Shown: one piece after another, positions 1 through 64,000 of the stretch
How positions within the stretch are numbered: the stretch's first letter is position 1
Layout: the number at the start of each line of letters is the position of its first letter
Source of the DNA: an uncultured Clostridia bacterium
GTDB taxonomy: Bacteria > Bacillota > Clostridia > Christensenellales > Borkfalkiaceae
Assembly: GCA_947626105.1 (NCBI GenBank)
Contig: CANQQY010000005.1
Location: 1-64,000 of the forward strand
Length of the DNA stretch: 64,000 nt
Direction of reading: 5' to 3'
Made by a program: the position numbers and the translations under genes
The notes under the pieces: model-generated
Told to the model about the DNA's origin: nothing
What the model saw: the letters and a program-made list of their open reading frames with translations, nothing else
Databases searched by the model: none

Positions 1-74
1 TGCGCCTGAAGAGATTCGAACTCCTGACACACGGCTTAGAAGGCCGTTGCTCTATCCACCTGAGCTACAGGCGC
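1..74 (-). tRNA. tRNA-Arg (anticodon UCU)
   Basis: Read on the minus strand the segment folds as a tRNA: acceptor arms GCGCCTG and CAGGCGC, a D-arm with TAGCTCAGGTGG, an anticodon stem ACGGC/GCCGT around the loop CTTCTAA (anticodon TCT, reading AGA), and the T-arm GTTCGAATC. The discriminator base is A at position 1, so any encoded CCA lies outside the window. It sits 47 bp from a second tRNA in the same orientation, so they are probably co-transcribed. Confidence 0.93.
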
Positions 75-121
75 ATATTTGACTTGCCTCGAAGTTTCGC
101 ACATCTCTGAGACTTACGAAT

Positions 122-195
122 TGGAGCGGGTGATGGGAATTGAACCCACGCGACCAGCTTGGAAGGCTGGGATTCTACCACTGAACTACACCCGC
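122..195 (-). tRNA. tRNA-Gly (anticodon UCC)
   Basis: The minus strand gives acceptor arms GCGGGTG and CACCCGC, D-arm TAGTTCAGTGG, anticodon stem CCAGC/GCTGG with loop CTTCCAA (anticodon TCC) and T-loop GTTCAATTC. A 3' CCA is encoded (complement of 122-124) after discriminator T. It lies upstream of tRNA-Arg on the same strand. Confidence 0.94.
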
Positions 196-333
196 ATTCG
201 GTCAATGCTTGCTTATTTTATCAAAGATTCACAGATATGTCAACAGTTTTTTAAGGGGTTTGGAAACATTTTTCACAAAAAAATTTTTCATCTGAACTTT
301 GCGCTTTCCGTCGGTCAAGAAGATGAATTCGGC

Positions 334-362
334 TTGCATTCCTATCCCGCTTGTGTTATAAT
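334..362 (+). promoter_or_regulatory. sigma-A promoter of the HAD gene
   Basis: TTGCAT (334-339) and TATAAT (357-362) are separated by 17 bp. The HAD start codon is 52 nt downstream with a GGGAGGGGG Shine-Dalgarno. The rest of 196-414 holds no gene that I can see. Confidence 0.75.
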
Positions 363-414
363 TTTCTTATCCGAGATATAATGGAATCAGAAAGGATCGG
401 GAGGGGGATCTTAC

Positions 415-1239
415 ATGAAAACGCTCTATGTTACGGACCTCGACGGAACCCTGCTCACCAAGGAAGAGCGCGTATCGCTTTACAGCCGTGAAAAACTCAA
501 TGCCTTGATTGATGCGGGCATGTCTTTTACGTTTGCGACGGCGCGTTCCGCACTCAGCGCGAAGCTCTCGGTGGAAGGCTTAAAGATCCGCACGCCCGTT
601 GTGCTCTATAACGGCGGGCTTATTTATGATTATACGACGGGCGAAACGCTCCGCTCCGTGCTCTTTACGGAAGAGGAGAAACGTTATGTCTTTTCCGTGC
701 TCAAAGAATTCGGGATCCCGCCCCTTGTGTTCGGCGCAAGGTGCGTCGAGCGCGAGCGTATCGCCTATGAGACGGGGAAGGAAAATCCCGGCATTGTGCG
801 CTATCTGTACCGCCGCAGGGGGGACGCCCGTCTCGACCCCGTCTGTTCCGAAGAGGAACTTCTCGGCGGATATATCTTTTATTTCAAGTGTATCTGTCCG
901 CGGGAACAGCTCGAAAAGGCGTGGAACATTCTCAAATACGACCCGCGTTTCATCTGTATCTTTCACCCGGAAGTCTATCAGAACGATTTTTGGATGGAAA
1001 TATCTCCGCGCGAGGCGACAAAGGCGAACGGCGTCCGTTTTTTGAAAGAGCACCTCGGATTCGACAAAGTCGTCTGTTTCGGCGACACGTCCAACGATTC
1101 CGATATGTTCGACGTCTGTGACGAAAAATACGCCGTCATGAATGCGGACAGCTGGCTGAAAGAGAAGGCGACGGGGGTCATCGGCTATTGCGAAGAGGAC
1201 GGCGTCGCCAAATGGCTGGAAGCAAACTTTCAAAGATAA
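415..1239 (+). CDS. Cof-type HAD superfamily phosphatase
   Basis: A 274-residue cytosolic haloacid-dehalogenase hydrolase of the Cof/YbjI type, expected to dephosphorylate sugar phosphates or similar small phosphates; the substrate cannot be read from sequence. Motif I DLDGTLL (residues 8-14) carries the nucleophilic Asp, motif II is the FATARS region near residue 40, and motif IV is GDTSNDSDMFD near residue 222. The C2-type cap lies between them. Length is normal for the family. The start is supported by a purine-rich Shine-Dalgarno and a good promoter. It appears monocistronic and converges with the DUF1294 gene, whose end is 1 nt away. Confidence 0.9.
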   Translation: MKTLYVTDLDGTLLTKEERVSLYSREKLNALIDAGMSFTFATARSALSAKLSVEGLKIRTPVVLYNGGLIYDYTTGETLRSVLFTEEEKRYVFSVLKEFGIPPLVFGARCVERERIAYETGKENPGIVRYLYRRRGDARLDPVCSEEELLGGYIFYFKCICPREQLEKAWNILKYDPRFICIFHPEVYQNDFWMEISPREATKANGVRFLKEHLGFDKVVCFGDTSNDSDMFDVCDEKYAVMNADSWLKEKATGVIGYCEEDGVAKWLEANFQR

Positions 1240-1240
1240 T

Positions 1241-1537
1241 TCAAAAAAACATATAAATTCCGCGGAAGCCCAAGAAAAAGCAATAGATATTGAGCACGGC
1301 GAGGAGTGGCATAAAGATCATAAAGAAGAGGTTGCCGAGACGGAACCGCATGATAAACATGGAAGCGTATACGGCGACTGCCCCGCCGAGCAGTGCGGCG
1401 AGGAGCAATTTTCCGTCTCCCTTGATCCCGTCTCCCGCCTCATAATTTTCCTTTTGCGTTTTCAGAAAACGGAAAGCATAGAAGTTGACGGCGAGGATGT
1501 AGACGGCAAAGCCTACATAGAGGATGGTCATGCCCAT
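1241..1537 (-). CDS. DUF1294 family membrane protein
   Basis: A 98-residue protein with about three hydrophobic segments (residues 4-24, 42-63, 70-92). The pattern of an N-terminal helix, the NFYAFRF segment, a charged loop, the LLLAALLGGAVAVYAS helix and a basic turn before the last helix matches DUF1294 inner-membrane proteins, whose function is unknown. The ATG at 1537 has a weak AAGG; the ATG two codons later is an alternative. It ends tail to tail with the HAD gene. Confidence 0.75.
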   Translation of the reverse strand: MGMTILYVGFAVYILAVNFYAFRFLKTQKENYEAGDGIKGDGKLLLAALLGGAVAVYASMFIMRFRLGNLFFMIFMPLLAVLNIYCFFLGFRGIYMFF

Positions 1538-1599
1538 AGTATTGCCTTTTTTCGAAAAAAAGGGGCGTTTTCGGATAAAAATCTTGCGAGGGGGGAAAG

Positions 1600-2814
1600 A
1601 TGCAATCGCTTAGGGAACTTTATAAGATCGGGAGAGGCCCTTCGAGCTCCCATACCATGGGACCGGAGCGGGCGGCAAAGGACTTTTTGACGCGTTGCGG
1701 CGACGCGGCGTCCTACCGCGCCGTCCTCTACGGATCCTTGGCGCTCACCGGCAAGGGACATCTGACGGACAGAGCGATCATCGACGTGTTCGAGGGGCAG
1801 GGGAAGTCCATCGAAGTGATCTTCGATAAAAAGAATCCCCGCGCGCTGGAACATCCCAATACAATGGAGCTTGCGGGCTACGATGCGGAAGGGAGGGAGC
1901 TGAAACGCGTCACCTATCTCTCCGTCGGGGGAGGAAGCGTGCGCGCGGCGGGCGAACCCATGATCGAGGCGGAAGAGGTCTATCCCTTCCGTACTTTCTC
2001 CGAGATCATGGAGTACTGCAAGACAAAAAATGTTACTCTCGCGCAGGTCGTATACGATTTTGAGGGAGAGACGGTCAAAGACTTTCTCATGAACGTCTGG
2101 CGCACGATGAAGCAGACGATCCATAGGGGGCTCACGGCGACGGGAAAGCTCCCCGGAAGCCTGAAAGTGGACAGGAAAGCCAAGATCCTCTTCGAAACGA
2201 AACCGGAGGACGAGGAGCCGGAAGAGCGCGAGAAACGGCATCTGTGCGCCTTCGCCTTTGCGACAAGCGAAGAAAACGCGGGGGGCGGGACGGTCGTCAC
2301 CGCGCCCACCTGCGGGGCGAGCGGCGTGCTGCCCGCCGTCCTCTTCTATTTGAGCAGGAAGCACGGTTTTTCGGACAATAAGATCGTGTCTGCGCTTGCT
2401 GCGGCGGGCATGGTCGGCGTCACGGTGAAACAGAACGCTTCCGTCAGCGGCGCGGAGGCGGGCTGTCAGGCGGAGATCGGGACGGCGACGTCCATGGCGG
2501 CTGCGGCGGTCTGTTCGCTCTTCGGTGCGTCTGTCGACCAGACGGAGTATGCGGCGGAGATCGCGCTCGAACACCAGCTGGGGCTCACCTGCGATCCCAT
2601 CTGCGGCTATGTGCAGATCCCCTGTATTGAGCGCAATGCCGTTGCCGCGATGCGCGCTCTTGAAAGCGCAGAGCTTTCCCGCGTGCTGTCGGGCACGAGG
2701 AAGATATCCTTCGATCTCATCGTACAGACGATGTACGAGACGGGGAAGGACATCAACGCGCGCTACCGCGAGACGAGCGAAGGGGGACTTGCCGCAAGCT
2801 ATAAGGTGAGTTGA
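1600..2814 (+). CDS. sdaA: L-serine ammonia-lyase (Fe-S serine dehydratase, single chain)
   Basis: Converts L-serine to pyruvate and ammonia. At 404 residues it combines the beta and alpha parts that many Firmicutes carry as SdaAB and SdaAA. The N-terminal motif GRGPSSSHTMGP is typical of the beta domain, TAPTCGASGVLPAVL is the conserved alpha-domain segment, and CDPICGYVQIPCIERNA provides cysteines expected to ligate the oxygen-sensitive 4Fe-4S cluster that replaces PLP. The start ATG follows GAGGGGGGAAAG. It stands alone, flanked by a GC-rich intergenic repeat downstream. No ACT domain is visible. Confidence 0.92.
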   Translation: MQSLRELYKIGRGPSSSHTMGPERAAKDFLTRCGDAASYRAVLYGSLALTGKGHLTDRAIIDVFEGQGKSIEVIFDKKNPRALEHPNTMELAGYDAEGRELKRVTYLSVGGGSVRAAGEPMIEAEEVYPFRTFSEIMEYCKTKNVTLAQVVYDFEGETVKDFLMNVWRTMKQTIHRGLTATGKLPGSLKVDRKAKILFETKPEDEEPEEREKRHLCAFAFATSEENAGGGTVVTAPTCGASGVLPAVLFYLSRKHGFSDNKIVSALAAAGMVGVTVKQNASVSGAEAGCQAEIGTATSMAAAAVCSLFGASVDQTEYAAEIALEHQLGLTCDPICGYVQIPCIERNAVAAMRALESAELSRVLSGTRKISFDLIVQTMYETGKDINARYRETSEGGLAASYKVS

Positions 2815-2824
2815 TTCAGAACGA

Positions 2825-2970
2825 CACCCCCTCAGTCGCGCAAGGACAGCGCGACGGCTCCCCCTCAAGGGGGAGCCAAGGGGCCAACCTTGCTTCCCCT
2901 TTTAGGGGAAGTACCCGCGCAGCGGGGGATAGGGTTTCCAAAACGGCTCCCCTAAGAGGGCAGCCAAGAA
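2825..2970. repeat. GC-rich intergenic hairpin repeat, copy 1
   Basis: Three short hairpins in a row: a module GGCTCCCCCTCAAGGGGGAG followed by CCAAGGGG, a module CCCCTTTTAGGGG followed by CCCGCGCAGCGGG, and a decayed GGCTCCCCTAAGAGGGCAGCC. The same modules recur at 5291, 28216 and 54974, always between genes. There is no coding potential. It looks like a dispersed REP-like family of a kind common in Clostridia genomes. Confidence 0.8.
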
Positions 2971-2985
2971 AATCAGATCCTCATC

Positions 2986-3015
2986 AAAAAAGCGCTCCGT
3001 TTTTACGGAGCGCTT
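2986..3015 (-). terminator. terminator of the TSCPD/DUF4364 pair
   Basis: AAGCGCTCCG (2990-2999) pairs with CGGAGCGCTT (3006-3015). On the minus strand the hairpin is followed by TTTTTTG, 17 nt after the TSCPD stop codon. Confidence 0.85.
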
Positions 3016-3031
3016 CGCATACCATACACAT

Positions 3032-3280
3032 TTACGGGTTTTTCATATAGGGTTCCAATGCCTGTGCGAGCTGGTCGGGGCAGGAAGTGTTCTGTTTGCA
3101 ACGGATGCCGCGCAGAAGAGGGGCGACCTCGTCGGGCGTTTTCCCCTCGACAAGCCGCGCGATCCCTTGCAGATTGCCGCTGCAACCGCCGATGAATTTC
3201 AGATTGTGGATCTTGTTTTCCTCGTCCAGATCGAAGATGATCTGCTTGGCACATGTTCCCCTTGTCGAATAAGTAATCAT
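3032..3280 (-). CDS. TIGR03905-type TSCPD domain protein
   Basis: An 82-residue protein that is essentially one TSCPD domain: the signature TSCPDQLA sits near residue 66, preceded by FIGGCSGNLQGIARLVEG and IRCKQN. The same domain is found at the C-terminus of some adenosylcobalamin-dependent ribonucleotide reductases, but the stand-alone version has no established function. Conserved Cys residues at about 32, 62 and 67 suggest metal or redox binding (inference). The start has a clear AGGAGAT Shine-Dalgarno. It follows the DUF4364 gene by 24 nt and shares its terminator. Confidence 0.88.
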   Translation of the reverse strand: MITYSTRGTCAKQIIFDLDEENKIHNLKFIGGCSGNLQGIARLVEGKTPDEVAPLLRGIRCKQNTSCPDQLAQALEPYMKNP

Positions 3281-3304
3281 ATTTATCTCCTGACCGTAGT
3301 ATTT

Positions 3305-3829
3305 TCAATCCACCAGCGTTTCGTAAACCGCTGTATAGAGGTCCTGTGCCTTATCTTCCCATTTTTTGTAGATATTATTCGCCGTCTTTTTATCGGGAAC
3401 GACGAATTTAAGTTCCAGCATGGGCTGGATGGGGGCGAGGATCTTCAAAAAGACCGTATATGTGCCGTCCTTATTCTGGAAATAGTCGGCACGGCAATCC
3501 TGTTTCGTGCGGAAGCGCGCGCTGTTGTTTTTAATGAATTTCGAGATCTCTTCCCGCGAGCTTCTCGGAATATTGATATAGAAATTTGCGAGCGTCTCTC
3601 TGCCTTCGGTGGTGATCATATACAGAGGGTCGTCCACGCCGGGGATCTCGCAGATGAACCCGTCGGCAAGCAATTTCCTGATGAGGACGACGCAGTCCAT
3701 ATAATTGATCCAGTCGTTGGATGACGTGCACATGTCGACGAGCGTACGCTCGGACAGGGGACTCTCCATCTTGTCAAAGACAAACAGGAGTATTAACTTG
3801 TTTACCGATGTTTCGCCTTTGACCTGCAT
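3305..3829 (-). CDS. DUF4364 family protein
   Basis: A 174-residue protein matching DUF4364: an N-terminal winged-helix-like part (NKLILLFVFDKMESPLSE, then a two-helix segment and ITTEGRETL) followed by a beta-rich half ending in TAVYETLVD. The winged-helix resemblance suggests a transcriptional regulator, but no target is known. The start is preceded by GAGGGATCCT. It is the first gene of a two-gene minus-strand unit with the TSCPD gene. Confidence 0.8.
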   Translation of the reverse strand: MQVKGETSVNKLILLFVFDKMESPLSERTLVDMCTSSNDWINYMDCVVLIRKLLADGFICEIPGVDDPLYMITTEGRETLANFYINIPRSSREEISKFIKNNSARFRTKQDCRADYFQNKDGTYTVFLKILAPIQPMLELKFVVPDKKTANNIYKKWEDKAQDLYTAVYETLVD

Positions 3830-3849
3830 AGGATCCCTCGATCGTAAAT

Positions 3850-3884
3850 AAACACAAATAAGCCGCTTAAAGAATCAAGCGGCC
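3850..3884 (-). terminator. terminator of the HPr-like gene
   Basis: GCCGCTT (3862-3868) pairs with AAGCGGC (3877-3883). Read on the minus strand it is followed by TTATTTGTGTTTATTT, 20 nt after the stop. Confidence 0.7.
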
Positions 3885-3905
3885 CTTTATGGATTTTCTA
3901 AGAGT

Positions 3906-4133
3906 TTACGCTGCGAATTTTTTAAGTTTTTCGAGAAGATCATCGCAGTTATCGCTGTAAATCTCCACCGTGAGGGGCTTCGACGTGTCGAGGCTGAAAA
4001 GCCCGAGGATGGATTTTGCATCTACGACATAATGACCGCTCTTGATGACGATCTCATAGTCGTAGCTTTGCGTGATATTGACAAACTCCTTCACGCTGCT
4101 GGACATTTCAAGTGAGATTGTGACGGACTTCAT
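3906..4133 (-). CDS. HPr-family protein lacking the phosphoryl-accepting histidine
   Basis: A 75-residue protein with the HPr fold pattern: MKSVTISL strand, a helix, then DAKSILGLFSLDTSKPLTVEI, which matches the conserved HPr centre (AKSILGVMSL in classical HPr, containing Ser46). The region that should carry catalytic His15 reads SSSVKEFVNITQ and has no His, so phosphotransfer from PEP is not expected; a regulatory or binding role is inferred. The start at 4133 is chosen because GGGAGGAAATCATT precedes it and the promoter's predicted transcription start lies downstream of the earlier in-frame ATG at 4169. Confidence 0.8.
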   Translation of the reverse strand: MKSVTISLEMSSSVKEFVNITQSYDYEIVIKSGHYVVDAKSILGLFSLDTSKPLTVEIYSDNCDDLLEKLKKFAA

Positions 4134-4167
4134 AATGATTTCCTCCCTAAGAACCATAATTTTCTCC

Positions 4168-4196
4168 ATTATACATAAATTTCATGACAAAATCAA
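4168..4196 (-). promoter_or_regulatory. promoter of the HPr-like gene
   Basis: On the minus strand TTGATT (4191-4196) and TATAAT (4168-4173) are 17 bp apart. This places transcription start near 4161, leaving a leader of about 28 nt before the ATG at 4133. Confidence 0.75.
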
Positions 4197-4235
4197 GATA
4201 TTTCCGAAAAAAACTTTAATCTTTTTTCGCTTTAT

Positions 4236-4253
4236 GCTATAATATGCTATAAT
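4236..4253 (+). promoter_or_regulatory. tandem extended -10 promoters of the Nudix fusion
   Basis: The 10-bp unit ATGCTATAAT occurs twice in tandem, giving two extended -10 elements (TGC-TATAAT at 4238-4243 and 4248-4253). A -35 box is poor (TTTAAT at 4215-4220 for the first). The leader of about 40 nt contains a small CCCGTTTGCGGG hairpin. Confidence 0.6.
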
Positions 4254-4301
4254 AAGAAAGAAAAGCGGTTCCCGTTTGCGGGATTCCGCCATGGAGGGCG
4301 C

Positions 4302-5285
4302 ATGGAAGAGAATATCGTAAAGATCAAGCGGTTCATTACCGCCTGCGACGAGCTGATCGCGGGCAGTTACAGGGACGCCGAAGAAAAGATCTCGGAGGTT
4401 TTGAAATGCCTCGCCGCGAGCGAGGATCTCACGGGGCTTTTTTCCGCCGTCACGGAGGAGTTCGACTATGTCGCCTCCAAGAGCTACTATTTGCGGGAGA
4501 CTTCCGGGCGGCGGGGCACGGCGTATCTCCCGACGGGGCGCGTGGACGCGCTCGCTTTTGTGTTTTGCCTGCTCGCCGAGATCGACGCGGGCGCAATGCG
4601 TTTCAATGATTTCTTGCTCCGCTATTTTTATGTGGACGGAAGTTACACGGCGAGCTTTTCGTTGTTTGCGGACAGGATCATGCGCCCCTTCCGCGATATC
4701 GTCAAGGAAGCCTATCCCGCATGCGCGCAATACGTTCCCATGCCCGCGATGCGCTCCGTGAGCTCGCTGGAAGAAAAGACGGTTCAAAGAAACGTCCTTT
4801 TCGAGGGAAAGATCATAAAACTCCGCTGTGACGACGCGCTCCTTCCCGACGGGAAGGCATGCAAGCGCGAGGTGGTGGAGCACCCGGGCGGCGCGGCGGT
4901 CCTGTGCGTCTATGAGGGGAAAGTCGTCCTCGTGAGGCAGTTCCGCTATGCTTACGGAGAGGAAATTTTAGAGATCCCCGCGGGGAAACTCGACGGGGGA
5001 GAGGATCCCGCGGGAGCCGCCATGCGGGAGTTCGGCGAGGAGACGGGGCTCACGGCAAAATCTCTGACTCATCTTCTGACGCTCTATCCGAGCCCCGGAT
5101 ACACCAACGAGAAGATCTATATCTACGAGGCGGCGGAGGTCTCCGCGGGCAGCCAGCACCTCGACGGCGACGAGTTTTTGCGGGTAGAGTATGTTGCATT
5201 GGAAGATGCCTACGATATGATCGCGCGCGGGGAGATCAAGGACGCCAAAACCATCGCCGCACTTCTCATGTACAAGAACCGTTAA
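4302..5285 (+). CDS. Nudix hydrolase with an unrecognised N-terminal domain
   Basis: A 327-residue protein of two parts. Residues about 170-327 form an ADP-ribose-pyrophosphatase-like Nudix domain with a complete Nudix box (GKLDGGEDPAGAAM followed by REFGEETGL), the HPGGAAVL strand before it and LYPSPGYTNEKIYIY after it, as in NudF; hydrolysis of ADP-ribose or a related nucleoside diphosphate is expected. Residues 1-150 are mostly helical, contain SKSYYLRETSG and a DGSYTASFSLF segment, and match no domain I recognise. The start follows ATGGAGGGCGC, so GGAGG can act as Shine-Dalgarno. The gene is monocistronic, ending at a terminator after a repeat. Confidence 0.85.
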   Translation: MEENIVKIKRFITACDELIAGSYRDAEEKISEVLKCLAASEDLTGLFSAVTEEFDYVASKSYYLRETSGRRGTAYLPTGRVDALAFVFCLLAEIDAGAMRFNDFLLRYFYVDGSYTASFSLFADRIMRPFRDIVKEAYPACAQYVPMPAMRSVSSLEEKTVQRNVLFEGKIIKLRCDDALLPDGKACKREVVEHPGGAAVLCVYEGKVVLVRQFRYAYGEEILEIPAGKLDGGEDPAGAAMREFGEETGLTAKSLTHLLTLYPSPGYTNEKIYIYEAAEVSAGSQHLDGDEFLRVEYVALEDAYDMIARGEIKDAKTIAALLMYKNR

Positions 5286-5290
5286 GCGGA

Positions 5291-5395
5291 GTTCCCGAAG
5301 GCCTACCCCCCACGGGGGAGACTCCGCCGCAGGCGGTGGTGGGGGGAACCTGCCCCCTTTGAAGGGGGCGAAGGGGACAAGGAAAACCGAGCCCC
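5291..5395. repeat. GC-rich intergenic hairpin repeat, copy 2
   Basis: Hairpins CCCCCCACGGGGGAG, CTCCGCCGCAGGCGGTGG and GCCCCCTTTGAAGGGGGC follow each other, related to copies at 2825, 28216 and 54974. No coding potential. Confidence 0.7.
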
Positions 5396-5410
5396 TTCCG
5401 AAAAATAACA

Positions 5411-5436
5411 GGGCGGCGCGAGTGCGCCGCCCTTTT
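5411..5436 (+). terminator. terminator after the Nudix fusion
   Basis: GGGCGGCGC (5411-5419) and GCGCCGCCC (5424-5432) form a 9-bp stem with a GAGT loop followed by TTTTC. It may also serve the minus-strand Cys-rich gene, which ends 21 nt away. Confidence 0.85.
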
Positions 5437-5456
5437 CTACGGAACAGGATTCAAAC

Positions 5457-5663
5457 TCAACCGTTGCAGCCGCAGCCGCCGAGACGGGACGCGAGTTCGC
5501 CCAGCGTTCCGTTTTTGCACATGCAGTAAGCGAGCGCGGCGAGAATGGGCCAGCCGCAGCCCGAGAGCGCCCTCGATGACAGCACTTTGGTGCCGCAAGT
5601 TCCGAGAATGAGTGCAATGATAAGAATCCAAAGGCAGCTGTTGCCATTTTGACAGCTATTCAT
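5457..5663 (-). CDS. small cysteine-rich membrane peptide
   Basis: A 68-residue peptide with one strongly hydrophobic segment (LWILIIALILGTCG, residues 11-24), a second weak one (GWPILAALAYCMC), and seven Cys ending in LGGCGCNG. It resembles small Cys-rich peptides of Clostridia that are sometimes annotated as chorion-like, but I cannot assign a function. The start at 5663 is chosen because an ideal AAGGAGGAAAACC lies just before the ATG; the frame stays open upstream, but that part overlaps the divergent promoter region and is low-complexity in composition. Confidence 0.65.
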   Translation of the reverse strand: MNSCQNGNSCLWILIIALILGTCGTKVLSSRALSGCGWPILAALAYCMCKNGTLGELASRLGGCGCNG

Positions 5664-5771
5664 GGTTTTCCTCCTTGATGGGCGCGCCGTTATGTAATTT
5701 TTCTTTCGCGCCTGTATATTAAATGATATGACCCGTGCGGGAAATTTGTTCCGCGAAAGAGGTTCATTTAG

Positions 5772-5800
5772 TTGCCAAACCCAAAGATGTTTGTTATAAT
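5772..5800 (+). promoter_or_regulatory. promoter of the ECF-coaX-hom operon
   Basis: TTGCCA (5772-5777) and TATAAT (5795-5800) with 17 bp between. Transcription would begin near 5807, giving a leader of about 118 nt. Confidence 0.85.
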
Positions 5801-5806
5801 GGATTA

Positions 5807-5924
5807 GAACATGCCTTTGCGCGAACGATACGCGGGAGCGATCGTATTGCGGTACGGGCGGTTCAAATCTATTTTTTTCTGCGGATACTCCCGCGAAGGG
5901 GAGATCCGATGGAGGTAACTGAAT
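5807..5924 (+). promoter_or_regulatory. structured leader of the ECF-coaX operon (candidate)
   Basis: The 5' leader contains an exact 8-bp complementarity, CGCGGGAG (5831-5838) with CTCCCGCG (5888-5895), enclosing a local hairpin around CGATACGCGGGAGCGATCGT and a run of seven T (5872-5878). The outer pairing ends 14 nt before the GGAGGT Shine-Dalgarno. This could be a regulatory RNA, but it matches no riboswitch consensus that I recognise. Confidence 0.35.
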
Positions 5925-6644
5925 ATGGTACGTTTCAAGAGCTGGTTTACGGCGAGAAATATCGCCTACCTTGCGGTGCTTTTGGCACTCGTCGTTGTTT
6001 TGCAACTGTTTGCGAGTGCTATCCCGATGTTCGGAGTCACTCTGAATTTCAGCCTTATTCCCATCGTTTTGGGAGGGATCTTCTTCGGAGCGATCGGCGG
6101 CGGGCTCATGGGGCTTGTTTCGGGCGTCGTCACATTTATCACGGCGGCCGTATTGGGAAGGGAGCCGTCCACGGCGTTCTTATTTCAGGCAAACCCTGTC
6201 GTCCTTACCATCATATGCATCGGTAAAACAACGATCGCGGGTGCCGTTGCGGGACTCGTATATCACCCGATCGCCAAAAAGAACAGCATCGTCGCGGCTT
6301 ACACTTCCTCGCTCATCATGCCGATCCTGAATACGGGGATCTATATGCTCGGAATGGTCATCATGAAAGAGGATGTGGCCGCCTTTTTGGGCGTCGAAGC
6401 CGCTGCAAATGTCGTGTTTGTGGCTGTGTTCGGCCTCATCTGGTTGAATTTCGTCTTGGAGATCGCTGTTAGCGTCTTGTTCTCGCCCGTCGTTCATCGT
6501 GTGGTGGTCATCGTGGAGAAGCAAATCCTTTCAAAGCAGAAGAAGGGCACCGCAAAAGAAGCGAACGGATCAAATACAGACGGATCCTCAAATAAGGGAA
6601 TCGAGGATACGAAAACCGATTCCCAAACGGAGAAAATATCTTGA
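5925..6644 (+). CDS. ECF transporter S component, probably pantothenate (PanT-like)
   Basis: A 239-residue membrane protein with about six hydrophobic helices (residues 12-34, 41-66, 78-102, 125-145, 150-175, 178-200) and the ARNIAYLAVLLALVVVLQL start typical of ECF substrate-binding subunits. After the last helix it has a Lys- and Ser/Asn-rich tail of about 35 residues. It directly precedes coaX with a 4-nt overlap, so pantothenate is the likely ligand (inference from context). The energising EcfA/EcfT module is not in this window. The start has GGAGGT 9 nt upstream. Confidence 0.85.
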   Translation: MVRFKSWFTARNIAYLAVLLALVVVLQLFASAIPMFGVTLNFSLIPIVLGGIFFGAIGGGLMGLVSGVVTFITAAVLGREPSTAFLFQANPVVLTIICIGKTTIAGAVAGLVYHPIAKKNSIVAAYTSSLIMPILNTGIYMLGMVIMKEDVAAFLGVEAAANVVFVAVFGLIWLNFVLEIAVSVLFSPVVHRVVVIVEKQILSKQKKGTAKEANGSNTDGSSNKGIEDTKTDSQTEKIS

Positions 6645-7423
6645 TCATCTGCATAGACATCGGAAATTCCAACATAAAATATGCCGTATTTGACGGGGAC
6701 GAACCCCGTTTTACCTTCCGCGTCGCGACCGATCTCAAAAAGACGTCCGACGAATACGGCGCGCAGCTCATCACTATGCTCCAAATCAATCAGGTGAAAA
6801 AGGAGCAGATCACGGGGGGGATCTTCTCTTCCGTCGTGCCTTCCCTCGATTACACGATCGGGCACATGCTCCGCGTCTATTTCGGGATCACGCCCTACGA
6901 AATCGCTCCCGGGCTGAAAACGGGTCTCAAAATGCGGGCGGATAACGCGCGGGAGGTGGGAGCCGACCGCATCGTCAACAACGTCTCCGCGCTCAAAAAA
7001 TACGGCGGGGACAAGCCGATCATCGTCGTGGATTTCGGCACGGCGACGACCTTTAACATCTTGAAGGACGGGGAATTTATCGGCGGCGTCATTGCCCCGG
7101 GGATCCGCGGCTCTCTGGACAGCCTCGTTTCGGGAACGGCAAAACTTCCCCGCGTGGAGATCGAAGCGCCCAAGAGCGTCATCGCGACGAATACCGTCAC
7201 CAATATGCAGGCGGGCATCGTATTCGGCTTTGCGGGGCTTGTGGAGTATATCGTCAAAAAAATCAAGCGTGAGTTGAGAGAGGACGCCCTCACCATTGCG
7301 ACGGGCGGTTTTTCGGAAGTCATTGCCCGTGAGACGGACTGCATCGACGTGATCGACAAGATGCTGACGCTCAACGGGTTGAGATATTTATACGTTATGA
7401 ACAGTTCGGAGGATTTGAAATGA
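6641..7423 (+). CDS. coaX: type III pantothenate kinase
   Basis: Phosphorylates pantothenate, the first committed step of coenzyme A synthesis. The 260-residue protein has the ASKHA-fold phosphate 1 motif DIGNSNIKYAVFDG at the N-terminus, GADRIVNN near residue 108, and DFGTATTFNI followed by GGVIAPGI, all CoaX hallmarks. The start is TTG at 6641, overlapping the upstream stop as TTGA, with CGGAGAAAATATC before it. CoaX enzymes are not feedback-inhibited by CoA. It is coupled to the ECF transporter upstream and to hom downstream (ATGA overlap). Confidence 0.93.
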   Translation: MIICIDIGNSNIKYAVFDGDEPRFTFRVATDLKKTSDEYGAQLITMLQINQVKKEQITGGIFSSVVPSLDYTIGHMLRVYFGITPYEIAPGLKTGLKMRADNAREVGADRIVNNVSALKKYGGDKPIIVVDFGTATTFNILKDGEFIGGVIAPGIRGSLDSLVSGTAKLPRVEIEAPKSVIATNTVTNMQAGIVFGFAGLVEYIVKKIKRELREDALTIATGGFSEVIARETDCIDVIDKMLTLNGLRYLYVMNSSEDLK

Positions 7424-8682
7424 AAAAGATCGGGGTGGCGATCCTCGGTTTGGGGGTCGTGGGCGGCGGAACATACGAAATTTTGTGCTCGCACAGGGAA
7501 TTTTACCGCCGTACGCAGAATGTGGATCTCGAGGTCGTCTGCGTCCTCGAACCCGACCGCGAGCGCACGGACGCGCTTGGCGTGGGCGCGGAAAAGATCG
7601 CGGAGAACATCTTCGAGGTCGTCTCCAATCCCGACGTAAACGTCGTCGTGGAGTGTATCGGCGGCGTTACGGAATCGCGGCAGTACGTGCTGGATGCCCT
7701 GAATGCGGGCAAGACGGTTGTCACTTCCAACAAAGAGCTCCTCTGCAAGTATTTCCACGAGCTCGAAGGGGTCGCCCGCCGCGTCAATGCGGGGCTGTAT
7801 TTCGAAGCGACCTGTGCGGGCGGCGTTCCCATCGTCCGTACCCTTCTCGACGCGGTGCAGTCGAACGTCATTCCGTCCTTCGAGGGGATCGTCAACGGCA
7901 CGACCAATTATATCCTCACAAAGATGAAAGAGGGCATGAACTTTGAAGAGGCGCTTTCGGAAGCGAAAGCTCTCGGCTATGCGGAGGCGGACGTTTCCGC
8001 CGATGCGGACGGGCTCGACGCCGCCTATAAGCTCTCCATTCTCGCCTCGCTTGCATTCCACACCAAGGTGCCCCTCACAAAAATTTACCGCGAGGGCATC
8101 CGCGGTATCGAGTGCGAGGATATTCAAGAGGGCGGCGGGCTCGGGTATACCCTGAAACTTCTCGCCTTGGGGAGGCAGACGGAGCATGGCGTCGACGTGC
8201 GCGTCCATCCCGCCTTTGTCGAAAACGGCCATCCGCTCGCTTCGGTGGACGGATGCTTGAACGCCGTTTGCCTCAAAGGGGACTCTGTGGGCGAGATCGT
8301 CCTCACGGGAAAGGGTGCGGGCGCGCTTCCGACGGGCAGCGCGGTCGTTTCCGACATTCTCTATGCGGCGACCCATGACGGGCACAGGTATTCCACTTTC
8401 AAAAATACGGCAACGGCGGATAAAGAGGTAAAATTTATCTCCGATTTCGAGAGCAAGTACTATCTGCGTCTCCTCGTCCCCGCCTCCGCGGACGCGGCCG
8501 TCGCCACAGCGTTTGCAAAGAACAACATCACCGTACGGAACATGCTTCGGAAAACGGACGGGGAGCGGACTTCCGTCATCCTCGTCACCGATACGGCGCA
8601 CGAATCCGCAATCAAAAAGGCGCTCTCGCGGATGCGGACGTCGGGGATCGAGGTCGGAGCGGTCATCCGTATCCTTGCTTAA
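7420..8682 (+). CDS. hom: homoserine dehydrogenase
   Basis: Reduces aspartate semialdehyde to homoserine for threonine and methionine synthesis. The 420 residues comprise an NAD(P)-binding domain (GLGVVGGGTYEIL at 10-22), the catalytic part with GTTNYILTKM near 162 and the KLSILASLAF segment, and a C-terminal ACT domain (LRLLVPASADAAVATAFAKN) that usually senses threonine. The start overlaps the coaX stop as ATGA. It is the last gene of the promoter-5772 operon and is followed by a terminator. Confidence 0.95.
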   Translation: MKKIGVAILGLGVVGGGTYEILCSHREFYRRTQNVDLEVVCVLEPDRERTDALGVGAEKIAENIFEVVSNPDVNVVVECIGGVTESRQYVLDALNAGKTVVTSNKELLCKYFHELEGVARRVNAGLYFEATCAGGVPIVRTLLDAVQSNVIPSFEGIVNGTTNYILTKMKEGMNFEEALSEAKALGYAEADVSADADGLDAAYKLSILASLAFHTKVPLTKIYREGIRGIECEDIQEGGGLGYTLKLLALGRQTEHGVDVRVHPAFVENGHPLASVDGCLNAVCLKGDSVGEIVLTGKGAGALPTGSAVVSDILYAATHDGHRYSTFKNTATADKEVKFISDFESKYYLRLLVPASADAAVATAFAKNNITVRNMLRKTDGERTSVILVTDTAHESAIKKALSRMRTSGIEVGAVIRILA

Positions 8683-8694
8683 AAGAAAATTTCG

Positions 8695-8716
8695 GGGCGC
8701 GTATGCGCCCTTTTTT
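8695..8716 (+). terminator. terminator of the coaX-hom operon
   Basis: GGGCGC (8695-8700), loop GTAT, GCGCCC (8705-8710), then TTTTTT (8711-8716). The next gene's ATG begins two bases after the T-run. Confidence 0.85.
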
Positions 8717-8718
8717 GT

Positions 8719-9585
8719 ATGAAAAGAGCAGGTATTCTCATCAATCCGTTTGTTACGACGGAATCGGAACTGTACCAGCCGAGAAGGATCGCCGAAGAGC
8801 TGGGGCTTCTCGGCGTGCATGCAGAGATCGTTCCGAACGCATGGAAGGCGCATATCGGGCGGGACAAGATCGAAACGCCTTGCTTTGAGGGCTTCGACTT
8901 CTGCGTTCTGCTCGATAAGGACAAATATGTGCCCCGTATGCTGGAAAAGCGCGGAATGCGCCTATTCAACTCTGCGGCGGCAGTGGAGCTCTGCGACGAT
9001 AAAATGCTCACGCACGTCGCGCTCGCTGGCGTCGTTCCCATGCCGAAAACCTATCCCGCGCCCCTGTGCTACAAGGATGAGGTTTCGGACGAGCCCGTGC
9101 CGCTCCCGCTCGAGTTTCCCGTCGTCGTCAAGGAATGCTTTGGGTCGCTGGGGAAACAAGTGTATCTCGCAAGAGACTGCGCGGAGCTCGAAGCACTCTC
9201 AAAGACGCTCAAGCGCCGCCCCTATCTTTTGCAGGAATACATCGGGGAGAGCGCCGGGAAGGACGTCCGTGCGATCTGCGTCGGCGGGGAGATCGTCGCC
9301 TGCATGAAGCGCACGGCGGAAGGAGATTTCCGTTCCAATCTCGCGCTCGGCGGGAGGGGAGAACCTTATCTCGCGGATGAGGAAATGAAATCGCTCTGCG
9401 CGAAGGTCTCCTCCTGTCTCGGACTCGATTACTGCGGCGTCGATCTTCTCCTTGGGAAGGAAGGATATCTTGTCTGCGAGGTCAATTCAAACGCCTTTTT
9501 CAGCGGGATCGAACGCGTAACGGGGGTAAACGTCGCGCACGTCTATGCGGAATATATGATTCGTACGGTAGAGGAAAAGATCTGA
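8719..9585 (+). CDS. RimK-like ATP-grasp ligase
   Basis: A 288-residue ATP-grasp enzyme of the RimK/alpha-L-glutamate ligase type, joining a carboxylate to an amine through an acyl phosphate; substrates are unknown. ATP-grasp features include FPVVVKECFGSLGKQVYLA (about residues 133-151, with the ATP-binding Lys and small-residue loop), YLLQEYIGES, DVRAICVGGEIVACMKR, and the Mg-binding end VCEVNSNAFFSGIE. MKRAGILINPF is the natural domain start. No Shine-Dalgarno is visible: the ATG directly abuts the T-run of the preceding terminator, so how this gene is translated is unclear. It ends at a strong terminator after a palindrome copy. Confidence 0.85.
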   Translation: MKRAGILINPFVTTESELYQPRRIAEELGLLGVHAEIVPNAWKAHIGRDKIETPCFEGFDFCVLLDKDKYVPRMLEKRGMRLFNSAAAVELCDDKMLTHVALAGVVPMPKTYPAPLCYKDEVSDEPVPLPLEFPVVVKECFGSLGKQVYLARDCAELEALSKTLKRRPYLLQEYIGESAGKDVRAICVGGEIVACMKRTAEGDFRSNLALGGRGEPYLADEEMKSLCAKVSSCLGLDYCGVDLLLGKEGYLVCEVNSNAFFSGIERVTGVNVAHVYAEYMIRTVEEKI

Positions 9586-9631
9586 AAATCGAAAAAAAGC
9601 GGCAAAACCGTGGAATTTCGGGCATAAAAAT

Positions 9632-9654
9632 AGTATTATGTCAGACATAATACT
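9632..9654. repeat. dispersed palindrome, copy 1 (perfect)
   Basis: Half-site AGTATTATGTC, one A, then GACATAATACT: an uninterrupted 11-bp inverted repeat around a single base. It lies between the RimK-like gene and the shared terminator. Related copies are at 13278, 35022, 38253 and 47585. Confidence 0.85.
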
Positions 9655-9669
9655 TTGCAAAAGTCAAAA

Positions 9670-9704
9670 AAATCCCCCCGCGAAAGAACTTCGCGGGGGG
9701 ATTT
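9670..9704. terminator. bidirectional terminator between the RimK-like gene and leuS
   Basis: AAATCCCCCCGCGAA and TTCGCGGGGGGATTT form a very stable 15-bp stem around AGAAC, with A-run and T-run flanks suited to both convergent genes. Confidence 0.92.
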
Positions 9705-9718
9705 GATGTTTTCGGTAT

Positions 9719-12148
9719 TCAGGCAACGATCAGATTGACGATGCGCCCTTTGACGACGATGTACTTTACGATTTTCTTTCCCGCAATGCGCTCCTGCACT
9801 TCGGGAAGGGCGGACGCCTGACTTACGATCTCTTCGTCCTGCGCGTCGCTCGGCAGCATCGCTTTGCAGACGATCTTGCTGTTGATCTGTACCGCGTACT
9901 CCTTTTCGGCGAGGACGAGCGCGGCGGGATCTTCGACGGGATACTTCTGTTCAAACACGAATCCTTTTCCGCCCATGATCTCGAAGAGTTCTTCCGAGAA
10001 GTGGGGCGCGCAGGGCGCGAGAAGCAAAATGAGATCCTTCACGGTATCTTTGAAGAGCGCGGCGTTTTTCTCGCCGTTTGCGCCGTCATATTTGTAGAGC
10101 GCGTTGGTGAGCTCCATGAGGCGCGCGATCGCGGTATTGAAAGAGAACGCTTCCATATCCCTCGTCACGCGGCGGATCGTATCGTTCCGTGCGTAGTTGA
10201 GCGCCTTTTCCTCCGCGCCGTAGCCCGCTTTTCCCGTACACTCACGGGCTTTGAGCACGATTTTCTCCACCCTGTCCATAAAGCGGGAGATCGCCTTGAT
10301 CCCGTCGTCGTTCCACGGGCCGCCCTCCGTATAGGAGAATCCGAACATGAGGTAGAGGCGGAAGGCGTCCGAACCGTATTCGTTGACGTATTCGTCGGGG
10401 GAAACGACGTTGCCGTGGGATTTCGACATGCGGTTCCCGTCGGGACCTAAAATGACACCCTGATGGACGAGACGTTTGAAGGGTTCGTCAAAGTCGAGAT
10501 ACCCCATATCCCGCAGCGCTTTGGTGAAGAAACGCGCATATAAAAGGTGCATGCAGGAGTGCTCCGCGCCGCCCACATAGACGTCCACGGGGAGAAGCCT
10601 GTCCACGGCTTCTTTTTCGAAGGGCGCCTTTTCGTTGTGCGGATCCGCATAGCGAAGGTAATACCAGCTCGAACAGACGAAGGTATCGAGGGTATCGGGA
10701 TCCCGTCTTGCGGGGCCGCCGCACTTCGGGCAGACCGCCGACATAAATTTCTCGTTTTTGGCGAGAGGGGACTTGCCGTCCGGGCGGAATTCCACGTCGT
10801 AAGGGAGTCTGACGGGCAGATTTTTTTCGGGAACGGGGACTGCACCGCACTTTTCGCAGTGGATCACGGGGATGGGCGCGCCCCAATAACGCTGGCGGGA
10901 AATGAGCCAGTCTCTCAAGCGGTAATTGACCTTTTTGCCGCCCTTTCCGATCTTTCTGATGTATGCGGCGATCTCGCTCCGCGCCTCTTCGCCGTAAAGT
11001 CCGTCGAATTGGAGAGAACCTACGACGATCCCGTCCTCCGTATAGGGCAGAACGGTCTCCCCGCCCTGTTTTTCAATGACTTTCACGATGGGAAGCCCGT
11101 ATTTCGTTGCAAAAGCAAAATCTCTTTCGTCGTGGGCGGGCACCGCCATCACCGCGCCCGTACCGTAGGAGTAGAGCACGTAATCCGCAAGATAGATGGG
11201 GACTTTTTTTCCGTTTACGGGGTTTGTGCAGTACGCGCCCGTAAAGACGCCCGTCTTTTCGCGCGTGGAAGAGAGCCGCTCGATCTCGCTCGAACGGGAG
11301 GCAAAATCAATATATTGTTCCACGGCTTCGCGCTGCTCGGGCGTTGTGATCTTGCGCGCAAGGGGATGTTCGGGGGAGAGAACGACGTATGTGACGCCGA
11401 ACACCGTATCGGGACGGGTCGTAAAGACGCGGAAAACGTCTCCGCTGTCGCATTCGAACTCGATCTCGCACCCCGTGGATTTTCCGATCCAGTTGCGCTG
11501 CATATTTTTTGTCTTTTCGGGCCAGTCGAGCCCGTCGAGTCCCGAAAGAAGCTCTTCGGCATATTCGGTGATTTTAAAGAACCATTGCGTGAGGTTTTTC
11601 CGTACGACGGGCGTATCGCAACGCTCGCACTTCCCGTCGACGACCTGTTCGTTCGCAAGCACGGTATTGCAGGAAGGGCACCAATTGACCGGCGCTTCCT
11701 TTCTGTATGCAAGTCCCTTCTTGTAGAATTGCAGGAACATCCATTGCGTCCATTTATAGTACTCTTCGGTGCACGTCTTGATCTCCGCCGACCAATCGAA
11801 CATCGCGCCCATCGCTTTGAGCTGCTGTTCCATCGTGGCGATGTTTGCCTCCGTGGAGTCTTTGGGGTGGACGCCCGTCTTGATGGCGTAGTTTTCCGCA
11901 GGCAGGCCGAAAGCGTCGAAGCCCATGGGCTGAAAGACGTTATACCCCTGCATCCGCTTGAAACGTGCGTAAGAATCGGCGGGACCGTAATTGTACCAAT
12001 GCCCGATATGCAGCTTTGCGCCGGAGGGATAGGAGAACATTTCAAGGACGTAAAACTTTTTCTTATCCGTGTCCTTGGGGTCGAAGCGGTTGAACTTCTC
12101 TTTTTCCCAGCGCGTCTGCCATTTTTTTTCGATTGCTTTGATATCCAT
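9719..12148 (-). CDS. leuS: leucyl-tRNA synthetase
   Basis: Charges tRNA-Leu. The 809-residue class I synthetase has the HIGH motif [12 protein letters not shown], a Zn-like cluster (CPSC and CERC), the CP1 editing domain with [13 protein letters not shown], and the KMSKS equivalent [15 protein letters not shown]. The start is set at 12148 because AAGGAGAAACGC precedes that ATG and the promoter predicts a transcript start near 12167, downstream of the earlier in-frame ATG at 12175. It is monocistronic between its own promoter and the bidirectional terminator. Confidence 0.96.
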
Positions 12149-12173
12149 GCGTTTCTCCTTGCTGTTCTTTTCC

Positions 12174-12203
12174 ATTTTACACCAAAGGAGGGGGGCATGT
12201 CAA
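12174..12203 (-). promoter_or_regulatory. promoter of leuS
   Basis: On the minus strand TTGACA (12198-12203) and TAAAAT (12174-12179) are 18 bp apart. No T-box motif is seen in the short leader. Confidence 0.85.
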
Positions 12204-12324
12204 GCATCCTCGCGCAGAAAGAAGTTATTTCACACGTTTGACAGGAAATTTTTGTGCTTCCCTGTGCTCCGTGCGGATCTTGCCCGACGTAAATAAATCA
12301 AAAAAAGAAGCATACAATAATGTC

Positions 12325-13017
12325 GTGGAAGAAATCACCGTATCCGACCAGAGCGGAAACAGTCTCTATATCACATATTTATACAACGCTCTCGCGGGTG
12401 CGCTCTCCCGCAGCGGGGGCGGGGAGGAGTTCCTCTCCACGAACGAAAGGACGGCGCTCCGTATCCATTTGAGGGAGGGGAGCACGGAAATCAGGGAACT
12501 TTTGCGCGAACGGCTCGTCGAGATCGTCGGGATCGGCTACAAATTCCGCTATTTGCAGGAAAAATTGCGGGTCGCGCTCTCCCAAAGGGACAAAAAACTG
12601 CTCTGCGCAGCCCTGATCGCGGCGGATTTCGAGGGGGATAAGGGATACATCGCGCGGAAGATCGGCGACGGAACGCAGTATCATATCGACGGTCTCGTCG
12701 CCTTCCGCCTCGGACCGCTCAAAGAAAAGTGGCAGCACATCGTGGAATACGTCCCCGAGGGCTTCGGCGCGTCCGATCTCAAAGAATTTTGCGATTTTCT
12801 CGTGGCGGAAAGCAAAAACAAGATCTATCTCAAAGGGAATACGGTGTTCGGCGAGAATTTCCGTCCCCTGAAGCGGAGTCTTTTACTCGGGGAAGAGGAC
12901 GCCGAAGCGGAGATCCTGCTCTCCGACGCGGGGTTCGTCTACTGCCTCGGCGACGTGGGCGACGAATTGAGTGATTTTTTACAAAAATTTTATGCGGAGC
13001 GGGCTATATTTTCTTGA
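12325..13017 (+). CDS. YtxC-like protein
   Basis: A protein of about 230 residues, predicted soluble, with the blocks LHIREG-like IHLREGSTEIRELLRERL, KFRYLQEKLRV, AALIAADFEGDKGYI and HIDGLVAFRL. It resembles the putative sporulation protein YtxC, and its position immediately before thrS matches Bacillus and Clostridia, where ytxC precedes thrS; the role is unknown. The frame is open from 12238 (TTG), but no good start with a Shine-Dalgarno exists. The GTG at 12325 is chosen because the homologous part begins there and a TACAAT box lies 6 nt before it. The thrS promoter overlaps its last codons. Confidence 0.6.
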   Translation: MEEITVSDQSGNSLYITYLYNALAGALSRSGGGEEFLSTNERTALRIHLREGSTEIRELLRERLVEIVGIGYKFRYLQEKLRVALSQRDKKLLCAALIAADFEGDKGYIARKIGDGTQYHIDGLVAFRLGPLKEKWQHIVEYVPEGFGASDLKEFCDFLVAESKNKIYLKGNTVFGENFRPLKRSLLLGEEDAEAEILLSDAGFVYCLGDVGDELSDFLQKFYAERAIFS

Positions 13018-13042
13018 CAAACGCCGAAAAACGCTTTACAAT
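13014..13042 (+). promoter_or_regulatory. promoter of the T-box-thrS transcript
   Basis: TTGACA (13014-13019) and TACAAT (13037-13042), spacing 17 bp. It overlaps the 3' end of the YtxC-like gene. Confidence 0.88.
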
Positions 13043-13049
13043 AGATTTA

Positions 13050-13265
13050 CTTAAAGACAAGTAGCGTCCGAGGTTTTTCCCAGAGAGCGGATCCAAGGCT
13101 GGAAGACCCGCAGAAAGCTCGGAACCGTGAAACCGCTTTATTGGATACATTATCATACGTGAGCGGCCTCCGAACGGAGGCAATTAAGGTGGAACCGCGC
13201 AAATGGAATTTGCGTCCTTAAAATGAACCCGAAAGGGCAGTTTTAAGGACGATTTTTTATTTTTT
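13050..13265 (+). promoter_or_regulatory. T-box leader (threonine) of thrS
   Basis: A classic T-box riboswitch that senses uncharged tRNA-Thr. Visible parts are AGTAGCG and CAGAGAGCGG of stem I, a GGCTGGAAGA apical element, a CCGAG/CTCGG helix, the candidate specifier ACC (13132-13134) within GAAACCGC, the T-box AATTAAGGTGGAACCGCG (13182-13199), and a terminator CGTCCTTAAAA / TTTTAAGGACG (13213-13251) followed by a T-rich run to 13265. An ACC specifier agrees with the downstream threonyl-tRNA synthetase. Confidence 0.95.
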
Positions 13266-13277
13266 CGCCATGTGCGA

Positions 13278-13297
13278 AGTACTATGTCAGACATAAT
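13278..13297. repeat. dispersed palindrome, copy 2 (at the thrS ribosome site)
   Basis: AGTACTATGTC, A, GACATAAT: 20 bp of the dispersed element lie between the T-box terminator and thrS and run directly into the GGAGGT Shine-Dalgarno at 13298. The upstream flank TGTGCGA resembles the flank TTTGCA of other copies. Confidence 0.85.
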
Positions 13298-13309
13298 GGA
13301 GGTAGAAAC

Positions 13310-15268
13310 ATGAAAATTTCACTCAAAAACGGGGATCTTCTCGAGGTGGCGGAGGGCGCTTCCTGTGCGGACGCCGCGCTTGCGATCTCGGAAGGGCTTG
13401 CGAGGAACGCCGTTGCGGCGAAGGTCAACGGGGAACTCGTCGATCTGTCGCATCCGCTTTCGGAAGGCGACAGCCTCGAGATCGTCACGCTCAAAGACGA
13501 GGACGGGCTCAAAGTCTACCGTCACACCTGCGCCCATGTGCTTGCGCAGGCGCTCAAAACCGTCTATCCCACCTGTAAACTTGCGATCGGCCCCGTGATC
13601 GAAAACGGCTTTTATTACGACGTTGATTTCAAAACGCCCATCACGATGGAAGATTTCTCCAAGATCGAAGCGGAGATGAAGGCGATCATCAAGAGCAATC
13701 TTCCCATCAAGCGGTTCACGCTTCCGCGGGACGAGGCGATCGCCCTCATGGAAAATTTCAGCGAGGATTATAAGGTCGAACTCATCAAAGATCTTCCCGA
13801 GGACGCGGAGATCTCCTTCTACAAGCAGGGAGCCTTTACCGATCTTTGCAAGGGGCCGCACCTTCCTTCGACGGGGAAGATCAAGGCGTTCAAGCTCGTC
13901 TCCATCGCGGGCGCGTATTGGAGAGGGGATTCGAACAAGAAGATGCTCACCCGTATTTACGGCACGGCGTTTGCCAAAAAGGACGAGGTGGACGCCTATA
14001 TCGCCCGTCTCGAAGAGGCGAAAAAGCGCGACCATAATAAACTCGGGCGCGACCTCGGGATCTTTATGACGAGCGACGTCATCGGGCAAGGCCTTCCCAT
14101 TCTCATGCCGAAGGGCGCGAAGATCCTTCAAATTCTCACCCGTTTCGTCGAGGATGAAGAGGCAAAGCGCGGCTTCATGATCACAAAGACCCCCAATATG
14201 GCGAAATCCGACCTCTACAAGATCTCCGGGCACTGGGCGCATTACCGCGACAAGATGTTCGTTCTCGGCGAGATCGACGAAAAAGGCGAGGCGAAGAATA
14301 AAGACGAAGAAATCGTGGCGCTCCGTCCCATGACCTGCCCGTTCCAATATCAAATTTATAAGAACGGTCTGAAATCTTACCGCGATCTGCCCTGCCGCTA
14401 TTCGGAGACCGCGACGGAGTTCCGCAACGAGGCTTCGGGCGAGATGCACGGGCTCATCCGCATCCGCCAATTTACTCTTTCCGACGGGCACATCATCTGC
14501 ACTAAGGAACAGGTGGAAGGGGAGTTCAAACGTTGCCTCGATCTTTCCTATTATATCCTCGACTGCCTCGGAATGCGGCAGGACGTCACCTTCCGCTTCT
14601 CCAAGCGCGGGAAATCCAAGTCCGATAAGTATATCGACGACGACGAGGCGTGGAATGCGACGGAAGCCATGATGAAGAACATTCTCGACGATCTCAAACT
14701 CGATTATGTGGAAGCGGACGACGAAGCCGCCTTTTACGGTCCCAAGCTCGACGTCCAGACGAAGAATGTCTACGGAAAAGAGGATACGCTCATCACCATC
14801 CAGATCGACTTTGCCGCGGGGCACAGCTTCGGCATGGAGTATGTGGACGCAGACGGCGTCCGCCGTACGCCTTACGTCATCCACCGCAGCTCGATCGGCT
14901 GTTACGAGAGGACGCTCGCCATGCTCATCGAAAAGTATGCGGGCGCGTTCCCGCTCTGGTTTGCGCCGGAGCAGGTCAAAGTCCTTCCCGTCACGGACAG
15001 AGCGGCGGATTACGCAAAAGAGCTTGTCGAAGAGCTCAACGAGGTGGGGATCCGCGCCTCCGCAGACTATCGCAACGAGAAGATCGGCAGAAAGATCTTC
15101 GACGCCGAGCAGGAAAAGGTTCCCTATAAGCTCGTCGTCGGCGACAAAGAGATGGAGGACGGCAGCGTCTCCGTCCGCAAGCGCGGCGCAGGGGATATCG
15201 GCTCCATGACAAAGGACGACTTCATCGCCCTCGTCGTCGAAGAGGACGAAAAGAAAGTGATCTTCTGA
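13310..15268 (+). CDS. thrS: threonyl-tRNA synthetase
   Basis: Charges tRNA-Thr. The 652-residue class II enzyme has an N-terminal TGS domain (residues 1-62), the editing domain (HTCAHVLAQALKTVYP, then GPHLPSTGKIKAFKLVS and the YWRGD segment), the catalytic core with RPMTCPFQYQIYKNG (Zn-binding Cys), RIRQFTLSDGHI and YGPKLDV, and a C-terminal anticodon-binding domain from about residue 555. The start ATG is preceded by ATGGAGGTAGAAAC. It is regulated by the T-box upstream. Confidence 0.97.
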   Translation: MKISLKNGDLLEVAEGASCADAALAISEGLARNAVAAKVNGELVDLSHPLSEGDSLEIVTLKDEDGLKVYRHTCAHVLAQALKTVYPTCKLAIGPVIENGFYYDVDFKTPITMEDFSKIEAEMKAIIKSNLPIKRFTLPRDEAIALMENFSEDYKVELIKDLPEDAEISFYKQGAFTDLCKGPHLPSTGKIKAFKLVSIAGAYWRGDSNKKMLTRIYGTAFAKKDEVDAYIARLEEAKKRDHNKLGRDLGIFMTSDVIGQGLPILMPKGAKILQILTRFVEDEEAKRGFMITKTPNMAKSDLYKISGHWAHYRDKMFVLGEIDEKGEAKNKDEEIVALRPMTCPFQYQIYKNGLKSYRDLPCRYSETATEFRNEASGEMHGLIRIRQFTLSDGHIICTKEQVEGEFKRCLDLSYYILDCLGMRQDVTFRFSKRGKSKSDKYIDDDEAWNATEAMMKNILDDLKLDYVEADDEAAFYGPKLDVQTKNVYGKEDTLITIQIDFAAGHSFGMEYVDADGVRRTPYVIHRSSIGCYERTLAMLIEKYAGAFPLWFAPEQVKVLPVTDRAADYAKELVEELNEVGIRASADYRNEKIGRKIFDAEQEKVPYKLVVGDKEMEDGSVSVRKRGAGDIGSMTKDDFIALVVEEDEKKVIF

Positions 15269-15320
15269 TCCCGCGGAATGCCGTTTGGCGTGAAAAATAG
15301 AAAATCTTTCCGAAAAACAG

Positions 15321-15349
15321 TTGACAAAAGGGTTTTTGTGTGGTAAAGT
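15321..15349 (+). promoter_or_regulatory. promoter of the infC-rpmI-rplT operon
   Basis: TTGACA (15321-15326) and TAAAGT (15344-15349) with 17 bp spacing. Confidence 0.82.
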
Positions 15350-15355
15350 AATTCA

Positions 15356-15489
15356 GTCAAGCAGAGGTAAACCCTTCTCTCCGCGATCGCATGGGCGGTG
15401 CGGGTCAATGAATTTTCCGCGAATGTCACGGGATCTCCGTGCGCAACAAAGTTCAACGGGTTTGTCTATGCAAACCCGTTTATTTTTTT
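15356..15489 (+). promoter_or_regulatory. L20-leader-type attenuator of infC-rpmI-rplT
   Basis: The leader of about 140 nt ends in an intrinsic terminator, AACGGGTTTG (15455-15464) with CAAACCCGTT (15471-15480) and then TATTTTTTTG, placed only 10 nt before the infC start. In Firmicutes this operon is controlled by L20 binding its leader and promoting termination, and position and architecture fit. The upstream part has GCGATCGC and CGGTGCGGG helices that could be the L20 mimic; I did not verify the fold. Confidence 0.7.
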
Positions 15490-15498
15490 GAGAGGATC

Positions 15499-16017
15499 AT
15501 GGCAGTTAAAAATCAAAATCAGTTGAATGGGGAGATCCGCGACCGCGAGGTGAGGCTCATCTCGCAGGACGGGGAAATGCTCGGCGTCATGCCGTCGCGG
15601 GAGGCGCTCCGCCTTGCGGAAGACGCGGGGCTCGATCTTGTGAAGATCTCGCCGAACGCCGTTCCGCCCGTATGCAAGATCATGGACTACGGCAAGTTCA
15701 AATTCGAGCAGGCGAAAAAAGAGAAAGAGAACAGGCGCAACCAGAAGATCGTCGAACTCAAAGAAGTGCAGCTTTCCATGACGATCGACGTGGGGGATCT
15801 CAACGTTAAGGCAAGGCAGGCGCAGAAGTTCCTCGAACAGGGCAATAAGGTGAAGGTCACGATCCGCCTTCGCGGCAGGCAGATGGCGCACGCCAACCTC
15901 GGCAAGGATGTGATCATGAACTTCTACGAAGGGCTCAAAGAGTACGCCGTCATCGAAAAGCCGCTCAATATGGAGGGGAGGAATCTGATTCTGATCCTCG
16001 CCCCCGCAAAAAAGTAA
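15499..16017 (+). CDS. infC: translation initiation factor IF-3
   Basis: The 172-residue factor binds the 30S subunit and checks start codon pairing. N-terminal domain: LNGEIRDREVRLISQDGEMLG; linker: KFKFEQAKKEKENRRNQ; C-terminal domain: VQLSMTIDVGDLNVKARQA and VTIRLRGRQMAH. The start used here is ATG at 15499 with GAGAGG 4 nt upstream, just after the leader terminator, so the terminator and ribosome site are close enough to interfere. First gene of the infC-rpmI-rplT operon. Confidence 0.96.
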   Translation: MAVKNQNQLNGEIRDREVRLISQDGEMLGVMPSREALRLAEDAGLDLVKISPNAVPPVCKIMDYGKFKFEQAKKEKENRRNQKIVELKEVQLSMTIDVGDLNVKARQAQKFLEQGNKVKVTIRLRGRQMAHANLGKDVIMNFYEGLKEYAVIEKPLNMEGRNLILILAPAKK

Positions 16018-16074
16018 AATCAAAAAGCGAACATTTCGCGAAAAGAAATTTGAATCATTTGGAGGAAAACAGAT

Positions 16075-16275
16075 ATGCCGAAACAGAAATCGCACTCGAG
16101 TTCCAAAAAGCGCTTCTGGCTCACGGGATCCGGCAAGGTGAACAGAGCCCACGGCGGCAAGAACCACAAGGCAGAAACCAAGAACAGAAAGAGAAAGAGA
16201 AATCTGCGCCAGTCCGCGCTCGTCTCCGAGACGCAGGAAAAGACCGTCAAGCGCATGATTCCTTATAAGGATTAA
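16075..16275 (+). CDS. rpmI: ribosomal protein bL35
   Basis: A 66-residue basic protein of the large subunit. KQKSHSSSKKRFWLTGSGKV and AHGGKNHKAETKNRKRKRNL are diagnostic for L35. GGAGGAAAACAGAT precedes the ATG. Lies 57 nt after infC and 15 nt before rplT, the usual order. Confidence 0.96.
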   Translation: MPKQKSHSSSKKRFWLTGSGKVNRAHGGKNHKAETKNRKRKRNLRQSALVSETQEKTVKRMIPYKD

Positions 16276-16290
16276 CGGAGGGCATCGGAT

Positions 16291-16641
16291 ATGAGAATTA
16301 AAAGAGGCGTGAACGCCGTTAAAAAGCGCAGAAAGATCTTTAAGCTCGCAAAGGGCTATTTCGGCTATAAGAGCAAGAACTATCGTATCGCCCGTCAGGC
16401 TGTGATGAAGTCTCTTCAATACGCCTACGTCGGCAGGAAACTCAGAAAGCGCGACATGAGAAGCCTTTGGATCGCCCGTATCAACGCAGGCGCAAGGCTC
16501 AACGGGCTCTCTTATTCCAAGCTGATGCACGGGCTCAAGGTCGCAGGGATCGACCTCAACCGTAAGATCCTCGCCGATCTCGCCGTCAACGACGCAGCCG
16601 CGTTTGCGGACATCTGCGGCAAGGCGAAAGCCGCCCTTTAA
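16291..16641 (+). CDS. rplT: ribosomal protein bL20
   Basis: 116-residue large-subunit assembly protein and probable autoregulator of this operon. [20 protein letters not shown] is the canonical start, followed by [36 protein letters not shown] and [18 protein letters not shown]. Shine-Dalgarno CGGAGGG. Last gene before the terminator at 16650. Confidence 0.97.
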
Positions 16642-16649
16642 CCAAACGA

Positions 16650-16674
16650 AAGCCTTTCCGAGAAAGGCTTTTTT
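16650..16674 (+). terminator. terminator of infC-rpmI-rplT
   Basis: AAGCCTTTC (16650-16658), loop CGA, GAAAGGCTT (16662-16670), then a T-run to 16674. The next start codon is 3 nt beyond it, and the 3' arm contains AAAGG, the only Shine-Dalgarno-like stretch before that start. Confidence 0.88.
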
Positions 16675-16677
16675 GTC

Positions 16678-17427
16678 ATGAACGTCATCACATCCAAACA
16701 AAATCCCGCGGTGAAGGAGCTTTCTTCCCTCAAAGAGAAGAAGGGGAGAAGGGAGCGGGGGACGTTTCTTGTCGAGGGCGGAAAAATGGTCTCCGAGTGC
16801 GCCGCATGCGGCATGGAGATCGTACGGATCGCCCTGCTCGACGCGTTGAGCGAAAAGCTCGCATGGGCAGAGGCGCTCGCGCCCGAAACGATCCTTCTCG
16901 GCGGGGACGCCTTCAAGGCGATCTGCGACGAAAAGACCCCGCAGGGGATCGCTGCCGAGGTAAAGATCCCCGTTTTCGCCTTGGAGCCGCCCCGAAAAAG
17001 CTGTCTTTTTCTGGACGGCGTCGCCGACCCGTCAAACGTCGGGGCGATCCTCCGTACGGCCGCCGCGGCGGGATATGAGGAGATCTATCTGGCCGACTGC
17101 GCCGACCCGTATTCGCCCAAGTGCGTGCGCTCGTCGATGTCGGGCGTGTTCTACGGGAAGCTCATGCGCGGCGGGCGCGAAGAGATCCTGCGCGTCCTCG
17201 GAAATATCCCCATGATCGCGGCGGATATGGACGGAGAGGATGTGTTCTCCTTTGCCCCGCCCGAAAAATTCTGTCTTTGCATCGGGAATGAGGGCAACGG
17301 TCTCTCGGAGGCGGTGCGCGGGAGGGCAGACTATACGGTCGCCATTCCGATGAAGGGGCGCGTCGAAAGCCTCAACGCCGCAGTTTCGGCGGGAATTTTG
17401 ATGTATCAATTCAAGAAAGGAGTATAA
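16678..17427 (+). CDS. SpoU/TrmH-family RNA 2'-O-methyltransferase
   Basis: A 249-residue protein predicted to methylate ribose 2'-OH in rRNA or tRNA with SAM. It has a substrate-binding N-terminus (ITSKQNPAVKELSSLKEKKG, RGTFLVEGGKMV) and a SPOUT domain with motif 1 DGVADPSNVGAILRTAAAAG, motif 2 CLCIGNEGNGLSEAV and motif 3 IPMKGRVESLNAAVSAGILM, which forms the trefoil knot. The target nucleotide is unknown. The ATG at 16678 is the natural start but lies 3 nt after the rplT terminator; a possible AAAGG is buried in the terminator stem. It is followed directly by yebC. Confidence 0.9.
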   Translation: MNVITSKQNPAVKELSSLKEKKGRRERGTFLVEGGKMVSECAACGMEIVRIALLDALSEKLAWAEALAPETILLGGDAFKAICDEKTPQGIAAEVKIPVFALEPPRKSCLFLDGVADPSNVGAILRTAAAAGYEEIYLADCADPYSPKCVRSSMSGVFYGKLMRGGREEILRVLGNIPMIAADMDGEDVFSFAPPEKFCLCIGNEGNGLSEAVRGRADYTVAIPMKGRVESLNAAVSAGILMYQFKKGV

Positions 17428-17430
17428 TTT

Positions 17431-18165
17431 ATGTCAGGTCATAGCAAATGGCACAATATACAGGCAAAAAAGGGGAAGGCGGACGCGGCGAGAGGGAAAC
17501 TTTTCACCAAGATCGGCAGGGAACTCGCCGTTGCGGCGAAGGGAAATCCCAATCCCGCGACCAACTCCAAACTTGCGGACGTCATCGCCAAGGCGAAGGC
17601 GAACAACATGCCCAACGACAATATCGAACGTTCCATCAAGAAGGCTGCGGGCGAGCTCGGGGATAAAGAGTATAAGGAGCTCATCTATGAGGGCTACGGC
17701 GCGGGCGGCGCCGCCGTCATCGTGACGACGCTCACCGATAACAACAACCGTACGGCGAGCGACGTGCGCTCCATTATGTCGAAGTGCGGCGGATCGCTCG
17801 GTACGACGGGAAGCGTCTCTTATATGTTCGAGACGAAGGGTCTCATCGTCGTGGAAAAGACGCTCTCCGAGGACGAGATCATGGATATGGCGCTCGAAGG
17901 CGGCGCGGACGACGTCGTCACGCAAGAGGACGTCTACGAGATCTATACCTCTCCCGCGGACTTTTCCGCCGTGAGAAAATTCCTCGAAGAGAAGGGGCTT
18001 GAATTTCTTCAAGCGGAGATCACCATGCTCCCGCAGAACAAGATCGTTCTCGACGGAGAGAAGCTCGATCTCTTCAAAAAGATGCTCGATAAACTCGAAG
18101 AAAACGACGACGTTCAGGACGTTTACCACAACGTAGACCTTCCCGAGGACGAGGAAGAAGAATAA
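17431..18165 (+). CDS. yebC: YebC/PmpR-family protein (TACO1-like)
   Basis: A 244-residue protein starting [20 protein letters not shown], then [20 protein letters not shown] and [12 protein letters not shown], all invariant in YebC. Family members were described as DNA-binding regulators and more recently as ribosome factors that help translation of proline stretches; its position in a translation block fits the latter. Clear AAGAAAGGAGTATAATTT ribosome site, 4 nt after the methyltransferase gene. Confidence 0.95.
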
Positions 18166-18182
18166 AAAAGCAAAAAAAAGGA

Positions 18183-18208
18183 ACGCACGGCGGGCGCCGT
18201 GCGTTTTT
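18183..18208. terminator. bidirectional terminator between yebC and the zinc-ribbon Nudix gene
   Basis: ACGCACGGC (18183-18191) pairs with GCCGTGCGT (18096+100 to 18204), with an A-run before it and TTTTT after it, serving two convergent genes. Confidence 0.88.
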
Positions 18209-18213
18209 GTATG

Positions 18214-18705
18214 TCACTTTTTTCTGCCGAGTTCGTTCAGGGCGAGATTCAAAAAGTATTCCGCAGTGGAATTTTTGCGGATGATAGCGCGCGCTTCTTC
18301 GGGCGTGCACCAAGCGGCGGTATCGATCTCCTCATTCGGCTTGACGTCGCCCTCTTCCGCCGTCACCAAAAAGCCGAGCATCAAGATGTCCTTCGCCTCA
18401 TGGTAGCGCGAAGAAAGATACCGCCATTTGACGGCGGCGAGCTGGGTTTCCTCTTTCAGCTCGCGCGGAATGGATTTTTCCGCACTTTCGCCCTTCTTCA
18501 CGTACCCCGCGATCAGTTTGTAGTCGTCGTCGCCCACATGTTTGGCAAGCAGAACTTTGTCCTCCCGGCGGTTCGTCACCACCATGGAGACCGCTACGGG
18601 GAAGAAGGGGAATTTGAATTTGCCGCACTTTCCGCAATAGGGGACCAATCCCTCGTTTTCGAGAAAGCGCAGGGCGAGTTTTTCGCCGCAATCTCTGCAA
18701 AACAT
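18214..18705 (-). CDS. Nudix hydrolase with zinc ribbon (NudC-like)
   Basis: A 163-residue protein with an N-terminal zinc ribbon (CRDCG at 3-7 and CGKCG at 24-28) and a Nudix domain. The Nudix box reads GYVKKGESAEKSIP then RELKEETQL: all catalytic Glu and Arg are present, but the terminal Gly of the consensus is Gln. The arrangement resembles NADH pyrophosphatase/NudC, which decaps NAD-RNA or cleaves NADH, but the NudC-specific SQPWPFPxS motif is absent, so the substrate is uncertain. GGGAGGTAATGAT precedes the ATG. Monocistronic with its own promoter. Confidence 0.85.
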   Translation of the reverse strand: MFCRDCGEKLALRFLENEGLVPYCGKCGKFKFPFFPVAVSMVVTNRREDKVLLAKHVGDDDYKLIAGYVKKGESAEKSIPRELKEETQLAAVKWRYLSSRYHEAKDILMLGFLVTAEEGDVKPNEEIDTAAWCTPEEARAIIRKNSTAEYFLNLALNELGRKK

Positions 18706-18731
18706 ATCATTACCTCCCTCGTATTTCGTTT

Positions 18732-18760
18732 ATTGTACGACTTAAAAATGAAAATGTCAA
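18732..18760 (-). promoter_or_regulatory. promoter of the zinc-ribbon Nudix gene
   Basis: Minus-strand TTGACA (18755-18760) and TACAAT (18732-18737), 17 bp apart. The AT-rich stretch 18761-18870 shows no gene. Confidence 0.85.
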
Positions 18761-18878
18761 TATCTTTTTGTAAAATTTATAAAATTTTTTTTGTAAATTT
18801 TAAGGAAATCGCCGCATATATTTATATGTTGGCATGCGCTTATGCGAAAAGTTTCGCCCGAAAAATGCATGCGGACGC

Positions 18879-18908
18879 TTGACAATCGGAAGCATATATT
18901 GCTATAAT
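18879..18908 (+). promoter_or_regulatory. promoter of the purA operon
   Basis: TTGACA (18879-18884) and TATAAT (18903-18908), spacing 18 bp. A perfect 10-bp palindrome ACCGTACGGT (18911-18920) covers the expected transcription start and might be an operator. Confidence 0.85.
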
Positions 18909-18956
18909 AAACCGTACGGTCAAATCATATAACCTGCCGGAAAGCGAGGAGAGGGT

Positions 18957-20231
18957 ATGCTTACTTCCATCTGCGGGATCAATTGGGGAGACGAGGGCAA
19001 AGGCCGCATGGTCGATCTTCTGTCCGCCGATTACGATATTGTCTGCCGCTATCAGGGCGGCAACAATGCCGGGCACACAGTCATCAACGAAAAGGGGAAG
19101 TTTATCCTGAATCTGCTTCCCTCGGGCATTCTCCGCGGAAATGTCGTCAATGTGCTCGGGCTCGGCATGGTCATCGACATCAAGCACCTGAACGAGGAGA
19201 TCGGCCGCCTTCGGGAGGGCGGGATCGCGATCACGCCCGAAAATTTGAAGATCAGCGACAGGGCGGCGATCACCATGCCCTATCATATCCTTCTGGACTG
19301 CCTCGAAGAGGATCGTTTGGCGGGGAAGAAATTCGGTTCCACGCGCCGCGGCATCGCGCCCGCCTATGCGGATCGCTATATGAAAAAAAGTTTCCGCATG
19401 GGGGAACTTTTGCATTCCGAAACCCTTTGGGAGAAGATCAAGGACGTTGCGGAGTGGAAAAACCTCACCGTTGCGGGGGGATATCATCACGAACCCGTTA
19501 CGGCCGAGGAGATCATGGAGTATTTCAAGACGTACGGGGAGCCCCTGAAAGAATTTATTTGCGATACGGGAGCGTATCTCAATGAGGCGCACAGAGAGGG
19601 CAAGAAAATTCTGTTCGAAGCCCAACTCGGCGCCCTGCGCGATGTGGATTACGGTATTCTGCCCTATACGTCGAGTTCTTCGACGATCGCCTCCTTTGCG
19701 CCGATCGGCGCGGGGGTGCCAAACCTTAGGCTGGATAAATCTATCGGCATCATGAAGGCGTATTCGACCTGCGTGGGGGAGGGACCGTTCACCGCGGAAT
19801 ATTTCGGGGAAAAGGCAGACCGTCTCCGCAAGGCAGGCGGCGAATACGGCGCCGCGACGGGGAGACCGCGGCGGGTCGGGCCCTTCGACGTCGTCGCCTC
19901 GCGCTACGGCATCCGCTGCCAGGGGGCGGACGAGATCGCGCTCACCAAGCTCGACATTTTATCCGTTTACGATGAAATCGAGATCTGCACGGCGTATGAA
20001 CTTGACGGGAAAATTTTGCACGAGTTTCCCTATCCCGACGTGCTCCCCGCATGTAAGCCCGTCTTTGAGAAGGTCAAGGGGTGGGGCTGCGATATTTCGC
20101 AGTGCCGCAAAGTCTCCGATCTTCCCAAAGAGGCGCTCGACTATATCCGCCTTCTCGAAAAGCTCTGCGGCTGCAAAATTACGTATGTCTCCGTCGGAGC
20201 GGAACGCGACGAATATATCAAAATGGAATGA
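18957..20231 (+). CDS. purA: adenylosuccinate synthase
   Basis: Forms adenylosuccinate from IMP, aspartate and GTP, the committed step to AMP. The 424-residue protein has the P-loop-like NWGDEGKGRMVD near the N-terminus, GGNNAGHTV, GSTRRGIAPAYADR, and ATGRPRRVGPFD for substrate binding. The start follows GAGGAGAGGGT. First gene of a purA-dapF-pyrG-dapL-malQ-mscL array; dapF overlaps its stop by ATGA. Confidence 0.96.
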   Translation: MLTSICGINWGDEGKGRMVDLLSADYDIVCRYQGGNNAGHTVINEKGKFILNLLPSGILRGNVVNVLGLGMVIDIKHLNEEIGRLREGGIAITPENLKISDRAAITMPYHILLDCLEEDRLAGKKFGSTRRGIAPAYADRYMKKSFRMGELLHSETLWEKIKDVAEWKNLTVAGGYHHEPVTAEEIMEYFKTYGEPLKEFICDTGAYLNEAHREGKKILFEAQLGALRDVDYGILPYTSSSSTIASFAPIGAGVPNLRLDKSIGIMKAYSTCVGEGPFTAEYFGEKADRLRKAGGEYGAATGRPRRVGPFDVVASRYGIRCQGADEIALTKLDILSVYDEIEICTAYELDGKILHEFPYPDVLPACKPVFEKVKGWGCDISQCRKVSDLPKEALDYIRLLEKLCGCKITYVSVGAERDEYIKME

Positions 20232-21067
20232 AGTTGCAGTTCGTAAAAATGCACGGGATCGGGAACGATTACCTGTTTTTCGATTGCTTTGAACGCCCTC
20301 TGCGGGCTCCTTCCGACATTGCCGTGAAACTCTCCGACCGTCACCGTTCGGTCGGGGGAGACGGGATCGTCCTCATTCTCCCGAGCAAAAAGGCGGACGC
20401 GAAAATGCGCATGTTCAACGCCGACGGGAGCGAGGGGAAGATGTGCGGCAACGCCATAAGGTGCGTCGCAAAATTCCTCTATGATTTCAAAGGCGTCCGC
20501 AAAGACGTCATCACCGTGGAAACGAGAGCGGGGATCAAGAGGATCGAACCTCTCAAAGCAAAGCCCCTTGGACGGGCGGACGTCTTTCGCGTGGATATGG
20601 GAAAGCCTTCCTTTTTGCCCGACCGTATCCCCGCATTGTTTGAAGGCAGGCGCGTCCTTTCCCATCCTCTGATCGTCGGGGGAGAGACCTACCGCGTGAC
20701 CTGCCTCTCCATGGGGAATCCCCATTGCGTGGTATTCGAGGATCCCTCCGCCGTCTGCCTTGAAAAGGTCGGCCCGCTGTTCGAACATCATCCCGCCTTT
20801 CCCGAACGGGTCAATACCGAATTTGTAAGTATCGCCTCGGAAAACGAGCTGACAATGCGCGTCTGGGAGCGTGGGAGCGGGGAGACATTGGCGTGCGGGA
20901 CGGGCGCATGCGCCGCGGCGGTCGCGGCGATACAAAACGGCTTCTGCGAAGCGGGGGCGGTCACCGTCCGTTTGAAGGGCGGCGATCTCACGGTCACATA
21001 TACGGGCGGGCATGTTTTTATGACGGGCCCCGCCGAGATCTCTTTTACGGGGGTCGCGGAAGTCTGA
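20228..21067 (+). CDS. dapF: diaminopimelate epimerase
   Basis: Converts LL- to meso-diaminopimelate for lysine and peptidoglycan. The two catalytic cysteines are in SEGKMCGNAIRC (first half) and GETLACGTGACAAAVA (second half), and the protein begins with KMHGIGNDYLFFD. 279 residues from the ATG at 20228, which overlaps the purA stop; the frame is open further upstream inside purA, but that part is not homologous. Acts right after dapL, encoded two genes downstream. Confidence 0.95.
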   Translation: MKLQFVKMHGIGNDYLFFDCFERPLRAPSDIAVKLSDRHRSVGGDGIVLILPSKKADAKMRMFNADGSEGKMCGNAIRCVAKFLYDFKGVRKDVITVETRAGIKRIEPLKAKPLGRADVFRVDMGKPSFLPDRIPALFEGRRVLSHPLIVGGETYRVTCLSMGNPHCVVFEDPSAVCLEKVGPLFEHHPAFPERVNTEFVSIASENELTMRVWERGSGETLACGTGACAAAVAAIQNGFCEAGAVTVRLKGGDLTVTYTGGHVFMTGPAEISFTGVAEV

Positions 21068-21088
21068 ACTTCCGAAAAAGGATAGAAT

Positions 21089-22693
21089 ATGACAAAATAC
21101 ATCTTTGTAACGGGCGGAGTCGTATCGGGACTCGGAAAAGGCATTACCGCCGCGTCGCTTGGGAGGCTTCTCAGGATGCGCGGCTATAAAGTCGCGTCCC
21201 AAAAGCTCGATCCGTATATCAATATCGACCCCGGCACCATGAGTCCCTACCAGCACGGGGAAGTATATGTCACCGAGGACGGCGCGGAGACCGATCTCGA
21301 CCTCGGGCATTATGAAAGATTCATCGACGAGGATCTCAATAAATTCTCCAACCTGACGACGGGAAAGGTGTATTGGAACGTCCTCAACAAGGAGAGGGCG
21401 GGGGAATATCTCGGGCAGACCGTCCAGATCATTCCACATATCACAAACGAGATCAAATCCTTTATTTATCAGGTGGGAAAGACCGCGGGCGCCGATATCG
21501 TCATCACCGAAATCGGCGGAACGACGGGCGATATCGAATCCCAGCCCTTCATCGAAGCGATCCGTCAGGTCGCCCGCGAGGTCGGAAGGGAGAATTGCTG
21601 TTTTATCCACGTGACGCTCGTCCCGTTTATCTCGGGTTCCGAGGAATTCAAGAGTAAGCCGACCCAGCATTCCGTCAAGGAATTGCAGGGAATGGGCATC
21701 TTCCCCGATATCATTGTCGCCCGCGTCGATCAGCCGATGCCGCAGGAGATCCGCGAAAAGATCGCAATGTTCTGTAACGTGGAGCCCGATTGCTGTATCG
21801 AAAATCTCACGGTGCCCATTCTCTACGAAGCGCCCATGATGCTCGAAAGGAGCAATTTCTCCGCGACCGTTTGCAGGATCCTGCATCTCGATCAGAAAAC
21901 GATCGATCTTACCGATTGGGAGGAAATGCTCTCCCGCATCCATGCGCGCAGTAAGACGGTGAAGATCGCGCTCTGCGGCAAATACGTCCGTCTGCACGAC
22001 GCGTATCTCTCCGTTGCGGAAGCGCTCGCCCACGGCGGATACGAGTCGGACGCAAAGGTCGAGATCGCGTGGGTGGATACCGAAAAACTCAACGAAAAGA
22101 ACGTCGCAAGCGAGCTGTGCGGCGTTGACGGGGTCATTATCCCCGGCGGCTTCGGCGTAAGAGGCGTGGAGGGAATGATCGTCGCATGCCAATATGCCCG
22201 CGAGCACGCTCTGCCCTTCCTCGGGATCTGTCTCGGCATGCAGGTCGCCGTCATCGAGTATGCGCGGAACGTCCTCGGGATCACGGACGCGAATTCCTCC
22301 GAGTTTTTCCCCGAGGGGAAGCATTCCGTCATCGACCTCATGCCCGACCAATACGGCGTAAAGATGGGGGGGACGATGCGTCTCGGCGCGTACCCCTGCA
22401 AGATCATAGGAACACGCATGAAGGCGGCATACGGCGCCGATCTCGTCAGGGAGAGGCACCGCCACCGTTTTGAATTCAACAACAATTACCGCGCCGCGTT
22501 CGAGGCGGCGGGCATGAGGATCGCGGGGACTTCCCCCGACGGAACGCTCTGCGAGGCGGTCGAGATCGACGGATGCGATTTCTTTGTCGGCGTGCAGTTT
22601 CACCCCGAGTTCAAGTCCCGTCCCGACAGCGCCCATCCGCTCTTCCGCGAATTTATCCGCGCGGCAGTGCGTCATCATGAAAAGGAAGTATGA
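21089..22693 (+). CDS. pyrG: CTP synthase
   Basis: Aminates UTP to CTP with glutamine. The 534-residue protein has the synthetase domain ([38 protein letters not shown]) and a C-terminal class I glutamine amidotransferase with [10 protein letters not shown], the nucleophile in LGICLGMQ and the catalytic His/Glu in QFHPEF. AAAGGATAGAAT precedes the ATG. dapL overlaps its end by ATGA. Confidence 0.97.
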
Positions 22694-23880
22694 GGATCAA
22701 CGGGAATTTTTCAAGACTCCATGATTCCTACCTCTTCGCAAAAGTCGGCGCAAAGACCGCCGAATATCTCTCAACTCATCCCGGAAGAGAGGTCATCCGC
22801 CTCTCGCTCGGGGACGTATCCCGGCCGCTCCCGCCCGCCGTCATCAAGGCGATGCGCGGCGCGGTGGACGATTTGAAAAACAAGGATACCTTTCACGGCT
22901 ATGCGCCCGACGCGACACACTTCGGGTACGACTGCCTCCTCGATTCCCTCATCAAAAGTTATGCGGAAAAGGGGATCGGCCTCGAAAAAGAGGAGATCTT
23001 TATCTCCGACGGCGCAAAGTCGGACTGCGGGAATTTGAGCGATCTCTTCTCGGCGGAAAACACCGTGCTCATTCCCGATCCCGTCTATCCCGCCTATCTC
23101 GATACCAACGTCATCGCGGGCAGAAAGATCCTCTTTGCGGACGCGAACGAAGAAAACGGCTTTCTGCCCATGCCCGACGATAGCGTCCGCGCGGATATCA
23201 TCTATCTCTGTTCGCCCAACAATCCCACGGGGGCGGCTTACACCGCGAAAGAGCTCAAAGTGTGGGTGGATTACGCTTTGAAAAACGACGCGGTCATTCT
23301 CTACGACGCGGCGTATGAATCTTTCGTCACAGATCCGTCCCTTGCCCGCAGCATTTATTCGGCGGAGGGGGCGAAGGCGTGCGCGATCGAGATCTGCTCC
23401 TTTTCCAAGACGGCGGGCTTCACGGGCGTGCGGTGCGGCTATACCGTCGTTCCGAAGGAGCTCAAACGGGAGGGGGTCTCCCTCAACCGCCTTTGGGCGA
23501 GACGGCAGTCCGCCAAGTTCAACGGCGCGTCCTATGTGGCGCAAATGGGGGCGGCGGCGGTATTTACCGAAGAGGGAAAGCGTGAGACCGCCGAAAATAT
23601 CGCATATTATAGGAAAAACGCAAGGATCATATCGGACTGTCTCACCCGCCTCGGGATCCCCTTTACGGGCGGCATCAATTCCCCTTACATATGGATGAAG
23701 TGCCCCGGGGGCATGGACAGCTGGAGCTTTTTCGATCATCTTTTGGAAAGAGCGAACGTCGTGGGCACGCCGGGGTGCGGCTTCGGCAGAAACGGCGAAG
23801 GATATTTCCGCCTGACGGCGTTCAATACACACGAAAAAACGGAAGAAGCGATGCGGCGGTTTGCGGAGCTTCGGATCTGA
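22690..23880 (+). CDS. dapL: LL-diaminopimelate aminotransferase
   Basis: A 396-residue PLP enzyme that makes LL-diaminopimelate directly from tetrahydrodipicolinate, bypassing the acylated dap pathways. [19 protein letters not shown] at the N-terminus, [28 protein letters not shown] and the PLP-Lys motif [17 protein letters not shown] identify DapL. The start overlaps the pyrG stop. With dapF nearby it supplies meso-DAP, so a meso-DAP wall is likely. Confidence 0.95.
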
Positions 23881-23889
23881 TTATTACTT

Positions 23890-25371
23890 ATGGAAAAAGA
23901 GACAAGAAGCGCGGGCGTCCTGTGCCATATCTCTTCCCTTCCCGGGAAGTACGGCATCGGCTCGCTCGGAAAGGAAGCATACGCCTTTGCGAAAAGCCTT
24001 GCGGCAAACGGCGTAAAATATTGGCAGGTGCTGCCGCTCGTGCAGACGGGGTACGGGGATTCGCCGTACAGTTCGGTCGCATGCACGTCCGGCAATCCCT
24101 ATTTCATTGATTTGGAGCTCCTCGCAAAACAGGGGCTGCTCACGCGGGAGGAGCTCAAATGCGCGGAGCATAAAGAGCTCGATTACGGCGCGCTGTACAC
24201 GGAGCGGTACGCGACGCTCCGCACCGCTTTTTCGCGTTTTCACTTCGATAACGACGATTTCCGCACCTATATCAAGAGCGGCGTGAGCGAGGACTACGCT
24301 CTTTTCATGACGGCAAAGACGGTATTCGGCGGGAGCTTTTGCGATTGGGAGGAGCCGATCAAGCGGCGCGATCCCGATGCGCTTGAAAAGTTCCGCACCG
24401 AATATCACGAGGAATATCTTTTTTGGAACTTTCTCCAATACGAATTTTCCCTGCAATGGCGGGCGCTCAAAGAGTACTGCAACGGCGCGGGGGTGAAACT
24501 GATCGGCGATCTTCCGCTCTATGTCGCGGAGGACAGCGCGGACGTCTGGGCAAATCCCGCGCTTTTCAAGCTGGACGGGGATCTTAAACCCGAAAAAGTA
24601 GCCGGGGTTCCCCCCGATTACTTTTCGGAGCGCGGGCAGCTCTGGGGCAATCCCGTGTACGACTGGGAGGAGCATGAAAAACAGCATTACGCATGGTGGC
24701 ATGCAAGGCTTTCGCGGGCGTTGGAGCTCTTCGACCTTGTCCGCATCGACCACTTCCGCGGGCTCGACCGCTACTATGAGATCGACGCGGGGGCGGAGTC
24801 CGCAAAATGCGGCGTTTGGCAGGACGGACCGAAAGAAAAACTCTTTGCGGGGTTTTCGGGAAGAAAGAGGATCATTGCGGAGGATCTCGGCTTGATCGAC
24901 GGCGGCGTAAGATCCCTTCTCGCGCGGACAGGCTTTCCGGGCATGAAAGTTTTGCTTTTTGCCTTCGACGGCAATCCCGATAACGATTTCCTGCCCAAAA
25001 ATATCCCCGAAAACAGCGTTTGCTACACAGGAACGCACGATAATGACACCGTGAAGGGATATGTAGATTCCCTCGCCGCAGAGGATTTTATCCTGTTCCG
25101 CGCAAGGCTTGCAATGGCACTCGAAGAGCGCGGGATCCATATGAGGCTGAGAAAGGACGGGCAGAACTTTCCCGAAGCGCTCATCCGCCTTGCGTTTGAG
25201 TCGGACGCACGGCTCGCCGTAATTCCCATACAGGACGTCTTGGGGCTCGGCAACGAGGCGCGCATGAATTTCCCCGGTACGCAAGGGGGCAACTGGCAAT
25301 TCCGTCTGGACAGACCCGTCGGGTCTGCACTGGCGAAACTGAAAAAAATAATAAAAATTTATCGGAGGTAA
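23890..25371 (+). CDS. malQ: 4-alpha-glucanotransferase (amylomaltase)
   Basis: A GH77 enzyme of 493 residues that transfers alpha-1,4-glucan segments. Key parts are RSAGVLCHISSLPGKYGIG at the start, GDLPLYVAEDSADVWANP, VRIDHFRGLDRYYEI with the catalytic nucleophile Asp, AEDLG with the acid/base Glu, and CYTGTHDNDTVKGY. No strong Shine-Dalgarno lies in the 9 nt after dapL, so coupling is probable. No other glycogen gene is near, so its place in this operon may reflect general growth genes. Confidence 0.95.
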   Translation: MEKETRSAGVLCHISSLPGKYGIGSLGKEAYAFAKSLAANGVKYWQVLPLVQTGYGDSPYSSVACTSGNPYFIDLELLAKQGLLTREELKCAEHKELDYGALYTERYATLRTAFSRFHFDNDDFRTYIKSGVSEDYALFMTAKTVFGGSFCDWEEPIKRRDPDALEKFRTEYHEEYLFWNFLQYEFSLQWRALKEYCNGAGVKLIGDLPLYVAEDSADVWANPALFKLDGDLKPEKVAGVPPDYFSERGQLWGNPVYDWEEHEKQHYAWWHARLSRALELFDLVRIDHFRGLDRYYEIDAGAESAKCGVWQDGPKEKLFAGFSGRKRIIAEDLGLIDGGVRSLLARTGFPGMKVLLFAFDGNPDNDFLPKNIPENSVCYTGTHDNDTVKGYVDSLAAEDFILFRARLAMALEERGIHMRLRKDGQNFPEALIRLAFESDARLAVIPIQDVLGLGNEARMNFPGTQGGNWQFRLDRPVGSALAKLKKIIKIYRR

Positions 25372-25375
25372 CTTT

Positions 25376-25978
25376 ATGGCAAAAGAAAAGAAAGGGTTCT
25401 TCAAAGAATTCAAGGCGTTCATCATGCGCGGCAACGTGATCGACATGGCCGTCGGCGTGATCATCGGCGGTGCGTTCAGCGCGATCGTCACGGCTCTGAC
25501 CAATCAGATCCTGATGCCCCTCATCAACATGATCCTGTTTGCGATCACGGGCGGTCAGGGTCTTGAAGAAGTCTACACCTATCTGCACAAGGCGTACTTG
25601 CTCGATGAAGCGGGTGCGGTGACGACGCAGATCGATCTTGCGAACTCCATCTATATCGATTGGGGCGCATTCATTACGGCGGTCATCAACTTCCTTCTCA
25701 TCGCGCTTGTGCTCTTTATCATCATCAAGGTGATCAACTCCATCCATGAGAATTCGGAGAAGCTCAAGACGCAATATGCTCCCTTGACAAAAGAGGACGT
25801 TAAGGCGCTCCGCAAAGAGGGCAAGTCTTGGGGCGAGGTCAAGAAAGCGGCGGTGGAAAAGCAGGCGAAGCTCGACGCCGAAGCGGCGGAAGCTGCCAAA
25901 AACGCTCCCGCACCCGCTCCCACGACGGAAGAACTTCTTGCGGAGATCCGCGATCTTCTCAAAACAAAACAGGGATAA
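25376..25978 (+). CDS. mscL: large-conductance mechanosensitive channel with long C-terminal tail
   Basis: Opens under membrane tension to release solutes at hypo-osmotic shock. FKEFKAFIMRGNVIDMAVGVIIGGAFSAIV gives the N-terminal helix and TM1 in two parts (residues 9-38), and TM2 is about residues 98-120. At 200 residues it exceeds the usual 130-150: there is a longer periplasmic loop (residues 55-95) and a tail after residue 130 with TKEDVKALRKEGKSW, an Ala-rich helix, a Pro/Ala linker and a last amphipathic helix TTEELLAEIRDLLKTK, which resembles the usual pentameric cytoplasmic bundle. GGAGGT ribosome site 8 nt upstream. Confidence 0.93.
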   Translation: MAKEKKGFFKEFKAFIMRGNVIDMAVGVIIGGAFSAIVTALTNQILMPLINMILFAITGGQGLEEVYTYLHKAYLLDEAGAVTTQIDLANSIYIDWGAFITAVINFLLIALVLFIIIKVINSIHENSEKLKTQYAPLTKEDVKALRKEGKSWGEVKKAAVEKQAKLDAEAAEAAKNAPAPAPTTEELLAEIRDLLKTKQG

Positions 25979-25996
25979 TCTGTTCCAAAGACCGGA

Positions 25997-26027
25997 AAAA
26001 CGCCGCCGAAAATTTCGGCGGCGTTTT
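25997..26027. terminator. bidirectional terminator between mscL and the XRE gene
   Basis: AAAACGCCGCCGAAA (25997-26011) pairs with TTTCGGCGGCGTTTT (26013-26027). It overlaps the stop codon of the minus-strand XRE gene. Confidence 0.92.
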
Positions 26028-26226
26028 ATATGTCCTTTCTTCCGAGAAGATAGTCGGCGGATACATGCAGGCAATCGCAGAGGGCGACGATATAGCTTGC
26101 TTTGGGTTCGTTGATGTCCCGCTCCCAAAAATCGATCGCCTTTTGGCTCACGCCGATCAACTTTGCAAGCTGCGCCTGCGACAGCCCGTTTTCCTTCCTT
26201 AACTCCTTGATCCTGTTTCCCAGCAT
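26026..26226 (-). CDS. small XRE-family repressor
   Basis: A 66-residue protein made only of a helix-turn-helix: LGNRIKELRKENGLSQAQLA, then KLIGVSQKAIDFWERD, then ALCDCLHVSADYLLGRKD. It is divergent from a repeat-containing lipoprotein gene, and the 88-bp gap holds two identical 14-bp inverted-repeat operators, one near its own start and one between the -35 and -10 boxes of the lipoprotein promoter. It is therefore a likely autoregulator and repressor of the lipoprotein. No strong Shine-Dalgarno precedes the ATG. Confidence 0.88.
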   Translation of the reverse strand: MLGNRIKELRKENGLSQAQLAKLIGVSQKAIDFWERDINEPKASYIVALCDCLHVSADYLLGRKDI

Positions 26227-26237
26227 ACTTATATTTT

Positions 26238-26288
26238 AGAAGTTTTCTTCTTAAAATACTTGACAAAGAAGTTTTCTTCTTATATAAT
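26238..26288 (+). promoter_or_regulatory. lipoprotein promoter with two XRE operators
   Basis: TTGACA (26260-26265) and TATAAT (26283-26288) are 17 bp apart. The inverted repeat AGAAGTTTTCTTCT occurs exactly twice, at 26238-26251 and 26267-26280, start to start 29 bp; the second occupies the promoter spacer, so binding would block RNA polymerase. Confidence 0.8.
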
Positions 26289-26314
26289 ATTGTAAAACAA
26301 TCAAGGAGGAGCGT

Positions 26315-27406
26315 ATGAAACGCAAACTTTTCATTATTCTTATGCTTTTGGCGGCGTTATGTTTTGCCTTGGGGCTTGCGGCATGTGAAGAGCCGCCGAC
26401 GGCAATCTATGATGCTTCGGGCGAGCAGGGCGGCTCGGGCGAACAAGGCGGTTCGGGCGAGCAGGGCGGCTCGGGTGAACAGGGCGGTTCGGGTGAACAA
26501 GGTGGTTCGGGCGAACAAGGTGGTTCGGGCGAACAAGGCGGTTCGGGAAACAACGATCCTGCCGTTCATGTCCATCAACTGACCGAACATGATAAGGTCG
26601 ATCCGACGTGTACTGCGGCGGGCGTCAAGCAATATTGGAGCTGTTCGGGCTGTGACCTCAAATTTGCCGACAAAGAGGGAAATATGGAGATCGAGGATCT
26701 TTCAATTCCCGCTTTGGGGCATTCGTTCAAGAATTATGTCGAAGAAACGGCGGCGACCTGCACCGAGAACAAGACCGAAAAAGGGACTTGCGAGCGCTGC
26801 GGTACGCCCGACGTACGCGAGGTGGAGGATTCGGCGCTCGGACATTCGGAAAACAGCGCTTGGGAATATGACGGCGAAACGCACTGGAAGTCATGCAGCC
26901 GTTGCGGCGAAAAACTTTCGGAATCCGCGCACAGCGGCACGACTTGTTCCGTCTGCGGTTATCATGCTTCCGAGGGGTTGCAATACCAGTTGAACGGCGA
27001 CCAAAGCAGTTGGACGGTGACGGGGATCGGAAGTTGCCGGGATACCGATCTTGTGATCCCCGCAAAGCATGAGGGCTATCCCGTGACGGGGATCGGCGAA
27101 AGAGCGTTCTGGATGTGCAGTTCGTTAAAGACGGTGGAGATCCCCGACAGCGTGACTTCGATCGCAAAGGACGCGTTCCACAGCTGCCATTCCTTGGAGC
27201 GCGTCGTGATCGGCAGCGGAGTAAAGACGGTCGGCGAATACGCCTTTATGGATTGCGAAAAACTCGCGCGCTTTGAATATCATGGGACGACGAACGGATG
27301 GAAAGGGATCCGGAAATCGTTCTGGTGGGACAATAATACGCCCGAGTATACGGTTTATTGCAACAACGGTAACATCTCAAAAAACGGGACGGTAACGGCG
27401 AATTGA
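26315..27406 (+). CDS. repeat-containing surface lipoprotein with Cys-pair motifs and an LRR_5 region
   Basis: A 363-residue exported protein. Residues 1-23 form a lipoprotein signal peptide with lipobox LAAC. Residues 36-77 are seven exact GEQGGS repeats acting as a flexible spacer. Then come repeated His/Cys segments (HVHQLTEHDKVDPTC, CSGCDLKFAD, CERCG, CSRCG, CSVCGYH), a pattern seen in surface proteins of gut Clostridia, and residues about 235-330 form BspA-like leucine-rich repeats (GIGERAFWMCSSLKTVEIPD). A cell-surface binding role is inferred. The Shine-Dalgarno is AAGGAGGAGCG. Controlled by the operators upstream. Confidence 0.85.
   Translation: MKRKLFIILMLLAALCFALGLAACEEPPTAIYDASGEQGGSGEQGGSGEQGGSGEQGGSGEQGGSGEQGGSGEQGGSGNNDPAVHVHQLTEHDKVDPTCTAAGVKQYWSCSGCDLKFADKEGNMEIEDLSIPALGHSFKNYVEETAATCTENKTEKGTCERCGTPDVREVEDSALGHSENSAWEYDGETHWKSCSRCGEKLSESAHSGTTCSVCGYHASEGLQYQLNGDQSSWTVTGIGSCRDTDLVIPAKHEGYPVTGIGERAFWMCSSLKTVEIPDSVTSIAKDAFHSCHSLERVVIGSGVKTVGEYAFMDCEKLARFEYHGTTNGWKGIRKSFWWDNNTPEYTVYCNNGNISKNGTVTAN
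26420..26545 (+). repeat. 18-bp minisatellite, seven units
   Basis: Seven in-frame copies of an 18-bp unit such as GGCGAGCAGGGCGGCTCG, each coding GEQGGS and differing only at synonymous third positions (GAG/GAA, CAG/CAA, GGC/GGT). It is likely to vary in number between strains without breaking the frame. Confidence 0.92.
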
Positions 27407-27445
27407 CGGCATGCGCAGACGGATCGCGTTGAAAACATATGATGA

Positions 27446-27472
27446 AAAAAATCCCGCTTCGGCGGGATTTTT
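27446..27472. terminator. terminator after the lipoprotein gene
   Basis: AAAAATCCCGC, a TTCG tetraloop, GCGGGATTTTT. The symmetric A/T flanks allow function on either strand. Confidence 0.9.
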
Positions 27473-27497
27473 CACTGACGTACGATTTAAGGATCGT

Positions 27498-27528
27498 TTG
27501 CACAAAAATTCCTTCCGCGCGATACAAT
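27498..27528 (+). promoter_or_regulatory. promoter of the nitrilase-like gene, leaderless arrangement
   Basis: TTGCAC (27498-27503) and TACAAT (27523-27528), spacing 19 bp. The ATG at 27535 begins 6 nt after the -10 box, so transcription should start at or next to the start codon. Confidence 0.6.
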
Positions 27529-27534
27529 GGTAGT

Positions 27535-28209
27535 ATGCGCATTTGTTTTGTCACGGGGGGAAGTCTCAGCGAGTATGCGGAAAAGTACGAGGGCGACATC
27601 GCCGACGTCGTTTGTTTTTCCTTTCAGGCGCTCGGAAAGGTGAGCTATGAGAGGGAACTCAAAGGGGAGACCAGTCTCTTCGAGGACGTTGCGCTCCTCT
27701 CCAAGGAACAGAAGAACGTCGTGCTCTGCGGATGCTATACGGACGCGCGCGGCATACGGCGGAAATCCGTCGTCGTCGCCGAGCGGGGGCGGATATTGGG
27801 CGTTTCCGACATGATCAACCGCATGGACGGAGGGGAATACAGGAGCGGCGCGGGCGTCAAGATCTTCGATACGTCGGCGGGCAAACTTGGCGTCGTCGTG
27901 GGGGAGGATCTCTATTTCCCGCAGGTGCTCCAAACGCTCTCCGTTTGCGGCGCGGAAGTTGCGATCGTAGTATTCGAAGAGCTGTCCGAAAGCCTCGAAC
28001 AGACGCTGATGCGCGCGGAGGCCTTTTTGTACGGCATTCCCGTCTGCCTCTGCGCGTTCGGCTATGCGGAGGCGGCGGACATCGGCGGGAAACTTCTCTT
28101 CGCTTCCCCGAAAAGTCCATGTTTTCTCGACCTCAAACGGGAGCAGGAATATCACATCGTGGAGACCCGCCAGCGTGGCTTTTACAGGCGGAAACGGGGT
28201 ACTTTCTGA
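27535..28209 (+). CDS. nitrilase-superfamily-like protein without catalytic Cys
   Basis: A 224-residue protein with a carbon-nitrogen hydrolase pattern: KNVVLCGCYTDARGIRRKSVVVAERGRILG resembles the strand with the catalytic Lys region, and KLGVVVGEDLYFPQVLQTL matches the nucleophile elbow (usually ICYDLRFPE), but the Cys position is Gly. SDMINRMDGGEYRSGAG also matches the family. A catalytically dead or altered enzyme is inferred. There is no Shine-Dalgarno; the ATG at 27535 sits at the predicted transcription start. The frame is open further upstream into the terminator at 27446, which argues against a longer protein. Confidence 0.65.
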   Translation: MRICFVTGGSLSEYAEKYEGDIADVVCFSFQALGKVSYERELKGETSLFEDVALLSKEQKNVVLCGCYTDARGIRRKSVVVAERGRILGVSDMINRMDGGEYRSGAGVKIFDTSAGKLGVVVGEDLYFPQVLQTLSVCGAEVAIVVFEELSESLEQTLMRAEAFLYGIPVCLCAFGYAEAADIGGKLLFASPKSPCFLDLKREQEYHIVETRQRGFYRRKRGTF

Positions 28210-28215
28210 TGCTTC

Positions 28216-28300
28216 TCGGCTCTCCCTTGGCGCCCCCTTGAGGGGGAGCAAGTGGCGCCCCTCATTCCGAGCCCCGCAAGGGGCGAGAGGATCCCCTCGT
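28216..28300. repeat. GC-rich intergenic hairpin repeat, copy 3
   Basis: Contains GGCTCTCCCTTGGCGCCCCC, TTGAGGGGGAG and GCCCCGCAAGGGGC, related to copies at 2825, 5291 and 54974, the first part being the reverse orientation. From 28301 to 28383 nothing recognisable was seen. Confidence 0.65.
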
Positions 28301-28383
28301 AAGTACAGACGTCCGTGGGTCTATGGGATCCGCTCGGCTTCGTCTCGGGATGAGGGTAGGGTAGTGGCGTCTCCGTATGAAAA

Positions 28384-28407
28384 AAGGCTTGCCGTAAGGC
28401 AAGCCTT
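28384..28407 (-). terminator. terminator of degV
   Basis: AAGGCTTGCC, loop GTAA, GGCAAGCCTT; on the minus strand it is followed by TTTTTC. Confidence 0.88.
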
Positions 28408-28413
28408 CGTGTC

Positions 28414-29283
28414 TTATTGAATGACTCTCGAACAGGCGACCGCAAGCGCCCCGGGACCGATATGGCAGGACACCGAGAGCGAGAGGGGATCGACGAACGA
28501 GAACTTTACATCGGGGAAAGCCGCCTTGATCTCTTCCGCAAAGATCTTCGCTTCCGTATCTTCCGCCGTATAGGCGATGGAGAGCTGCATTTCTCCGTTT
28601 TCCACGAGCGGACGGAAGCGCGTCCCGAAGTCCTTTGCGATCGCCGCGATCATGACTTCTTTCGCCTTCTTCAAAGTGTTGACCTTCTTGAAAGCGTCGA
28701 GTTTTTCGCCCTGGATCTGCAAAACGGGCTTGATGCGCAAAATTGTGCCGATGAGCGCCGCCGCGGGGGTAAGCCTTCCGCCTTTTTTCAGATATTTCAG
28801 CGTGTCGAGCGAGATGTAGATACTGCTGTCGAATTTTGTTTTGAGCAGGATCTCCTTGATCTCCGCCGCGCTCTTGCCCATTTCCGCAAGGTGGATCGCG
28901 TCGTAAACGCTCTGCTTTTGGGTAATGGAGATGCGCTGGTTATCGACGACCTGCACCCTGCCGCCGTATTCCTTTGCCAGATTTTCCGCTGTGTGGCAGG
29001 ATTCCGAAAGCCCGCTCGACATCGGAATATGCACGATCTCGCTGCCGTCCTTCAAAAGTTCGTCCCAAAGATCGGTGACGCTCCCGACGGCGGGTTGGGA
29101 AGTGGAGACGTTTGCGTCCCCGCGAAGGTGGACGTAAAATTCTTCCTGCGTGAGGTTGATGTCCTCAAAGTACTCTTTGCCGTCGATCAGAAAGGGCATC
29201 GGGAGCACGGAAATTCCCAGTTTTTTCGCGTCCGCTTGCGTGATGCCGCTGTTCGAATCGGTGACGATCTTCACCTTAGACAT
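28414..29283 (-). CDS. DegV family fatty-acid-binding protein
   Basis: A 289-residue two-domain protein. KIVTDSNSGI at the N-terminus, the GDANVSTSQPAVGS segment and HIPMSSGLSES, plus LKKGGRLTPAAALIGTILRI, define DegV. Related proteins bind long-chain fatty acids and act as FakB partners of the fatty acid kinase FakA, delivering acyl phosphate to phospholipid synthesis; no fakA is in the window. The start at 29283 has GGAG 7 nt upstream; a GTG two codons earlier is less likely. Confidence 0.92.
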   Translation of the reverse strand: MSKVKIVTDSNSGITQADAKKLGISVLPMPFLIDGKEYFEDINLTQEEFYVHLRGDANVSTSQPAVGSVTDLWDELLKDGSEIVHIPMSSGLSESCHTAENLAKEYGGRVQVVDNQRISITQKQSVYDAIHLAEMGKSAAEIKEILLKTKFDSSIYISLDTLKYLKKGGRLTPAAALIGTILRIKPVLQIQGEKLDAFKKVNTLKKAKEVMIAAIAKDFGTRFRPLVENGEMQLSIAYTAEDTEAKIFAEEIKAAFPDVKFSFVDPLSLSVSCHIGPGALAVACSRVIQ

Positions 29284-29320
29284 AGTCACTCTCCGAATAT
29301 TTATTTTGTGAACCTTTTTT

Positions 29321-29349
29321 ATTATAACGGAAAAGAGAAGCTAAGTCAA
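29321..29349 (-). promoter_or_regulatory. promoter of degV
   Basis: Minus-strand TTGACT (29344-29349) and TATAAT (29321-29326), 17 bp apart. Confidence 0.85.
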
Positions 29350-29388
29350 GGATTTCGGCCGCTTCCTTGAAATTATTTTTTTGAATGA

Positions 29389-29418
29389 TTGACATTCCGC
29401 CCCCCGAAGTGATAGGAT
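29389..29418 (+). promoter_or_regulatory. promoter of nfnAB
   Basis: TTGACA (29389-29394) and TAGGAT (29413-29418) with 18 bp spacing, 19 nt before the nfnA start with its CAGGAGAAAACCG ribosome site. Confidence 0.7.
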
Positions 29419-29436
29419 AAAGACAGGAGAAAACCG

Positions 29437-30279
29437 ATGAACCGTATCCTGTCGCGCAAGGAACTCAACAAGACCGTCACGATGCTCGAAATCGAAGCGC
29501 CGCGCATTGCACAAAAGGCGCTTGCGGGGCAATTTATTATACTCCGCGTGGACGAAAGGGGGGAGCGGATCCCGCTCACGATCGCAGGCTGCGACAAAGC
29601 AAGGGGCGCGGTCTCGATCATCTTTCAGGTCGTCGGCGGAACGACGATGGCGCTCAACGAAAAGATGGCGGGGGAGACGATCGCCGATTTCGTCGGGCCG
29701 CTCGGCAACCCGACCGACCTTGACGGGGTGAAAAGGGCTGCCGTCGTGGGCGGTGGCGTGGGATGTGCGATCGCGCTTCCCATTGCGAAACGGCTTCGGG
29801 AGCTGGGCGCAGAGGTGCACTCCGTTATCGGGTTCCGAAACAGTGAAGCCGTCATTCTCGAAGAGGAGTTCCGCGCGCTGTCCGATATGTTTTACCTCAC
29901 GACGGACGACGGAAGCCGCGGGCGGCGCGGAAACGTCTGTATTCCCCTCAAAGAATTGCTCGAAGCGGGCAAATACGACGCGGTGTATGCGATCGGACCG
30001 CTCGCCATGATGAAATACGTCGCCCTGACGACAAAGCCTTACGGCGTAAAGACGGTCGCGAGCATGAATCCCATTATGATCGACGGGACGGGCATGTGCG
30101 GCTGCTGCCGCGTGACGGTGGGCGGAGTCACCCGCTTCGCCTGTGTGGACGGGCCTGACTTCGACGCGCAGCTCATAGACTTTGACGAGGCAATGGGGCG
30201 TTCCCGCGCCTATCTTCCCTTCGAGGCGGAAGCGCGGGAGAGGCATTGCAGGCTGTACCAAAAGGAGGAAAAGCGATGA
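29437..30279 (+). CDS. nfnA: NADH-dependent ferredoxin:NADP oxidoreductase, small subunit
   Basis: A 280-residue FAD/NAD-binding protein of the dihydroorotate-dehydrogenase electron-transfer type. LAGQFIILRVDERGERIPLTI is the FAD region, VGGGVGCAIALPIAKRL binds NAD(H), and the C-terminal GMCGCCRVTVGG with FACVDGPDFDA gives the 2Fe-2S cluster ligands. With NfnB it performs electron bifurcation between NADH, ferredoxin and NADP, typical of anaerobes. Overlaps nfnB as ATGA. Confidence 0.9.
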   Translation: MNRILSRKELNKTVTMLEIEAPRIAQKALAGQFIILRVDERGERIPLTIAGCDKARGAVSIIFQVVGGTTMALNEKMAGETIADFVGPLGNPTDLDGVKRAAVVGGGVGCAIALPIAKRLRELGAEVHSVIGFRNSEAVILEEEFRALSDMFYLTTDDGSRGRRGNVCIPLKELLEAGKYDAVYAIGPLAMMKYVALTTKPYGVKTVASMNPIMIDGTGMCGCCRVTVGGVTRFACVDGPDFDAQLIDFDEAMGRSRAYLPFEAEARERHCRLYQKEEKR

Positions 30280-31679
30280 CGGGTTACAACAAACGGGAAA
30301 CGAAATATCCGATGCCCGTGCAGGATCCTCTTGTACGGAGCCGTAACTTTTCCGAAGTTGCGCTCGGCTATCCGGAAGAGACGGCAAAGCTCGAGGCGGC
30401 GCGCTGTATCCATTGCAAAAACCGTCCGTGCGTCAACGGCTGTCCCGTCGCCGTTCCCATTCCCGATTTTATCGAAAAGATCGCGGAGGGGGAGTACGAG
30501 GAGGCCTATCAAACCATCTCCCGCGCTTCCTCCCTTCCCGCCGTCTGCGGCAGGGTATGCCCGCAAGAGAACCAATGCGAAAAGTATTGCACGCGCGGGA
30601 TCAAGGGAGAGCCCGTCGCGATCGGTCGGCTCGAACGCTTTGCGGCGGACCGCCATTTTTCCCACCCGCACGCGGCGGAACGCCCCGTCTCCAACGGGCA
30701 CAGGGTCGCCGTCGTCGGTTCGGGCCCCGCGGGACTTGCCTGTGCGAGAGATCTTGCCAAGCTCGGGTATGAAGTCACCGTTTTCGAAGCGCTTCATGCG
30801 GCGGGCGGCGTCCTTGTTTACGGGATCCCCGCGTTCCGCCTTCCCAAAGAGATCGTTTCAAGAGAGGTGGAGGAGCTCGCCGCGCTCGGCGTCGTTTTCG
30901 AGACGAACACCGTGATCGGACGGCTCTATTCCGTGGAAGAGCTGAAAACAGCGCTCGGATTCGAGGCGGTGTTTCTCGGCACGGGCGCGGGGCTTCCCCG
31001 CTTCATGGGGATCAAGGGCGAAAATGCGAAGGGAGTCTTTTCCGCAAACGAGTATCTCACGCGCGCAAATCTCATGAAGGCCTATGAAAAAGACGCCGAA
31101 ACGCCCATTTTCCGCGCAAAACGCGTCGCCGTGGTGGGCGGCGGCAATGTCGCCATGGACGCGGCGCGGACGGCGAAACGGCTGGGCGCGGAGCGCGTGA
31201 GCGTCGTTTACCGCAGGGGGAAAGAGGAACTTCCCGCCCGAAAAGAGGAAGTCGAGCACGCGCTGGAAGAGGGGATCGAATTTAAGTTCCTGACAAATCC
31301 CGTCGAAATTCTGACCGATCCCGACGGCAACGTCTGCGCGCTCCGCTGTGCGGAGATGGAGCTCGGGCAGCCGGACGCAAGCGGCAGGCGGAGCCCCGTC
31401 ATGAAGCCGTCAAGCGAATTCGAATTTCCCGCCGACTGCGTGATCATGGCGCTCGGAACTTCTCCCAACCCGCTCATCCGACAGACGACCGCGGGACTTT
31501 TGGCGAAGCCGCGCGGAGAGATCGTCGCGGACGAGGGGGGAAGAACCTCTCTCAAAGGCGTTTTTGCGGGCGGAGACGCCGTGACGGGCTCTGCGACCGT
31601 CATTCTTGCCATGGGCGCGGGGAAAGCCGCCGCAAAGTCCATCGACCAATATCTTCGGGACGGCGTAAAAAAGCCTTGA
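30276..31679 (+). CDS. nfnB: NfnB / glutamate-synthase-small-chain-like oxidoreductase
   Basis: A 467-residue flavoprotein. The N-terminus has 4Fe-4S ligands (CIHCKNRPCVNGCP and CGRVCPQENQCEKYC), then the FAD-binding VVGSGPAGLACARDLAKLG and the NADPH-binding VVGGGNVAMDAARTAKRLG, ending in GVFAGGDAVTGSATVILAMG. Partner of NfnA; gltA/gltD-type annotation is common, but adjacency to nfnA supports NfnB. The start at 30276 has AAAGGAGGAAAAGCG, and the ATG overlaps the nfnA stop. Confidence 0.92.
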   Translation: MTGYNKRETKYPMPVQDPLVRSRNFSEVALGYPEETAKLEAARCIHCKNRPCVNGCPVAVPIPDFIEKIAEGEYEEAYQTISRASSLPAVCGRVCPQENQCEKYCTRGIKGEPVAIGRLERFAADRHFSHPHAAERPVSNGHRVAVVGSGPAGLACARDLAKLGYEVTVFEALHAAGGVLVYGIPAFRLPKEIVSREVEELAALGVVFETNTVIGRLYSVEELKTALGFEAVFLGTGAGLPRFMGIKGENAKGVFSANEYLTRANLMKAYEKDAETPIFRAKRVAVVGGGNVAMDAARTAKRLGAERVSVVYRRGKEELPARKEEVEHALEEGIEFKFLTNPVEILTDPDGNVCALRCAEMELGQPDASGRRSPVMKPSSEFEFPADCVIMALGTSPNPLIRQTTAGLLAKPRGEIVADEGGRTSLKGVFAGGDAVTGSATVILAMGAGKAAAKSIDQYLRDGVKKP

Positions 31680-31704
31680 CAGATCTCCGCATCGTAATTA
31701 TAAT
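31676..31704 (+). promoter_or_regulatory. promoter of the duplicated-domain lipoprotein
   Basis: TTGACA (31676-31681, overlapping the nfnB stop) and TATAAT (31699-31704), 17 bp apart. CAGGAGAATAGT precedes the ATG. Confidence 0.88.
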
Positions 31705-31732
31705 AAATTTATAAAATTTACAGGAGAATAGT

Positions 31733-32950
31733 ATGAAAAAGAAGTGGCTGATCGCGATCATAGGCATTATGCTTACCGCCGTAATGCTTTTGGGGGGCTG
31801 TAAGCTCGGTAGGAAGGACAAAGAGACCGAAGCCGACAGCAAGGGTGAAGAAGTGACGGAGAAGGTCTGGAACGACGCGCTGGAACTTTTGGAAAAAGGA
31901 AATCTGACGGCGATCGGAACAGAACATGTTCAGCCGATAGGCGAAGATTCCTCTTTCGATTTCGAATTCAGAGCCTATCTTGATATTCCCAATGAGAGGG
32001 GGCACGTCATCGTATTCATGGACGGGGTTGAAGGATCGGACAGCTATGTGGTGCGTGAGAACGGCGTCGCTTATTCCTATAATAAAGAGAATGGCGTTTG
32101 GCAAAAACACGAGGATAAATTTTCTTACGAAATGCACCTCCAACAGAACCTTGATTATTGGATGAGTTATATCGGCGCCTATAAGGATCAGACATTCGAC
32201 GCTGCCACGGGAACGTATTCATGGAGCTCTGACGGTGTGACGTTCACTATCACTTTGAAGGACGGAAAATTTCGGACAGTGAAATTATCGGGCCCCATGG
32301 ACGGGGCATATCAAGACGGGACTATCACCTTCTCCGATTACGGCACGACGAAGATCGTGCTTCCCACGGTCGGCGGCAGCGACGATCCTACGCCGCCCGA
32401 AGTTGACAGCAAGGGAGAACAGGTAACGGAAGAGGTTTGGAATGATGCATTGGAACTGTTCGGGAAGGGGAACCTGACGATGACGGGAACAGTTCTGGTC
32501 GATCCGGGGGAAGGGGATCCTATCCATATCGAGGAGAAGGTCTATCTCGATATCCCCAATGAAAGAGGGCATTCTGTTGCGAATTTCGTGGATATGGGTT
32601 ATGTTGCGGACGTCATATGTGCGCGGGTGAACGGTGTCGCTTATTGCTATCAAGAAGTAGACGGAGTTTGGCAAAGAGTTGAGAATGGTGCGGAATCTAT
32701 ATATGAAGAGTATACGCAAGGGAACCTTGATTATTGGATGAGTATGATCGGCGCCTACAAGGATCAGACATTCGACGCTGCCACGGGGTCGTATTCATGG
32801 AGCTCAGACGGTGCGACGTTCACCATCACTTTGAAGGACGGAAAGTTCCGTACAGTGAAATTATCGGGTCCCATGGACGGGGCATACCAAGAAGGGACGA
32901 TCACCTTCTCCGATTACGGCACGACGAAGATCGAGCTGCCGACCGAATGA
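31733..32950 (+). CDS. lipoprotein with two tandem copies of an unknown domain
   Basis: A 405-residue exported lipoprotein (signal peptide, lipobox LGGC at residues 20-23). Two homologous domains of about 170 residues follow: both open with DSKGE(E/Q)VTE(K/E)VWNDALEL, contain YLDIPNERGH and a VNGVAY segment, and end with TFTITLKDGKFRTVKLSGPM and YGTTKI(V/E)LP. They are joined by a Gly-Ser-Asp-Pro linker. The architecture resembles LolA/LppX-like lipid-binding folds in a general way, but I do not recognise the family. Monocistronic; no clear terminator. Confidence 0.85.
   Translation: MKKKWLIAIIGIMLTAVMLLGGCKLGRKDKETEADSKGEEVTEKVWNDALELLEKGNLTAIGTEHVQPIGEDSSFDFEFRAYLDIPNERGHVIVFMDGVEGSDSYVVRENGVAYSYNKENGVWQKHEDKFSYEMHLQQNLDYWMSYIGAYKDQTFDAATGTYSWSSDGVTFTITLKDGKFRTVKLSGPMDGAYQDGTITFSDYGTTKIVLPTVGGSDDPTPPEVDSKGEQVTEEVWNDALELFGKGNLTMTGTVLVDPGEGDPIHIEEKVYLDIPNERGHSVANFVDMGYVADVICARVNGVAYCYQEVDGVWQRVENGAESIYEEYTQGNLDYWMSMIGAYKDQTFDAATGSYSWSSDGATFTITLKDGKFRTVKLSGPMDGAYQEGTITFSDYGTTKIELPTE
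31830..32345 (+). repeat. first unit of an intragenic duplication (partner 32403-32940)
   Basis: The DNA of the two lipoprotein domains is unevenly similar: the last 180-200 bp of each unit (about 32140-32345 and 32720-32940) are almost identical, including synonymous sites, while the first 300 bp have diverged. Such a gradient suggests recent gene conversion of the 3' halves. Confidence 0.8.
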
Positions 32951-33010
32951 CGCGATTGCGTTTGGGGAAGCGGCGATTCTAAACAAGAAAAGAAATTCAT
33001 ACGATACTGT

Positions 33011-33712
33011 ATGAATTTTTTTTATCGCCATCGGGTCGCATTCGGATTTTGCGCCATCCTTACGGCGGTCGCATTTACCTTCTGCATTTGCTTTTTTGCG
33101 CTCTCCCGCACGGCTTCCGAAACGAGCCGTCTCGTCGTTGTCATCGACGCGGGGCACGGAGGGATCGACGGGGGCGTCGTCGGCGTCGAAACGGGAAAGA
33201 AGGAGAGCGATATCAATCTTTCGCTCTCCCGCATTTTGCAGGACGCCTTTGAGGAAGCGGGGTTTTATGTCATCCAGACCCGTCCGACCGAGGCGGGACT
33301 TTACGGCATGGCGACGAACGGTTACAAAAAACGGGATATGATGAAGCGCGCGGAGATCATCCGCGAGAGCGTCCCCGCGCTCGTCATCTCCGTGCACCAG
33401 AATTTCTTTTCCGTGCGCTCCCGCCGCGGCGCGCAGGTGTTCTTCCGCGAGAGCTCGGAGCGCTCCCGCCTACTCGCCTGCGACATTCAGGCTTCCCTCA
33501 ACGAGATGCCCGAGTGCGTCAAGAAAACGGATGCGCTCAAAGGGGATTATTTCGTCCTGAATTGCAGCGATTATCCCTCCGTCATCGTGGAATGCGGATT
33601 TTTGTCCAATCCCGAGGACGAGGCGCTGCTCGTGACGGTGGATTACCAGAAAAAGATCGCCGCGGCGATCTTAAAGGGGAGCGTTGCGTTTCTCACAACC
33701 GCGACGGCGTAA
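33011..33712 (+). CDS. N-acetylmuramoyl-L-alanine amidase, CwlD-like
   Basis: A 233-residue Amidase_3 enzyme with one N-terminal membrane anchor (residues 10-30). Zn ligands are in VVIDAGHGGIDGG (His and, further on, Glu in KKESDINLSLS) and SVHQNF, and the catalytic Glu is in VIVECGFLSNPEDEALL. CwlD cleaves stem peptides so that muramic-delta-lactam can form in spore cortex; length and anchor fit CwlD, but no other spore gene is near. The ribosome site is weak. Confidence 0.85.
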   Translation: MNFFYRHRVAFGFCAILTAVAFTFCICFFALSRTASETSRLVVVIDAGHGGIDGGVVGVETGKKESDINLSLSRILQDAFEEAGFYVIQTRPTEAGLYGMATNGYKKRDMMKRAEIIRESVPALVISVHQNFFSVRSRRGAQVFFRESSERSRLLACDIQASLNEMPECVKKTDALKGDYFVLNCSDYPSVIVECGFLSNPEDEALLVTVDYQKKIAAAILKGSVAFLTTATA

Positions 33713-33718
33713 TTTCAT

Positions 33719-33747
33719 TTGACATCTTCATAGTATTGTGGTATAAT
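33719..33747 (+). promoter_or_regulatory. promoter of the acyl-ACP thioesterase, leaderless arrangement
   Basis: TTGACA (33719-33724) and TATAAT (33742-33747), 17 bp apart. The ATG at 33756 starts 8 nt after the -10 box and no Shine-Dalgarno exists, so the mRNA should begin at or 1-2 nt before the start codon. Confidence 0.8.
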
Positions 33748-33755
33748 TCCGCAAT

Positions 33756-34499
33756 ATGGAAGGCTATTGCAACAGAAAAACATATGAGTTGCGCTATTCG
33801 GACTTCGATTTCAAGGATGAATTGACGCTTACGGCGCTTCTTGCGCTCGTGCAGGAGTCCGCATGCCGCAGCGCGGATGAGCTCGGCTTCGGCTACGACG
33901 ATTTGAAACCGCTGAAATTCGGTTTTTTGGTCGTGAATACCTATTGTGAGTTGCGCCGCCCCGTGCGGCTCGGCGAAAAGCTCACCGTAGAGACGTGGCC
34001 GCTTCCGCCCCGCCATACGATCTTTGAGCGCGATTACCGCGTCCTTTCGGGCGGGGAAGAGGTCGCCGCGCTCGCTTCCCGCTGGTGCCTCGTCGATCTC
34101 AACACCTTTGCTCTCCTTCCCCCCGAACGAATGGGCGACGTGCATACGAATTGCCCTTACAGGAACGAAAAGACGGTGGAAGTCCCGAACTGGAAGATCG
34201 GAAAACTGACGGACGGGAAAGAAATGTACCATATGCGGGTCAACCAAAGCCATTGCGACCACTATTTTCACGCCAATAACACCCGCTATCTCGACTTCTT
34301 CACCGATTGCTTCTCGATGGAGGAGCTTGCCGCGCGGCGGATCCGCTCCTTTCAGATCTCCTATTCGAAACAGGCGAAAGAGGGCAGGGAGCTCGTGCTC
34401 CTGCGGCAGGATCTTGACGGATACACCATCTGCGAGGCGAGATCGGACGGCGAACTTTTGACGCAGTTCCGCGTGGATTTCGTGGAGGACGCCGTATGA
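33756..34499 (+). CDS. acyl-ACP thioesterase (FatA/FatB family)
   Basis: A 247-residue double-hotdog protein that releases fatty acids from acyl carrier protein. KTYELRYSDFDFKDELTLTALLALVQESA is the typical first hotdog start, VETWPLPPRHTIFERDYRVLS follows, and HCDHYFHANNTRYLDFFTDC carries the Asn/His catalytic residues of the second hotdog. No alternative start with a ribosome site exists. Followed by a small membrane protein in ATGA overlap. Confidence 0.9.
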   Translation: MEGYCNRKTYELRYSDFDFKDELTLTALLALVQESACRSADELGFGYDDLKPLKFGFLVVNTYCELRRPVRLGEKLTVETWPLPPRHTIFERDYRVLSGGEEVAALASRWCLVDLNTFALLPPERMGDVHTNCPYRNEKTVEVPNWKIGKLTDGKEMYHMRVNQSHCDHYFHANNTRYLDFFTDCFSMEELAARRIRSFQISYSKQAKEGRELVLLRQDLDGYTICEARSDGELLTQFRVDFVEDAV

Positions 34500-34963
34500 G
34501 AAGGGAGAAGCCCGCGATCTTGAATTACGTTAAGATCTGGAAAAAATTTTTTGTCCTTTTCAGTATCGTGGCGATCCCCGCTCTGATGGTCTGTCTGGTT
34601 TTTGCATTTATGAAGGCGATGGCGTTTTGGATCATTACGCCCGCTATCTTTGTCGTCTATCTCACCGTTTACGGGTTTTATGCGCTCCGCATCTCGATGG
34701 GGGCGGCGATCGGATTTGAGACGACGGATAAGGTCGTACACGTCATTACGAAGCGGAAAACGTACACCTACGACGTCAAAAGGGGCTGTGTGGGCGTCAA
34801 GGCGACCAAGCGGAGATTCGTATGCACATTCGAGACGCAGGATTCGACAGACAAGTTTACCTTTTACCGCCGCGTGATGTTTGCCAAGCGGTACGAAGAA
34901 CAGTTTACGCCCGAGGAGATCGCGTCCTTTTATCCTCGGATCGACGAAATGGATATCCCCTGA
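34496..34963 (+). CDS. two-helix membrane protein, unknown
   Basis: A 155-residue protein with two membrane helices (residues 18-40 and 43-66) and a C-terminal beta-rich half (KVVHVITKRKTYTYDVKRG, FVCTFETQDSTDKFTFYRR) that resembles the YcxB/PH-like domains of small Firmicutes membrane proteins; I cannot assign it firmly. Its start overlaps the thioesterase stop, so it is translationally coupled to a leaderless gene. A terminator follows. Confidence 0.7.
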   Translation: MRREKPAILNYVKIWKKFFVLFSIVAIPALMVCLVFAFMKAMAFWIITPAIFVVYLTVYGFYALRISMGAAIGFETTDKVVHVITKRKTYTYDVKRGCVGVKATKRRFVCTFETQDSTDKFTFYRRVMFAKRYEEQFTPEEIASFYPRIDEMDIP

Positions 34964-34965
34964 TT

Positions 34966-35009
34966 CGGCGGCATAAGACCGCCGATTTTCATAGAAAAAT
35001 CGGTTTTTT
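34966..35009 (+). terminator. terminator with overlapping alternative hairpin
   Basis: CCGATTTT (34982-34989) pairs with AAAATCGG (34996-35003), followed by TTTTTT. The first bases of that stem are also the 3' arm of a second hairpin, CGGCGG (34966-34971) with CCGCCG (34979-34984), so the two folds exclude each other, as in attenuators. Confidence 0.75.
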
Positions 35010-35021
35010 GACGGTTTGTGA

Positions 35022-35044
35022 AGTATTATGTCACGCATAATATT
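35022..35044. repeat. dispersed palindrome, copy 3 (diverged centre)
   Basis: AGTATTATGTC then ACGCATAATATT: one arm intact, the other with two changes. The flank TTTGTGA on the left resembles the flanks of copies 1, 2 and 5. Confidence 0.75.
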
Positions 35045-35088
35045 GCGTAATTTCAAAAAATATTGAAATATCTCGGCTCCGTGAACGC

Positions 35089-35117
35089 TTGACGGGACAA
35101 GCTTCGTATGATATAAT
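35089..35117 (+). promoter_or_regulatory. promoter of the membrane protein-nifS-thiI operon
   Basis: TTGACG (35089-35094) and TATAAT (35112-35117), 17 bp apart. Confidence 0.85.
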
Positions 35118-35168
35118 CGTATAGGCTGGGCGGATTGCCGAACGGGAGAGAGAGGAGGAAAACGACCG

Positions 35169-35771
35169 ATGCTCGAAATGCTGTATGAGGAGAGCGCAAC
35201 AAGTACGCGTGCGGGCGCAGAAAGGCGGTTTTATACCGTGTTCCTCGTTTTTTCGATCCTCTTTTTTGTTATCGCGGGGATCATTGCCTTTTTTTCGACG
35301 TCCATGATCCCGTCGATTTTGGAGAGCGACGTTTTCACGACCCTCGAAAAGGTTTTCGATATTTTAACATGGATCGTGCCCATTTTGCTGCTCATCGGCG
35401 CGGGAATATTGTTTTGGTTTATCAAGCGCCGCTTTAATGTGAGTTTCGACTATTCTTTCGTGGAGGACGAGCTCCGCGTGACGAAGGTCTATAATGGCAA
35501 GTCGAGAAGATATGTCACGACGATCACCGCCGACAATATCCTTAAAATCGGTTGGGTTGAGAAACCTTCTTTCGTTGATACCCTGCGCGGCGTTCAGGGG
35601 CAAAAAGCAAAATATCTTACGCCGAACAAATCGCCCGCCGAAGAGAAGGAGTTCATCTATCTTCTTGTCTCGGGGCCCCTTCAAAAGACGTTATATGTCA
35701 TTGAATGCCGCCGTGAGCTTCTCGAATACCTCGTGAAGGCTGCGGGCGTCAGAAAATTGGAAAGAGAATGA
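35169..35771 (+). CDS. membrane protein, possibly DUF6106-like
   Basis: A 200-residue protein with two or three membrane helices (residues 20-44 and 62-86), then a soluble part: FNVSFDYSFVEDELRVTKVYNGKSRRYVTTI, ILKIGWVEKP and LYVIECRRELLEYL. The order (MLEMLYEE start, two helices, YSFVEDELRV strand) recalls DUF6106 proteins of Clostridia, which have no known role. First gene of an operon with a cysteine desulfurase and thiI, overlapping the former as ATGA. Confidence 0.65.
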   Translation: MLEMLYEESATSTRAGAERRFYTVFLVFSILFFVIAGIIAFFSTSMIPSILESDVFTTLEKVFDILTWIVPILLLIGAGILFWFIKRRFNVSFDYSFVEDELRVTKVYNGKSRRYVTTITADNILKIGWVEKPSFVDTLRGVQGQKAKYLTPNKSPAEEKEFIYLLVSGPLQKTLYVIECRRELLEYLVKAAGVRKLERE

Positions 35772-36889
35772 TCTATTTCGATAACGCCGCCACGACCCGC
35801 CCCGATCCCGAGGCGTTGGCGCGTGCCGGCGAATTTACGACCGAACTGTATTTCAACCCCTCCGCAAAATACGGCGGGGGCTTTTCCGTCTCCAAAAAAC
35901 TTGAAAAAATGCGGGAGGCGCTCCTCGGAACGGTCGGCGGGAAGGACAGATACGACCTGATTTTTACTTCCTGCGGGAGCGAATCGGATAATCAGGCGAT
36001 CTTTTGCGGCGGGAAGCGGGGCAACGTCGTCACCACCCAAGGGGAGCATGCGGCGGTTTTCTCCGCGTGCACGGAGCTCAAAAACCGTGGCGTGGAACCG
36101 AGGTTTGCGCCCGTAAAAGGGGACGGCAGCGCGGATATTGAAGCGCTCTTGTCACTTGTGGACGATAAGACGAGCCTTGTGAGCGTCATTCATGTGAATA
36201 ACGAGACAGGAGCCGTGAACGATGTTGCGGCGATCGCAAAAGCCGTAAAAAAGAAAAATCCCCGCGCGCTCTTCATGAGCGACGGCGTGCAGGCGTACGG
36301 CAAATTGAATTTCACGCTCCCGCCGGAGATCGACCTCTATTCGGTGAGTGCCCATAAGATCGGCGGGCTGAAAGGGACGGGCGCGCTCTTTAAGCGCAAG
36401 GGACTCGCCCTCAATCCCTATATTTACGGAGGCGGACAGGAGGGTGGAGCGAGAAGCGGTACGGAGAATACGTTCGGCGTTGCGGTCTTTGCCTATGCCG
36501 CCGAGAAAAAATTCCGTACCCTCAAAGAGGACGCGATCCGTCTCTGTACGCTGCGGGAAAATCTATTTTCGCTTCTGCAAGGGGAGATTTTCACCCGAAT
36601 TTCGCCGAAGGAAGGCTCGCCGTACATTCTCACCGTCTCTGCCGCGGGAATGCGCGGAGAGGTCTTGCAGCGCATGCTGTGGGACAGAGGGCTCTGCGTC
36701 GGGACGGGCAGCGCATGTTCCTCAAAGAACAGGTTCAGCCGCGTGATGACCGCTTGCGGCTATCCGCAAAGCATCCTCGACGGCGTTCTGCGCCTGAGTT
36801 TTTCGCCCGAAACGACGGACGGCGAGATCGTCCGCGCGGCGGACATTTTGAATGAAACAACAAAGGAATATATAAGGAATACGTTTTAA
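35768..36889 (+). CDS. cysteine desulfurase (NifS/IscS family)
   Basis: A 373-residue PLP enzyme that takes sulfur from cysteine. IYFDNAATTRPDPEAL at the start, SAHKIGGLKGTGAL with the PLP-Lys, GGGQEGGARSGTEN, and the active-site Cys in GTGSACSSKN identify it. The loop type (short insert before SACSS) is that of ThiI-partner NifZ-like enzymes rather than SufS. It is immediately followed by thiI with 1 nt overlap, so it probably supplies sulfur for 4-thiouridine in tRNA. Confidence 0.93.
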   Translation: MIYFDNAATTRPDPEALARAGEFTTELYFNPSAKYGGGFSVSKKLEKMREALLGTVGGKDRYDLIFTSCGSESDNQAIFCGGKRGNVVTTQGEHAAVFSACTELKNRGVEPRFAPVKGDGSADIEALLSLVDDKTSLVSVIHVNNETGAVNDVAAIAKAVKKKNPRALFMSDGVQAYGKLNFTLPPEIDLYSVSAHKIGGLKGTGALFKRKGLALNPYIYGGGQEGGARSGTENTFGVAVFAYAAEKKFRTLKEDAIRLCTLRENLFSLLQGEIFTRISPKEGSPYILTVSAAGMRGEVLQRMLWDRGLCVGTGSACSSKNRFSRVMTACGYPQSILDGVLRLSFSPETTDGEIVRAADILNETTKEYIRNTF

Positions 36890-38040
36890 TGGAAAAAGTC
36901 GTCATTCTCCGCTATGCGGAGATCCATCTGAAAGGCAAAAACCGCGGGTATTTCGAGCGTGTTTTCTCCACGAATCTGGAACGCGCGCTCAAAGGGCTTC
37001 GCCACGAACTCCGCCGCACGAGCGGCAGGTACCTTGTCGCCGCATTCGACGAGGAGAAATCGGACGAGATCATGCGGCGCGTGTCCCGCGTCTTTGGAGT
37101 CCATTCCTATTCGGCGGGACTTCTCGTTTCAAACGACATTGAGAGTATTTTCGAAGCCGCAAAGCTCGTCGCGCCTGAGAGCGGCTCCTTCAAAGTGCAA
37201 ACGCACCGCGGAGATAAGCATTACCCGCTCACTTCCATGGAGATCAGTGCCGAGATCGGCGGAAGGCTACTCGGCGAGAATCCCGCTCTCCGCGTGGACG
37301 TCCATACGCCAAAGCATACCGTCTACATTGATATCCGCGAAGGCGGAAAAGCGCTCGTGTTCGGCTCCTTCGAGGACGGTTTGCACGGAATGCCCGTTTC
37401 TACCGCGGGGAAGGGGCTTCTCCTCATTTCGGGCGGGATCGACTCTCCCGTGGCGGGCTATATGATGGCGAAGCGCGGGCTCACTGTGGAAGCGCTGCAT
37501 TTCCACAGCTACCCTTATACCAACGAGGGCGCAAAGGAGAAGGTCGTATCTTTGGCGAAGATCCTTTCCGAATATACGCTCGTCCACCGTATCACCGCGG
37601 TGAGCGTAACGCATATTCAGGAAGAGATCCACAAAAAATGCGCCGCAGAGCTCAACGTGACTCTTTTGCGGCGGTTCATGTTCCGCATTGCCGAGAAGAT
37701 CGCAGGGCGGGAGGGGGCGAAATGCCTCGTGACGGGAGAGAGCCTGGGGCAGGTCGCAAGCCAGACGTTGGAGGGGCTTACTTCCTCGAACGCGGTCGTC
37801 TCGCTACCCGTTCTTCGTCCCTTGATCGGCTTTGACAAAGAGGATATCATCGCCGTCGCGAAAAAGATCGGCACGTACGAGATTTCCGTTTTGCCCTATG
37901 AGGATTGCTGTACCGTCTTTCTGCCCGATTTTCCCGCGATAAGACCCTCGCTTTCTTATATCGAGGAAGAGGAGAAAAAGCTCGATGTCGACGCGCTCGT
38001 GGAAGAAGCTCTTTCGACGCGCGAGGTAATTCAGCTCTGA
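36889..38040 (+). CDS. thiI: tRNA 4-thiouridine synthase ThiI (no rhodanese domain)
   Basis: A 383-residue enzyme that adenylates and thiolates U8 of tRNA. A ferredoxin-like N-terminus (RYAEIHLKGKNRGYFE), a THUMP domain (about residues 60-165), and a PP-loop domain with LISGGIDSPVAGYMMAKRG. It stops after YIEEEEKK and lacks the C-terminal rhodanese domain of the enterobacterial protein, as is usual in Firmicutes, where the partner desulfurase acts directly. AAGGAA precedes the ATG. Its last 10 bp overlap the end of the convergent PBP gene. Confidence 0.94.
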   Translation: MEKVVILRYAEIHLKGKNRGYFERVFSTNLERALKGLRHELRRTSGRYLVAAFDEEKSDEIMRRVSRVFGVHSYSAGLLVSNDIESIFEAAKLVAPESGSFKVQTHRGDKHYPLTSMEISAEIGGRLLGENPALRVDVHTPKHTVYIDIREGGKALVFGSFEDGLHGMPVSTAGKGLLLISGGIDSPVAGYMMAKRGLTVEALHFHSYPYTNEGAKEKVVSLAKILSEYTLVHRITAVSVTHIQEEIHKKCAAELNVTLLRRFMFRIAEKIAGREGAKCLVTGESLGQVASQTLEGLTSSNAVVSLPVLRPLIGFDKEDIIAVAKKIGTYEISVLPYEDCCTVFLPDFPAIRPSLSYIEEEEKKLDVDALVEEALSTREVIQL

Positions 38041-40217
38041 TCTTCCCACCATTTTTCGGGCAGAGAAGTTTCGTTTCCGACGTAGACGGGAGAAAGATAG
38101 ACCGTTTCTCCTTCGTGCCCGCGAAAGACAGGCGTCACGCTGTAACGGTAGCTTTCCCCTGCGCGGACGGAGTTGTCGCAGATATATTTTTGATATTTTC
38201 CCTGATAAATCGTGGTGACCGTGCCGCGATTTTCTCTTTTTATGATGTAATCATAGTACTCTGTCTGACATAATACTATCTTTACCGACCCATTTATGAT
38301 GGAAATCGTCGGCATATCAATTTGGGGAGAGGAATAGCGCGTGCTCTTTTCCAAGGGGAGCGCGCTTTTTTTGAAGAGCTCTTTTCTGTCGGTGCAGAGC
38401 GGGGAAAGGGGATCCGAGAGGCAGATGCGGTGATTTTTTTCATATTCCTGCATGTCGATCTTCACTTCCTCGATCCCTTCGCACATGGAAAAATCCTGCG
38501 GCGATCCGCCTTCGTAGATGGTGCGGAGAACTTGGAAGGCAATATTTGCAGGCTTCCCTCCGCCCGAAACGCTGACGGGGGTATTATCTCTGTTGCCCAT
38601 CCACACCGCTACGGTGTCCGCCGTCGTGTAGGCGATCGTGTAAGCGTCCGTATTTCCGCATTTTCCCTCGGCGGTCCCCGTCTTTGCGCAGACGTCATAG
38701 GGAAGAGAACGCAGTTTTTTCGCCGTTCCTTCCTTGACCGCCGTTTTGAGCATGTCGTTCACGAGATAGCTCGTCTCTTCCGAAAAGACGCGCGTGCCCT
38801 GCGGCTTGTGTTCGTAGAGAACCCTGCCTTTGCCGTCCTCGATGCGGGCGATCGCCGAAGAGGGGGCATAGTTTCCGCCCTTTGCGAGGGTCGCATAGCC
38901 GTCCGAAAGGGCGGGCAGCGCAAATCCTTCCTTCATGCCTCCCAAGGCCAGCGCAAGCGAACGGTCGTCCCGTTCGGTCGGAAGCCCCATTTTTTCGAGA
39001 TAGCCCGCCGCCCTGTCGCATCCAAGGCTATTCAAAATCTTGACCGCGGGGATATTGACGCTGTGGGCGAGCGCGTATCTCGCACTCATATACGTCCCGC
39101 TCGCCCCGCCCGCGTCGTCCGGGCAATATCCGCCGAAATCCGTCTTTTCGTCGAGAATGGGCGTCGCGGGAGAGATGATGTCCTCTTCTATGGCGGGAGC
39201 GTATACCAAAAGAGGCTTCAACGTGGACGCGGGAAGCCGTTTCGGCGTGCCGCACGTCGAAAAGAGCGCCTTGATCCCGTCCGTACGGTTATCCCGCACG
39301 AGGACGCACACGTCGGAATCGACGTCCGTCTCTTCGAGCTTTTGTTGCAGAGAAGGATCGAGAAAGGTATAGACGGAGATCGTGCCGAAAGTTCCCGTCT
39401 CCGCGTCGGGAAGGAGATTTGAAAGTTCGTCGAAAACGACGGAAAGATAGCTGTCCGCATGCTCTCTGCGGCAGGGGGACAGGGGCAGGGAGACGCTTTT
39501 CGCCTCTTCATAGACGCAGTCGGGGATACGTCCCTGTTCCTTCATCAAAGAGAGGACAAAATCGCGGCGTTTTTTGCACGCTTCGGCGTTGCGGAAGGGG
39601 GAATAGCGGTTCGGAGAGCGCACGAGGGCGGCAAGCATGGCGCTTTCGGCGGGAGAAAGCTGTTCCGCTTCCTTGCCGAAATAAAATTCCGAAGCGTTTG
39701 CGATCCCGAAGATATCGTGCCCGAAATAGATGGAATTGAGGTAGAGCTCGATGATCTCGTCCTTCGAGTATTTTTTTTCGAGCTGTCTTGTAAGTTTGAA
39801 CTCTCTTAGCTTTCTTGCGATCGTCTTTTCGCTCGAAAGGTGGGTGTTTTTGATCAGTTGTTGGGAGATCGTGGAAGCGCCCTCGCGAAAGGAAAACGTC
39901 TTGATGTTTTTGAGCGTCGCCCCGGCGATCCGCCTGTAATCGAGTCCGTGATGGCTGTAAAACCGTTTATCTTCGACGGCAATGAATGCTTGCGGCACAT
40001 GGGCGGGAAGCTCGGAGAGCGCAACGCTTTTCCGTTTCGCACCCTCGATCTGTTCGCCGTTCCCGTCATACAGGCGGATGCAGGCGGTGGAGAGGGCGAG
40101 TTTGTTTCTGTCGAGCCGTACATTGGCAGTGACGCCGAAATAATAGAGAAGAAGAGCGAGTATCAGGACGAGCAGAACGCCCGCCGCGATCAGGAATACT
40201 TTTAAGACACGTTTCAT
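38031..40217 (-). CDS. class A penicillin-binding protein (transglycosylase-transpeptidase)
   Basis: A bifunctional wall polymerase of 728 residues. Membrane anchor at residues 3-25; GT51 domain with EDKRFYSHHGLDYRRIAGA, EGASTISQQLIKN and KILEL-like DEIIELYLNSIYFG; transpeptidase with STLK (catalytic Ser), SVN and KTGTAEG; then a C-terminal beta-rich extension of about 110 residues resembling FN3. Part of that extension (IVLCQTEYYDY) is encoded by a copy of the dispersed palindrome. The start at 40217 (MKRVLKVFL) is chosen because it places the anchor at the N-terminus; no strong Shine-Dalgarno precedes it, and the frame is open to 40286. Confidence 0.9.
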   Translation of the reverse strand: MKRVLKVFLIAAGVLLVLILALLLYYFGVTANVRLDRNKLALSTACIRLYDGNGEQIEGAKRKSVALSELPAHVPQAFIAVEDKRFYSHHGLDYRRIAGATLKNIKTFSFREGASTISQQLIKNTHLSSEKTIARKLREFKLTRQLEKKYSKDEIIELYLNSIYFGHDIFGIANASEFYFGKEAEQLSPAESAMLAALVRSPNRYSPFRNAEACKKRRDFVLSLMKEQGRIPDCVYEEAKSVSLPLSPCRREHADSYLSVVFDELSNLLPDAETGTFGTISVYTFLDPSLQQKLEETDVDSDVCVLVRDNRTDGIKALFSTCGTPKRLPASTLKPLLVYAPAIEEDIISPATPILDEKTDFGGYCPDDAGGASGTYMSARYALAHSVNIPAVKILNSLGCDRAAGYLEKMGLPTERDDRSLALALGGMKEGFALPALSDGYATLAKGGNYAPSSAIARIEDGKGRVLYEHKPQGTRVFSEETSYLVNDMLKTAVKEGTAKKLRSLPYDVCAKTGTAEGKCGNTDAYTIAYTTADTVAVWMGNRDNTPVSVSGGGKPANIAFQVLRTIYEGGSPQDFSMCEGIEEVKIDMQEYEKNHRICLSDPLSPLCTDRKELFKKSALPLEKSTRYSSPQIDMPTISIINGSVKIVLCQTEYYDYIIKRENRGTVTTIYQGKYQKYICDNSVRAGESYRYSVTPVFRGHEGETVYLSPVYVGNETSLPEKWWEDQS
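38253..38279. repeat. dispersed palindrome, copy 4 (inside the PBP gene)
   Basis: ATAGTACTCTGTC, T, GACATAATACTAT: 13-bp arms with two mismatches, the longest copy. It lies in frame inside the C-terminal extension of the PBP. Confidence 0.8.
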
Positions 40218-40332
40218 CCATGACAGTATGCGCGATCGCGGAAAATATAAGCATAAAAAGGGGGAGCACGGCGGGACAAGCCGCATGTTTTGGACGGAAC
40301 GTAAAATCTTTTATGAAATCAAACGGCTTTTG

Positions 40333-40361
40333 TTGAAAGTTTCTTTTTTTTGTGTTATAAT
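40333..40361 (+). promoter_or_regulatory. promoter of the sirtuin-mut operon, leaderless arrangement
   Basis: TTGAAA (40333-40338) and TATAAT (40356-40361), 17 bp apart. The ATG at 40370 is 8 nt after the -10 box and lacks any ribosome site. Confidence 0.8.
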
Positions 40362-40369
40362 GACTCCGT

Positions 40370-41080
40370 ATGAAAACATTACAGCAGATCGTCGATGAAA
40401 GCGAGAGGATCGTCTTTTTCGGCGGGGCGGGCGTGTCGACGGAGAGCGGGATCCCCGATTTCCGTTCCGAGGACGGGCTTTACCGTCAAAAATACACCGT
40501 ATCTCCCGAGACGATGCTCTCTCACGATTATTTTTTCTCCCATACGGAAGAGTTTTTCTCTTTTTACCGCGAGAAAATGCTTCCCCTTTGGGCGGAGCCC
40601 AACGCCGCGCACAAAAAGATCGCGGAGCTTGAAAAAAGGGGGAAGCTCATCGCCGTCGTCACGCAGAATATTGACGGACTTCATCAAAAAGCGGGGAGCA
40701 AAACCGTCTTTGAACTGCACGGCACGGTGCACAAAAATACCTGCGTCAAGTGCCGCAAGATCTATTCCGCGGAGGAGATCGCCGCTTCAAAAGGGGTTCC
40801 GCATTGCAGCTGCGGAGGGCTTGTGAAACCCGACGTCGTGTTGTACGGGGAGCCGCTTGATCCCGATACCGTAAACGGCGCCGTCCGCGCGATCGCTTCC
40901 GCCGATACGCTCATCGTGGCGGGAACTTCGCTCACCGTCTATCCCGCGGCGGGATTCGTGAGCTATTTCCGCGGGAAACATCTTGTGCTCATCAACCGCG
41001 ACCCGACTCCCCTCGATGCGGCGTGCGATCTTGTTCTGCACGGAAAAGTGGGAGAAATTCTATCGGAAATACAATTATGA
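40370..41080 (+). CDS. NAD-dependent protein deacylase (sirtuin)
   Basis: A 236-residue SIR2-family enzyme that removes acyl groups from lysine using NAD. GGAGVSTESGIPDFRSEDG binds NAD, TQNIDGLHQKAG and LHGT carry the catalytic His, the Zn site is CVKC with CSCGG, and GTSLTVYPAAGF closes the Rossmann fold. First gene of a chain with miaB (ATGA overlap), mutS, mutL, miaA and ynbB. The start is predicted to be translated without a leader. Confidence 0.94.
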   Translation: MKTLQQIVDESERIVFFGGAGVSTESGIPDFRSEDGLYRQKYTVSPETMLSHDYFFSHTEEFFSFYREKMLPLWAEPNAAHKKIAELEKRGKLIAVVTQNIDGLHQKAGSKTVFELHGTVHKNTCVKCRKIYSAEEIAASKGVPHCSCGGLVKPDVVLYGEPLDPDTVNGAVRAIASADTLIVAGTSLTVYPAAGFVSYFRGKHLVLINRDPTPLDAACDLVLHGKVGEILSEIQL

Positions 41081-42387
41081 AATACCACATCGTCACTTAC
41101 GGTTGCCAGATGAACGTTCACGAGTCCGAAAAGATCGCGGGGATCCTGCGCGAGAAGGGCTATACCGAAGAATCGGACATCGACGGCGCCGACATCATCG
41201 TCTTTAATACCTGCTGTATCCGCGAAAACGCCGAAAATCATGCGTTCGGCAATATCGGCGCGCTCAAACAGCGGAAGCGGGAGAACAAAGACCTCATCAT
41301 TGCGGTCGGCGGGTGCATGGCGCAGGAAGAGGGGAAGGCCGCGCTCATCAAGGAGCGGTTTCCCTTTGTGGATATCCTCTTCGGCACGCATAATCTTTCG
41401 GAGCTCGGCGCGCTCATCGACCGAAAACGGTCGCAGAAAAAGCGGGTCTTTTCTCTCAAAGAGGCGCGGGAAGAGACGGAGGACGGCATTACGCCCGTCC
41501 GTACGGGCTATCCCGGGGCGTGGGTCAATATCATGTACGGCTGCAACAATTTCTGTTCCTATTGCATCGTGCCGTATGTGCGCGGAAGGGAGCGTTCCCG
41601 CCGCGCGGAGGACGTGGTCGGCGAGGTAGAGTCCCTCGTAAAAGAGGGATATAAGGAGATCACCTTGCTCGGGCAGAATGTCAACTCCTACCGCGGCGAG
41701 GACGGGACGGATTTCCCCGCCCTTCTCGACCGCTGCGCTTCCGTCGAAGGGGAGTTCCGTCTCCGCTTTATGACTTCCCATCCGAAAGATTTTTCCGCGG
41801 CGCTCGTGTCGGTCGTTAAAAAACATAAAAAGATCTGCAACCAGATCCATTTGCCCGTGCAGTCGGGTTCCAACCGCATTCTTTCCCTTATGAACAGGCG
41901 CTACACGCGCGAAAAATACCTCGAAGAGATCACGCTTTTGAGGCGTGAGATCCCCGATTGCGCCGTGACGACGGATATCATCGTCGGCTTTCCCACCGAA
42001 ACGGAGGAGGATTTTCAAGAGACGCTATCCCTCGTGAATGAGGCGGACTTTTCTTCGGCGTTCATGTTCATTTACTCCCCGCGCACGGGGACGAAGGCGG
42101 CGGCGATGGAGGGACAGATCGAGGCGTCCGTCTCCAAAGACAGGCTTTCCCGCCTCATTGAAACCGTCAACGCCCGCACGCGGGAGAAGAGCGCTGCTTA
42201 CATCGGCAAGACTGCGGAGATCCTCTGCGAGGGGTACGACGAGAAGAAAAAATTGTATCTCGGGCGGGACGAGTACGGCAGAATGGGGTACTTTGCGAGC
42301 GGGAACAACAGGATCGGTGAGTTTGTTTCGCTCAAAATCGACCGCGCGAACGGCATTTCCCTCTACGGGGAACCGGTCGGAGAATAA
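41077..42387 (+). CDS. miaB: tRNA-2-methylthio-N6-dimethylallyladenosine synthase
   Basis: A radical SAM methylthiotransferase of 436 residues acting on A37 of tRNA after MiaA. N-terminal UPF0004 domain with YGCQMNVHESE, TCCIREN and GGCMAQ cluster cysteines; radical SAM motif CNNFCSYC followed by VPYVRGRERSR; C-terminal TRAM domain (KTAEILCEGYDEKKK). The ATG at 41077 overlaps the sirtuin stop; the frame upstream is not homologous. miaA three genes on completes the same modification. Confidence 0.96.
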   Translation: MKYHIVTYGCQMNVHESEKIAGILREKGYTEESDIDGADIIVFNTCCIRENAENHAFGNIGALKQRKRENKDLIIAVGGCMAQEEGKAALIKERFPFVDILFGTHNLSELGALIDRKRSQKKRVFSLKEAREETEDGITPVRTGYPGAWVNIMYGCNNFCSYCIVPYVRGRERSRRAEDVVGEVESLVKEGYKEITLLGQNVNSYRGEDGTDFPALLDRCASVEGEFRLRFMTSHPKDFSAALVSVVKKHKKICNQIHLPVQSGSNRILSLMNRRYTREKYLEEITLLRREIPDCAVTTDIIVGFPTETEEDFQETLSLVNEADFSSAFMFIYSPRTGTKAAAMEGQIEASVSKDRLSRLIETVNARTREKSAAYIGKTAEILCEGYDEKKKLYLGRDEYGRMGYFASGNNRIGEFVSLKIDRANGISLYGEPVGE

Positions 42388-42399
42388 CGGAGGAAGAAA

Positions 42400-44952
42400 A
42401 TGGGACTTTCACCCATGATGGAGCATTGGCGCAAGGTCAAAGACGCTCATCCCGATTGTGTAATCTTTTATCGCCTCGGCGACTTTTACGAGATGTTTTT
42501 CGAGGACGCCGAAAAGGCAAGCAAGATCCTCGATCTGACGCTTACGGGCAGAGACTGCGGCCAGAAAGAGCGGGCTCCCATGTGCGGCGTGCCCTATCAT
42601 GCCGCGGATAATTACATCCAAAAGCTCCTCGAGGCGGGGGAGAAAGTCGCGATCTGCGAACAGCTCTCCGATCCCAAAGAGAGCAAGGGGATGGTAGAGA
42701 GGGACGTCATCCGCGTCGTTACGCCGGGGACGGTCACCGAAGAGAGCCTTCTGGACGCGAGAAAGAATAATTTCATCGCCTGCGCTTTCAAGAGCGGAGA
42801 AAACTATGCGCTTGCATGGGCGGATATCACGACGGGGGAGCTCAACTGCTCCGAGGAAGAGAGCCTGGACGCCGTCATCTCCGCGCTTCTCAATCTTTCG
42901 GTCGCGGAGATCATCTGCAACGATGAATTTCTCTTTGCCGTTAAAGATCGGCTGGAGCTCGAACGCAACCTTCTTCCCGCGCTCTCCTGTTATCTGCCCT
43001 ATGCCTTTCAGCGCGCAAACGCAGAAAAATGCCTGAAAGACCAGCTCGCCGTCCCCTCTATGGACGTGCTGGGGCTTGGCGGGCACGAAAACGCCGCCAT
43101 CGCCGCGGGCGCTCTTGTCGCATACCTCATCGAAACGCAAAAACATGCGCTCAAAAACATGAATTCGCTCCGTTTTGCGGAGGGTTCGCAATATATGACG
43201 CTCGACCCCACCGCGGTCAGGAATTTGGAGATTTTGAGGAACAACGGCGACGGAAAACGCTTCGGGTCTCTCTTGTGGCTCCTCGACAAGACGAAAACGG
43301 GAATGGGGGCGAGAAAACTTGCGTCCGTTCTCATCAGCCCCTTAAAAGAGATCGAAAAGATCAACAGAAGGCTGGACGGCGTGGAGGAACTCTTCCGCGC
43401 GGGCGTCGTGCGCATGGGACTTGCGGATATGCTCGGCGGTATGCAGGATATCGAGCGGCTCACGGGGCGCATCTCAAACGGAAATCTTCAACCGCGGGAT
43501 TGTCTGGCGCTCTCCGCCTCTCTTGCGATCGTCCCGAACTTGCGTTTTCAGCTTTCGGGATTCAATTCCCCGATCTTGAAATCGGTCGCGGGGCGCATGG
43601 TCGATACCAAGGAGATCTGCGCGCTCATCGACGGCGCGATCGACCCCAAGGCGACCACGCTCAAAGACGGCAACTATATCAAAGAGGGCTATAACGAACA
43701 GCTCGATTCCCTGCGCAACGTCAAAAAGCACAGCACGCGGCTCCTTGCGGAGCTCGAAGCGCGCGAGCGGGAGCGCACGGGCATCAGAACGTTGAAAGTA
43801 GGATTCAACCGCGTGTTCGGATATTACATCGAGGTCAGCAACTCTTTCAAAGACCGCGTCCCGTTTTCCTATACGCGCAAGCAGACCTTGACGAACGGGG
43901 AGCGGTATATCTGCGACGAACTCAAAGAGCTCGAAACGAAAATTTTGGGAAGCGACGATCAGGCGCAGCGGCTCGAAGAGCATCTCTATCATGAGCTTCT
44001 CGCGATCTTGGAGAAAAACATTCCCGTTTTCCAGAAGGTCTCGGGCGCGGTCGCCGAACTCGATTGCCTCGTCTCTTTTGCGACGGCGGCAAAGGAAAAT
44101 AAATACGTCCGTCCGCAGCTCGTCGAAGAGGGGCAGTTGGAGATCCGAGAGGGGCGGCACCCCGTTGTGGAAGCGATCTCCCGCGAGCGGTTCGTTCCCA
44201 ACGACTGCGTGCTCGATACTTCCGAAAACCGCACGATGATCTTGACGGGACCCAATATGGCGGGGAAAAGCACCTATTTAAGGCAAAACGCGCTCATCAC
44301 GCTCATGGCGCATGTGGGCTGTTTCGTGCCCGCAAAGAGCGCGGTGATCCCCGTGACGGACAGGATCTTTACGAGGATCGGGGCGAGCGACAATCTGATC
44401 CTCGACAGAAGCACGTTCATGGTGGAAATGACGGAAGTCGCAAGCATTCTGCGCAACGCCACGAGCCGAAGCCTGCTCATTCTCGATGAAGTAGGCCGCG
44501 GGACGAGCACCTTCGACGGGCTCTCCATCGCATGGGCGGTCATCGAATATCTCACCGAACGGGTGCGCGCAAAGACGCTGTTTGCCACCCACTACCATGA
44601 GCTCACGGAGTTGGAAGGAAAGCTCGAGGGCGTCAAAAACTATAAGATCAACGTCAGGGAGATCGCGGGGAGCATCGTCTTTTTGCGTACGATCGTGCGC
44701 GGGGGAGCCTCCCGCTCCTTCGGCGTAGAGGTCGCGGCGCTTGCGGGCGTTCCCGAGGCGGTCACGAGCCGCGCGAAGTCCATTTTACGCTCGCTCGAAA
44801 GAAAAGAGGGCAAACGGGCGGCGCCCGAAGAGGAACCGGAGGAAGAGCAAACGGTCGCTCTGAAAAAGGAGCTCTCCGAATTGAACCTCGATCTGCTCAC
44901 GCCCATGCAGGCGCTCGCGCTGCTCTCGGAATGGAAGGAGAAAGTCAAATGA
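42400..44952 (+). CDS. mutS: DNA mismatch repair protein MutS
   Basis: Recognises mismatches and starts repair. At 850 residues it has the mismatch-reading GDFYEMFFEDAE, the connector and lever domains, and the ATPase with Walker A GPNMAGKSTYLRQ, Walker B LLILDEVGRGTSTFDG and ATHYHELTELE. The C-terminal part after GRAKSIL-like RAKSILRSLE includes an acidic linker and LDLLTPMQALALLSEWK for tetramer or MutL contact. CGGAGGAAGAAA precedes the start. mutL overlaps its stop. Confidence 0.97.
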   Translation: MGLSPMMEHWRKVKDAHPDCVIFYRLGDFYEMFFEDAEKASKILDLTLTGRDCGQKERAPMCGVPYHAADNYIQKLLEAGEKVAICEQLSDPKESKGMVERDVIRVVTPGTVTEESLLDARKNNFIACAFKSGENYALAWADITTGELNCSEEESLDAVISALLNLSVAEIICNDEFLFAVKDRLELERNLLPALSCYLPYAFQRANAEKCLKDQLAVPSMDVLGLGGHENAAIAAGALVAYLIETQKHALKNMNSLRFAEGSQYMTLDPTAVRNLEILRNNGDGKRFGSLLWLLDKTKTGMGARKLASVLISPLKEIEKINRRLDGVEELFRAGVVRMGLADMLGGMQDIERLTGRISNGNLQPRDCLALSASLAIVPNLRFQLSGFNSPILKSVAGRMVDTKEICALIDGAIDPKATTLKDGNYIKEGYNEQLDSLRNVKKHSTRLLAELEARERERTGIRTLKVGFNRVFGYYIEVSNSFKDRVPFSYTRKQTLTNGERYICDELKELETKILGSDDQAQRLEEHLYHELLAILEKNIPVFQKVSGAVAELDCLVSFATAAKENKYVRPQLVEEGQLEIREGRHPVVEAISRERFVPNDCVLDTSENRTMILTGPNMAGKSTYLRQNALITLMAHVGCFVPAKSAVIPVTDRIFTRIGASDNLILDRSTFMVEMTEVASILRNATSRSLLILDEVGRGTSTFDGLSIAWAVIEYLTERVRAKTLFATHYHELTELEGKLEGVKNYKINVREIAGSIVFLRTIVRGGASRSFGVEVAALAGVPEAVTSRAKSILRSLERKEGKRAAPEEEPEEEQTVALKKELSELNLDLLTPMQALALLSEWKEKVK

Positions 44953-46829
44953 GCATCAACATTCTGACACCCGACGTCTATAACCGCATCGCGGCGGGGG
45001 AAGTCGTCGACAGACCGTATTCCGTCGTCAAGGAACTCGTCGAAAATTCGATCGACGCGGGCGCGACGGACATCTCCGTCGAGATCGAGGAGGGCGGTAA
45101 AAAGCTCATCCGCGTCACGGACAACGGCTGCGGGATCCCCAAGAATGAATTGAAAAAGGCATATCTTCCGCATGCGACGAGCAAATTGCAGAGCGCGGAG
45201 GATCTGTTCACGGTAGCGACCCTCGGGTTCCGCGGCGAGGCGATCGCTTCGATCGCGTCCGTCTCCCGCATGGAGATCGTTTCCGACGCGGGCGAAGGGG
45301 CGTTTTCGCTCGCCTGCGAGGGCGGAGCTTGCGGCGACACCCAAGCGGCGCCGGGGGCGAAAGGGACGGAGATCACCGTACGGGATCTCTTTTTCAACAC
45401 GCCCGCCCGTCTCAAATTTCTGAAATCGGACAGTCAGGAGGAGGGGGACGTCTCCAATATGATGGCGCGCTTTATCCTCTCCCGTCCCGGGATCGCTTTT
45501 ACCTATACGGTCGGCGGAAAAGTGAAATACCGTTCGTTCGGGGACGGGCTCGCCTCTGCGCTTGCCGTCGTCTACGGCGCGTCTGTCCTCGAAAATTGCC
45601 ATGAGATCTCTGCGGACAAGCACGGCATCCGCCTCTCGGGCTATATCGGAAACAGAAATTTTTCCAAACCCAACCGCACCTATCAGAGCCTTTTCGTCAA
45701 CGGACGGTATGTTGTCAACCAAACGGTGGGCGCGGCCGTCACGAACGCTTACGCCGCCTATCTCATGAAGCGGCAATATCCGTTTTACGTCCTCTTTTTG
45801 GACGTTCCGCAGGAGATCGTGGACGTCAACGTCCATCCGAATAAGGCGGACGTGCGGTTTCAGGACAATCAGATCATCTACGGGAGCGTCTACTCCGTCG
45901 TCTCTTCTGTGCTCGACGGAAATTCCCGCGCGCTCGAATACCTTGTTTCCGCAAAGAGGGAAGCGCAGGGTTCCGAAGCGCAGGCTGTTCCCGAAGTGCA
46001 GGCGGCGGCCGAACCGCAAAAACCCGTCGAAAGCACTCAAATGACCTACGAAGAGGCAAAAAAAGAGCTGGAATTCGACGTCTCTCCCCTGAAAGGGAGA
46101 CCTTCCGAACCCCGTTTTTTCGAGCCCGAACCTTCCCGTTTCGAAGTCCGCTCGTCCGCGTCCGAAGTGCGGATGGACAGACAGGAGGACTTTTTCGAAG
46201 AGAACCAACGCTTTTTGCGCGAACAGGCAAAACCCAAACAGGAAAAAGTAGACGTTGCGGCCCTTACCTTCAAGGGGGAGCTCTTCCGCACCTATCTCTT
46301 TTATGAAGCGGGGGACGTCGCTTACATTGTCGACCAGCACGCCGCGCACGAGCGGCTGATCTACGACAGATTGCAGGAAAAGCTCGCCTCACGCAAGGTC
46401 GTCTCCCAGCCCATGCTCGTTCCCTATCTTTTGGAACTGAATGCGGCGGAACACGCCTTTTTCGTCAAAAACATCCCGCTTCTTGAAGAGATCGGCTTCG
46501 GCATTGAGGAGTTCGGCGGGAATTGCATCAAAGTTTCCGCCGTGCCGACCGACCTTTTGGGCATCGACCTTCCGTCCTTTTTCGGGGAAGTTCTCTCCTC
46601 GATGGAGTCTCTGCGCGCCATCCGTCTCAATACGCTGCTGAAAGATAAGCTGGCGTCCGCCGCTTGCAAAGCCGCCGTCAAGGGGGGCGAAAAACTCACA
46701 GAGGATGAGGTGGAAGCGCTTCTTGCGCGGATGGACGGAGATATGGGGCTCAAATGCCCGCACGGGAGACCTGTCGCCGTCATGGTGAAGAAGAGCGAAA
46801 TGGAGAAACTCTTCAAACGGATCGTATGA
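44949..46829 (+). CDS. mutL: DNA mismatch repair protein MutL (endonuclease type)
   Basis: A GHKL ATPase of 626 residues: RIAAGEVVDRPYSVVKELVE, NSIDAGATDI, DNGCGI and GFRGEAIASIASV. After a variable linker (about residues 335-430) the dimerisation domain carries the endonuclease motif DQHAAHERLIYD and CPHGRPVAVM, the nicking activity used where MutH is absent. AAGGAGAAAGTCAA precedes the ATG at 44949, which overlaps the mutS stop; miaA overlaps its own stop. Confidence 0.97.
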   Translation: MSINILTPDVYNRIAAGEVVDRPYSVVKELVENSIDAGATDISVEIEEGGKKLIRVTDNGCGIPKNELKKAYLPHATSKLQSAEDLFTVATLGFRGEAIASIASVSRMEIVSDAGEGAFSLACEGGACGDTQAAPGAKGTEITVRDLFFNTPARLKFLKSDSQEEGDVSNMMARFILSRPGIAFTYTVGGKVKYRSFGDGLASALAVVYGASVLENCHEISADKHGIRLSGYIGNRNFSKPNRTYQSLFVNGRYVVNQTVGAAVTNAYAAYLMKRQYPFYVLFLDVPQEIVDVNVHPNKADVRFQDNQIIYGSVYSVVSSVLDGNSRALEYLVSAKREAQGSEAQAVPEVQAAAEPQKPVESTQMTYEEAKKELEFDVSPLKGRPSEPRFFEPEPSRFEVRSSASEVRMDRQEDFFEENQRFLREQAKPKQEKVDVAALTFKGELFRTYLFYEAGDVAYIVDQHAAHERLIYDRLQEKLASRKVVSQPMLVPYLLELNAAEHAFFVKNIPLLEEIGFGIEEFGGNCIKVSAVPTDLLGIDLPSFFGEVLSSMESLRAIRLNTLLKDKLASAACKAAVKGGEKLTEDEVEALLARMDGDMGLKCPHGRPVAVMVKKSEMEKLFKRIV

Positions 46830-47737
46830 AAAAACTTCTTGTCATCTGCGGGCCGACCGCTTCGGGGAAAACCGCGCTTGCGGTGGAGTGCGCCCGCCTC
46901 TTAGACGGGGAGATCGTCTCGTGCGACGCGCTTCTCGTCTATCGCGGCTTGAATATCGGCACTGCGAAGCCCACCGAAGAGGAAAGGAAGGGGATCCCGC
47001 ACCATTTGATCGACGTCGCGGATCCCACCGAAAATTTTTCGGTGAGCAACTTCGAAAGACTCGCGCTCGGCGCGGTCGAGGACATTTTTTCCCGCGGCAA
47101 GACGCCGATTCTCTGCGGGGGAACGGGGTTTTATCTCAACGCCGTTCTCTTTTCCCATGGATTCGGTCACGCGCCCGCAGACAAGTCGGTGCGCGAGAAA
47201 TACGAAAAGATCGCGGAAGAACAGGGCAGGGAAGCGCTGCACGCCCTTCTCGCCGAGGTGGACAGGGAGAGTGCGGAAAAGCTCCACTGCAACGATGTCA
47301 AGCGCGTCGTCCGCGCGCTCGAAATCTATGAGCTTACGGGAAGGAGAAAGTCGGAACAACATGACTTAGACCTTCCCCGTTACCCCTACGACGCCTTCTG
47401 TTTCCGCTATCCGCGCGAGGAGCTGTACCGCAGGATCGAACGGCGAGTAGACGCCATGATGGCGGCGGGGCTCGTGGAAGAGGTCGAGGGATTGATTGCA
47501 TCGGGCGTCCCCGAAAATGCCCAGTGCATGCAGGGGATCGGATACAAAGAAGTCCTTGAAGGCTTGAAAAATCACGATTTGCAGAGTACTATGTCAGACA
47601 TAATCAAGAAAAATACCAGAAATTATGCGAAGCGGCAGGAGACATTTTTCAAAAAAATGCCCAATTTACAGGGGTTGGAGCCGAGTTCTCCCGAAAAAGC
47701 CGCGCAGGAGGTCGTAAAGTTATATGAATGCGAATGA
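46826..47737 (+). CDS. miaA: tRNA dimethylallyltransferase
   Basis: Adds a dimethylallyl group to A37 of tRNA. The 303-residue protein has the P-loop GPTASGKTALAVECA, SCDALLVYRGLNIGTAKPT, HHLIDVADP, GGTGFYLNAV and YPREELYRRI. The region between GIGYKEVLEGL and KKNTRNYAKRQETFFKK, which normally holds a short acidic helix, contains QSTMSDII encoded by a copy of the dispersed palindrome. The ATG overlaps the mutL stop; the ynbB start lies 14 nt inside its end. Confidence 0.96.
   Translation: MKKLLVICGPTASGKTALAVECARLLDGEIVSCDALLVYRGLNIGTAKPTEEERKGIPHHLIDVADPTENFSVSNFERLALGAVEDIFSRGKTPILCGGTGFYLNAVLFSHGFGHAPADKSVREKYEKIAEEQGREALHALLAEVDRESAEKLHCNDVKRVVRALEIYELTGRRKSEQHDLDLPRYPYDAFCFRYPREELYRRIERRVDAMMAAGLVEEVEGLIASGVPENAQCMQGIGYKEVLEGLKNHDLQSTMSDIIKKNTRNYAKRQETFFKKMPNLQGLEPSSPEKAAQEVVKLYECE
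47585..47604. repeat. dispersed palindrome, copy 5 (inside miaA)
   Basis: AGTACTATGTC, A, GACATAAT: identical over 20 bp to copy 2 at thrS and in frame in miaA, where it codes STMSDI. The left flank TTTGCAG again matches the family flank. Confidence 0.88.
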
Positions 47738-48947
47738 AAGGATCAAAGCGGCGGAAGAGAGCTTAAAGCCGCAATTTGAGAGGATCGACGAGATCTCTCT
47801 GTACAATCAGGAGAAGGTTTTGAATGCGTTTCGGGAGGAGCGGATCGCACTTCGCCACTTCATGCCTTCCACGGGGTACGGCTACGGGGACGAGGGGAGA
47901 GAGGCGCTCAAACGGGTGTATGCGCGCGCGTTCGGGGCGGAGCGGGCGATCGTATCTCCCGCACTGCTTTCGGGAACGCATGCGCTCACCGTCGCGCTCT
48001 TCGGCGTGCTTCGTCCCGGGATGCGGATCCTCTTTGCGACGGGCGAGCCGTACGACACCATCCGTCCCGTCATCGGGGGGAGCGGCAACGGTTCCTTGAA
48101 GGATTTCGGGGTCTCTTCCGATACGCTTTCTCTGACGGAGGACGGAAAGATCGATCGTGTGGGCGTTTTGGAGCGTCTCAAAGCCCAAAAATACGATATG
48201 CTCTATTTGCAGCGTTCGCGCGGGTATGAGCTCCGCGACGCTTTTTCCGTCGACGAAATCGGTGAGTTTATCGCATTCGCGCGTGAAAAGGGCTTTACGG
48301 GCTGCATTTTCGTGGATAATTGCTACGGTGAGTTCGTGGAAAAGAGGGAGCCGACCGAAGTCGGCGCCGATCTCATCGTGGGAAGCCTCATTAAGAATCC
48401 CGGGGGCGGGCTTGCGCCGACGGGGGGATACATCGCAGGGAAAGAAAGTTATGTCGAGATGTGCGAAAACCGTCTCACTGCCCCCTCCGTGGGCGGAGAG
48501 ATCGGCTCCTACGCCTTTGGATATCAACAATTTTACCAAGGATTTTTCCTCGCTCCGCACGTTGTGGCGCAGGCGCTGAAAGGGGGACTTCTCATCGGCA
48601 AATGTATGGAGATGCTCGGCTATCGGAATTTTCCCGAAACGTCCAAGCCGCTCTCCGATATCACCCGCGCCATTCGTTTTCACACAAAAGAGGAGCTCTG
48701 CGCCTTTATCCAATCCGTTCAGGACGTCTCGCCCGTCGATTCTTTCGTAACATTGGAACCGTGGGACATGCCGGGGTACGACGATCAGGTCATCATGGCG
48801 GCAGGGACGTTTGTCGCGGGGGCAAGTATCGAACTCTCCGCCGACGCGCCCATCCGCGAGCCGTACACCGCTTATTTTCAGGGCGGGCTTACCTATGAAC
48901 ACTGCAAGATCGCCTGCAAAGCGATCCTCGAAAAACTTCCGAAATAA
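47724..48947 (+). CDS. YnbB-type PLP enzyme (methionine gamma-lyase family, 'aluminium resistance')
   Basis: A 407-residue PLP-dependent protein of the Firmicutes YnbB family. HFMPSTGYGYGDEGREALKRVYA, SGTHALTVALFGVLRPG, VDNCYGEFVEKREP and GSLIKNPGGGLAPTGGYIAG with the PLP-Lys are diagnostic. It is related to Cys/Met metabolism enzymes, but its physiological substrate is unclear. The gene follows miaA as in Bacillus (where hfq lies between; here hfq is absent). AGGAGG lies 12 nt before the ATG. Confidence 0.92.
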   Translation: MNANERIKAAEESLKPQFERIDEISLYNQEKVLNAFREERIALRHFMPSTGYGYGDEGREALKRVYARAFGAERAIVSPALLSGTHALTVALFGVLRPGMRILFATGEPYDTIRPVIGGSGNGSLKDFGVSSDTLSLTEDGKIDRVGVLERLKAQKYDMLYLQRSRGYELRDAFSVDEIGEFIAFAREKGFTGCIFVDNCYGEFVEKREPTEVGADLIVGSLIKNPGGGLAPTGGYIAGKESYVEMCENRLTAPSVGGEIGSYAFGYQQFYQGFFLAPHVVAQALKGGLLIGKCMEMLGYRNFPETSKPLSDITRAIRFHTKEELCAFIQSVQDVSPVDSFVTLEPWDMPGYDDQVIMAAGTFVAGASIELSADAPIREPYTAYFQGGLTYEHCKIACKAILEKLPK

Positions 48948-48965
48948 GGAAAAGGACAAAATAAG

Positions 48966-48994
48966 AGCTCTCCCGAGGGCAGGAGAGCTTTTTT
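48966..48994. terminator. terminator between ynbB and upp
   Basis: AGCTCTCC (48966-48973) pairs with GGAGAGCT (48982-48989), then TTTTTT. Ends the sirtuin-mut operon and is 9 nt from the convergent upp stop. Confidence 0.88.
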
Positions 48995-49002
48995 CTTACA
49001 TT

Positions 49003-49632
49003 TTACTTTGTGCCGAACAGCCTGTCGCCCGCGTCGCCGAGCCCCGGGAGAATGTAGCCGCGTTCGTTGAGGCAGCGGTCGAGGGTGGAGACGTAGACGG
49101 AGACGTCGGGATGTTCCCTTGCAACTTTTTCGACGCCCTGCGGCGCGGCGATGATGGACATCAGTTTGATGTGCTTACAGCCCCGTTTTTTCAGGGCGTT
49201 CAGCGCGTCGCATGCGGATCCGCCCGTTGCAAGCATGGGATCGACGAGAAAAACCGTCTTATCCGCGATCCCGTCGGGAAGTTTGCAATAGTACTCCTGC
49301 GGTTCAAGCGTCTCTTCGTTGCGGTACATTCCGATGTGCCCGACTCTCGCGGTGGGGAACACCTTGTGGACGCCGTTCACCATGCCGAGCCCCGCCCGTA
49401 AGATGGGGACGATGGCGATGCTCTCTTCGGGAACGCGGTACTGCGTTGTGACTTCGAGGGGAGTCTCCACCTCAACGGGCACAAGCTGCATATCCCGCAT
49501 GCTCTCGTAGGTCATGATCGTCGTGATCTCTTCCACCAGCTCGCGGAATTCCTTCATCCCCGTGTTTTTGTCACGCAGGATAGAGATTTTATGTTTGATG
49601 AGAGGGTGATCGAAAATAAAGACGTTTTCCAT
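49003..49632 (-). CDS. upp: uracil phosphoribosyltransferase
   Basis: Salvages uracil to UMP with PRPP. 209 residues: [19 protein letters not shown], the uracil segment [12 protein letters not shown], and the PRPP loop [15 protein letters not shown], ending [11 protein letters not shown]. The start is at 49632, where AAAGGAGAAGCG precedes the ATG; the frame is open further, but that sequence overlaps the promoter. Confidence 0.97.
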
Positions 49633-49666
49633 TCGCTTCTCCTTTTGCATTCTTGCCGTTTCCTCT

Positions 49667-49695
49667 ATCATATCACAATTCTTTTGTTTTTTCAA
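49667..49695 (-). promoter_or_regulatory. promoter of upp
   Basis: Minus-strand TTGAAA (49690-49695) and TATGAT (49667-49672), 17 bp apart. Confidence 0.85.
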
Positions 49696-49780
49696 GGGGA
49701 CTGCCACTGCGGATCATAAAAATTTTACAATTTTTTTTCGGAGTTGTTTTACGGCGGAAAAAAGCGGGTAGAAAAATATA

Positions 49781-49799
49781 TGATATCAAAATGATATCA
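49781..49799. promoter_or_regulatory. twin TGATATCA sites, probable operator of the SPFH operon
   Basis: The 8-bp palindrome TGATATCA occurs at 49781-49788 and 49792-49799, 11 bp apart (one helical turn), as ATGATATCAAA repeated. They lie 18-36 bp before the start codon. Arc-type ribbon-helix-helix proteins bind paired half-sites spaced like this, and the last gene of the operon codes for such a protein. Confidence 0.6.
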
Positions 49800-49816
49800 A
49801 ATCGGAGGATATGGAA

Positions 49817-50767
49817 ATGAATGAAAACAGGGATGTGAGATCTCTCAACGTTGTGGATGAACGTCCCGCGCGCATCAGGAGCGGTTGGATGATGTTGTTT
49901 GTCCTGCTTTTTATGGCGATCGCTTCCATTGCGATCGCGGTTCTCGGCGGCGTTTTCAGCGAGGAACTCCCCGCCTTGATCGTTTTTTTGCCGATCGGGG
50001 TCGTGCTTTTCTTGGTGACGACCGTCATGATGGCGGGATTCAAGCTCTTGCAGCCGAATGAGGCGTATGTGTTGACCCTCTTCGGAAAATATTACGGCAC
50101 GATCAAGACGGACGGCTTTTTCTGGACGAATCCATTCTGCGCCGCCGTCAATCCCGCGAGGGCGGTCGCGGGCGTTTCGCGCAAGCTCTCTTTGAAGGCG
50201 ATGACGCTCAATAACGATAAGCAGAAGGTGAACGATGAAGAGGGGAATCCGATCGAGATCTCCGTCGTCGTCATCTGGCGCATTACGAACACCGCCCGCG
50301 CCGTATTCAACGTTGAAAATTACATGTCGTATATCTCCACGCAGTGCGACGCGGCGATCCGTCAGGTCGCGCGGCAGTATCCGTACGACGTCTCCTCGAA
50401 CGGGGACGAAAAGTCTCTCCGCGGCAGCGCGCAGGAGATCGCAGACGTTCTGCGCGGAGAGCTCCAACAGCGTGTGGATATGGCGGGGATCGAGATCATC
50501 GAAGCCCGTATCTCCCATCTTGCCTATGCACCCGAGATCGCCGCGGCGATGTTGCAGCGGCAGCAGGCTTCCGCGATCATTGCGGCAAGGCAGAGGATCG
50601 TCGAGGGGGCGGTTTCAATGGTGCAGATGGCGCTCAATAAGCTCTCCGAAGAGGAGATCGTGGAGCTCGACGACGAGAGAAAGGCGCAGATGGTCTCCAA
50701 TCTCCTTGTCGTTCTTTGCGGCAACCGCGACGCACAGCCGGTCGTCGGAACGGGGAGTATCTACTGA
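49817..50767 (+). CDS. SPFH-domain (band 7) membrane protein
   Basis: A 316-residue stomatin/flotillin-like protein with two N-terminal membrane helices (about residues 23-45 and 52-74) and a cytosolic SPFH domain: [67 protein letters not shown] and a helical end. Such proteins scaffold membrane complexes or stress responses. The start at 49817 is chosen because GGAGGA is 8 nt away; the ATG at 49811 is too close to it. First gene of a six-gene operon with an ABC exporter. Confidence 0.9.
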
Positions 50768-50775
50768 ACTTTGTC

Positions 50776-51654
50776 ATGAAAAATCTTTTCGGCTTTTCGA
50801 TCAAGGGGAAGGATCCTTGGCCTCTGCCCGAACCCGACGGGAGCGAATTCATCGTCAAGCGCATCGACGGGGGCATGCGATCCCGTCTCGATGTCATGGA
50901 ACGGGAGAACGAAAACGTTCGAAAAACGGCAAATTTTCCGCCTTGGCTGACGAACGTCTTTGGGATCATCCTTTTGTGCGGCGCTTTGCTCCTCGCGATC
51001 GCTTTGGAGCTTATCGGCGGAGAGAATACGACCTATGAGATCGCCATCTCTAGCGGATTTTGGTGGTTCATCGGCTTCGGCGCGGGACTTGCGCTTCTTG
51101 CGATCGCCTTTTTCATCATGCAGTACTTCAAAAATAAGTCGGTGATGAACTCTTCCGCCGTCAAAGACCATGTGGATAGGTACGAAAGGGTCAAAAGAGA
51201 AGCGCTCGACAGCATGCTCGTGCCGCCCGACGCGGTGCCATTAGATGTCTTTGCCTATCCGTATAGGATGAAAGACGGGAAAAAGAGGGGCGTCCTGCCC
51301 GCGAGATCCCATGCAAACATTCCGTTCTATGCCTTCCGCGACGGCGAGGCGCTTTGCCTTGCCGACGTCTCTTATGTAGCCCGCATTCCCTATGACAGCA
51401 TTGCCTCTCTCTCGCGTATTTGCAAAAAGACGATGTTCGTGGGATGGAATAAGGCGGAACAATACAACAAGGGGGCGTTCAAGCCCTATAAGATCCGTTG
51501 CAACAGTTATGGGCAGATGTATGTGAAGTTCTGCTACCGCGTTGAAATCCGCGGCGGTGAGACTTTTGAACTTCTCATCCCGCCCTATGAATTTGAATCT
51601 CTTGCGCCCATGCTCGGCCACAAGGCGCAAAGTATCATCGACGTGAAAGAGTGA
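50776..51654 (+). CDS. two-helix membrane protein, unknown
   Basis: A 292-residue protein: cytosolic N-terminus (SIKGKDPWPLPEPDG, then a charged helix), membrane helices at about 60-80 and 94-117, and a large soluble C-terminal part with YRMKDGKKRGVLPARSHAN, ARIPYDSIASLSRICKK and FELLIPPYEFESLAPML, a PH-like beta pattern. I do not recognise a named family. It begins 8 nt after the SPFH gene with a poor ribosome site, suggesting coupling. Confidence 0.7.
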   Translation: MKNLFGFSIKGKDPWPLPEPDGSEFIVKRIDGGMRSRLDVMERENENVRKTANFPPWLTNVFGIILLCGALLLAIALELIGGENTTYEIAISSGFWWFIGFGAGLALLAIAFFIMQYFKNKSVMNSSAVKDHVDRYERVKREALDSMLVPPDAVPLDVFAYPYRMKDGKKRGVLPARSHANIPFYAFRDGEALCLADVSYVARIPYDSIASLSRICKKTMFVGWNKAEQYNKGAFKPYKIRCNSYGQMYVKFCYRVEIRGGETFELLIPPYEFESLAPMLGHKAQSIIDVKE

Positions 51655-51665
51655 AAGAGGTTATT

Positions 51666-52448
51666 ATGTCGGAACTTGAAGAAATCGTAAGGGCGGAGGG
51701 CTTGAAAAAGACCTTCACTCTTTCGAGAAAACAGCAAAAAATCGAAAAAACGGGGGAGAAGAGCCGCATTGCGGTCAACGGGCTCTCTTTTTCCGCCTAC
51801 CGCGGGGAAATCTACGGGCTCCTCGGTCCGAACGGCGCGGGAAAGACGACAACGCTGCGCATGCTCTCCACCCTCATCAGACCGGACGCGGGCGACGCGA
51901 CCGTCAACGGGTTTTCCGTCGTGAAACAGCCCGAAAAAGTGCGCGACAGCATCGGATTCATGACGAGCGAATTGAAGCTCGAAGGATTCTTTACGCCCGA
52001 TTATCTCTTTGACTTTTTCGGCGCGATGCACGGCGTCGGAAAAGACGCGCTTGCCCAAAGGAAGCGCGAGCTCTTCTCACGCTTCGGGATAGACCGTTTT
52101 GCGCAGGTGCAGGTCAAAAATTTGTCGACGGGGATGTTACAGAAGGTGTCTCTCGTCATTTCCATCGTGCACGACCCCGCCGTCGTCATCTTTGACGAAC
52201 CGACGAACGGGCTGGATGTGCTCACGGCGAAGGTCGTCACCGACTTTCTTTTGGAATTGAAGGAGATGGGGAAGAGCATTCTTCTTTCCACGCACATCTT
52301 TTCCCTTGTGGAGAAGCTCTGCGACCGCGTCGGCGTTATTATCGACGGGAAAATGGCGCGCGAGGGGACGCTCGCGGAAGTCGCAAACGGGGATCTCGAA
52401 AAGAGCTTTTTCGAAATTTATCATGAGATCAAGGGGGAGTTCGTATGA
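51666..52448 (+). CDS. ABC transporter ATPase (NatA-type)
   Basis: A 260-residue ABC ATPase: Walker [15 protein letters not shown], signature LSTGMLQKVSL, Walker B PAVVIFDEPTNGLD and switch His in LSTHIFSLVEKL. The overall type is that of sodium or drug exporters (NatA, CcmA-like). An unusual insertion of charged residues (SRKQQKIEKTGEKSR) precedes the Walker region. AGAGG lies before the ATG at 51666. The permease follows in ATGA overlap. Confidence 0.93.
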   Translation: MSELEEIVRAEGLKKTFTLSRKQQKIEKTGEKSRIAVNGLSFSAYRGEIYGLLGPNGAGKTTTLRMLSTLIRPDAGDATVNGFSVVKQPEKVRDSIGFMTSELKLEGFFTPDYLFDFFGAMHGVGKDALAQRKRELFSRFGIDRFAQVQVKNLSTGMLQKVSLVISIVHDPAVVIFDEPTNGLDVLTAKVVTDFLLELKEMGKSILLSTHIFSLVEKLCDRVGVIIDGKMAREGTLAEVANGDLEKSFFEIYHEIKGEFV

Positions 52449-53554
52449 AACTTTTCGCTCTCATCAAGAAAGAATTTCATCGGTTTTTCCATGATCGGCG
52501 GCTCATCATCACGATGCTGCTCCCCGGGATCGTCATCTTTTTGCTCTATACGGTCATCGGCGAAGCCATTCACACGGAACCCCCGAAGTACGATTATAAA
52601 GTCTATGTAGAGGGCGAATCCTCCGTCACTTCCATGATCCAATCTGCGGTGGAGGCGAGCGGGAATACCGTCGAATGGATCCCGCTCGGGGACATGGAAG
52701 CGGCGCGGAAGGAAGTGGAAGAGGGGGAGGCGACCGCCATTCTCTCCTTTACGGAAGATTTTGACCTGTTTGGCGAAAACAGCGCCGTTTCCGTTGTCTA
52801 CGACCCCATGGACGAGGCGGGCAGCGGGTTTTATTCCCTTTCTCTTGCAGTATTGCAGCAAGTCGGCATGAAGTTTTCCATTCATTCCGAGCCGCTCGCC
52901 TCGGATGAGAGCATCGGTAGGGAAGTCATGCAGCAGATTTTGCCCTTCATCATCGTTTGCTTCGTATTCTCGGCGTGCATGTCCGTGACGCTCGAATCGG
53001 TGGCGGGGGAGAAGGAGCGCGGAACGCTTGCGACCATTCTCGTAACTTCCGCAAAGCGGTCGCATATCGCCCTCGGGAAGATCGTCCCGCTTGCCTGTAT
53101 CTCGATGCTCGGGGCGCTATCGAGCTTCCTCGGCGTCGTCCTCTCGATGCCGAAACTCATGGGGCTCTCCGTGGGAATGCTCGGCGGATACCGATTCGGG
53201 GCGTATGTCCTCATTTTCCTTCTGATTTTAAGTTTTGTCCCGCTCATCGTCTCGCTCATCTCGACGATCTCGACGGCTGCCCGTTCCGTCAAGGAAGCCT
53301 CCGCCTATACGAGCGTTCTCATGATCTTTGTGATGATCTTTTCCCTCGTGACGGCGTTTGTGCCCGCGATCGGGAATTGGGTCGTGGCGATCCCCATCCT
53401 GAACGCCGTCGTCAGCATGCAGGGGCTCCTTGCGGGAGCGCTTCCCGTATGGCAGTCGCTCGTCAGCGTCGGGATGAACCTCGTCTATACGGCGGGGCTG
53501 ATGTTCCTCATGACAAGGATGCTTTCGAGCGAAAAAGTCATGTTCGGGAAGTGA
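52445..53554 (+). CDS. ABC-2 permease (NatB-type)
   Basis: A 369-residue membrane protein of the ABC-2 type: one helix at residues 20-40, an extracellular domain of about 130 residues (VEGESSVTSMIQSAVEASGN and EVEEGEATAILSFTEDF), then five helices from about residue 165 to the end, including the SVAGEKERGTLATILVTSAKR coupling helix typical of NatB/YhaP. Partner of the upstream ATPase; the exported substrate is unknown. Confidence 0.9.
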   Translation: MKLFALIKKEFHRFFHDRRLIITMLLPGIVIFLLYTVIGEAIHTEPPKYDYKVYVEGESSVTSMIQSAVEASGNTVEWIPLGDMEAARKEVEEGEATAILSFTEDFDLFGENSAVSVVYDPMDEAGSGFYSLSLAVLQQVGMKFSIHSEPLASDESIGREVMQQILPFIIVCFVFSACMSVTLESVAGEKERGTLATILVTSAKRSHIALGKIVPLACISMLGALSSFLGVVLSMPKLMGLSVGMLGGYRFGAYVLIFLLILSFVPLIVSLISTISTAARSVKEASAYTSVLMIFVMIFSLVTAFVPAIGNWVVAIPILNAVVSMQGLLAGALPVWQSLVSVGMNLVYTAGLMFLMTRMLSSEKVMFGK

Positions 53555-53558
53555 TACA

Positions 53559-54800
53559 ATGGACGAATTTTTGAGGCTGTATTTGACGGGAAAACGCGCG
53601 GATGATCTGAAAAGATTCCGACGTTTTCGCACGGCGATAGGCCTTTTGGGGGCTTTATTTGCCGTGATCCCTGTATTTGTCAATCTTTTCGGAGCGAAAA
53701 ACGCTCCTCTGTGCATCGCCTTGACCGTGCTCGGATTTCTTTTGGAATGTGCGGCAAGCATCCTTTCTTTCATACAAAAAAAGTTTGCCGATGCGCTTGT
53801 GGAGCTCGAAAATGCCGCAAACGAGATCGAAAAGCGGGGAGAAGAGAGGGAAAATTACAAAAAGCTCTATGAGGCATGGCGGGAGGCCTTTGGGAAACGG
53901 GATCTCCGACAGGTCTTGTCGGCAGGATTCACAGTGCTTGGCTTTGCGATCCTTGCCGCAGCCGAGTTTCTTTCGATATTTACGGAGATTCCCGAGATCG
54001 TCCTGCCGCTTGCATGTATCGCTGCAGCCATAGTTCTTGCGATCCCCGGTATGTTACAGGCAGCGGGCGAAGGAACGGCGCGGGCTGTGCTCTATGAAAG
54101 GGCGGGGTGGGAGCTCGATGAGATCAAGCGGAGCAAATTCGGCTTACCCGAAAGTAAAATTTTCGCGCAGTCCGAAAGCGCACGCGGGTTTTCGGCTCTT
54201 CCCGTGCCCGTTGCGGCGTTTTTGAAAGAGGAGACAGAGAAGGAGGACTTCCGCGCCGTGTCGAGGCGTTCGAATTTCACCGCGCTGTTCCTCGGCATTA
54301 TTTTCGGCGTTCTGATTTTCGTTGCAGGATTTTGGGATAAACTCGACCGCGCCGTCGGTTGGACGGTCAGTCTTGTCGTCATTGTGTTCGCACTCGTGTT
54401 CTTTTCCGCGCAATTATTGCCGCTCGAGGCAAAAAAACGGGAGATATATAGGAGAAACTACGAAAAACTTACATATGGCAGTGCGGATACGCTCCGCAAA
54501 CAATTACAGGGCGCTTGGATACGGCAGCAGAAAAGGGGGAATATCATGTTCGCATGTTTTCTGCTTGCGGCGGTCATCCTCGGTATGTCGTTCGGCGTCG
54601 TCGGATATATTTTAGACCGTGAGCAGAGCTTGATCGTCGGGATCGGGGCAGGTACGATGGTGTTTCTTATCCCTGCGGCGATCGTGTCGCTTGTGATTTG
54701 GACGATCATGTACGCCGTTTACAGAAAACGCGTCCGTCCCGTCGAGGAAGAGCTTAAAAATATCATCGAAGAGGAGAGGATGAATGAAAGACACGGATAG
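53559..54800 (+). CDS. polytopic membrane protein with coiled coil, unknown
   Basis: A 413-residue protein with about eight predicted helices (25-45, 50-72, 120-140, 148-168, 250-268, 275-295, 340-360, 367-390) and a charged coiled coil at 73-112 (ELENAANEIEKRGEERENYKKL). The two halves have similar hydropathy and may be an internal duplication. No family recognised. It lies 4 nt after the permease, and the RHH gene begins inside its end. Confidence 0.75.
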   Translation: MDEFLRLYLTGKRADDLKRFRRFRTAIGLLGALFAVIPVFVNLFGAKNAPLCIALTVLGFLLECAASILSFIQKKFADALVELENAANEIEKRGEERENYKKLYEAWREAFGKRDLRQVLSAGFTVLGFAILAAAEFLSIFTEIPEIVLPLACIAAAIVLAIPGMLQAAGEGTARAVLYERAGWELDEIKRSKFGLPESKIFAQSESARGFSALPVPVAAFLKEETEKEDFRAVSRRSNFTALFLGIIFGVLIFVAGFWDKLDRAVGWTVSLVVIVFALVFFSAQLLPLEAKKREIYRRNYEKLTYGSADTLRKQLQGAWIRQQKRGNIMFACFLLAAVILGMSFGVVGYILDREQSLIVGIGAGTMVFLIPAAIVSLVIWTIMYAVYRKRVRPVEEELKNIIEEERMNERHG

Positions 54801-54960
54801 ATCCAAAAAACAGGTGCCGCTGCGGCTTTCCCCGACGCTCTATGCCGAGATCTCGAAGTGGGCGGAGGAGGATTACCGCTCCTTGAGCGGACAGATCGAA
54901 TATCTTCTCTCCGCCTGCGTCAAAAAGCGGAGAGGGGGAGAGAAGAAGGAAGAGGAGTAA
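54784..54960 (+). CDS. Arc-like ribbon-helix-helix DNA-binding protein
   Basis: A 58-residue protein overlapping the end of the upstream gene by 17 bp. KQVPLRLSPTLYAEISKWAE is the beta-strand and first helix, and YRSLSGQIEYLLSACVKKRR the second helix of an Arc-type RHH domain, with an acidic-basic tail KKEEE. RHH proteins bind DNA as dimers; paired TGATATCA sites at 49781 in front of the operon are a natural target, so autoregulation is proposed. GAGGAGAGGATGA precedes the ATG. Confidence 0.85.
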   Translation: MKDTDRSKKQVPLRLSPTLYAEISKWAEEDYRSLSGQIEYLLSACVKKRRGGEKKEEE

Positions 54961-54973
54961 AAACCGCCTATCT

Positions 54974-55080
54974 CGCTGCCCCTCTTAGGGGAAGTCCCCG
55001 CGTTAGCGGGGAAAGGGGTTTTGAAACCTCGGTCTCGGCTCCGCCTTACAGCTCCCCCTCAAGGGGGAGCCAAGGGGGCG
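54974..55080. repeat. GC-rich intergenic hairpin repeat, copy 4
   Basis: Modules CCCCTCTTAGGGGAAG, CCCCGCGTTAGCGGGG and GCTCCCCCTCAAGGGGGAGC with CCAAGGGGGC, the closest match to copy 1 at 2825. Confidence 0.8.
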
Positions 55081-55113
55081 CGGCGGCAAATCCGCTGTAT
55101 TTCGCCCTATATG

Positions 55114-55147
55114 AAACACCGCCCGCTATGCACAGCGGGCGGTGTTT
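55114..55147. terminator. terminator of the pot operon
   Basis: AAACACCGCCCGCT (55114-55127) pairs with AGCGGGCGGTGTTT (55134-55147) around ATGCAC, 13 nt after the potD stop on the minus strand; also usable by the plus-strand SPFH operon. Confidence 0.9.
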
Positions 55148-55159
55148 CATTTTAAGACA

Positions 55160-56893
55160 TTATTTCGTTTTGTAGCGGACGGGCTCCTGCTTGACCTGCT
55201 CATACCCTTTTTTCGGCTTTCTTCGGAAGAAGTCAATCTTGTTTCCGAATTTGAGGAGCAGGATCGCCGCGACGACTCCGACGACGGCAACGACGATGAC
55301 GACGATCGTCCACGGTTCGAGCGATTCCGCCTTCACGCGCGACCAAAGCTCGTTGATGCGCTCGCTCGCCGCCTCGTCGTAGTAATCCATAACGGCGCAC
55401 CGCGCGATGACTTCCTCGAAAGGGAATTGCGCATAGAGCTGGCGGCATGACGCCTGTTCGGGTTCTGCGGGGAGCAGGACGTGTTCGACGTCTCCGTAGT
55501 CCGCGCCGTAGAAGAAATAGGTGAGATCGTAGTCCACGGGCTCGTCGTACTCCTCGCCTTCTTCATATTCGTCCTCGGGATAATAGCCGTAGAGATAATC
55601 GGCATACCCGAACATTTCCTGATTTTCGCCCGCAATGGCGGAGGTGTAGCCGATATAATAGCTATTCCGCATGGCGTTTTGGGGCATGGAGAGGAAGTTG
55701 ACGAAAGCCTGTGCGGCGTGTTTTATCTCGGGTGTGATGCCCTTCGGCATGACCCAGCCGTCGAACCAAAGGTTGGAGCCCGCCGAGGGGACGTAATAGT
55801 CGAGAAGAACGCTGTCCTCGTCCTCGCCGTCCTCGCTTTTGCCGCTCTCCGCAAGATCCAGCGCATAGACCGCGTCGCCGCTCCACGCATAGTTAAGCCA
55901 GATCTTTCCCTTCACCATATCCGATTTTCCCGTGTCCGTCTCGAAGCTGTAAATGTTGTCCTTGATGTCGAGAAGGACGGGTTCGACTTCGCCGATCGTA
56001 TCCTCGTCCGTTGCGTTGAAGATCTCCGTAAGGCGATCAATGTATCCGTCGGCTTCCGGGTCGAGGGAAAGCAGTTCGTCCTGATAGGTCACGCCGAGGG
56101 CGGCGAAATAGGTGTCGCGCACGTTGTCTTTCGCCGTGATCTTGCCCTGAAAGCGGCTGTCCGTAAATACCTTCCAGCCGAGCGCGTCGAGCTCCTCTTC
56201 CGAGACGTACTCGGGATTATACACAAAGCCCGTCGTACCCCACATGTAGCCCGCCGCATAGTCCTTCCAATAGATATCATTGCCCTCGGGATCCTTGCGG
56301 AGCTTCAAGCCGCCGTTGGTCTCAAATTTTTCGGCGATGAAGGGGGAGACGTTGCGCACATAGTAGTTTTCGGGGAGCGTCTCGTCGAAGAAACTCTCGT
56401 CATACTTTTCAAGCCGCCCTTCCGCGGCGAGCTTCATGATCATGTAGTCGGAAGGGCAGAGAAGGTCGTACTCATTGCCGAGGACGATCTCGTTGTACAT
56501 ATCCTCGTTGGTGCCGAAAGTCGAATATTCGACGCGGATCTTCTTGTGATAGGTCTTTTCGTACCATTCGCAGAAGTCGTCCAAGATCGCGGGACCCTCT
56601 TCGGAGAGGTCGTGTCCCATCGTCTCTTTGTACCATTCCTTGTAGTCATCGTCCACGATATCCGATTCGATATGGATATGGTTGCCCGCCCCGTCGAGAA
56701 CGGGCTTTCCGTCGTCGTCGAGTTCGTGAAGCTCATCAAAGATGAAAGTGCCTTCTCCGCCCTCGTCGATATATTCTTCCCAATTATAGACGCGAAGGGT
56801 AATGACGTCCTCGCCGCCGCAGCCCGTGAGCGCCGCAAGCGTCGGCAGAAGCATGGCGCCCGCAAGCGCAATACTGAAAAACTTCTTTTTCAT
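55160..56893 (-). CDS. potD: spermidine/putrescine-binding lipoprotein with C-terminal membrane helix
   Basis: Substrate-binding subunit of a polyamine ABC importer. Signal peptide with lipobox LTGC (residues 22-25), then LRVYNWEEYIDEG, EYSTFGTNEDMYNEI, DLLCPSDYMIMKLAAEG and WKVFTDSRFQGKI as in PotD. It has 577 residues against about 350 in the family: an acidic insert near 35-75, an acidic Tyr-rich stretch (PEDEYEEGEEYDEP) near 455, and a C-terminal helix WTIVVIVVAVVGVVAAILLL (about 527-546) with a basic tail, so it may be anchored at both ends. Last gene of the operon. Confidence 0.9.
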   Translation of the reverse strand: MKKKFFSIALAGAMLLPTLAALTGCGGEDVITLRVYNWEEYIDEGGEGTFIFDELHELDDDGKPVLDGAGNHIHIESDIVDDDYKEWYKETMGHDLSEEGPAILDDFCEWYEKTYHKKIRVEYSTFGTNEDMYNEIVLGNEYDLLCPSDYMIMKLAAEGRLEKYDESFFDETLPENYYVRNVSPFIAEKFETNGGLKLRKDPEGNDIYWKDYAAGYMWGTTGFVYNPEYVSEEELDALGWKVFTDSRFQGKITAKDNVRDTYFAALGVTYQDELLSLDPEADGYIDRLTEIFNATDEDTIGEVEPVLLDIKDNIYSFETDTGKSDMVKGKIWLNYAWSGDAVYALDLAESGKSEDGEDEDSVLLDYYVPSAGSNLWFDGWVMPKGITPEIKHAAQAFVNFLSMPQNAMRNSYYIGYTSAIAGENQEMFGYADYLYGYYPEDEYEEGEEYDEPVDYDLTYFFYGADYGDVEHVLLPAEPEQASCRQLYAQFPFEEVIARCAVMDYYDEAASERINELWSRVKAESLEPWTIVVIVVAVVGVVAAILLLKFGNKIDFFRRKPKKGYEQVKQEPVRYKTK

Positions 56894-57699
56894 CTGTCCG
56901 CCTCCTTTTTGCGGCCCGCAAGATTGGAGATCAAAACAAACAACACGATGACGACAAAAATGATCGTCGTGAGCGCCCAGAAGGAGGAGAGCGTCTCCGC
57001 GGTGTGCTTATTGCCCTTCATCGTGGCGTTGAAAACGTAGGTGGAGATCGTCTCGAAGCCCGAGGGACGGGTGTAGACGGTGACGATGTAGTCGTCGAGA
57101 GAGAGGGTGACAGCGAGCATAAAGCCCGAGATGACGCCCGGAATGATCTGCGGAAGGACGACCTTCATCAGCGCCTTGAAGGGGGAAGCGCCCAGGTCGA
57201 GCGCCGCCTCATAGAGAGAGTTGTCCATCTGTTTGAGCTTGGGCATGACGGAGAGCACGACAAAGGGAGTGCATATGACCATATGTCCGATGAGAAGGGT
57301 AAAGTAGGATTTTCCGATCCCGACCGCGACAAAGGTGACCGCGAGCGCGAGCGCCGTGACGATCTCCGCGTTGATGACGGGGATCTGCGAGACGGCGTGG
57401 ATCGCCGTTTTCATTCGCTTTTTGCAATAGAACATGCCGAGTGCGCCGAGCGTCCCGAGCACCGTGGAAAGGGTCGCCGCAAGGAATGCGAGGAGGAAGG
57501 TATTTCCGATCATGCCGAGGACCTTCGGATTCGCAAAGAGATCCTTGTAATGTTCGAAGGAAAAGCCCTCGAATCTGCCGATCATATCCGTTTTGTCGAA
57601 GCTGTAAACCGCGAGCATCAGGATGGGGAGATAGAGCAGAAGGAGCACGAGCCCCACAAAGCCCGCTTTGAGGCATTTGCTTAAAACAGGATGCTTCAT
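56890..57699 (-). CDS. potC: polyamine ABC transporter permease PotC
   Basis: 269-residue permease with six helices and the EAA loop EAALDLGASPFKALMKVVLP. The FVGLVLLLLYLPILMLAVYSF start is typical of PotC. Pairs with PotB. Overlaps potB and potD by 4 bp each. Confidence 0.93.
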   Translation of the reverse strand: MKHPVLSKCLKAGFVGLVLLLLYLPILMLAVYSFDKTDMIGRFEGFSFEHYKDLFANPKVLGMIGNTFLLAFLAATLSTVLGTLGALGMFYCKKRMKTAIHAVSQIPVINAEIVTALALAVTFVAVGIGKSYFTLLIGHMVICTPFVVLSVMPKLKQMDNSLYEAALDLGASPFKALMKVVLPQIIPGVISGFMLAVTLSLDDYIVTVYTRPSGFETISTYVFNATMKGNKHTAETLSSFWALTTIIFVVIVLFVLISNLAGRKKEADR

Positions 57700-58505
57700 A
57701 AGTTCGCCCCCCTGACGTTTTCTTCCGATTTGAACCCGCCCGAGAAGAGGGTAGAGGCAAAGACGACGAGGAGAAGCACGAATGCGACCATCGAGCCCAT
57801 ATGCCAGTCGGAGCCGAAGTATTCATAGATGAATTTGCCGATGATCGTAACTTTCGCATTCCCGAGCATATCGGAGACGACGTAGTTCGTCATCGAGGGG
57901 AGAAAGACCATCGTCACGCCGCTCATCACGCCGGGCATGGAGAGGGGAACGGTGATGCGGAAGAAGGTCGTGACGGAACCCGCGCCGAGGTCCGCGCTCG
58001 CCTCATAGAGGGAAGTGTCGATCTTCATCATCGTCGTATAGAGGGGCAGGATCATAAAGGGCAGGAAATCATAGACCATGCCGAAGATCGTCTTGAAGAT
58101 ATTGGCGCTTTCCAGCCCTTCGAGCCCGTTGATCTGCGAAAGGAGATTAAAAAGTTCGCGGATGGCGTTTACGCGCAGCACGAAGTTGATCCACATGGGG
58201 AGAACGAAGAGCATCAGAATAACGAATTTCTTCTTGATCTTGCTGTGCGCGAGAATGAGCGCCACGGGATAGGCGATGACAAGGCAGATGACCGTCGTGA
58301 TGAGCGCGATCACGAGGGAATAGACGATCGTGGAAAGTTTTGTGGGGTCGGAAAAGAACCGCACGAAGTTCGTTCCGGAAATGTGCATGTTTTTGTCGGT
58401 AAAGGCGTAGAACAGGATCACGCACATCGGGACGATGACGAAAAATATGAGAAAGACCGCATAGGGGATGCAGAGCGTCTTGCGGGAGAAACGGGGGAGC
58501 CTCAT
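57696..58505 (-). CDS. potB: polyamine ABC transporter permease PotB
   Basis: 269-residue permease with six helices; EAA loop [41 protein letters not shown] is the first helix, as in PotB. Overlaps the potA stop by ATGA. Confidence 0.93.
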
Positions 58506-60016
58506 GCCTCGTCCTCCTTTTCCTTATGCTTTAAGGAGAGCTTGATCTTTTCCTTGGGAATGATGACGGAGACATAGTCGTTTTCGTTCCAGAGATCTTC
58601 GGTCGCAAAGACGAAATCCTCGTCTTCGTCGCTGTCGCCCGTACGCACGATGAGGCGGTAGTGGTCGCCCTTGTAGATGATGGAGATGATGTGCCCCGTC
58701 GTGCCGCCCGCGTCCTCGTCGTCGCTGATCTCGATATCGTTAAGCCCCACTTCGACCTTGACCTCGGTATCCGTCAGATCGAGCTTTTCGCCCGCGGATG
58801 TGATGAGATAGCCGTCCTCGTCCAGATGGCTGCCCGGGTAGAGCTGCGTGACGTCGCATTCGAACTCTCCGCCCGCAAATTCCACGTTGTTCGCCTTGTT
58901 GATGACGCCGTCGAATACATTCGTCGTGTAGCGCGGCTTCATGAGGTGGATGCCGTCGGGAGCGACCCTGAGCCCGATCGTCTCCCCGACGTTTCTGCTC
59001 TCCGTGCTCTGCACGACGAGCTCGTATTTGCCGACCTGCACGGTAATTTCGTAATGGATCCCCTTAAAGACGACGGAGATGACCTCGCCTTTCAGGATCC
59101 CGTCCTCGGCGGCGCACATCAGAATATCTTCGGGACGGACGACGACGTCTACCTGTTCTCCTTCTCCGAAATTATCGACGCATTCAAACGTCTTGCCGCA
59201 GAATTTGACCTTGTTTTTTCCGACGACGGTGCCCGTGAAGATATTGCTTTCGCCGATGAAGTCCGCAACGAACGTATTCGCGGGCTCGTTGTAGATGTCG
59301 GTGGGGGTGCCGATCTGTTGGACGACGCCGTCTGCCATGACGACGATCGTGTCCGACATCGTGAGCGCTTCCTCCTGATCGTGCGTGACATAGATGAACG
59401 TGATGCCGAGCCTGTCGTGGATCTTTTTGAGCTCGATCTGCATCTCTTTTCTCATTTTGAGGTCGAGCGCGCCGAGGGGCTCGTCGAGGAGAAGGATCTC
59501 GGGCTCATTGACGACGGCGCGGGCGATCGCGACGCGCTGTTGCTGTCCGCCGGAGAGGGTGGAAATGGAGCGTTTTTCGAACCCTTCGAGATCCACGAGG
59601 GCAAGCGCCTTTTTCACCTTAGCGGCGATCTCGTGCTTGGAAAGTTTCTCTTTTTTGGTGTATTCTTCGCCGTTTCCGTTTCTGTAAGTGTTGACGACGC
59701 GCTTGCACCGAAGCCCGAACGCGATATTTTCAAAGACATTGAAATGGGGGAAGAGGGCATACCGCTGAAAAACGGTATTGACGGGGCGCTTGTTCGGCGG
59801 GAGCGATGAGATGTCCTGACCGTTCAGGAGGATCTTTCCGCTCGTGGGCAGATCGAAGCCCGCGATCATGCGGAGCGTCGTCGTCTTGCCGCAGCCCGAA
59901 GGTCCCAAAAAGGTGATAAATTCGCCTTTTTTGATGTCGAAGCTCATATGGTCGATGACAAGATTCTCGCCAAAGTACTTCGTGACGTCCTGTAATTCGA
60001 TGATGTTTTCAGCCAT
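58502..60016 (-). CDS. potA: polyamine ABC transporter ATPase PotA with an extra C-terminal domain
   Basis: ATPase: [20 protein letters not shown]-loop [37 protein letters not shown] and VTHDQEEAL. It has 504 residues instead of about 360. After residue 270 there are two TOBE-like units: [20 protein letters not shown] and, at about 440, [20 protein letters not shown], separated by an acidic segment. A small insert ([20 protein letters not shown]) also interrupts the helical subdomain. First transporter gene, 26 nt after the XRE-cupin gene. Confidence 0.92.
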
Positions 60017-60042
60017 GGCTTTCTCCTTTTGTTTTCTTATAA

Positions 60043-60576
60043 TCAGAAGTTGGGCGGGGTGGAGATCCAGATGATCTTCGCGTTCCGCTTGCCCTTATTT
60101 TCAAGATAGTGTTCCTTATCCGCCGTGTAATAAAAACTTTCGCCCTTTTTTGCGGGATGATGCTTCCCCGCGATCACGACGTCGATCCTCCCCTCGAGCA
60201 CAAAGCCGAATTCTTCGCCCTCGTGGGGGATGTCGGGCTCCGTTTTGGCTTGCGGCGCAAGCTCCACGAGCACGGGTTCCATCATGTTTTTCTGCGCGTT
60301 GGGGATCACCCACCGCAGCATCATGCTCTCCGACTGCTTTTCAATGTATTCCGCTTCCGAAAAGACGATTTTTTCCTCGGAATCCTCATGAAAAAAGTCC
60401 GAAAGATTGCTTCCGAGCGCGTTCAGAAGATCGCACAGCGTCGCGATCGAAGGGCTCGTCAGGTCGTTTTCGAGCTGGGAAATATACCCTTTTGTGAGCT
60501 CGCAGCGGTCGGCAAGCTCTTCCTGCGTGAGATTTTTCCGTTGCCGCATGTCTTTCAGCTTTGCGCCGAGTTCCAT
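60043..60576 (-). CDS. XRE-cupin transcriptional regulator (PuuR-like)
   Basis: A 177-residue protein with an N-terminal helix-turn-helix ([40 protein letters not shown]) and a C-terminal cupin ([39 protein letters not shown]). This architecture is that of PuuR and related regulators of polyamine genes, where the cupin is thought to sense the ligand. Heads the potABCD operon. AAGGGGGCAAAAG precedes the ATG. Two GTTTA-N7-TAAAC sites lie upstream. Confidence 0.93.
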
Positions 60577-60589
60577 CTTTTGCCCCCTT

Positions 60590-60666
60590 GTTTAGTATTT
60601 GTAAACTTTTAGCCTCTTTTTATCAAACTCTCGCAATTATAAACGAAAAGTTTAATAAAAATAAAC
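60590..60666 (-). promoter_or_regulatory. promoter region of the XRE-cupin-pot operon with two GTTTA-N7-TAAAC sites
   Basis: The inverted repeat GTTTA-N7-TAAAC occurs at 60590-60606 and again at 60650-60666, 60 bp apart. On the minus strand possible promoters are TTGATA-17-TACAAA (its -10 overlaps the first site) and TTATTT-17-TATAAT (60636-60664, overlapping the second). The regulator encoded next probably binds both. Confidence 0.6.
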
Positions 60667-60845
60667 TCACAGCGATACAGTATAGTACATATGCATGCAG
60701 ATGTCAAACGTTTGAGAGGGTTTTCCGAAAAAAATATTCCCCCAATTTAGTGAATACGCGCCCACGCGCGCGACATAAATATAATAAAGATCCGCGAGAC
60801 GGAATTTATATGGAATTTTTCCCGCGGTAGGGGAGTTTTCGGGCA
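60667..60845. other. gene-free AT-rich region
   Basis: Between the pot regulatory region and the rpsT terminator I see no gene. It holds a 12-bp palindrome TCAAACGTTTGA (60704-60715), a run of alternating CG (CGCGCGC near 60773) and TATAATAAAG (60780-60789), none assignable. Confidence 0.5.
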
Positions 60846-60876
60846 ACAAAAAACCGCCGGGGGGAAACCCCGACGG
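60846..60876 (-). terminator. terminator of rpsT
   Basis: CCGCCGGGG (60854-60862) pairs with CCCCGACGG (60868-60876) with one mismatch; on the minus strand TTTTTTG follows. Confidence 0.85.
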
Positions 60877-60895
60877 ATCGTTTCGCCGTTTTTCG

Positions 60896-61162
60896 TTATG
60901 CGTTCAGCGCGGCAAGTTTCTTTGCGAGCTTTGCCTTTTTATTCGCCGCGTTATTCTTGTGAAGGATCCCTTTGCTTGCCGCGGAGTCGATCGCAGAGAC
61001 CGTCGCGGGATAGAGGGCGGCAGCCTGTTCTTTGTCGCCTGCGGCGACCGCGGCGAGGAACTTCTTGATCTGCGTTTTGAGCGCGGATTTGATCGCTTTG
61101 TTTTCAAGGGTCTTTTTTTCGGTGACGAGAACGCGCTTTTCAGCGGATTTGATGTTGGGCAC
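60896..61162 (-). CDS. rpsT: ribosomal protein bS20
   Basis: An 88-residue basic protein of the small subunit: [20 protein letters not shown] at the start and [20 protein letters not shown] at the end are diagnostic. The start codon is GTG (complement of 61160-61162), with AAAGGAGTAATACC before it. Weak start codons are common for rpsT, where autoregulation of translation is known in Escherichia coli. Divergent from murI. Confidence 0.95.
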
Positions 61163-61206
61163 GGTATTACTCCTTTGAAGGTACTTTATCTTGATAAATC
61201 TTGACT

Positions 61207-61235
61207 ATTTTAACATAAAATAAAATGCTTGTAAA
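61207..61235 (-). promoter_or_regulatory. promoter of rpsT
   Basis: Minus-strand TTTACA (61230-61235) and TAAAAT (61207-61212), 17 bp apart. Confidence 0.8.
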
Positions 61236-61296
61236 CTGTTTTTCGCGCCCGTAGGAAAAAAAATCGCAAAATTTATGTTTTCGGGGAGGAAAAAGC

Positions 61297-62082
61297 ATGG
61301 GAAGAAGGTTCAGAGTCGGCGTTTTCGACAGCGGCGTGGGCGGGCTTACCGTTCTCGGCGCATGTCTGAAAGAAATTTCGGGCGCGGATTTTTATTACTG
61401 TGGTGACAACACCCGTGCGCCCTACGGCGAAAGAGGGGAGGGGGAGATCACTATGTTCGTGCGGGAGGCGATGCGGCGGTTCGAACGGCTCGGGGTAGAC
61501 GCCGCCGTCCTCGCCTGCAATACCGCCACGACCGTCTGTATCGGTAAAATGCGGGAGGAGTTTGCGTTTCCCATCATTGGCACGGAGCCCGCGATCAGGG
61601 AGGCGGCGCGGGAATGCTCGGAGGCGCTCGTGCTCGCCACGCCCCGCACCGCGGAAAGCGATCGGCTGCGTTCACTCATCGAGGACTGTCCCGCATGCAG
61701 ATTTCACATCATCCCCTGCGAGGGCTTGGCGGGGGCGATCGAGGCGCATTTGACCCGCGGGGGGAACCCATCCATTTCTGTCCATTTTTCGGTTCCAGAG
61801 GGAATTTGCTATGACGGAGCGGTCTTGGGGTGCACACATTATATCTTTTTTCAAAAAGAAATTGAACAAATACTAGGTGTAAAAGCCTATCACGGGAACC
61901 GCGGCGTGGCAAGAAGGCTAAAAGAGGTGCTTTCGGTAGGGAATCCTGTCCCCAAAAATTCAAACATATGTTTTGAGAAAAAAGTAAAGGAAACGGGGGA
62001 AAATCGGGTGTTTTTTATCGGAAAAACGCGATTTCTCAATCAGAAAGTGTTTGAGGCGAACATTCGTTTCAAAAATATCTGA
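61297..62082 (+). CDS. murI: glutamate racemase
   Basis: Makes D-glutamate for peptidoglycan. 261 residues: GVFDSGVGGLTVLGACL, YCGDNTRAPYGERG, the first catalytic Cys in VLACNTATTV, and the second in VLGCTHYIFF. The last 50 residues (KKVKETGENRVFFIGKTRF onwards) are poorly conserved, and from about 61790 the DNA turns AT-rich, unlike the rest of the gene. An 18-bp stretch at 61772 is the inverted copy of the mraZ upstream boxes. GGGGAGGAAAAAGC precedes the ATG. Sits just before the dcw cluster. Confidence 0.93.
   Translation: MGRRFRVGVFDSGVGGLTVLGACLKEISGADFYYCGDNTRAPYGERGEGEITMFVREAMRRFERLGVDAAVLACNTATTVCIGKMREEFAFPIIGTEPAIREAARECSEALVLATPRTAESDRLRSLIEDCPACRFHIIPCEGLAGAIEAHLTRGGNPSISVHFSVPEGICYDGAVLGCTHYIFFQKEIEQILGVKAYHGNRGVARRLKEVLSVGNPVPKNSNICFEKKVKETGENRVFFIGKTRFLNQKVFEANIRFKNI
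61772..61789 (-). promoter_or_regulatory. inverted copy of the mraZ upstream boxes inside murI
   Basis: On the minus strand this reads AAAAATGGACAGAAATGG, identical over all 18 bp to 62104-62121 directly upstream of the mraZ -35 box. It codes SISVHF in murI on the plus strand. Confidence 0.7.
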
Positions 62083-62085
62083 AAA

Positions 62086-62150
62086 AAAGTGGAGCCGGCG
62101 GGAAAAAATGGACAGAAATGGTTGACAATCCCTACAAGTGGTGCTATAAT
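62086..62150 (+). promoter_or_regulatory. mraZ promoter with MraZ-box-like repeats
   Basis: TTGACA (62122-62127) and TATAAT (62145-62150), 17 bp apart. Upstream and inside are heptamers AAAGTGG (62086), AAAATGG (62105), GAAATGG (62115) and CAAGTGG (62135), in a register close to 10 bp. MraZ is known to bind 10-bp-periodic repeats with a TGG or GTGG core in its own promoter, so autoregulation is expected. Confidence 0.75.
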
Positions 62151-62188
62151 GCTCTTACAGAATACATAAAGGGGGGATTATCCGCGAT

Positions 62189-62635
62189 ATGAAGTTCGTG
62201 AGTGGCAAAGTGCCTCATCAGCTCGACTCCAAATTCAGAACGCGTATTCCGGCGAGATACAGAAATGCATTTCCGGATAACGAATCCCTCCATTTCGTTC
62301 AGTACTCGACGGGCTGCATCGCGATCATGTGCACCTCGGTCATGGAAAAGTATCTGCTCTCTTTCGGCAATATCGACCCTGCGGACGAGGATGCGATGCG
62401 TGCGAAGCGATATTTGTACAGCCGCGTGGAGGACGTTGTAGAAGATAACCAAAAGCGTTTTATGATCCCCAAGAGCATGCGCGATTACGCGGGTCTGAAA
62501 AAGAATCTCATGACGGTCGGTATGGGGGATTATATCGAGATCTGGGACGAAGATAATTATTGGCAGAGCGTCAAAGACCTGTCGGTTGCGGAAGCAAACC
62601 GCGTCGCCAAGGATTACAGGACGAAGAACGCATGA
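62189..62635 (+). CDS. mraZ: transcriptional regulator MraZ
   Basis: A 148-residue protein with two AbrB-like MraZ units: HQLDSKFRTRIPARYRNAF (DxKxR motif) and VEDNQKRFMIPKSMRDYAGL (second D-N-x-R motif). Forms a ring that binds repeats at the head of the dcw cluster. A GGGGGG stretch 13 nt upstream is a weak ribosome site. rsmH overlaps its stop as ATGA. Confidence 0.95.
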   Translation: MKFVSGKVPHQLDSKFRTRIPARYRNAFPDNESLHFVQYSTGCIAIMCTSVMEKYLLSFGNIDPADEDAMRAKRYLYSRVEDVVEDNQKRFMIPKSMRDYAGLKKNLMTVGMGDYIEIWDEDNYWQSVKDLSVAEANRVAKDYRTKNA

Positions 62636-63561
62636 CGGAGTATCATCGCCCGATCATGCTTGATGAGGTCGTCAGGGGATTGAACGTCAGAAGCGGGGGG
62701 CTTTACTTCGACGGCACCGTCGGCGGGGGAGGGCACTCCTTCGCGATCCTTTCGGCGGATCCCGCGGCGCATCTTATCGCAACGGACAAAGACGGGGACG
62801 CGATCGTACAAGCAAGGCAAAGGCTGGCTCCCTTTGACGGGAGATTCCGTCTCGAACGGTCGGACTTCAAAAACTTTTCGGAAGTACTGCTTCCCGAAGA
62901 TCGTCTCGACGGATTCCTGTTAGACCTCGGCGTCTCCTCCCACCAGATCGACGACCCGACCCGCGGGTTTGCTTATAGGATGGGGGACGCGCCGCTCGAT
63001 ATGCGGATGGACAAGCGTTCCTCGCTTACGGCAAGAGACGTCGTGAACGGCTACGGCGAGGAAGCGCTCCGGCGGATACTGAAAGAGTACGGCGAGGAAC
63101 CCTTCGCAAACGTCATTGCAAAGGGGATCCTCCGCGAAAGGGAGAAAAAACCGATCGAAACGTGCGGTGAGCTCCGCAGCATCGTAGAAAACGCCCTGCC
63201 CCCGAAATTCCGCGGCGCGGCGTGCGCACGGCAGACCTTCCAGGCGATCCGTATCGAAGTCAACGGCGAACTCGACGGGTTGGAAGCATGCATCAGAGGA
63301 CTCATCGAAAGACTCAAAGTAGGGGGAAGAGCCGTCGTTTTGACCTTCCATTCCCTCGAGGACAGGATCGTCAAAAATGTATTCAGGGATCTTTCGACCG
63401 CCTGTACCTGCCCGAAGAGCTTCCCGGTATGCGTTTGCGGGAGAGTCAAACGGCTTGAAATCCTGACGAAGAAGCCGATCACGGCTTCCGAAGAAGAACA
63501 AAAGGAGAACCCGCGCTCCAAGAGCGCAAAACTGCGGATCGCCGAAAAGATCGCAGAATGA
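62632..63561 (+). CDS. rsmH: 16S rRNA (cytosine1402-N4)-methyltransferase
   Basis: Methylates N4 of C1402 in the ribosomal P site with SAM. 309 residues: YHRPIMLDEVVRGL, the SAM-binding FDGTVGGGGHSFAIL, DGFLLDLGVSSHQID, and QTFQAIRIEVNGELDGLE with VVLTFHSLEDRIVKNVFR. The ATG at 62632 overlaps the mraZ stop; upstream in-frame codons belong to mraZ sequence. Confidence 0.96.
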   Translation: MTEYHRPIMLDEVVRGLNVRSGGLYFDGTVGGGGHSFAILSADPAAHLIATDKDGDAIVQARQRLAPFDGRFRLERSDFKNFSEVLLPEDRLDGFLLDLGVSSHQIDDPTRGFAYRMGDAPLDMRMDKRSSLTARDVVNGYGEEALRRILKEYGEEPFANVIAKGILREREKKPIETCGELRSIVENALPPKFRGAACARQTFQAIRIEVNGELDGLEACIRGLIERLKVGGRAVVLTFHSLEDRIVKNVFRDLSTACTCPKSFPVCVCGRVKRLEILTKKPITASEEEQKENPRSKSAKLRIAEKIAE

Positions 63562-63601
63562 ACAGACATTTTGTCGAATAGAATAAAAAGAGGAGATAGT
63601 T

Positions 63602-64000
63602 ATGGCTCAGGCAATTTTAGATAGATTATCGACCGAAAGCACGCCTACGGCGGAGAAGTCGCCCGAAGCGATCGCCCACGATAAACGCATGAAAGAGCTC
63701 TATAAGCGGTTCTTTTCCGCCGAAGCGAGCGATGAAGCCGTAGCGGAGGACTATGCGGCTACTTTTGCGGCGCGTCCCGCTGCGCCTGCCGAGCCCGCGG
63801 CACAGGCGATCCCTACCCCCGTACAGGAGCGCACGGAGCCCGTCCGTACCGAACCCCTCACCGAATATAAAGACCACCGTATCGGCAACCCCGAAGCGGC
63901 TGCCGTTGCGCCCGCCGCCGAACCCGAGGCGGAGGATGGGGCGAGCGACGAGGATCTGCTCCCGACAAGGCGCACGATGCAGACGCTGCAACGGGCTTAC
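63602..64000 (+). CDS. probable FtsL-like division protein, N-terminal part (cut by window end)
   Basis: 133 codons are visible with no stop. The sequence is an Ala/Pro/Glu-rich cytosolic stretch, with an opening MAQAILDRLSTESTPTAEK, a helix DKRMKELYKRFFSAE, a long low-complexity linker rich in AAPAEP and EPVRTEP, and DEDLLPTRRTMQTLQRAY at the window end. Its position after mraZ-rsmH is that of ftsL, and several Clostridia have FtsL-like proteins with such long acidic N-termini before the membrane helix, which would lie outside the window. GAGGAGATAGTT precedes the ATG. Confidence 0.6.
   Translation, partial: MAQAILDRLSTESTPTAEKSPEAIAHDKRMKELYKRFFSAEASDEAVAEDYAATFAARPAAPAEPAAQAIPTPVQERTEPVRTEPLTEYKDHRIGNPEAAAVAPAAEPEAEDGASDEDLLPTRRTMQTLQRAY

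Follow-up and report, generated by a model that had tools for sequence, protein, structure and literature searches.

Polar palindromic sites around dif in uncultured gut Clostridia, with a putative PadR-type membrane protein as their candidate binder

Introduction

A short palindrome occurs five times in a 64,000-nucleotide stretch of DNA from an uncultured Clostridia bacterium (hereafter the window), both within and between genes, and raises the question of what a low-copy sequence does in such unrelated surroundings. The first-pass annotation offered a mobile mini-palindrome, a chromosome-organising or uptake site, or sites of an unknown regulator. This interpretation is partly supported by the analysis reported here: the sites have the look of a system, so far undescribed, that handles the end of the chromosome, and the term chromosome-organising proves right in kind, since they occupy the terminus region and change polarity at dif. 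Terminus organisation in bacteria lacking MatP, Tus or RTP is largely open; the MatP-type and ZapT literature drawn on here concerns enterics, Vibrio and Caulobacter, and the fork-trap review covers the Tus and RTP kinds. We propose, with a probability of roughly 0.6, that the palindromes are polar terminus-domain sites bound by a protein referred to here as PadR-TM, within a membrane-tethered terminus system.

The Sites in the Window

All five copies are present, starting at 9632, 13278, 35022, 38255 and 47585; the fourth had been placed at 38253, and the other four starts stand as first given. Copies 2 and 5 are indeed identical over 20 bp (AGTACTATGTCAGACATAAT), one lying in the thrS leader and the other within the coding gene miaA. 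The similarity noticed in the left flank is genuine, the extended site being asymmetric: its consensus, TTTnCAwAGTACTATGTCWGACATAAT, is composed of overlapping palindromes and divides into a strong half, TTTnCAwAGTACTATGTC, and a weaker half, GACATAAT. Site 1 (9634..9661), between convergent rimK-like and leuS genes, is a perfect 23-bp palindrome with an odd centre and scores slightly better on the minus strand (41.6 bits) than on the plus strand (37.8 bits); it is nearly symmetric, and its orientation is weak. The other four read on the plus strand. Site 2 (13271..13298; 36.6 bits) lies directly 5′ of the thrS start codon at 13310, site 3 (35015..35042; 33.8 bits) is intergenic (34963/35169), site 4 (38248..38275) lies within a PBP1A-type gene (38031-40286, minus strand), and site 5 (47578..47605) lies within miaA (46754-47737, plus strand). 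The ortholog of the PBP1A-type gene also carries a site in genomes G077 (by alignment) and G078 (from the site scan), and the miaA sites are at corresponding places in the same two genomes (G078 by alignment, G077 from the site scan).

At up to three mismatches, the pattern has eight strand matches in the window, against none in any of 100 dinucleotide shuffles of it (mean 0.00). Genome-wide, 26 sites are found at the same threshold, all on four of the 32 contigs, which together account for 457 kb of the 1,645 kb, and the reversed pattern gives 0 matches in this genome and 0 or 1 per genome elsewhere. A mobile mini-palindrome, chance or coding constraint would accord with the low copy number and the intragenic position of some copies, but the shuffled and reversed controls speak against it, alignments of dnaE, glgB and coaE with site-less orthologs are gap-free, without an indel around the site, and the site is translated in several frames; the scpB alignment, in which the frame taken for the window's genome has a stop, carries no weight here. 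We give this group of explanations next to no credence. An uptake site is unsupported because the roughly 10-26 copies are confined to one region.

Position and Polarity Relative to dif

The known Firmicutes dif consensus has no match in the genome, and the actual dif, AACTATTCGTAAAA-6-TTTTACGAATAGTT, was read from the regions upstream of xerS. In each of 18 xerS loci, a dif-like repeat is found 41-665 bp upstream of the gene at up to 7 mismatches, with 0 for the reversed control, and 15 of the 18 have a palindromic site within 1 kb upstream of xerS. The best family for the XerS-like protein is XerS (E 2.5e-55), at 187.7 bits, which is below the family cut-off of 267.

The dif repeat, the XerS-like gene and the flip in GC skew coincide, the flip being at dif or within about 10 kb of it (noisy in genome G065), and the sites surround them. 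Each dif-bearing contig holds 9 to 24 sites, a copy lies no more than 0.7 kb from dif on seven of the eight such contigs, and the site-occupied region around dif spans roughly 100-300 kb. In genome G258, for example, all 14 matches fall at 548.8-818.3 kb of an 823,664-bp contig with dif at 592.3 kb. On the dif-bearing contigs, short palindromic sites are thus concentrated in the terminus domain, as in MatP/matS-type systems; several genomes carry further sites on contigs that lack dif, and the placement given here covers the dif-bearing contigs.

The sites are furthermore polar. With sites near dif and ties left out of the count, 86 of 96 sites on dif-bearing contigs point at dif, including 46 of 47 in the window's genus, and the proportion is 57 of 61 in five genomes outside the derivation of the consensus. 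On both replichores, the strong half mostly faces the origin and the weaker half faces dif, so that the sites are oppositely oriented on the two arms, in the manner of RTP/Ter-type systems. Site 4 is opposite to the strand of its host gene, yet matches the direction of its replication arm. Ten of the 96 sites point the wrong way, and six of these ten are two apparently orthologous sites, on one arm, in each of G077, G078 and G258.

Polarity towards dif on both arms would also be expected of guides for a translocase, like KOPS/SRS for FtsK/SpoIIIE, in which case one of the sites would regulate PadR-TM or be competed for by it. KOPS/SRS-type guides are short (about 8 bp), frequent polar motifs. 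AIMS are likewise described as 8-bp sequences. The present motif, by contrast, exceeds 20 bp and is found in some 10-26 copies around the terminus, as the counts per dif-bearing contig and for the window's genome indicate; the PadR operator elements within it, described below, also count against guides, and we regard this explanation as very unlikely.

PadR-TM as the Candidate Binder

PadR-TM begins with a winged-helix domain of the PadR type, which is followed by a long and variable linker; its C-terminal module has about four hydrophobic segments, presumably transmembrane. A match is found in 25 of 25 members of the genus, two of them partial (G002 and G011). The PadR domain scores 69-71 bits against Pfam PF03551 (cut-off 27; E 2.9e-19 to 6.3e-20), and its best match among PadR chains in the PDB has an E value of 1.2e-37. 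Of 55 frames scanned, 52 have hydrophobic segments C-terminal to the PadR domain, and in most of these the segments begin 121-138 residues from the C-terminus. The recognition helix reads YSALKRLE in the proteins of family f1 and mostly YSCLKRLE or YNQLKRLE in other families. A single-sequence structure model of one PadR-TM (L093) reached a mean pLDDT of 44.7 and was left unused.

All 24 padR-TM loci examined have a site in front of the gene, always in the opposite orientation to it, and a second search returned a site in front in 8 of 8 loci of family f1, one of them from the window's genome again. In 7 of the 24, the longest open frame already begins at the site or ahead of it, so that a later start codon must be assumed there. 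The site itself contains elements of published PadR operators, which are described as TACT(N11-12)AGTA and ATGT/ACAT. Its symmetric form contains TACT-N11-AGTA, TACT is present in the strong half of 48 of the 58 sites scoring at least 20 bits, and the consensus holds ATGT-N3-ACAT, with a spacing shorter than in the published ATGT/ACAT operators; in the weak half, most natural sites carry AATn in place of AGTA. A close parallel is cdPadR1 (PadR-s2) of Clostridioides difficile, which is described as autoregulated through TACT(N11-12)AGTA within GTACTAT(N2)ATTATA(N)AGTA and shares the PadR domain, elements of the operator and the autoregulation that is predicted for PadR-TM; it differs in its small size and in its proposed role, the regulation of stress-related genes, and the account drawn on here describes no link to the terminus.

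PadR-TM is the most likely binder of the sites. Other candidates were set aside. The LexA operator differs from this site, and LexA, although encoded near xerS, was therefore not retained; an RTP homolog was rejected, a search of 61 genomes of the genus with the RTP family giving 0 matches over the cut-off and one weak match (E 0.092). A canonical ParB gene is located on a contig without sites. Of the regulator suggested by the first-pass annotation, what survives is a PadR-domain protein that probably binds the sites and controls its own gene. Were PadR-TM an ordinary membrane-integrated transcription factor, with a regulon near the terminus by happenstance, the site before its gene in every locus examined would be explained, as would the promoter-proximal position of some other sites, such as site 2 before thrS; however, many sites lie within genes or between convergent genes (as delimited by a crude gene caller), their orientation tracks the replication arm even in an opposite-strand gene (site 4), and the neighbours of the window sites, where a family was identified, are unrelated housekeeping genes. 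We accordingly hold this account to be highly improbable.

Distribution in Other Families

In several other families, too, padR-TM is a near neighbour of xerS and/or dif. Of the 22 best-scoring loci there, most of them from two families, 20 have one or both within about 1.5 kb; the loci of family f3 have xerS nearby and dif not. In genome G026, about 54 kb separate padR-TM and xerS from the dif-like repeat, and about 70 kb separate them from the skew flip. The multi-copy site family is seen only in family f1 and named relatives and is not seen in the genomes of other families with PadR-TM. A search for diverged sites (up to three mismatches) in the genomes of loci L092 and L093 gave 2 sites in one and 0 in the other, and an operator-like palindrome before padR-TM in G029 is a single occurrence, at up to three mismatches, in the 103 kb examined. 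A count of exact gapped palindromes, among the 25 words listed, brought up the known family for G000:C6, from the window's genome, but missed it in both positive controls, G077 and G078; its silence for G026 and G029 is therefore uninformative.

Tether or Fork Barrier

In the tethering model, PadR-TM would occupy one site before its own gene, resulting in autoregulation, and the remaining sites along the terminus, and its predicted membrane module would keep the terminus domain anchored to the membrane or to the site of division, putting dif and XerS in place when sister termini separate. Binding, membrane insertion, tethering and a role for the polarity are predicted here from sequence. Polarity is unnecessary for a simple tether, and the wrong-way sites, the sites on contigs without dif, the later start codon assumed in 7 padR-TM loci, the restriction of the multi-copy site family to f1 and named relatives, the separation of the gene from dif in G026 and the f3 loci without nearby dif also weigh against the model.

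Its main rival is a polar fork barrier, namely a fork trap of separate evolutionary origin from Tus-Ter and RTP-Ter in which PadR-TM dimers on asymmetric sites would stop forks from one side only, allowing entry and barring exit. The opposite orientations of the sites flanking dif are in its favour, as are the site before the presumed binder's gene, which recalls the ter site described in front of tus and of rtp, the overlapping palindromes, which recall the A and B halves of the RTP ter, and the overall topology and dimer organisation of Bacillus cereus PadR, which are described as highly similar to those of RTP. However, forks that meet the strongly bound half of RTP-ter first are described as blocked, and here the conserved half faces the forks derived from the origin, an orientation that is wrong for a trap if conservation reports affinity. 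The reversed sites on one arm, apparently common to three genomes, and the lack of an RTP-family match over the cut-off in the genus are further difficulties. Neither Tus nor RTP is known to have a counterpart of the membrane module. A fork trap is therefore considered unlikely, and tethering by PadR-TM is retained as the preferred reading.

Relation to Known Systems

Like the present system, Tus/Ter and RTP/Ter have polar sites whose orientation is inverted between the two arms flanking dif, with one located before the gene of the (here presumed) binder, and RTP also resembles PadR in overall topology and dimer organisation; they differ in having fewer sites, and here the strong half faces the origin, a membrane module is predicted, reversed sites occur and the genus has no RTP over the cut-off. 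MatP/matS of Escherichia coli and relatives is alike in having palindromic sites about 20 times in the terminus domain, matS being 13 bp with 23 copies in an 800-kb domain (PMC3330122), and a dedicated binder, here a candidate; it is unlike in that it belongs to other organisms, whereas the candidate here combines a PadR winged-helix domain with a predicted membrane module and the sites are extended and strongly polar. In Caulobacter, ZapT and Z-ring-associated proteins are described as a link of the terminus to the division apparatus other than MatP, as is proposed here, although the present candidate carries its own membrane module. XerS/difSL also has one XerS-like recombinase and an adjacent dif (PMC5357621); the arms differ here, the spacer is 6 bp whereas difSL has an 11-bp centre (PMC5357621), and a padR-TM gene is close by in several families.

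More tentatively, and at somewhat under even odds, an integral-membrane protein with an RTP-like (PadR) fold may read direction-encoding sites on both arms and pin the terminus to the membrane near XerS/dif, combining polar marking with tethering in a new kind of system that would be old in this gut Clostridia order and have arisen separately from MatP, Tus and RTP. For a large group of uncultured gut Clostridia, the finding defines the site exactly, points to a candidate protein and ties the system to dimer resolution; because the PadR fold resembles RTP, it would also be relevant to the way in which transcription regulators give rise to terminator proteins.

Distribution and nature of the palindrome

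The five palindromes reported in the window by the first-pass annotation are all present, and chance frequency of the motif is ruled out by eight strand matches in the window against a mean of 0.00 in dinucleotide-shuffled sequence. In the source genome (G000; 1.645 Mb, 32 contigs), a scan at ≤3 mismatches gives 19 matches on the forward and 21 on the reverse strand; these merge to 26 sites, all carried by contigs C1, C5 (the window's contig), C6, and C22, and the reversed control pattern has no match genome-wide. At ≤2 mismatches, the motif is carried by all 25 members of the genus that were screened, among them the window's genome, and by 0 of 16 genomes from other families of the order; the control yielded a single match across the genus, in one member. 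Closely spaced copies occur as tandem clusters of three or four sites each, spaced by ~20–50 bp, in genus member G007 (C2:62434-62532 and C7:71759-71849), and as pairs in G000 (C1:121865/121888) and G007 (C1:239151/239172).

Site-less orthologs of dnaE, glgB, and coaE align gap-free around the site, which argues against a mobile mini-palindrome, one of the initial candidates, and their residues at the site differ, which together with the varying reading frames (AGT ACT ATG in miaA, AAG TAC TAT in coaE, and the other strand in the PBP1A-type gene) argues against coding constraint. Because amino acids change at the site and frame and strand differ among genes, the feature under selection looks, from these alignments, like the DNA itself.

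Position relative to the terminus

In G000, C5 and the initial 32 kb of C6 have positive GC skew; after a few kb close to zero it turns negative for the remainder of C6, and it is negative also over C22 and most of C1. Both dnaA (C4) and canonical parB (C14) lie on contigs without sites. A dif-like repeat, the putative XerS recombination site (C6:31519), and two convergent palindrome copies (C6:31794 and 31812) are located at the skew flip, and a XerS-like recombinase gene, for which XerS is the best NCBIfam model with a score under the cut-off, lies there too, at C6:30159-31241. XerS/difSL is the known recombinase/site pair for comparison (PMC5357621). Within ~3 kb of xerS, G000 (C6:28049-28657, minus strand) and the relatives G077 (C1:108195-108782) and G078 (C18:153875-154462) each have a gene for a LexA-like repressor, identified by eye. 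Elsewhere in G000, weak ParB-like matches lie near a DnaA-like match at C3:95-104 kb (loci L067, L068, and L070), and one of these proteins resembles, by eye, a ParB/DNA-methyltransferase fusion; the region is perhaps a mobile element.

The arrangement recurs in relatives, which are mostly labeled uncultured Clostridia MAGs, many from an isolate series titled "Lapin," a word that may indicate a rabbit source. A dif-like repeat (≤7 mismatches) lies 41–665 bp upstream of xerS in 18 of 18 xerS loci, with no match of its reversed control, and a palindrome (≤6 mismatches) within 1 kb upstream in 15 of 18; locus L086 has a palindrome at −1974, and L092 and L093 have diverged upstream copies only (17.7 and 22.4 bits against the site model). 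Between dif and xerS, locus L079 holds ~500 bp of extra DNA with a small open frame, which its close relative L078 lacks. On the eight contigs on which dif was placed, GC skew changes sign at dif or no more than ~10 kb away, although the signal is noisy for G065 and weak for G320. G258 has 14 matches, every one of them on its contig C1 (823,664 bp, the longest analyzed) and at −44 to +226 kb of dif; 5 kb of sequence separates the right-most site from the contig end, and the far-left 548 kb is site-free. Site ranges on some other contigs are limited by contig ends, and in several genomes sites also occur on dif-less contigs (e.g., C2, C7, C13, and C14 in G007; C1, C2, C15, and C21 in G015; C4 and C10 in G077).

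Orientation of the sites

The asymmetric consensus TTTnCAwAGTACTATGTCWGACATAAT was obtained by unsupervised EM, with no arm information supplied, from 53 sites in G000, G077, and G078. From 109 sites on the eight dif-bearing contigs, exclusion of eight at ≤1 kb from dif and five tied leaves 96, in which the strong half faces the origin on its own arm in 86 and the opposite way in 10 (naive binomial P = 3e-16, orthologous sites not being independent). The proportion is 57/61 in five genomes outside the consensus derivation (G007, G015, G065, G258, and G320), 46/47 in the window's genus (G000:C6, G007, G015, and G065), and 40/49 in G258 and G320 (sister genus g18), G077, and G078. Outside this count, sites on dif-less contigs of G000 have the skew-expected orientation at C5 (7/8), C22 (3/3), and C1 (2/3, one site being almost a tie in scoring). 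Orientation tracks the arm rather than the gene: in the window, G077, and G078 alike, site 4 or its counterpart runs antiparallel to the host gene. The site at C5:94.0 kb of G000 (plus strand, left arm) matches that at 171.6 kb of G078 (minus strand, right arm): the segment has switched arms and site polarity is retained.

Such polarity is consistent with the main rival explanation, in which the sites act as polar replication fork barriers. As a fork trap, however, the arrangement is disfavored by the better-conserved half meeting incoming forks and by reversed sites recurring in several genomes: six of the ten wrong-way sites are two apparently orthologous right-arm sites in each of G077 (C1:153758 and 160889), G078 (C18:196523 and 203686), and G258 (C1:641038 and 646919). 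In G077 and G078, this pair sits in a segment that is left-arm in G000.

A candidate binding protein

The candidate binder, PadR-TM (G000 C6:83713-85884), has a PadR domain that a variable linker joins to hydrophobic segments at the C-terminus. The segments, usually four main peaks by eye, are found in 52 of 55 frames by hydropathy scan, G000 being entered twice; the exceptions are truncated (L145, L149) or in the wrong frame (L193), and L130, with an untypical pattern, is possibly in the wrong frame as well. PadR-TM is matched in 25/25 genus members (partial frames only in G002 and G011), and at E 1e-10 or better in 7 of 16 other-family genomes, with long frames in four (G026, G029, G033, and G037) and short PadR proteins in three. 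Across the order, 200 of 297 genomes have a match at E 1e-20 or better, short PadR proteins included. Within the window's family (f1), site number roughly parallels the PadR-TM match, E-values from partial alignments being only roughly comparable: G110 has 0 strand matches and no PadR-TM match, G351 and G331 have 2 and 6 with poorer matches, and G360 and G223 have 17 and 18. No sites were found in G105 and G189 of other families.

A site precedes padR-TM in 24 of 24 genus loci examined (23–41 bits), antiparallel to the gene every time, and in G000, G077, and G078 it lies directly upstream of a promoter-like region recognized by eye. A later start codon is assumed at seven of the 24 (L127, L131, L138, L143, L146, L147, and L149) because the longest open frame starts at or before the site. 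This apparent autoregulation favors the fork barrier, as does the RTP-like fold of PadR: published work describes autoregulation of Tus and RTP via a ter site (PMC10331603) and likeness of PadR and RTP in overall topology and dimer organization (PMC3506622). According to PMC5050560, cdPadR1 binds its own promoter at GTACTAT(N2)ATTATA(N)AGTA, a sequence that harbors the inverted repeat TACT(N11-12)AGTA. AGTACTATGTCWGACATAGTACT includes TACT-N11-AGTA, although the weak half reads AATn in most natural copies of the site. In other PadR operators, ATGT and ACAT are spaced about 8–10 apart (PMC3506622), compared with ATGT-N3-ACAT here.

The recognition helix reads YSALKRLE in the f1 proteins read and in L093 (set L127-L150, L175-L204, and L093, without L201) and mostly YSCLKRLE or YNQLKRLE in other families, a possible specificity switch judging by these residues. 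The gene at L092:6775-8340 (minus strand) seems split across frames, which may reflect pseudogenization or misassembly. In G029, a perfect palindrome, TTTTACATCTTTATGATGTAAAA (C1:265181-265203), lies just upstream of padR-TM and ~0.6 kb from dif, and is a possible operator of that lineage.

Linkage to xerS and dif, and proposed function

Among the best 30 order-wide padR-TM loci, the eight from f1 (one being the window's genome again) have the site in 8/8 and a nearby xerS in 0/8. The f1-type site is found at none of the 22 others, 20 of which have a XerS-like match and/or dif-like repeat within ~1.5 kb, a raw, uncontrolled count drawn mostly from two families (f3 12/12, f6 6/7, f8 1/1, f24 1/1, and f32 0/1). 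The f3 loci have xerS and no dif close by. In four further loci, G033 (f10) has both xerS and dif, and G037, G028, and G030 have neither; in G026, padR-TM is ~54 kb from the dif-like repeat, with the skew flip ~70 kb off. At L092 and L093, padR and xerS are divergent with a dif-like repeat in between. In a search of one open library, none of the papers listed, judged by title and abstract start, tied PadR to the chromosome or replication terminus, or transmembrane PadR to segregation or division.

A membrane-tethered terminus domain is favored over the fork barrier, owing to the conserved membrane module, the sites blanketing the terminus, and, in several families, the position of padR-TM close to the genes and site for dimer resolution. 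PadR-TM, predicted to bind DNA and presumed to insert into the membrane, would use the sites as its anchoring points across the terminus, and would thereby tie the terminus domain to the membrane.
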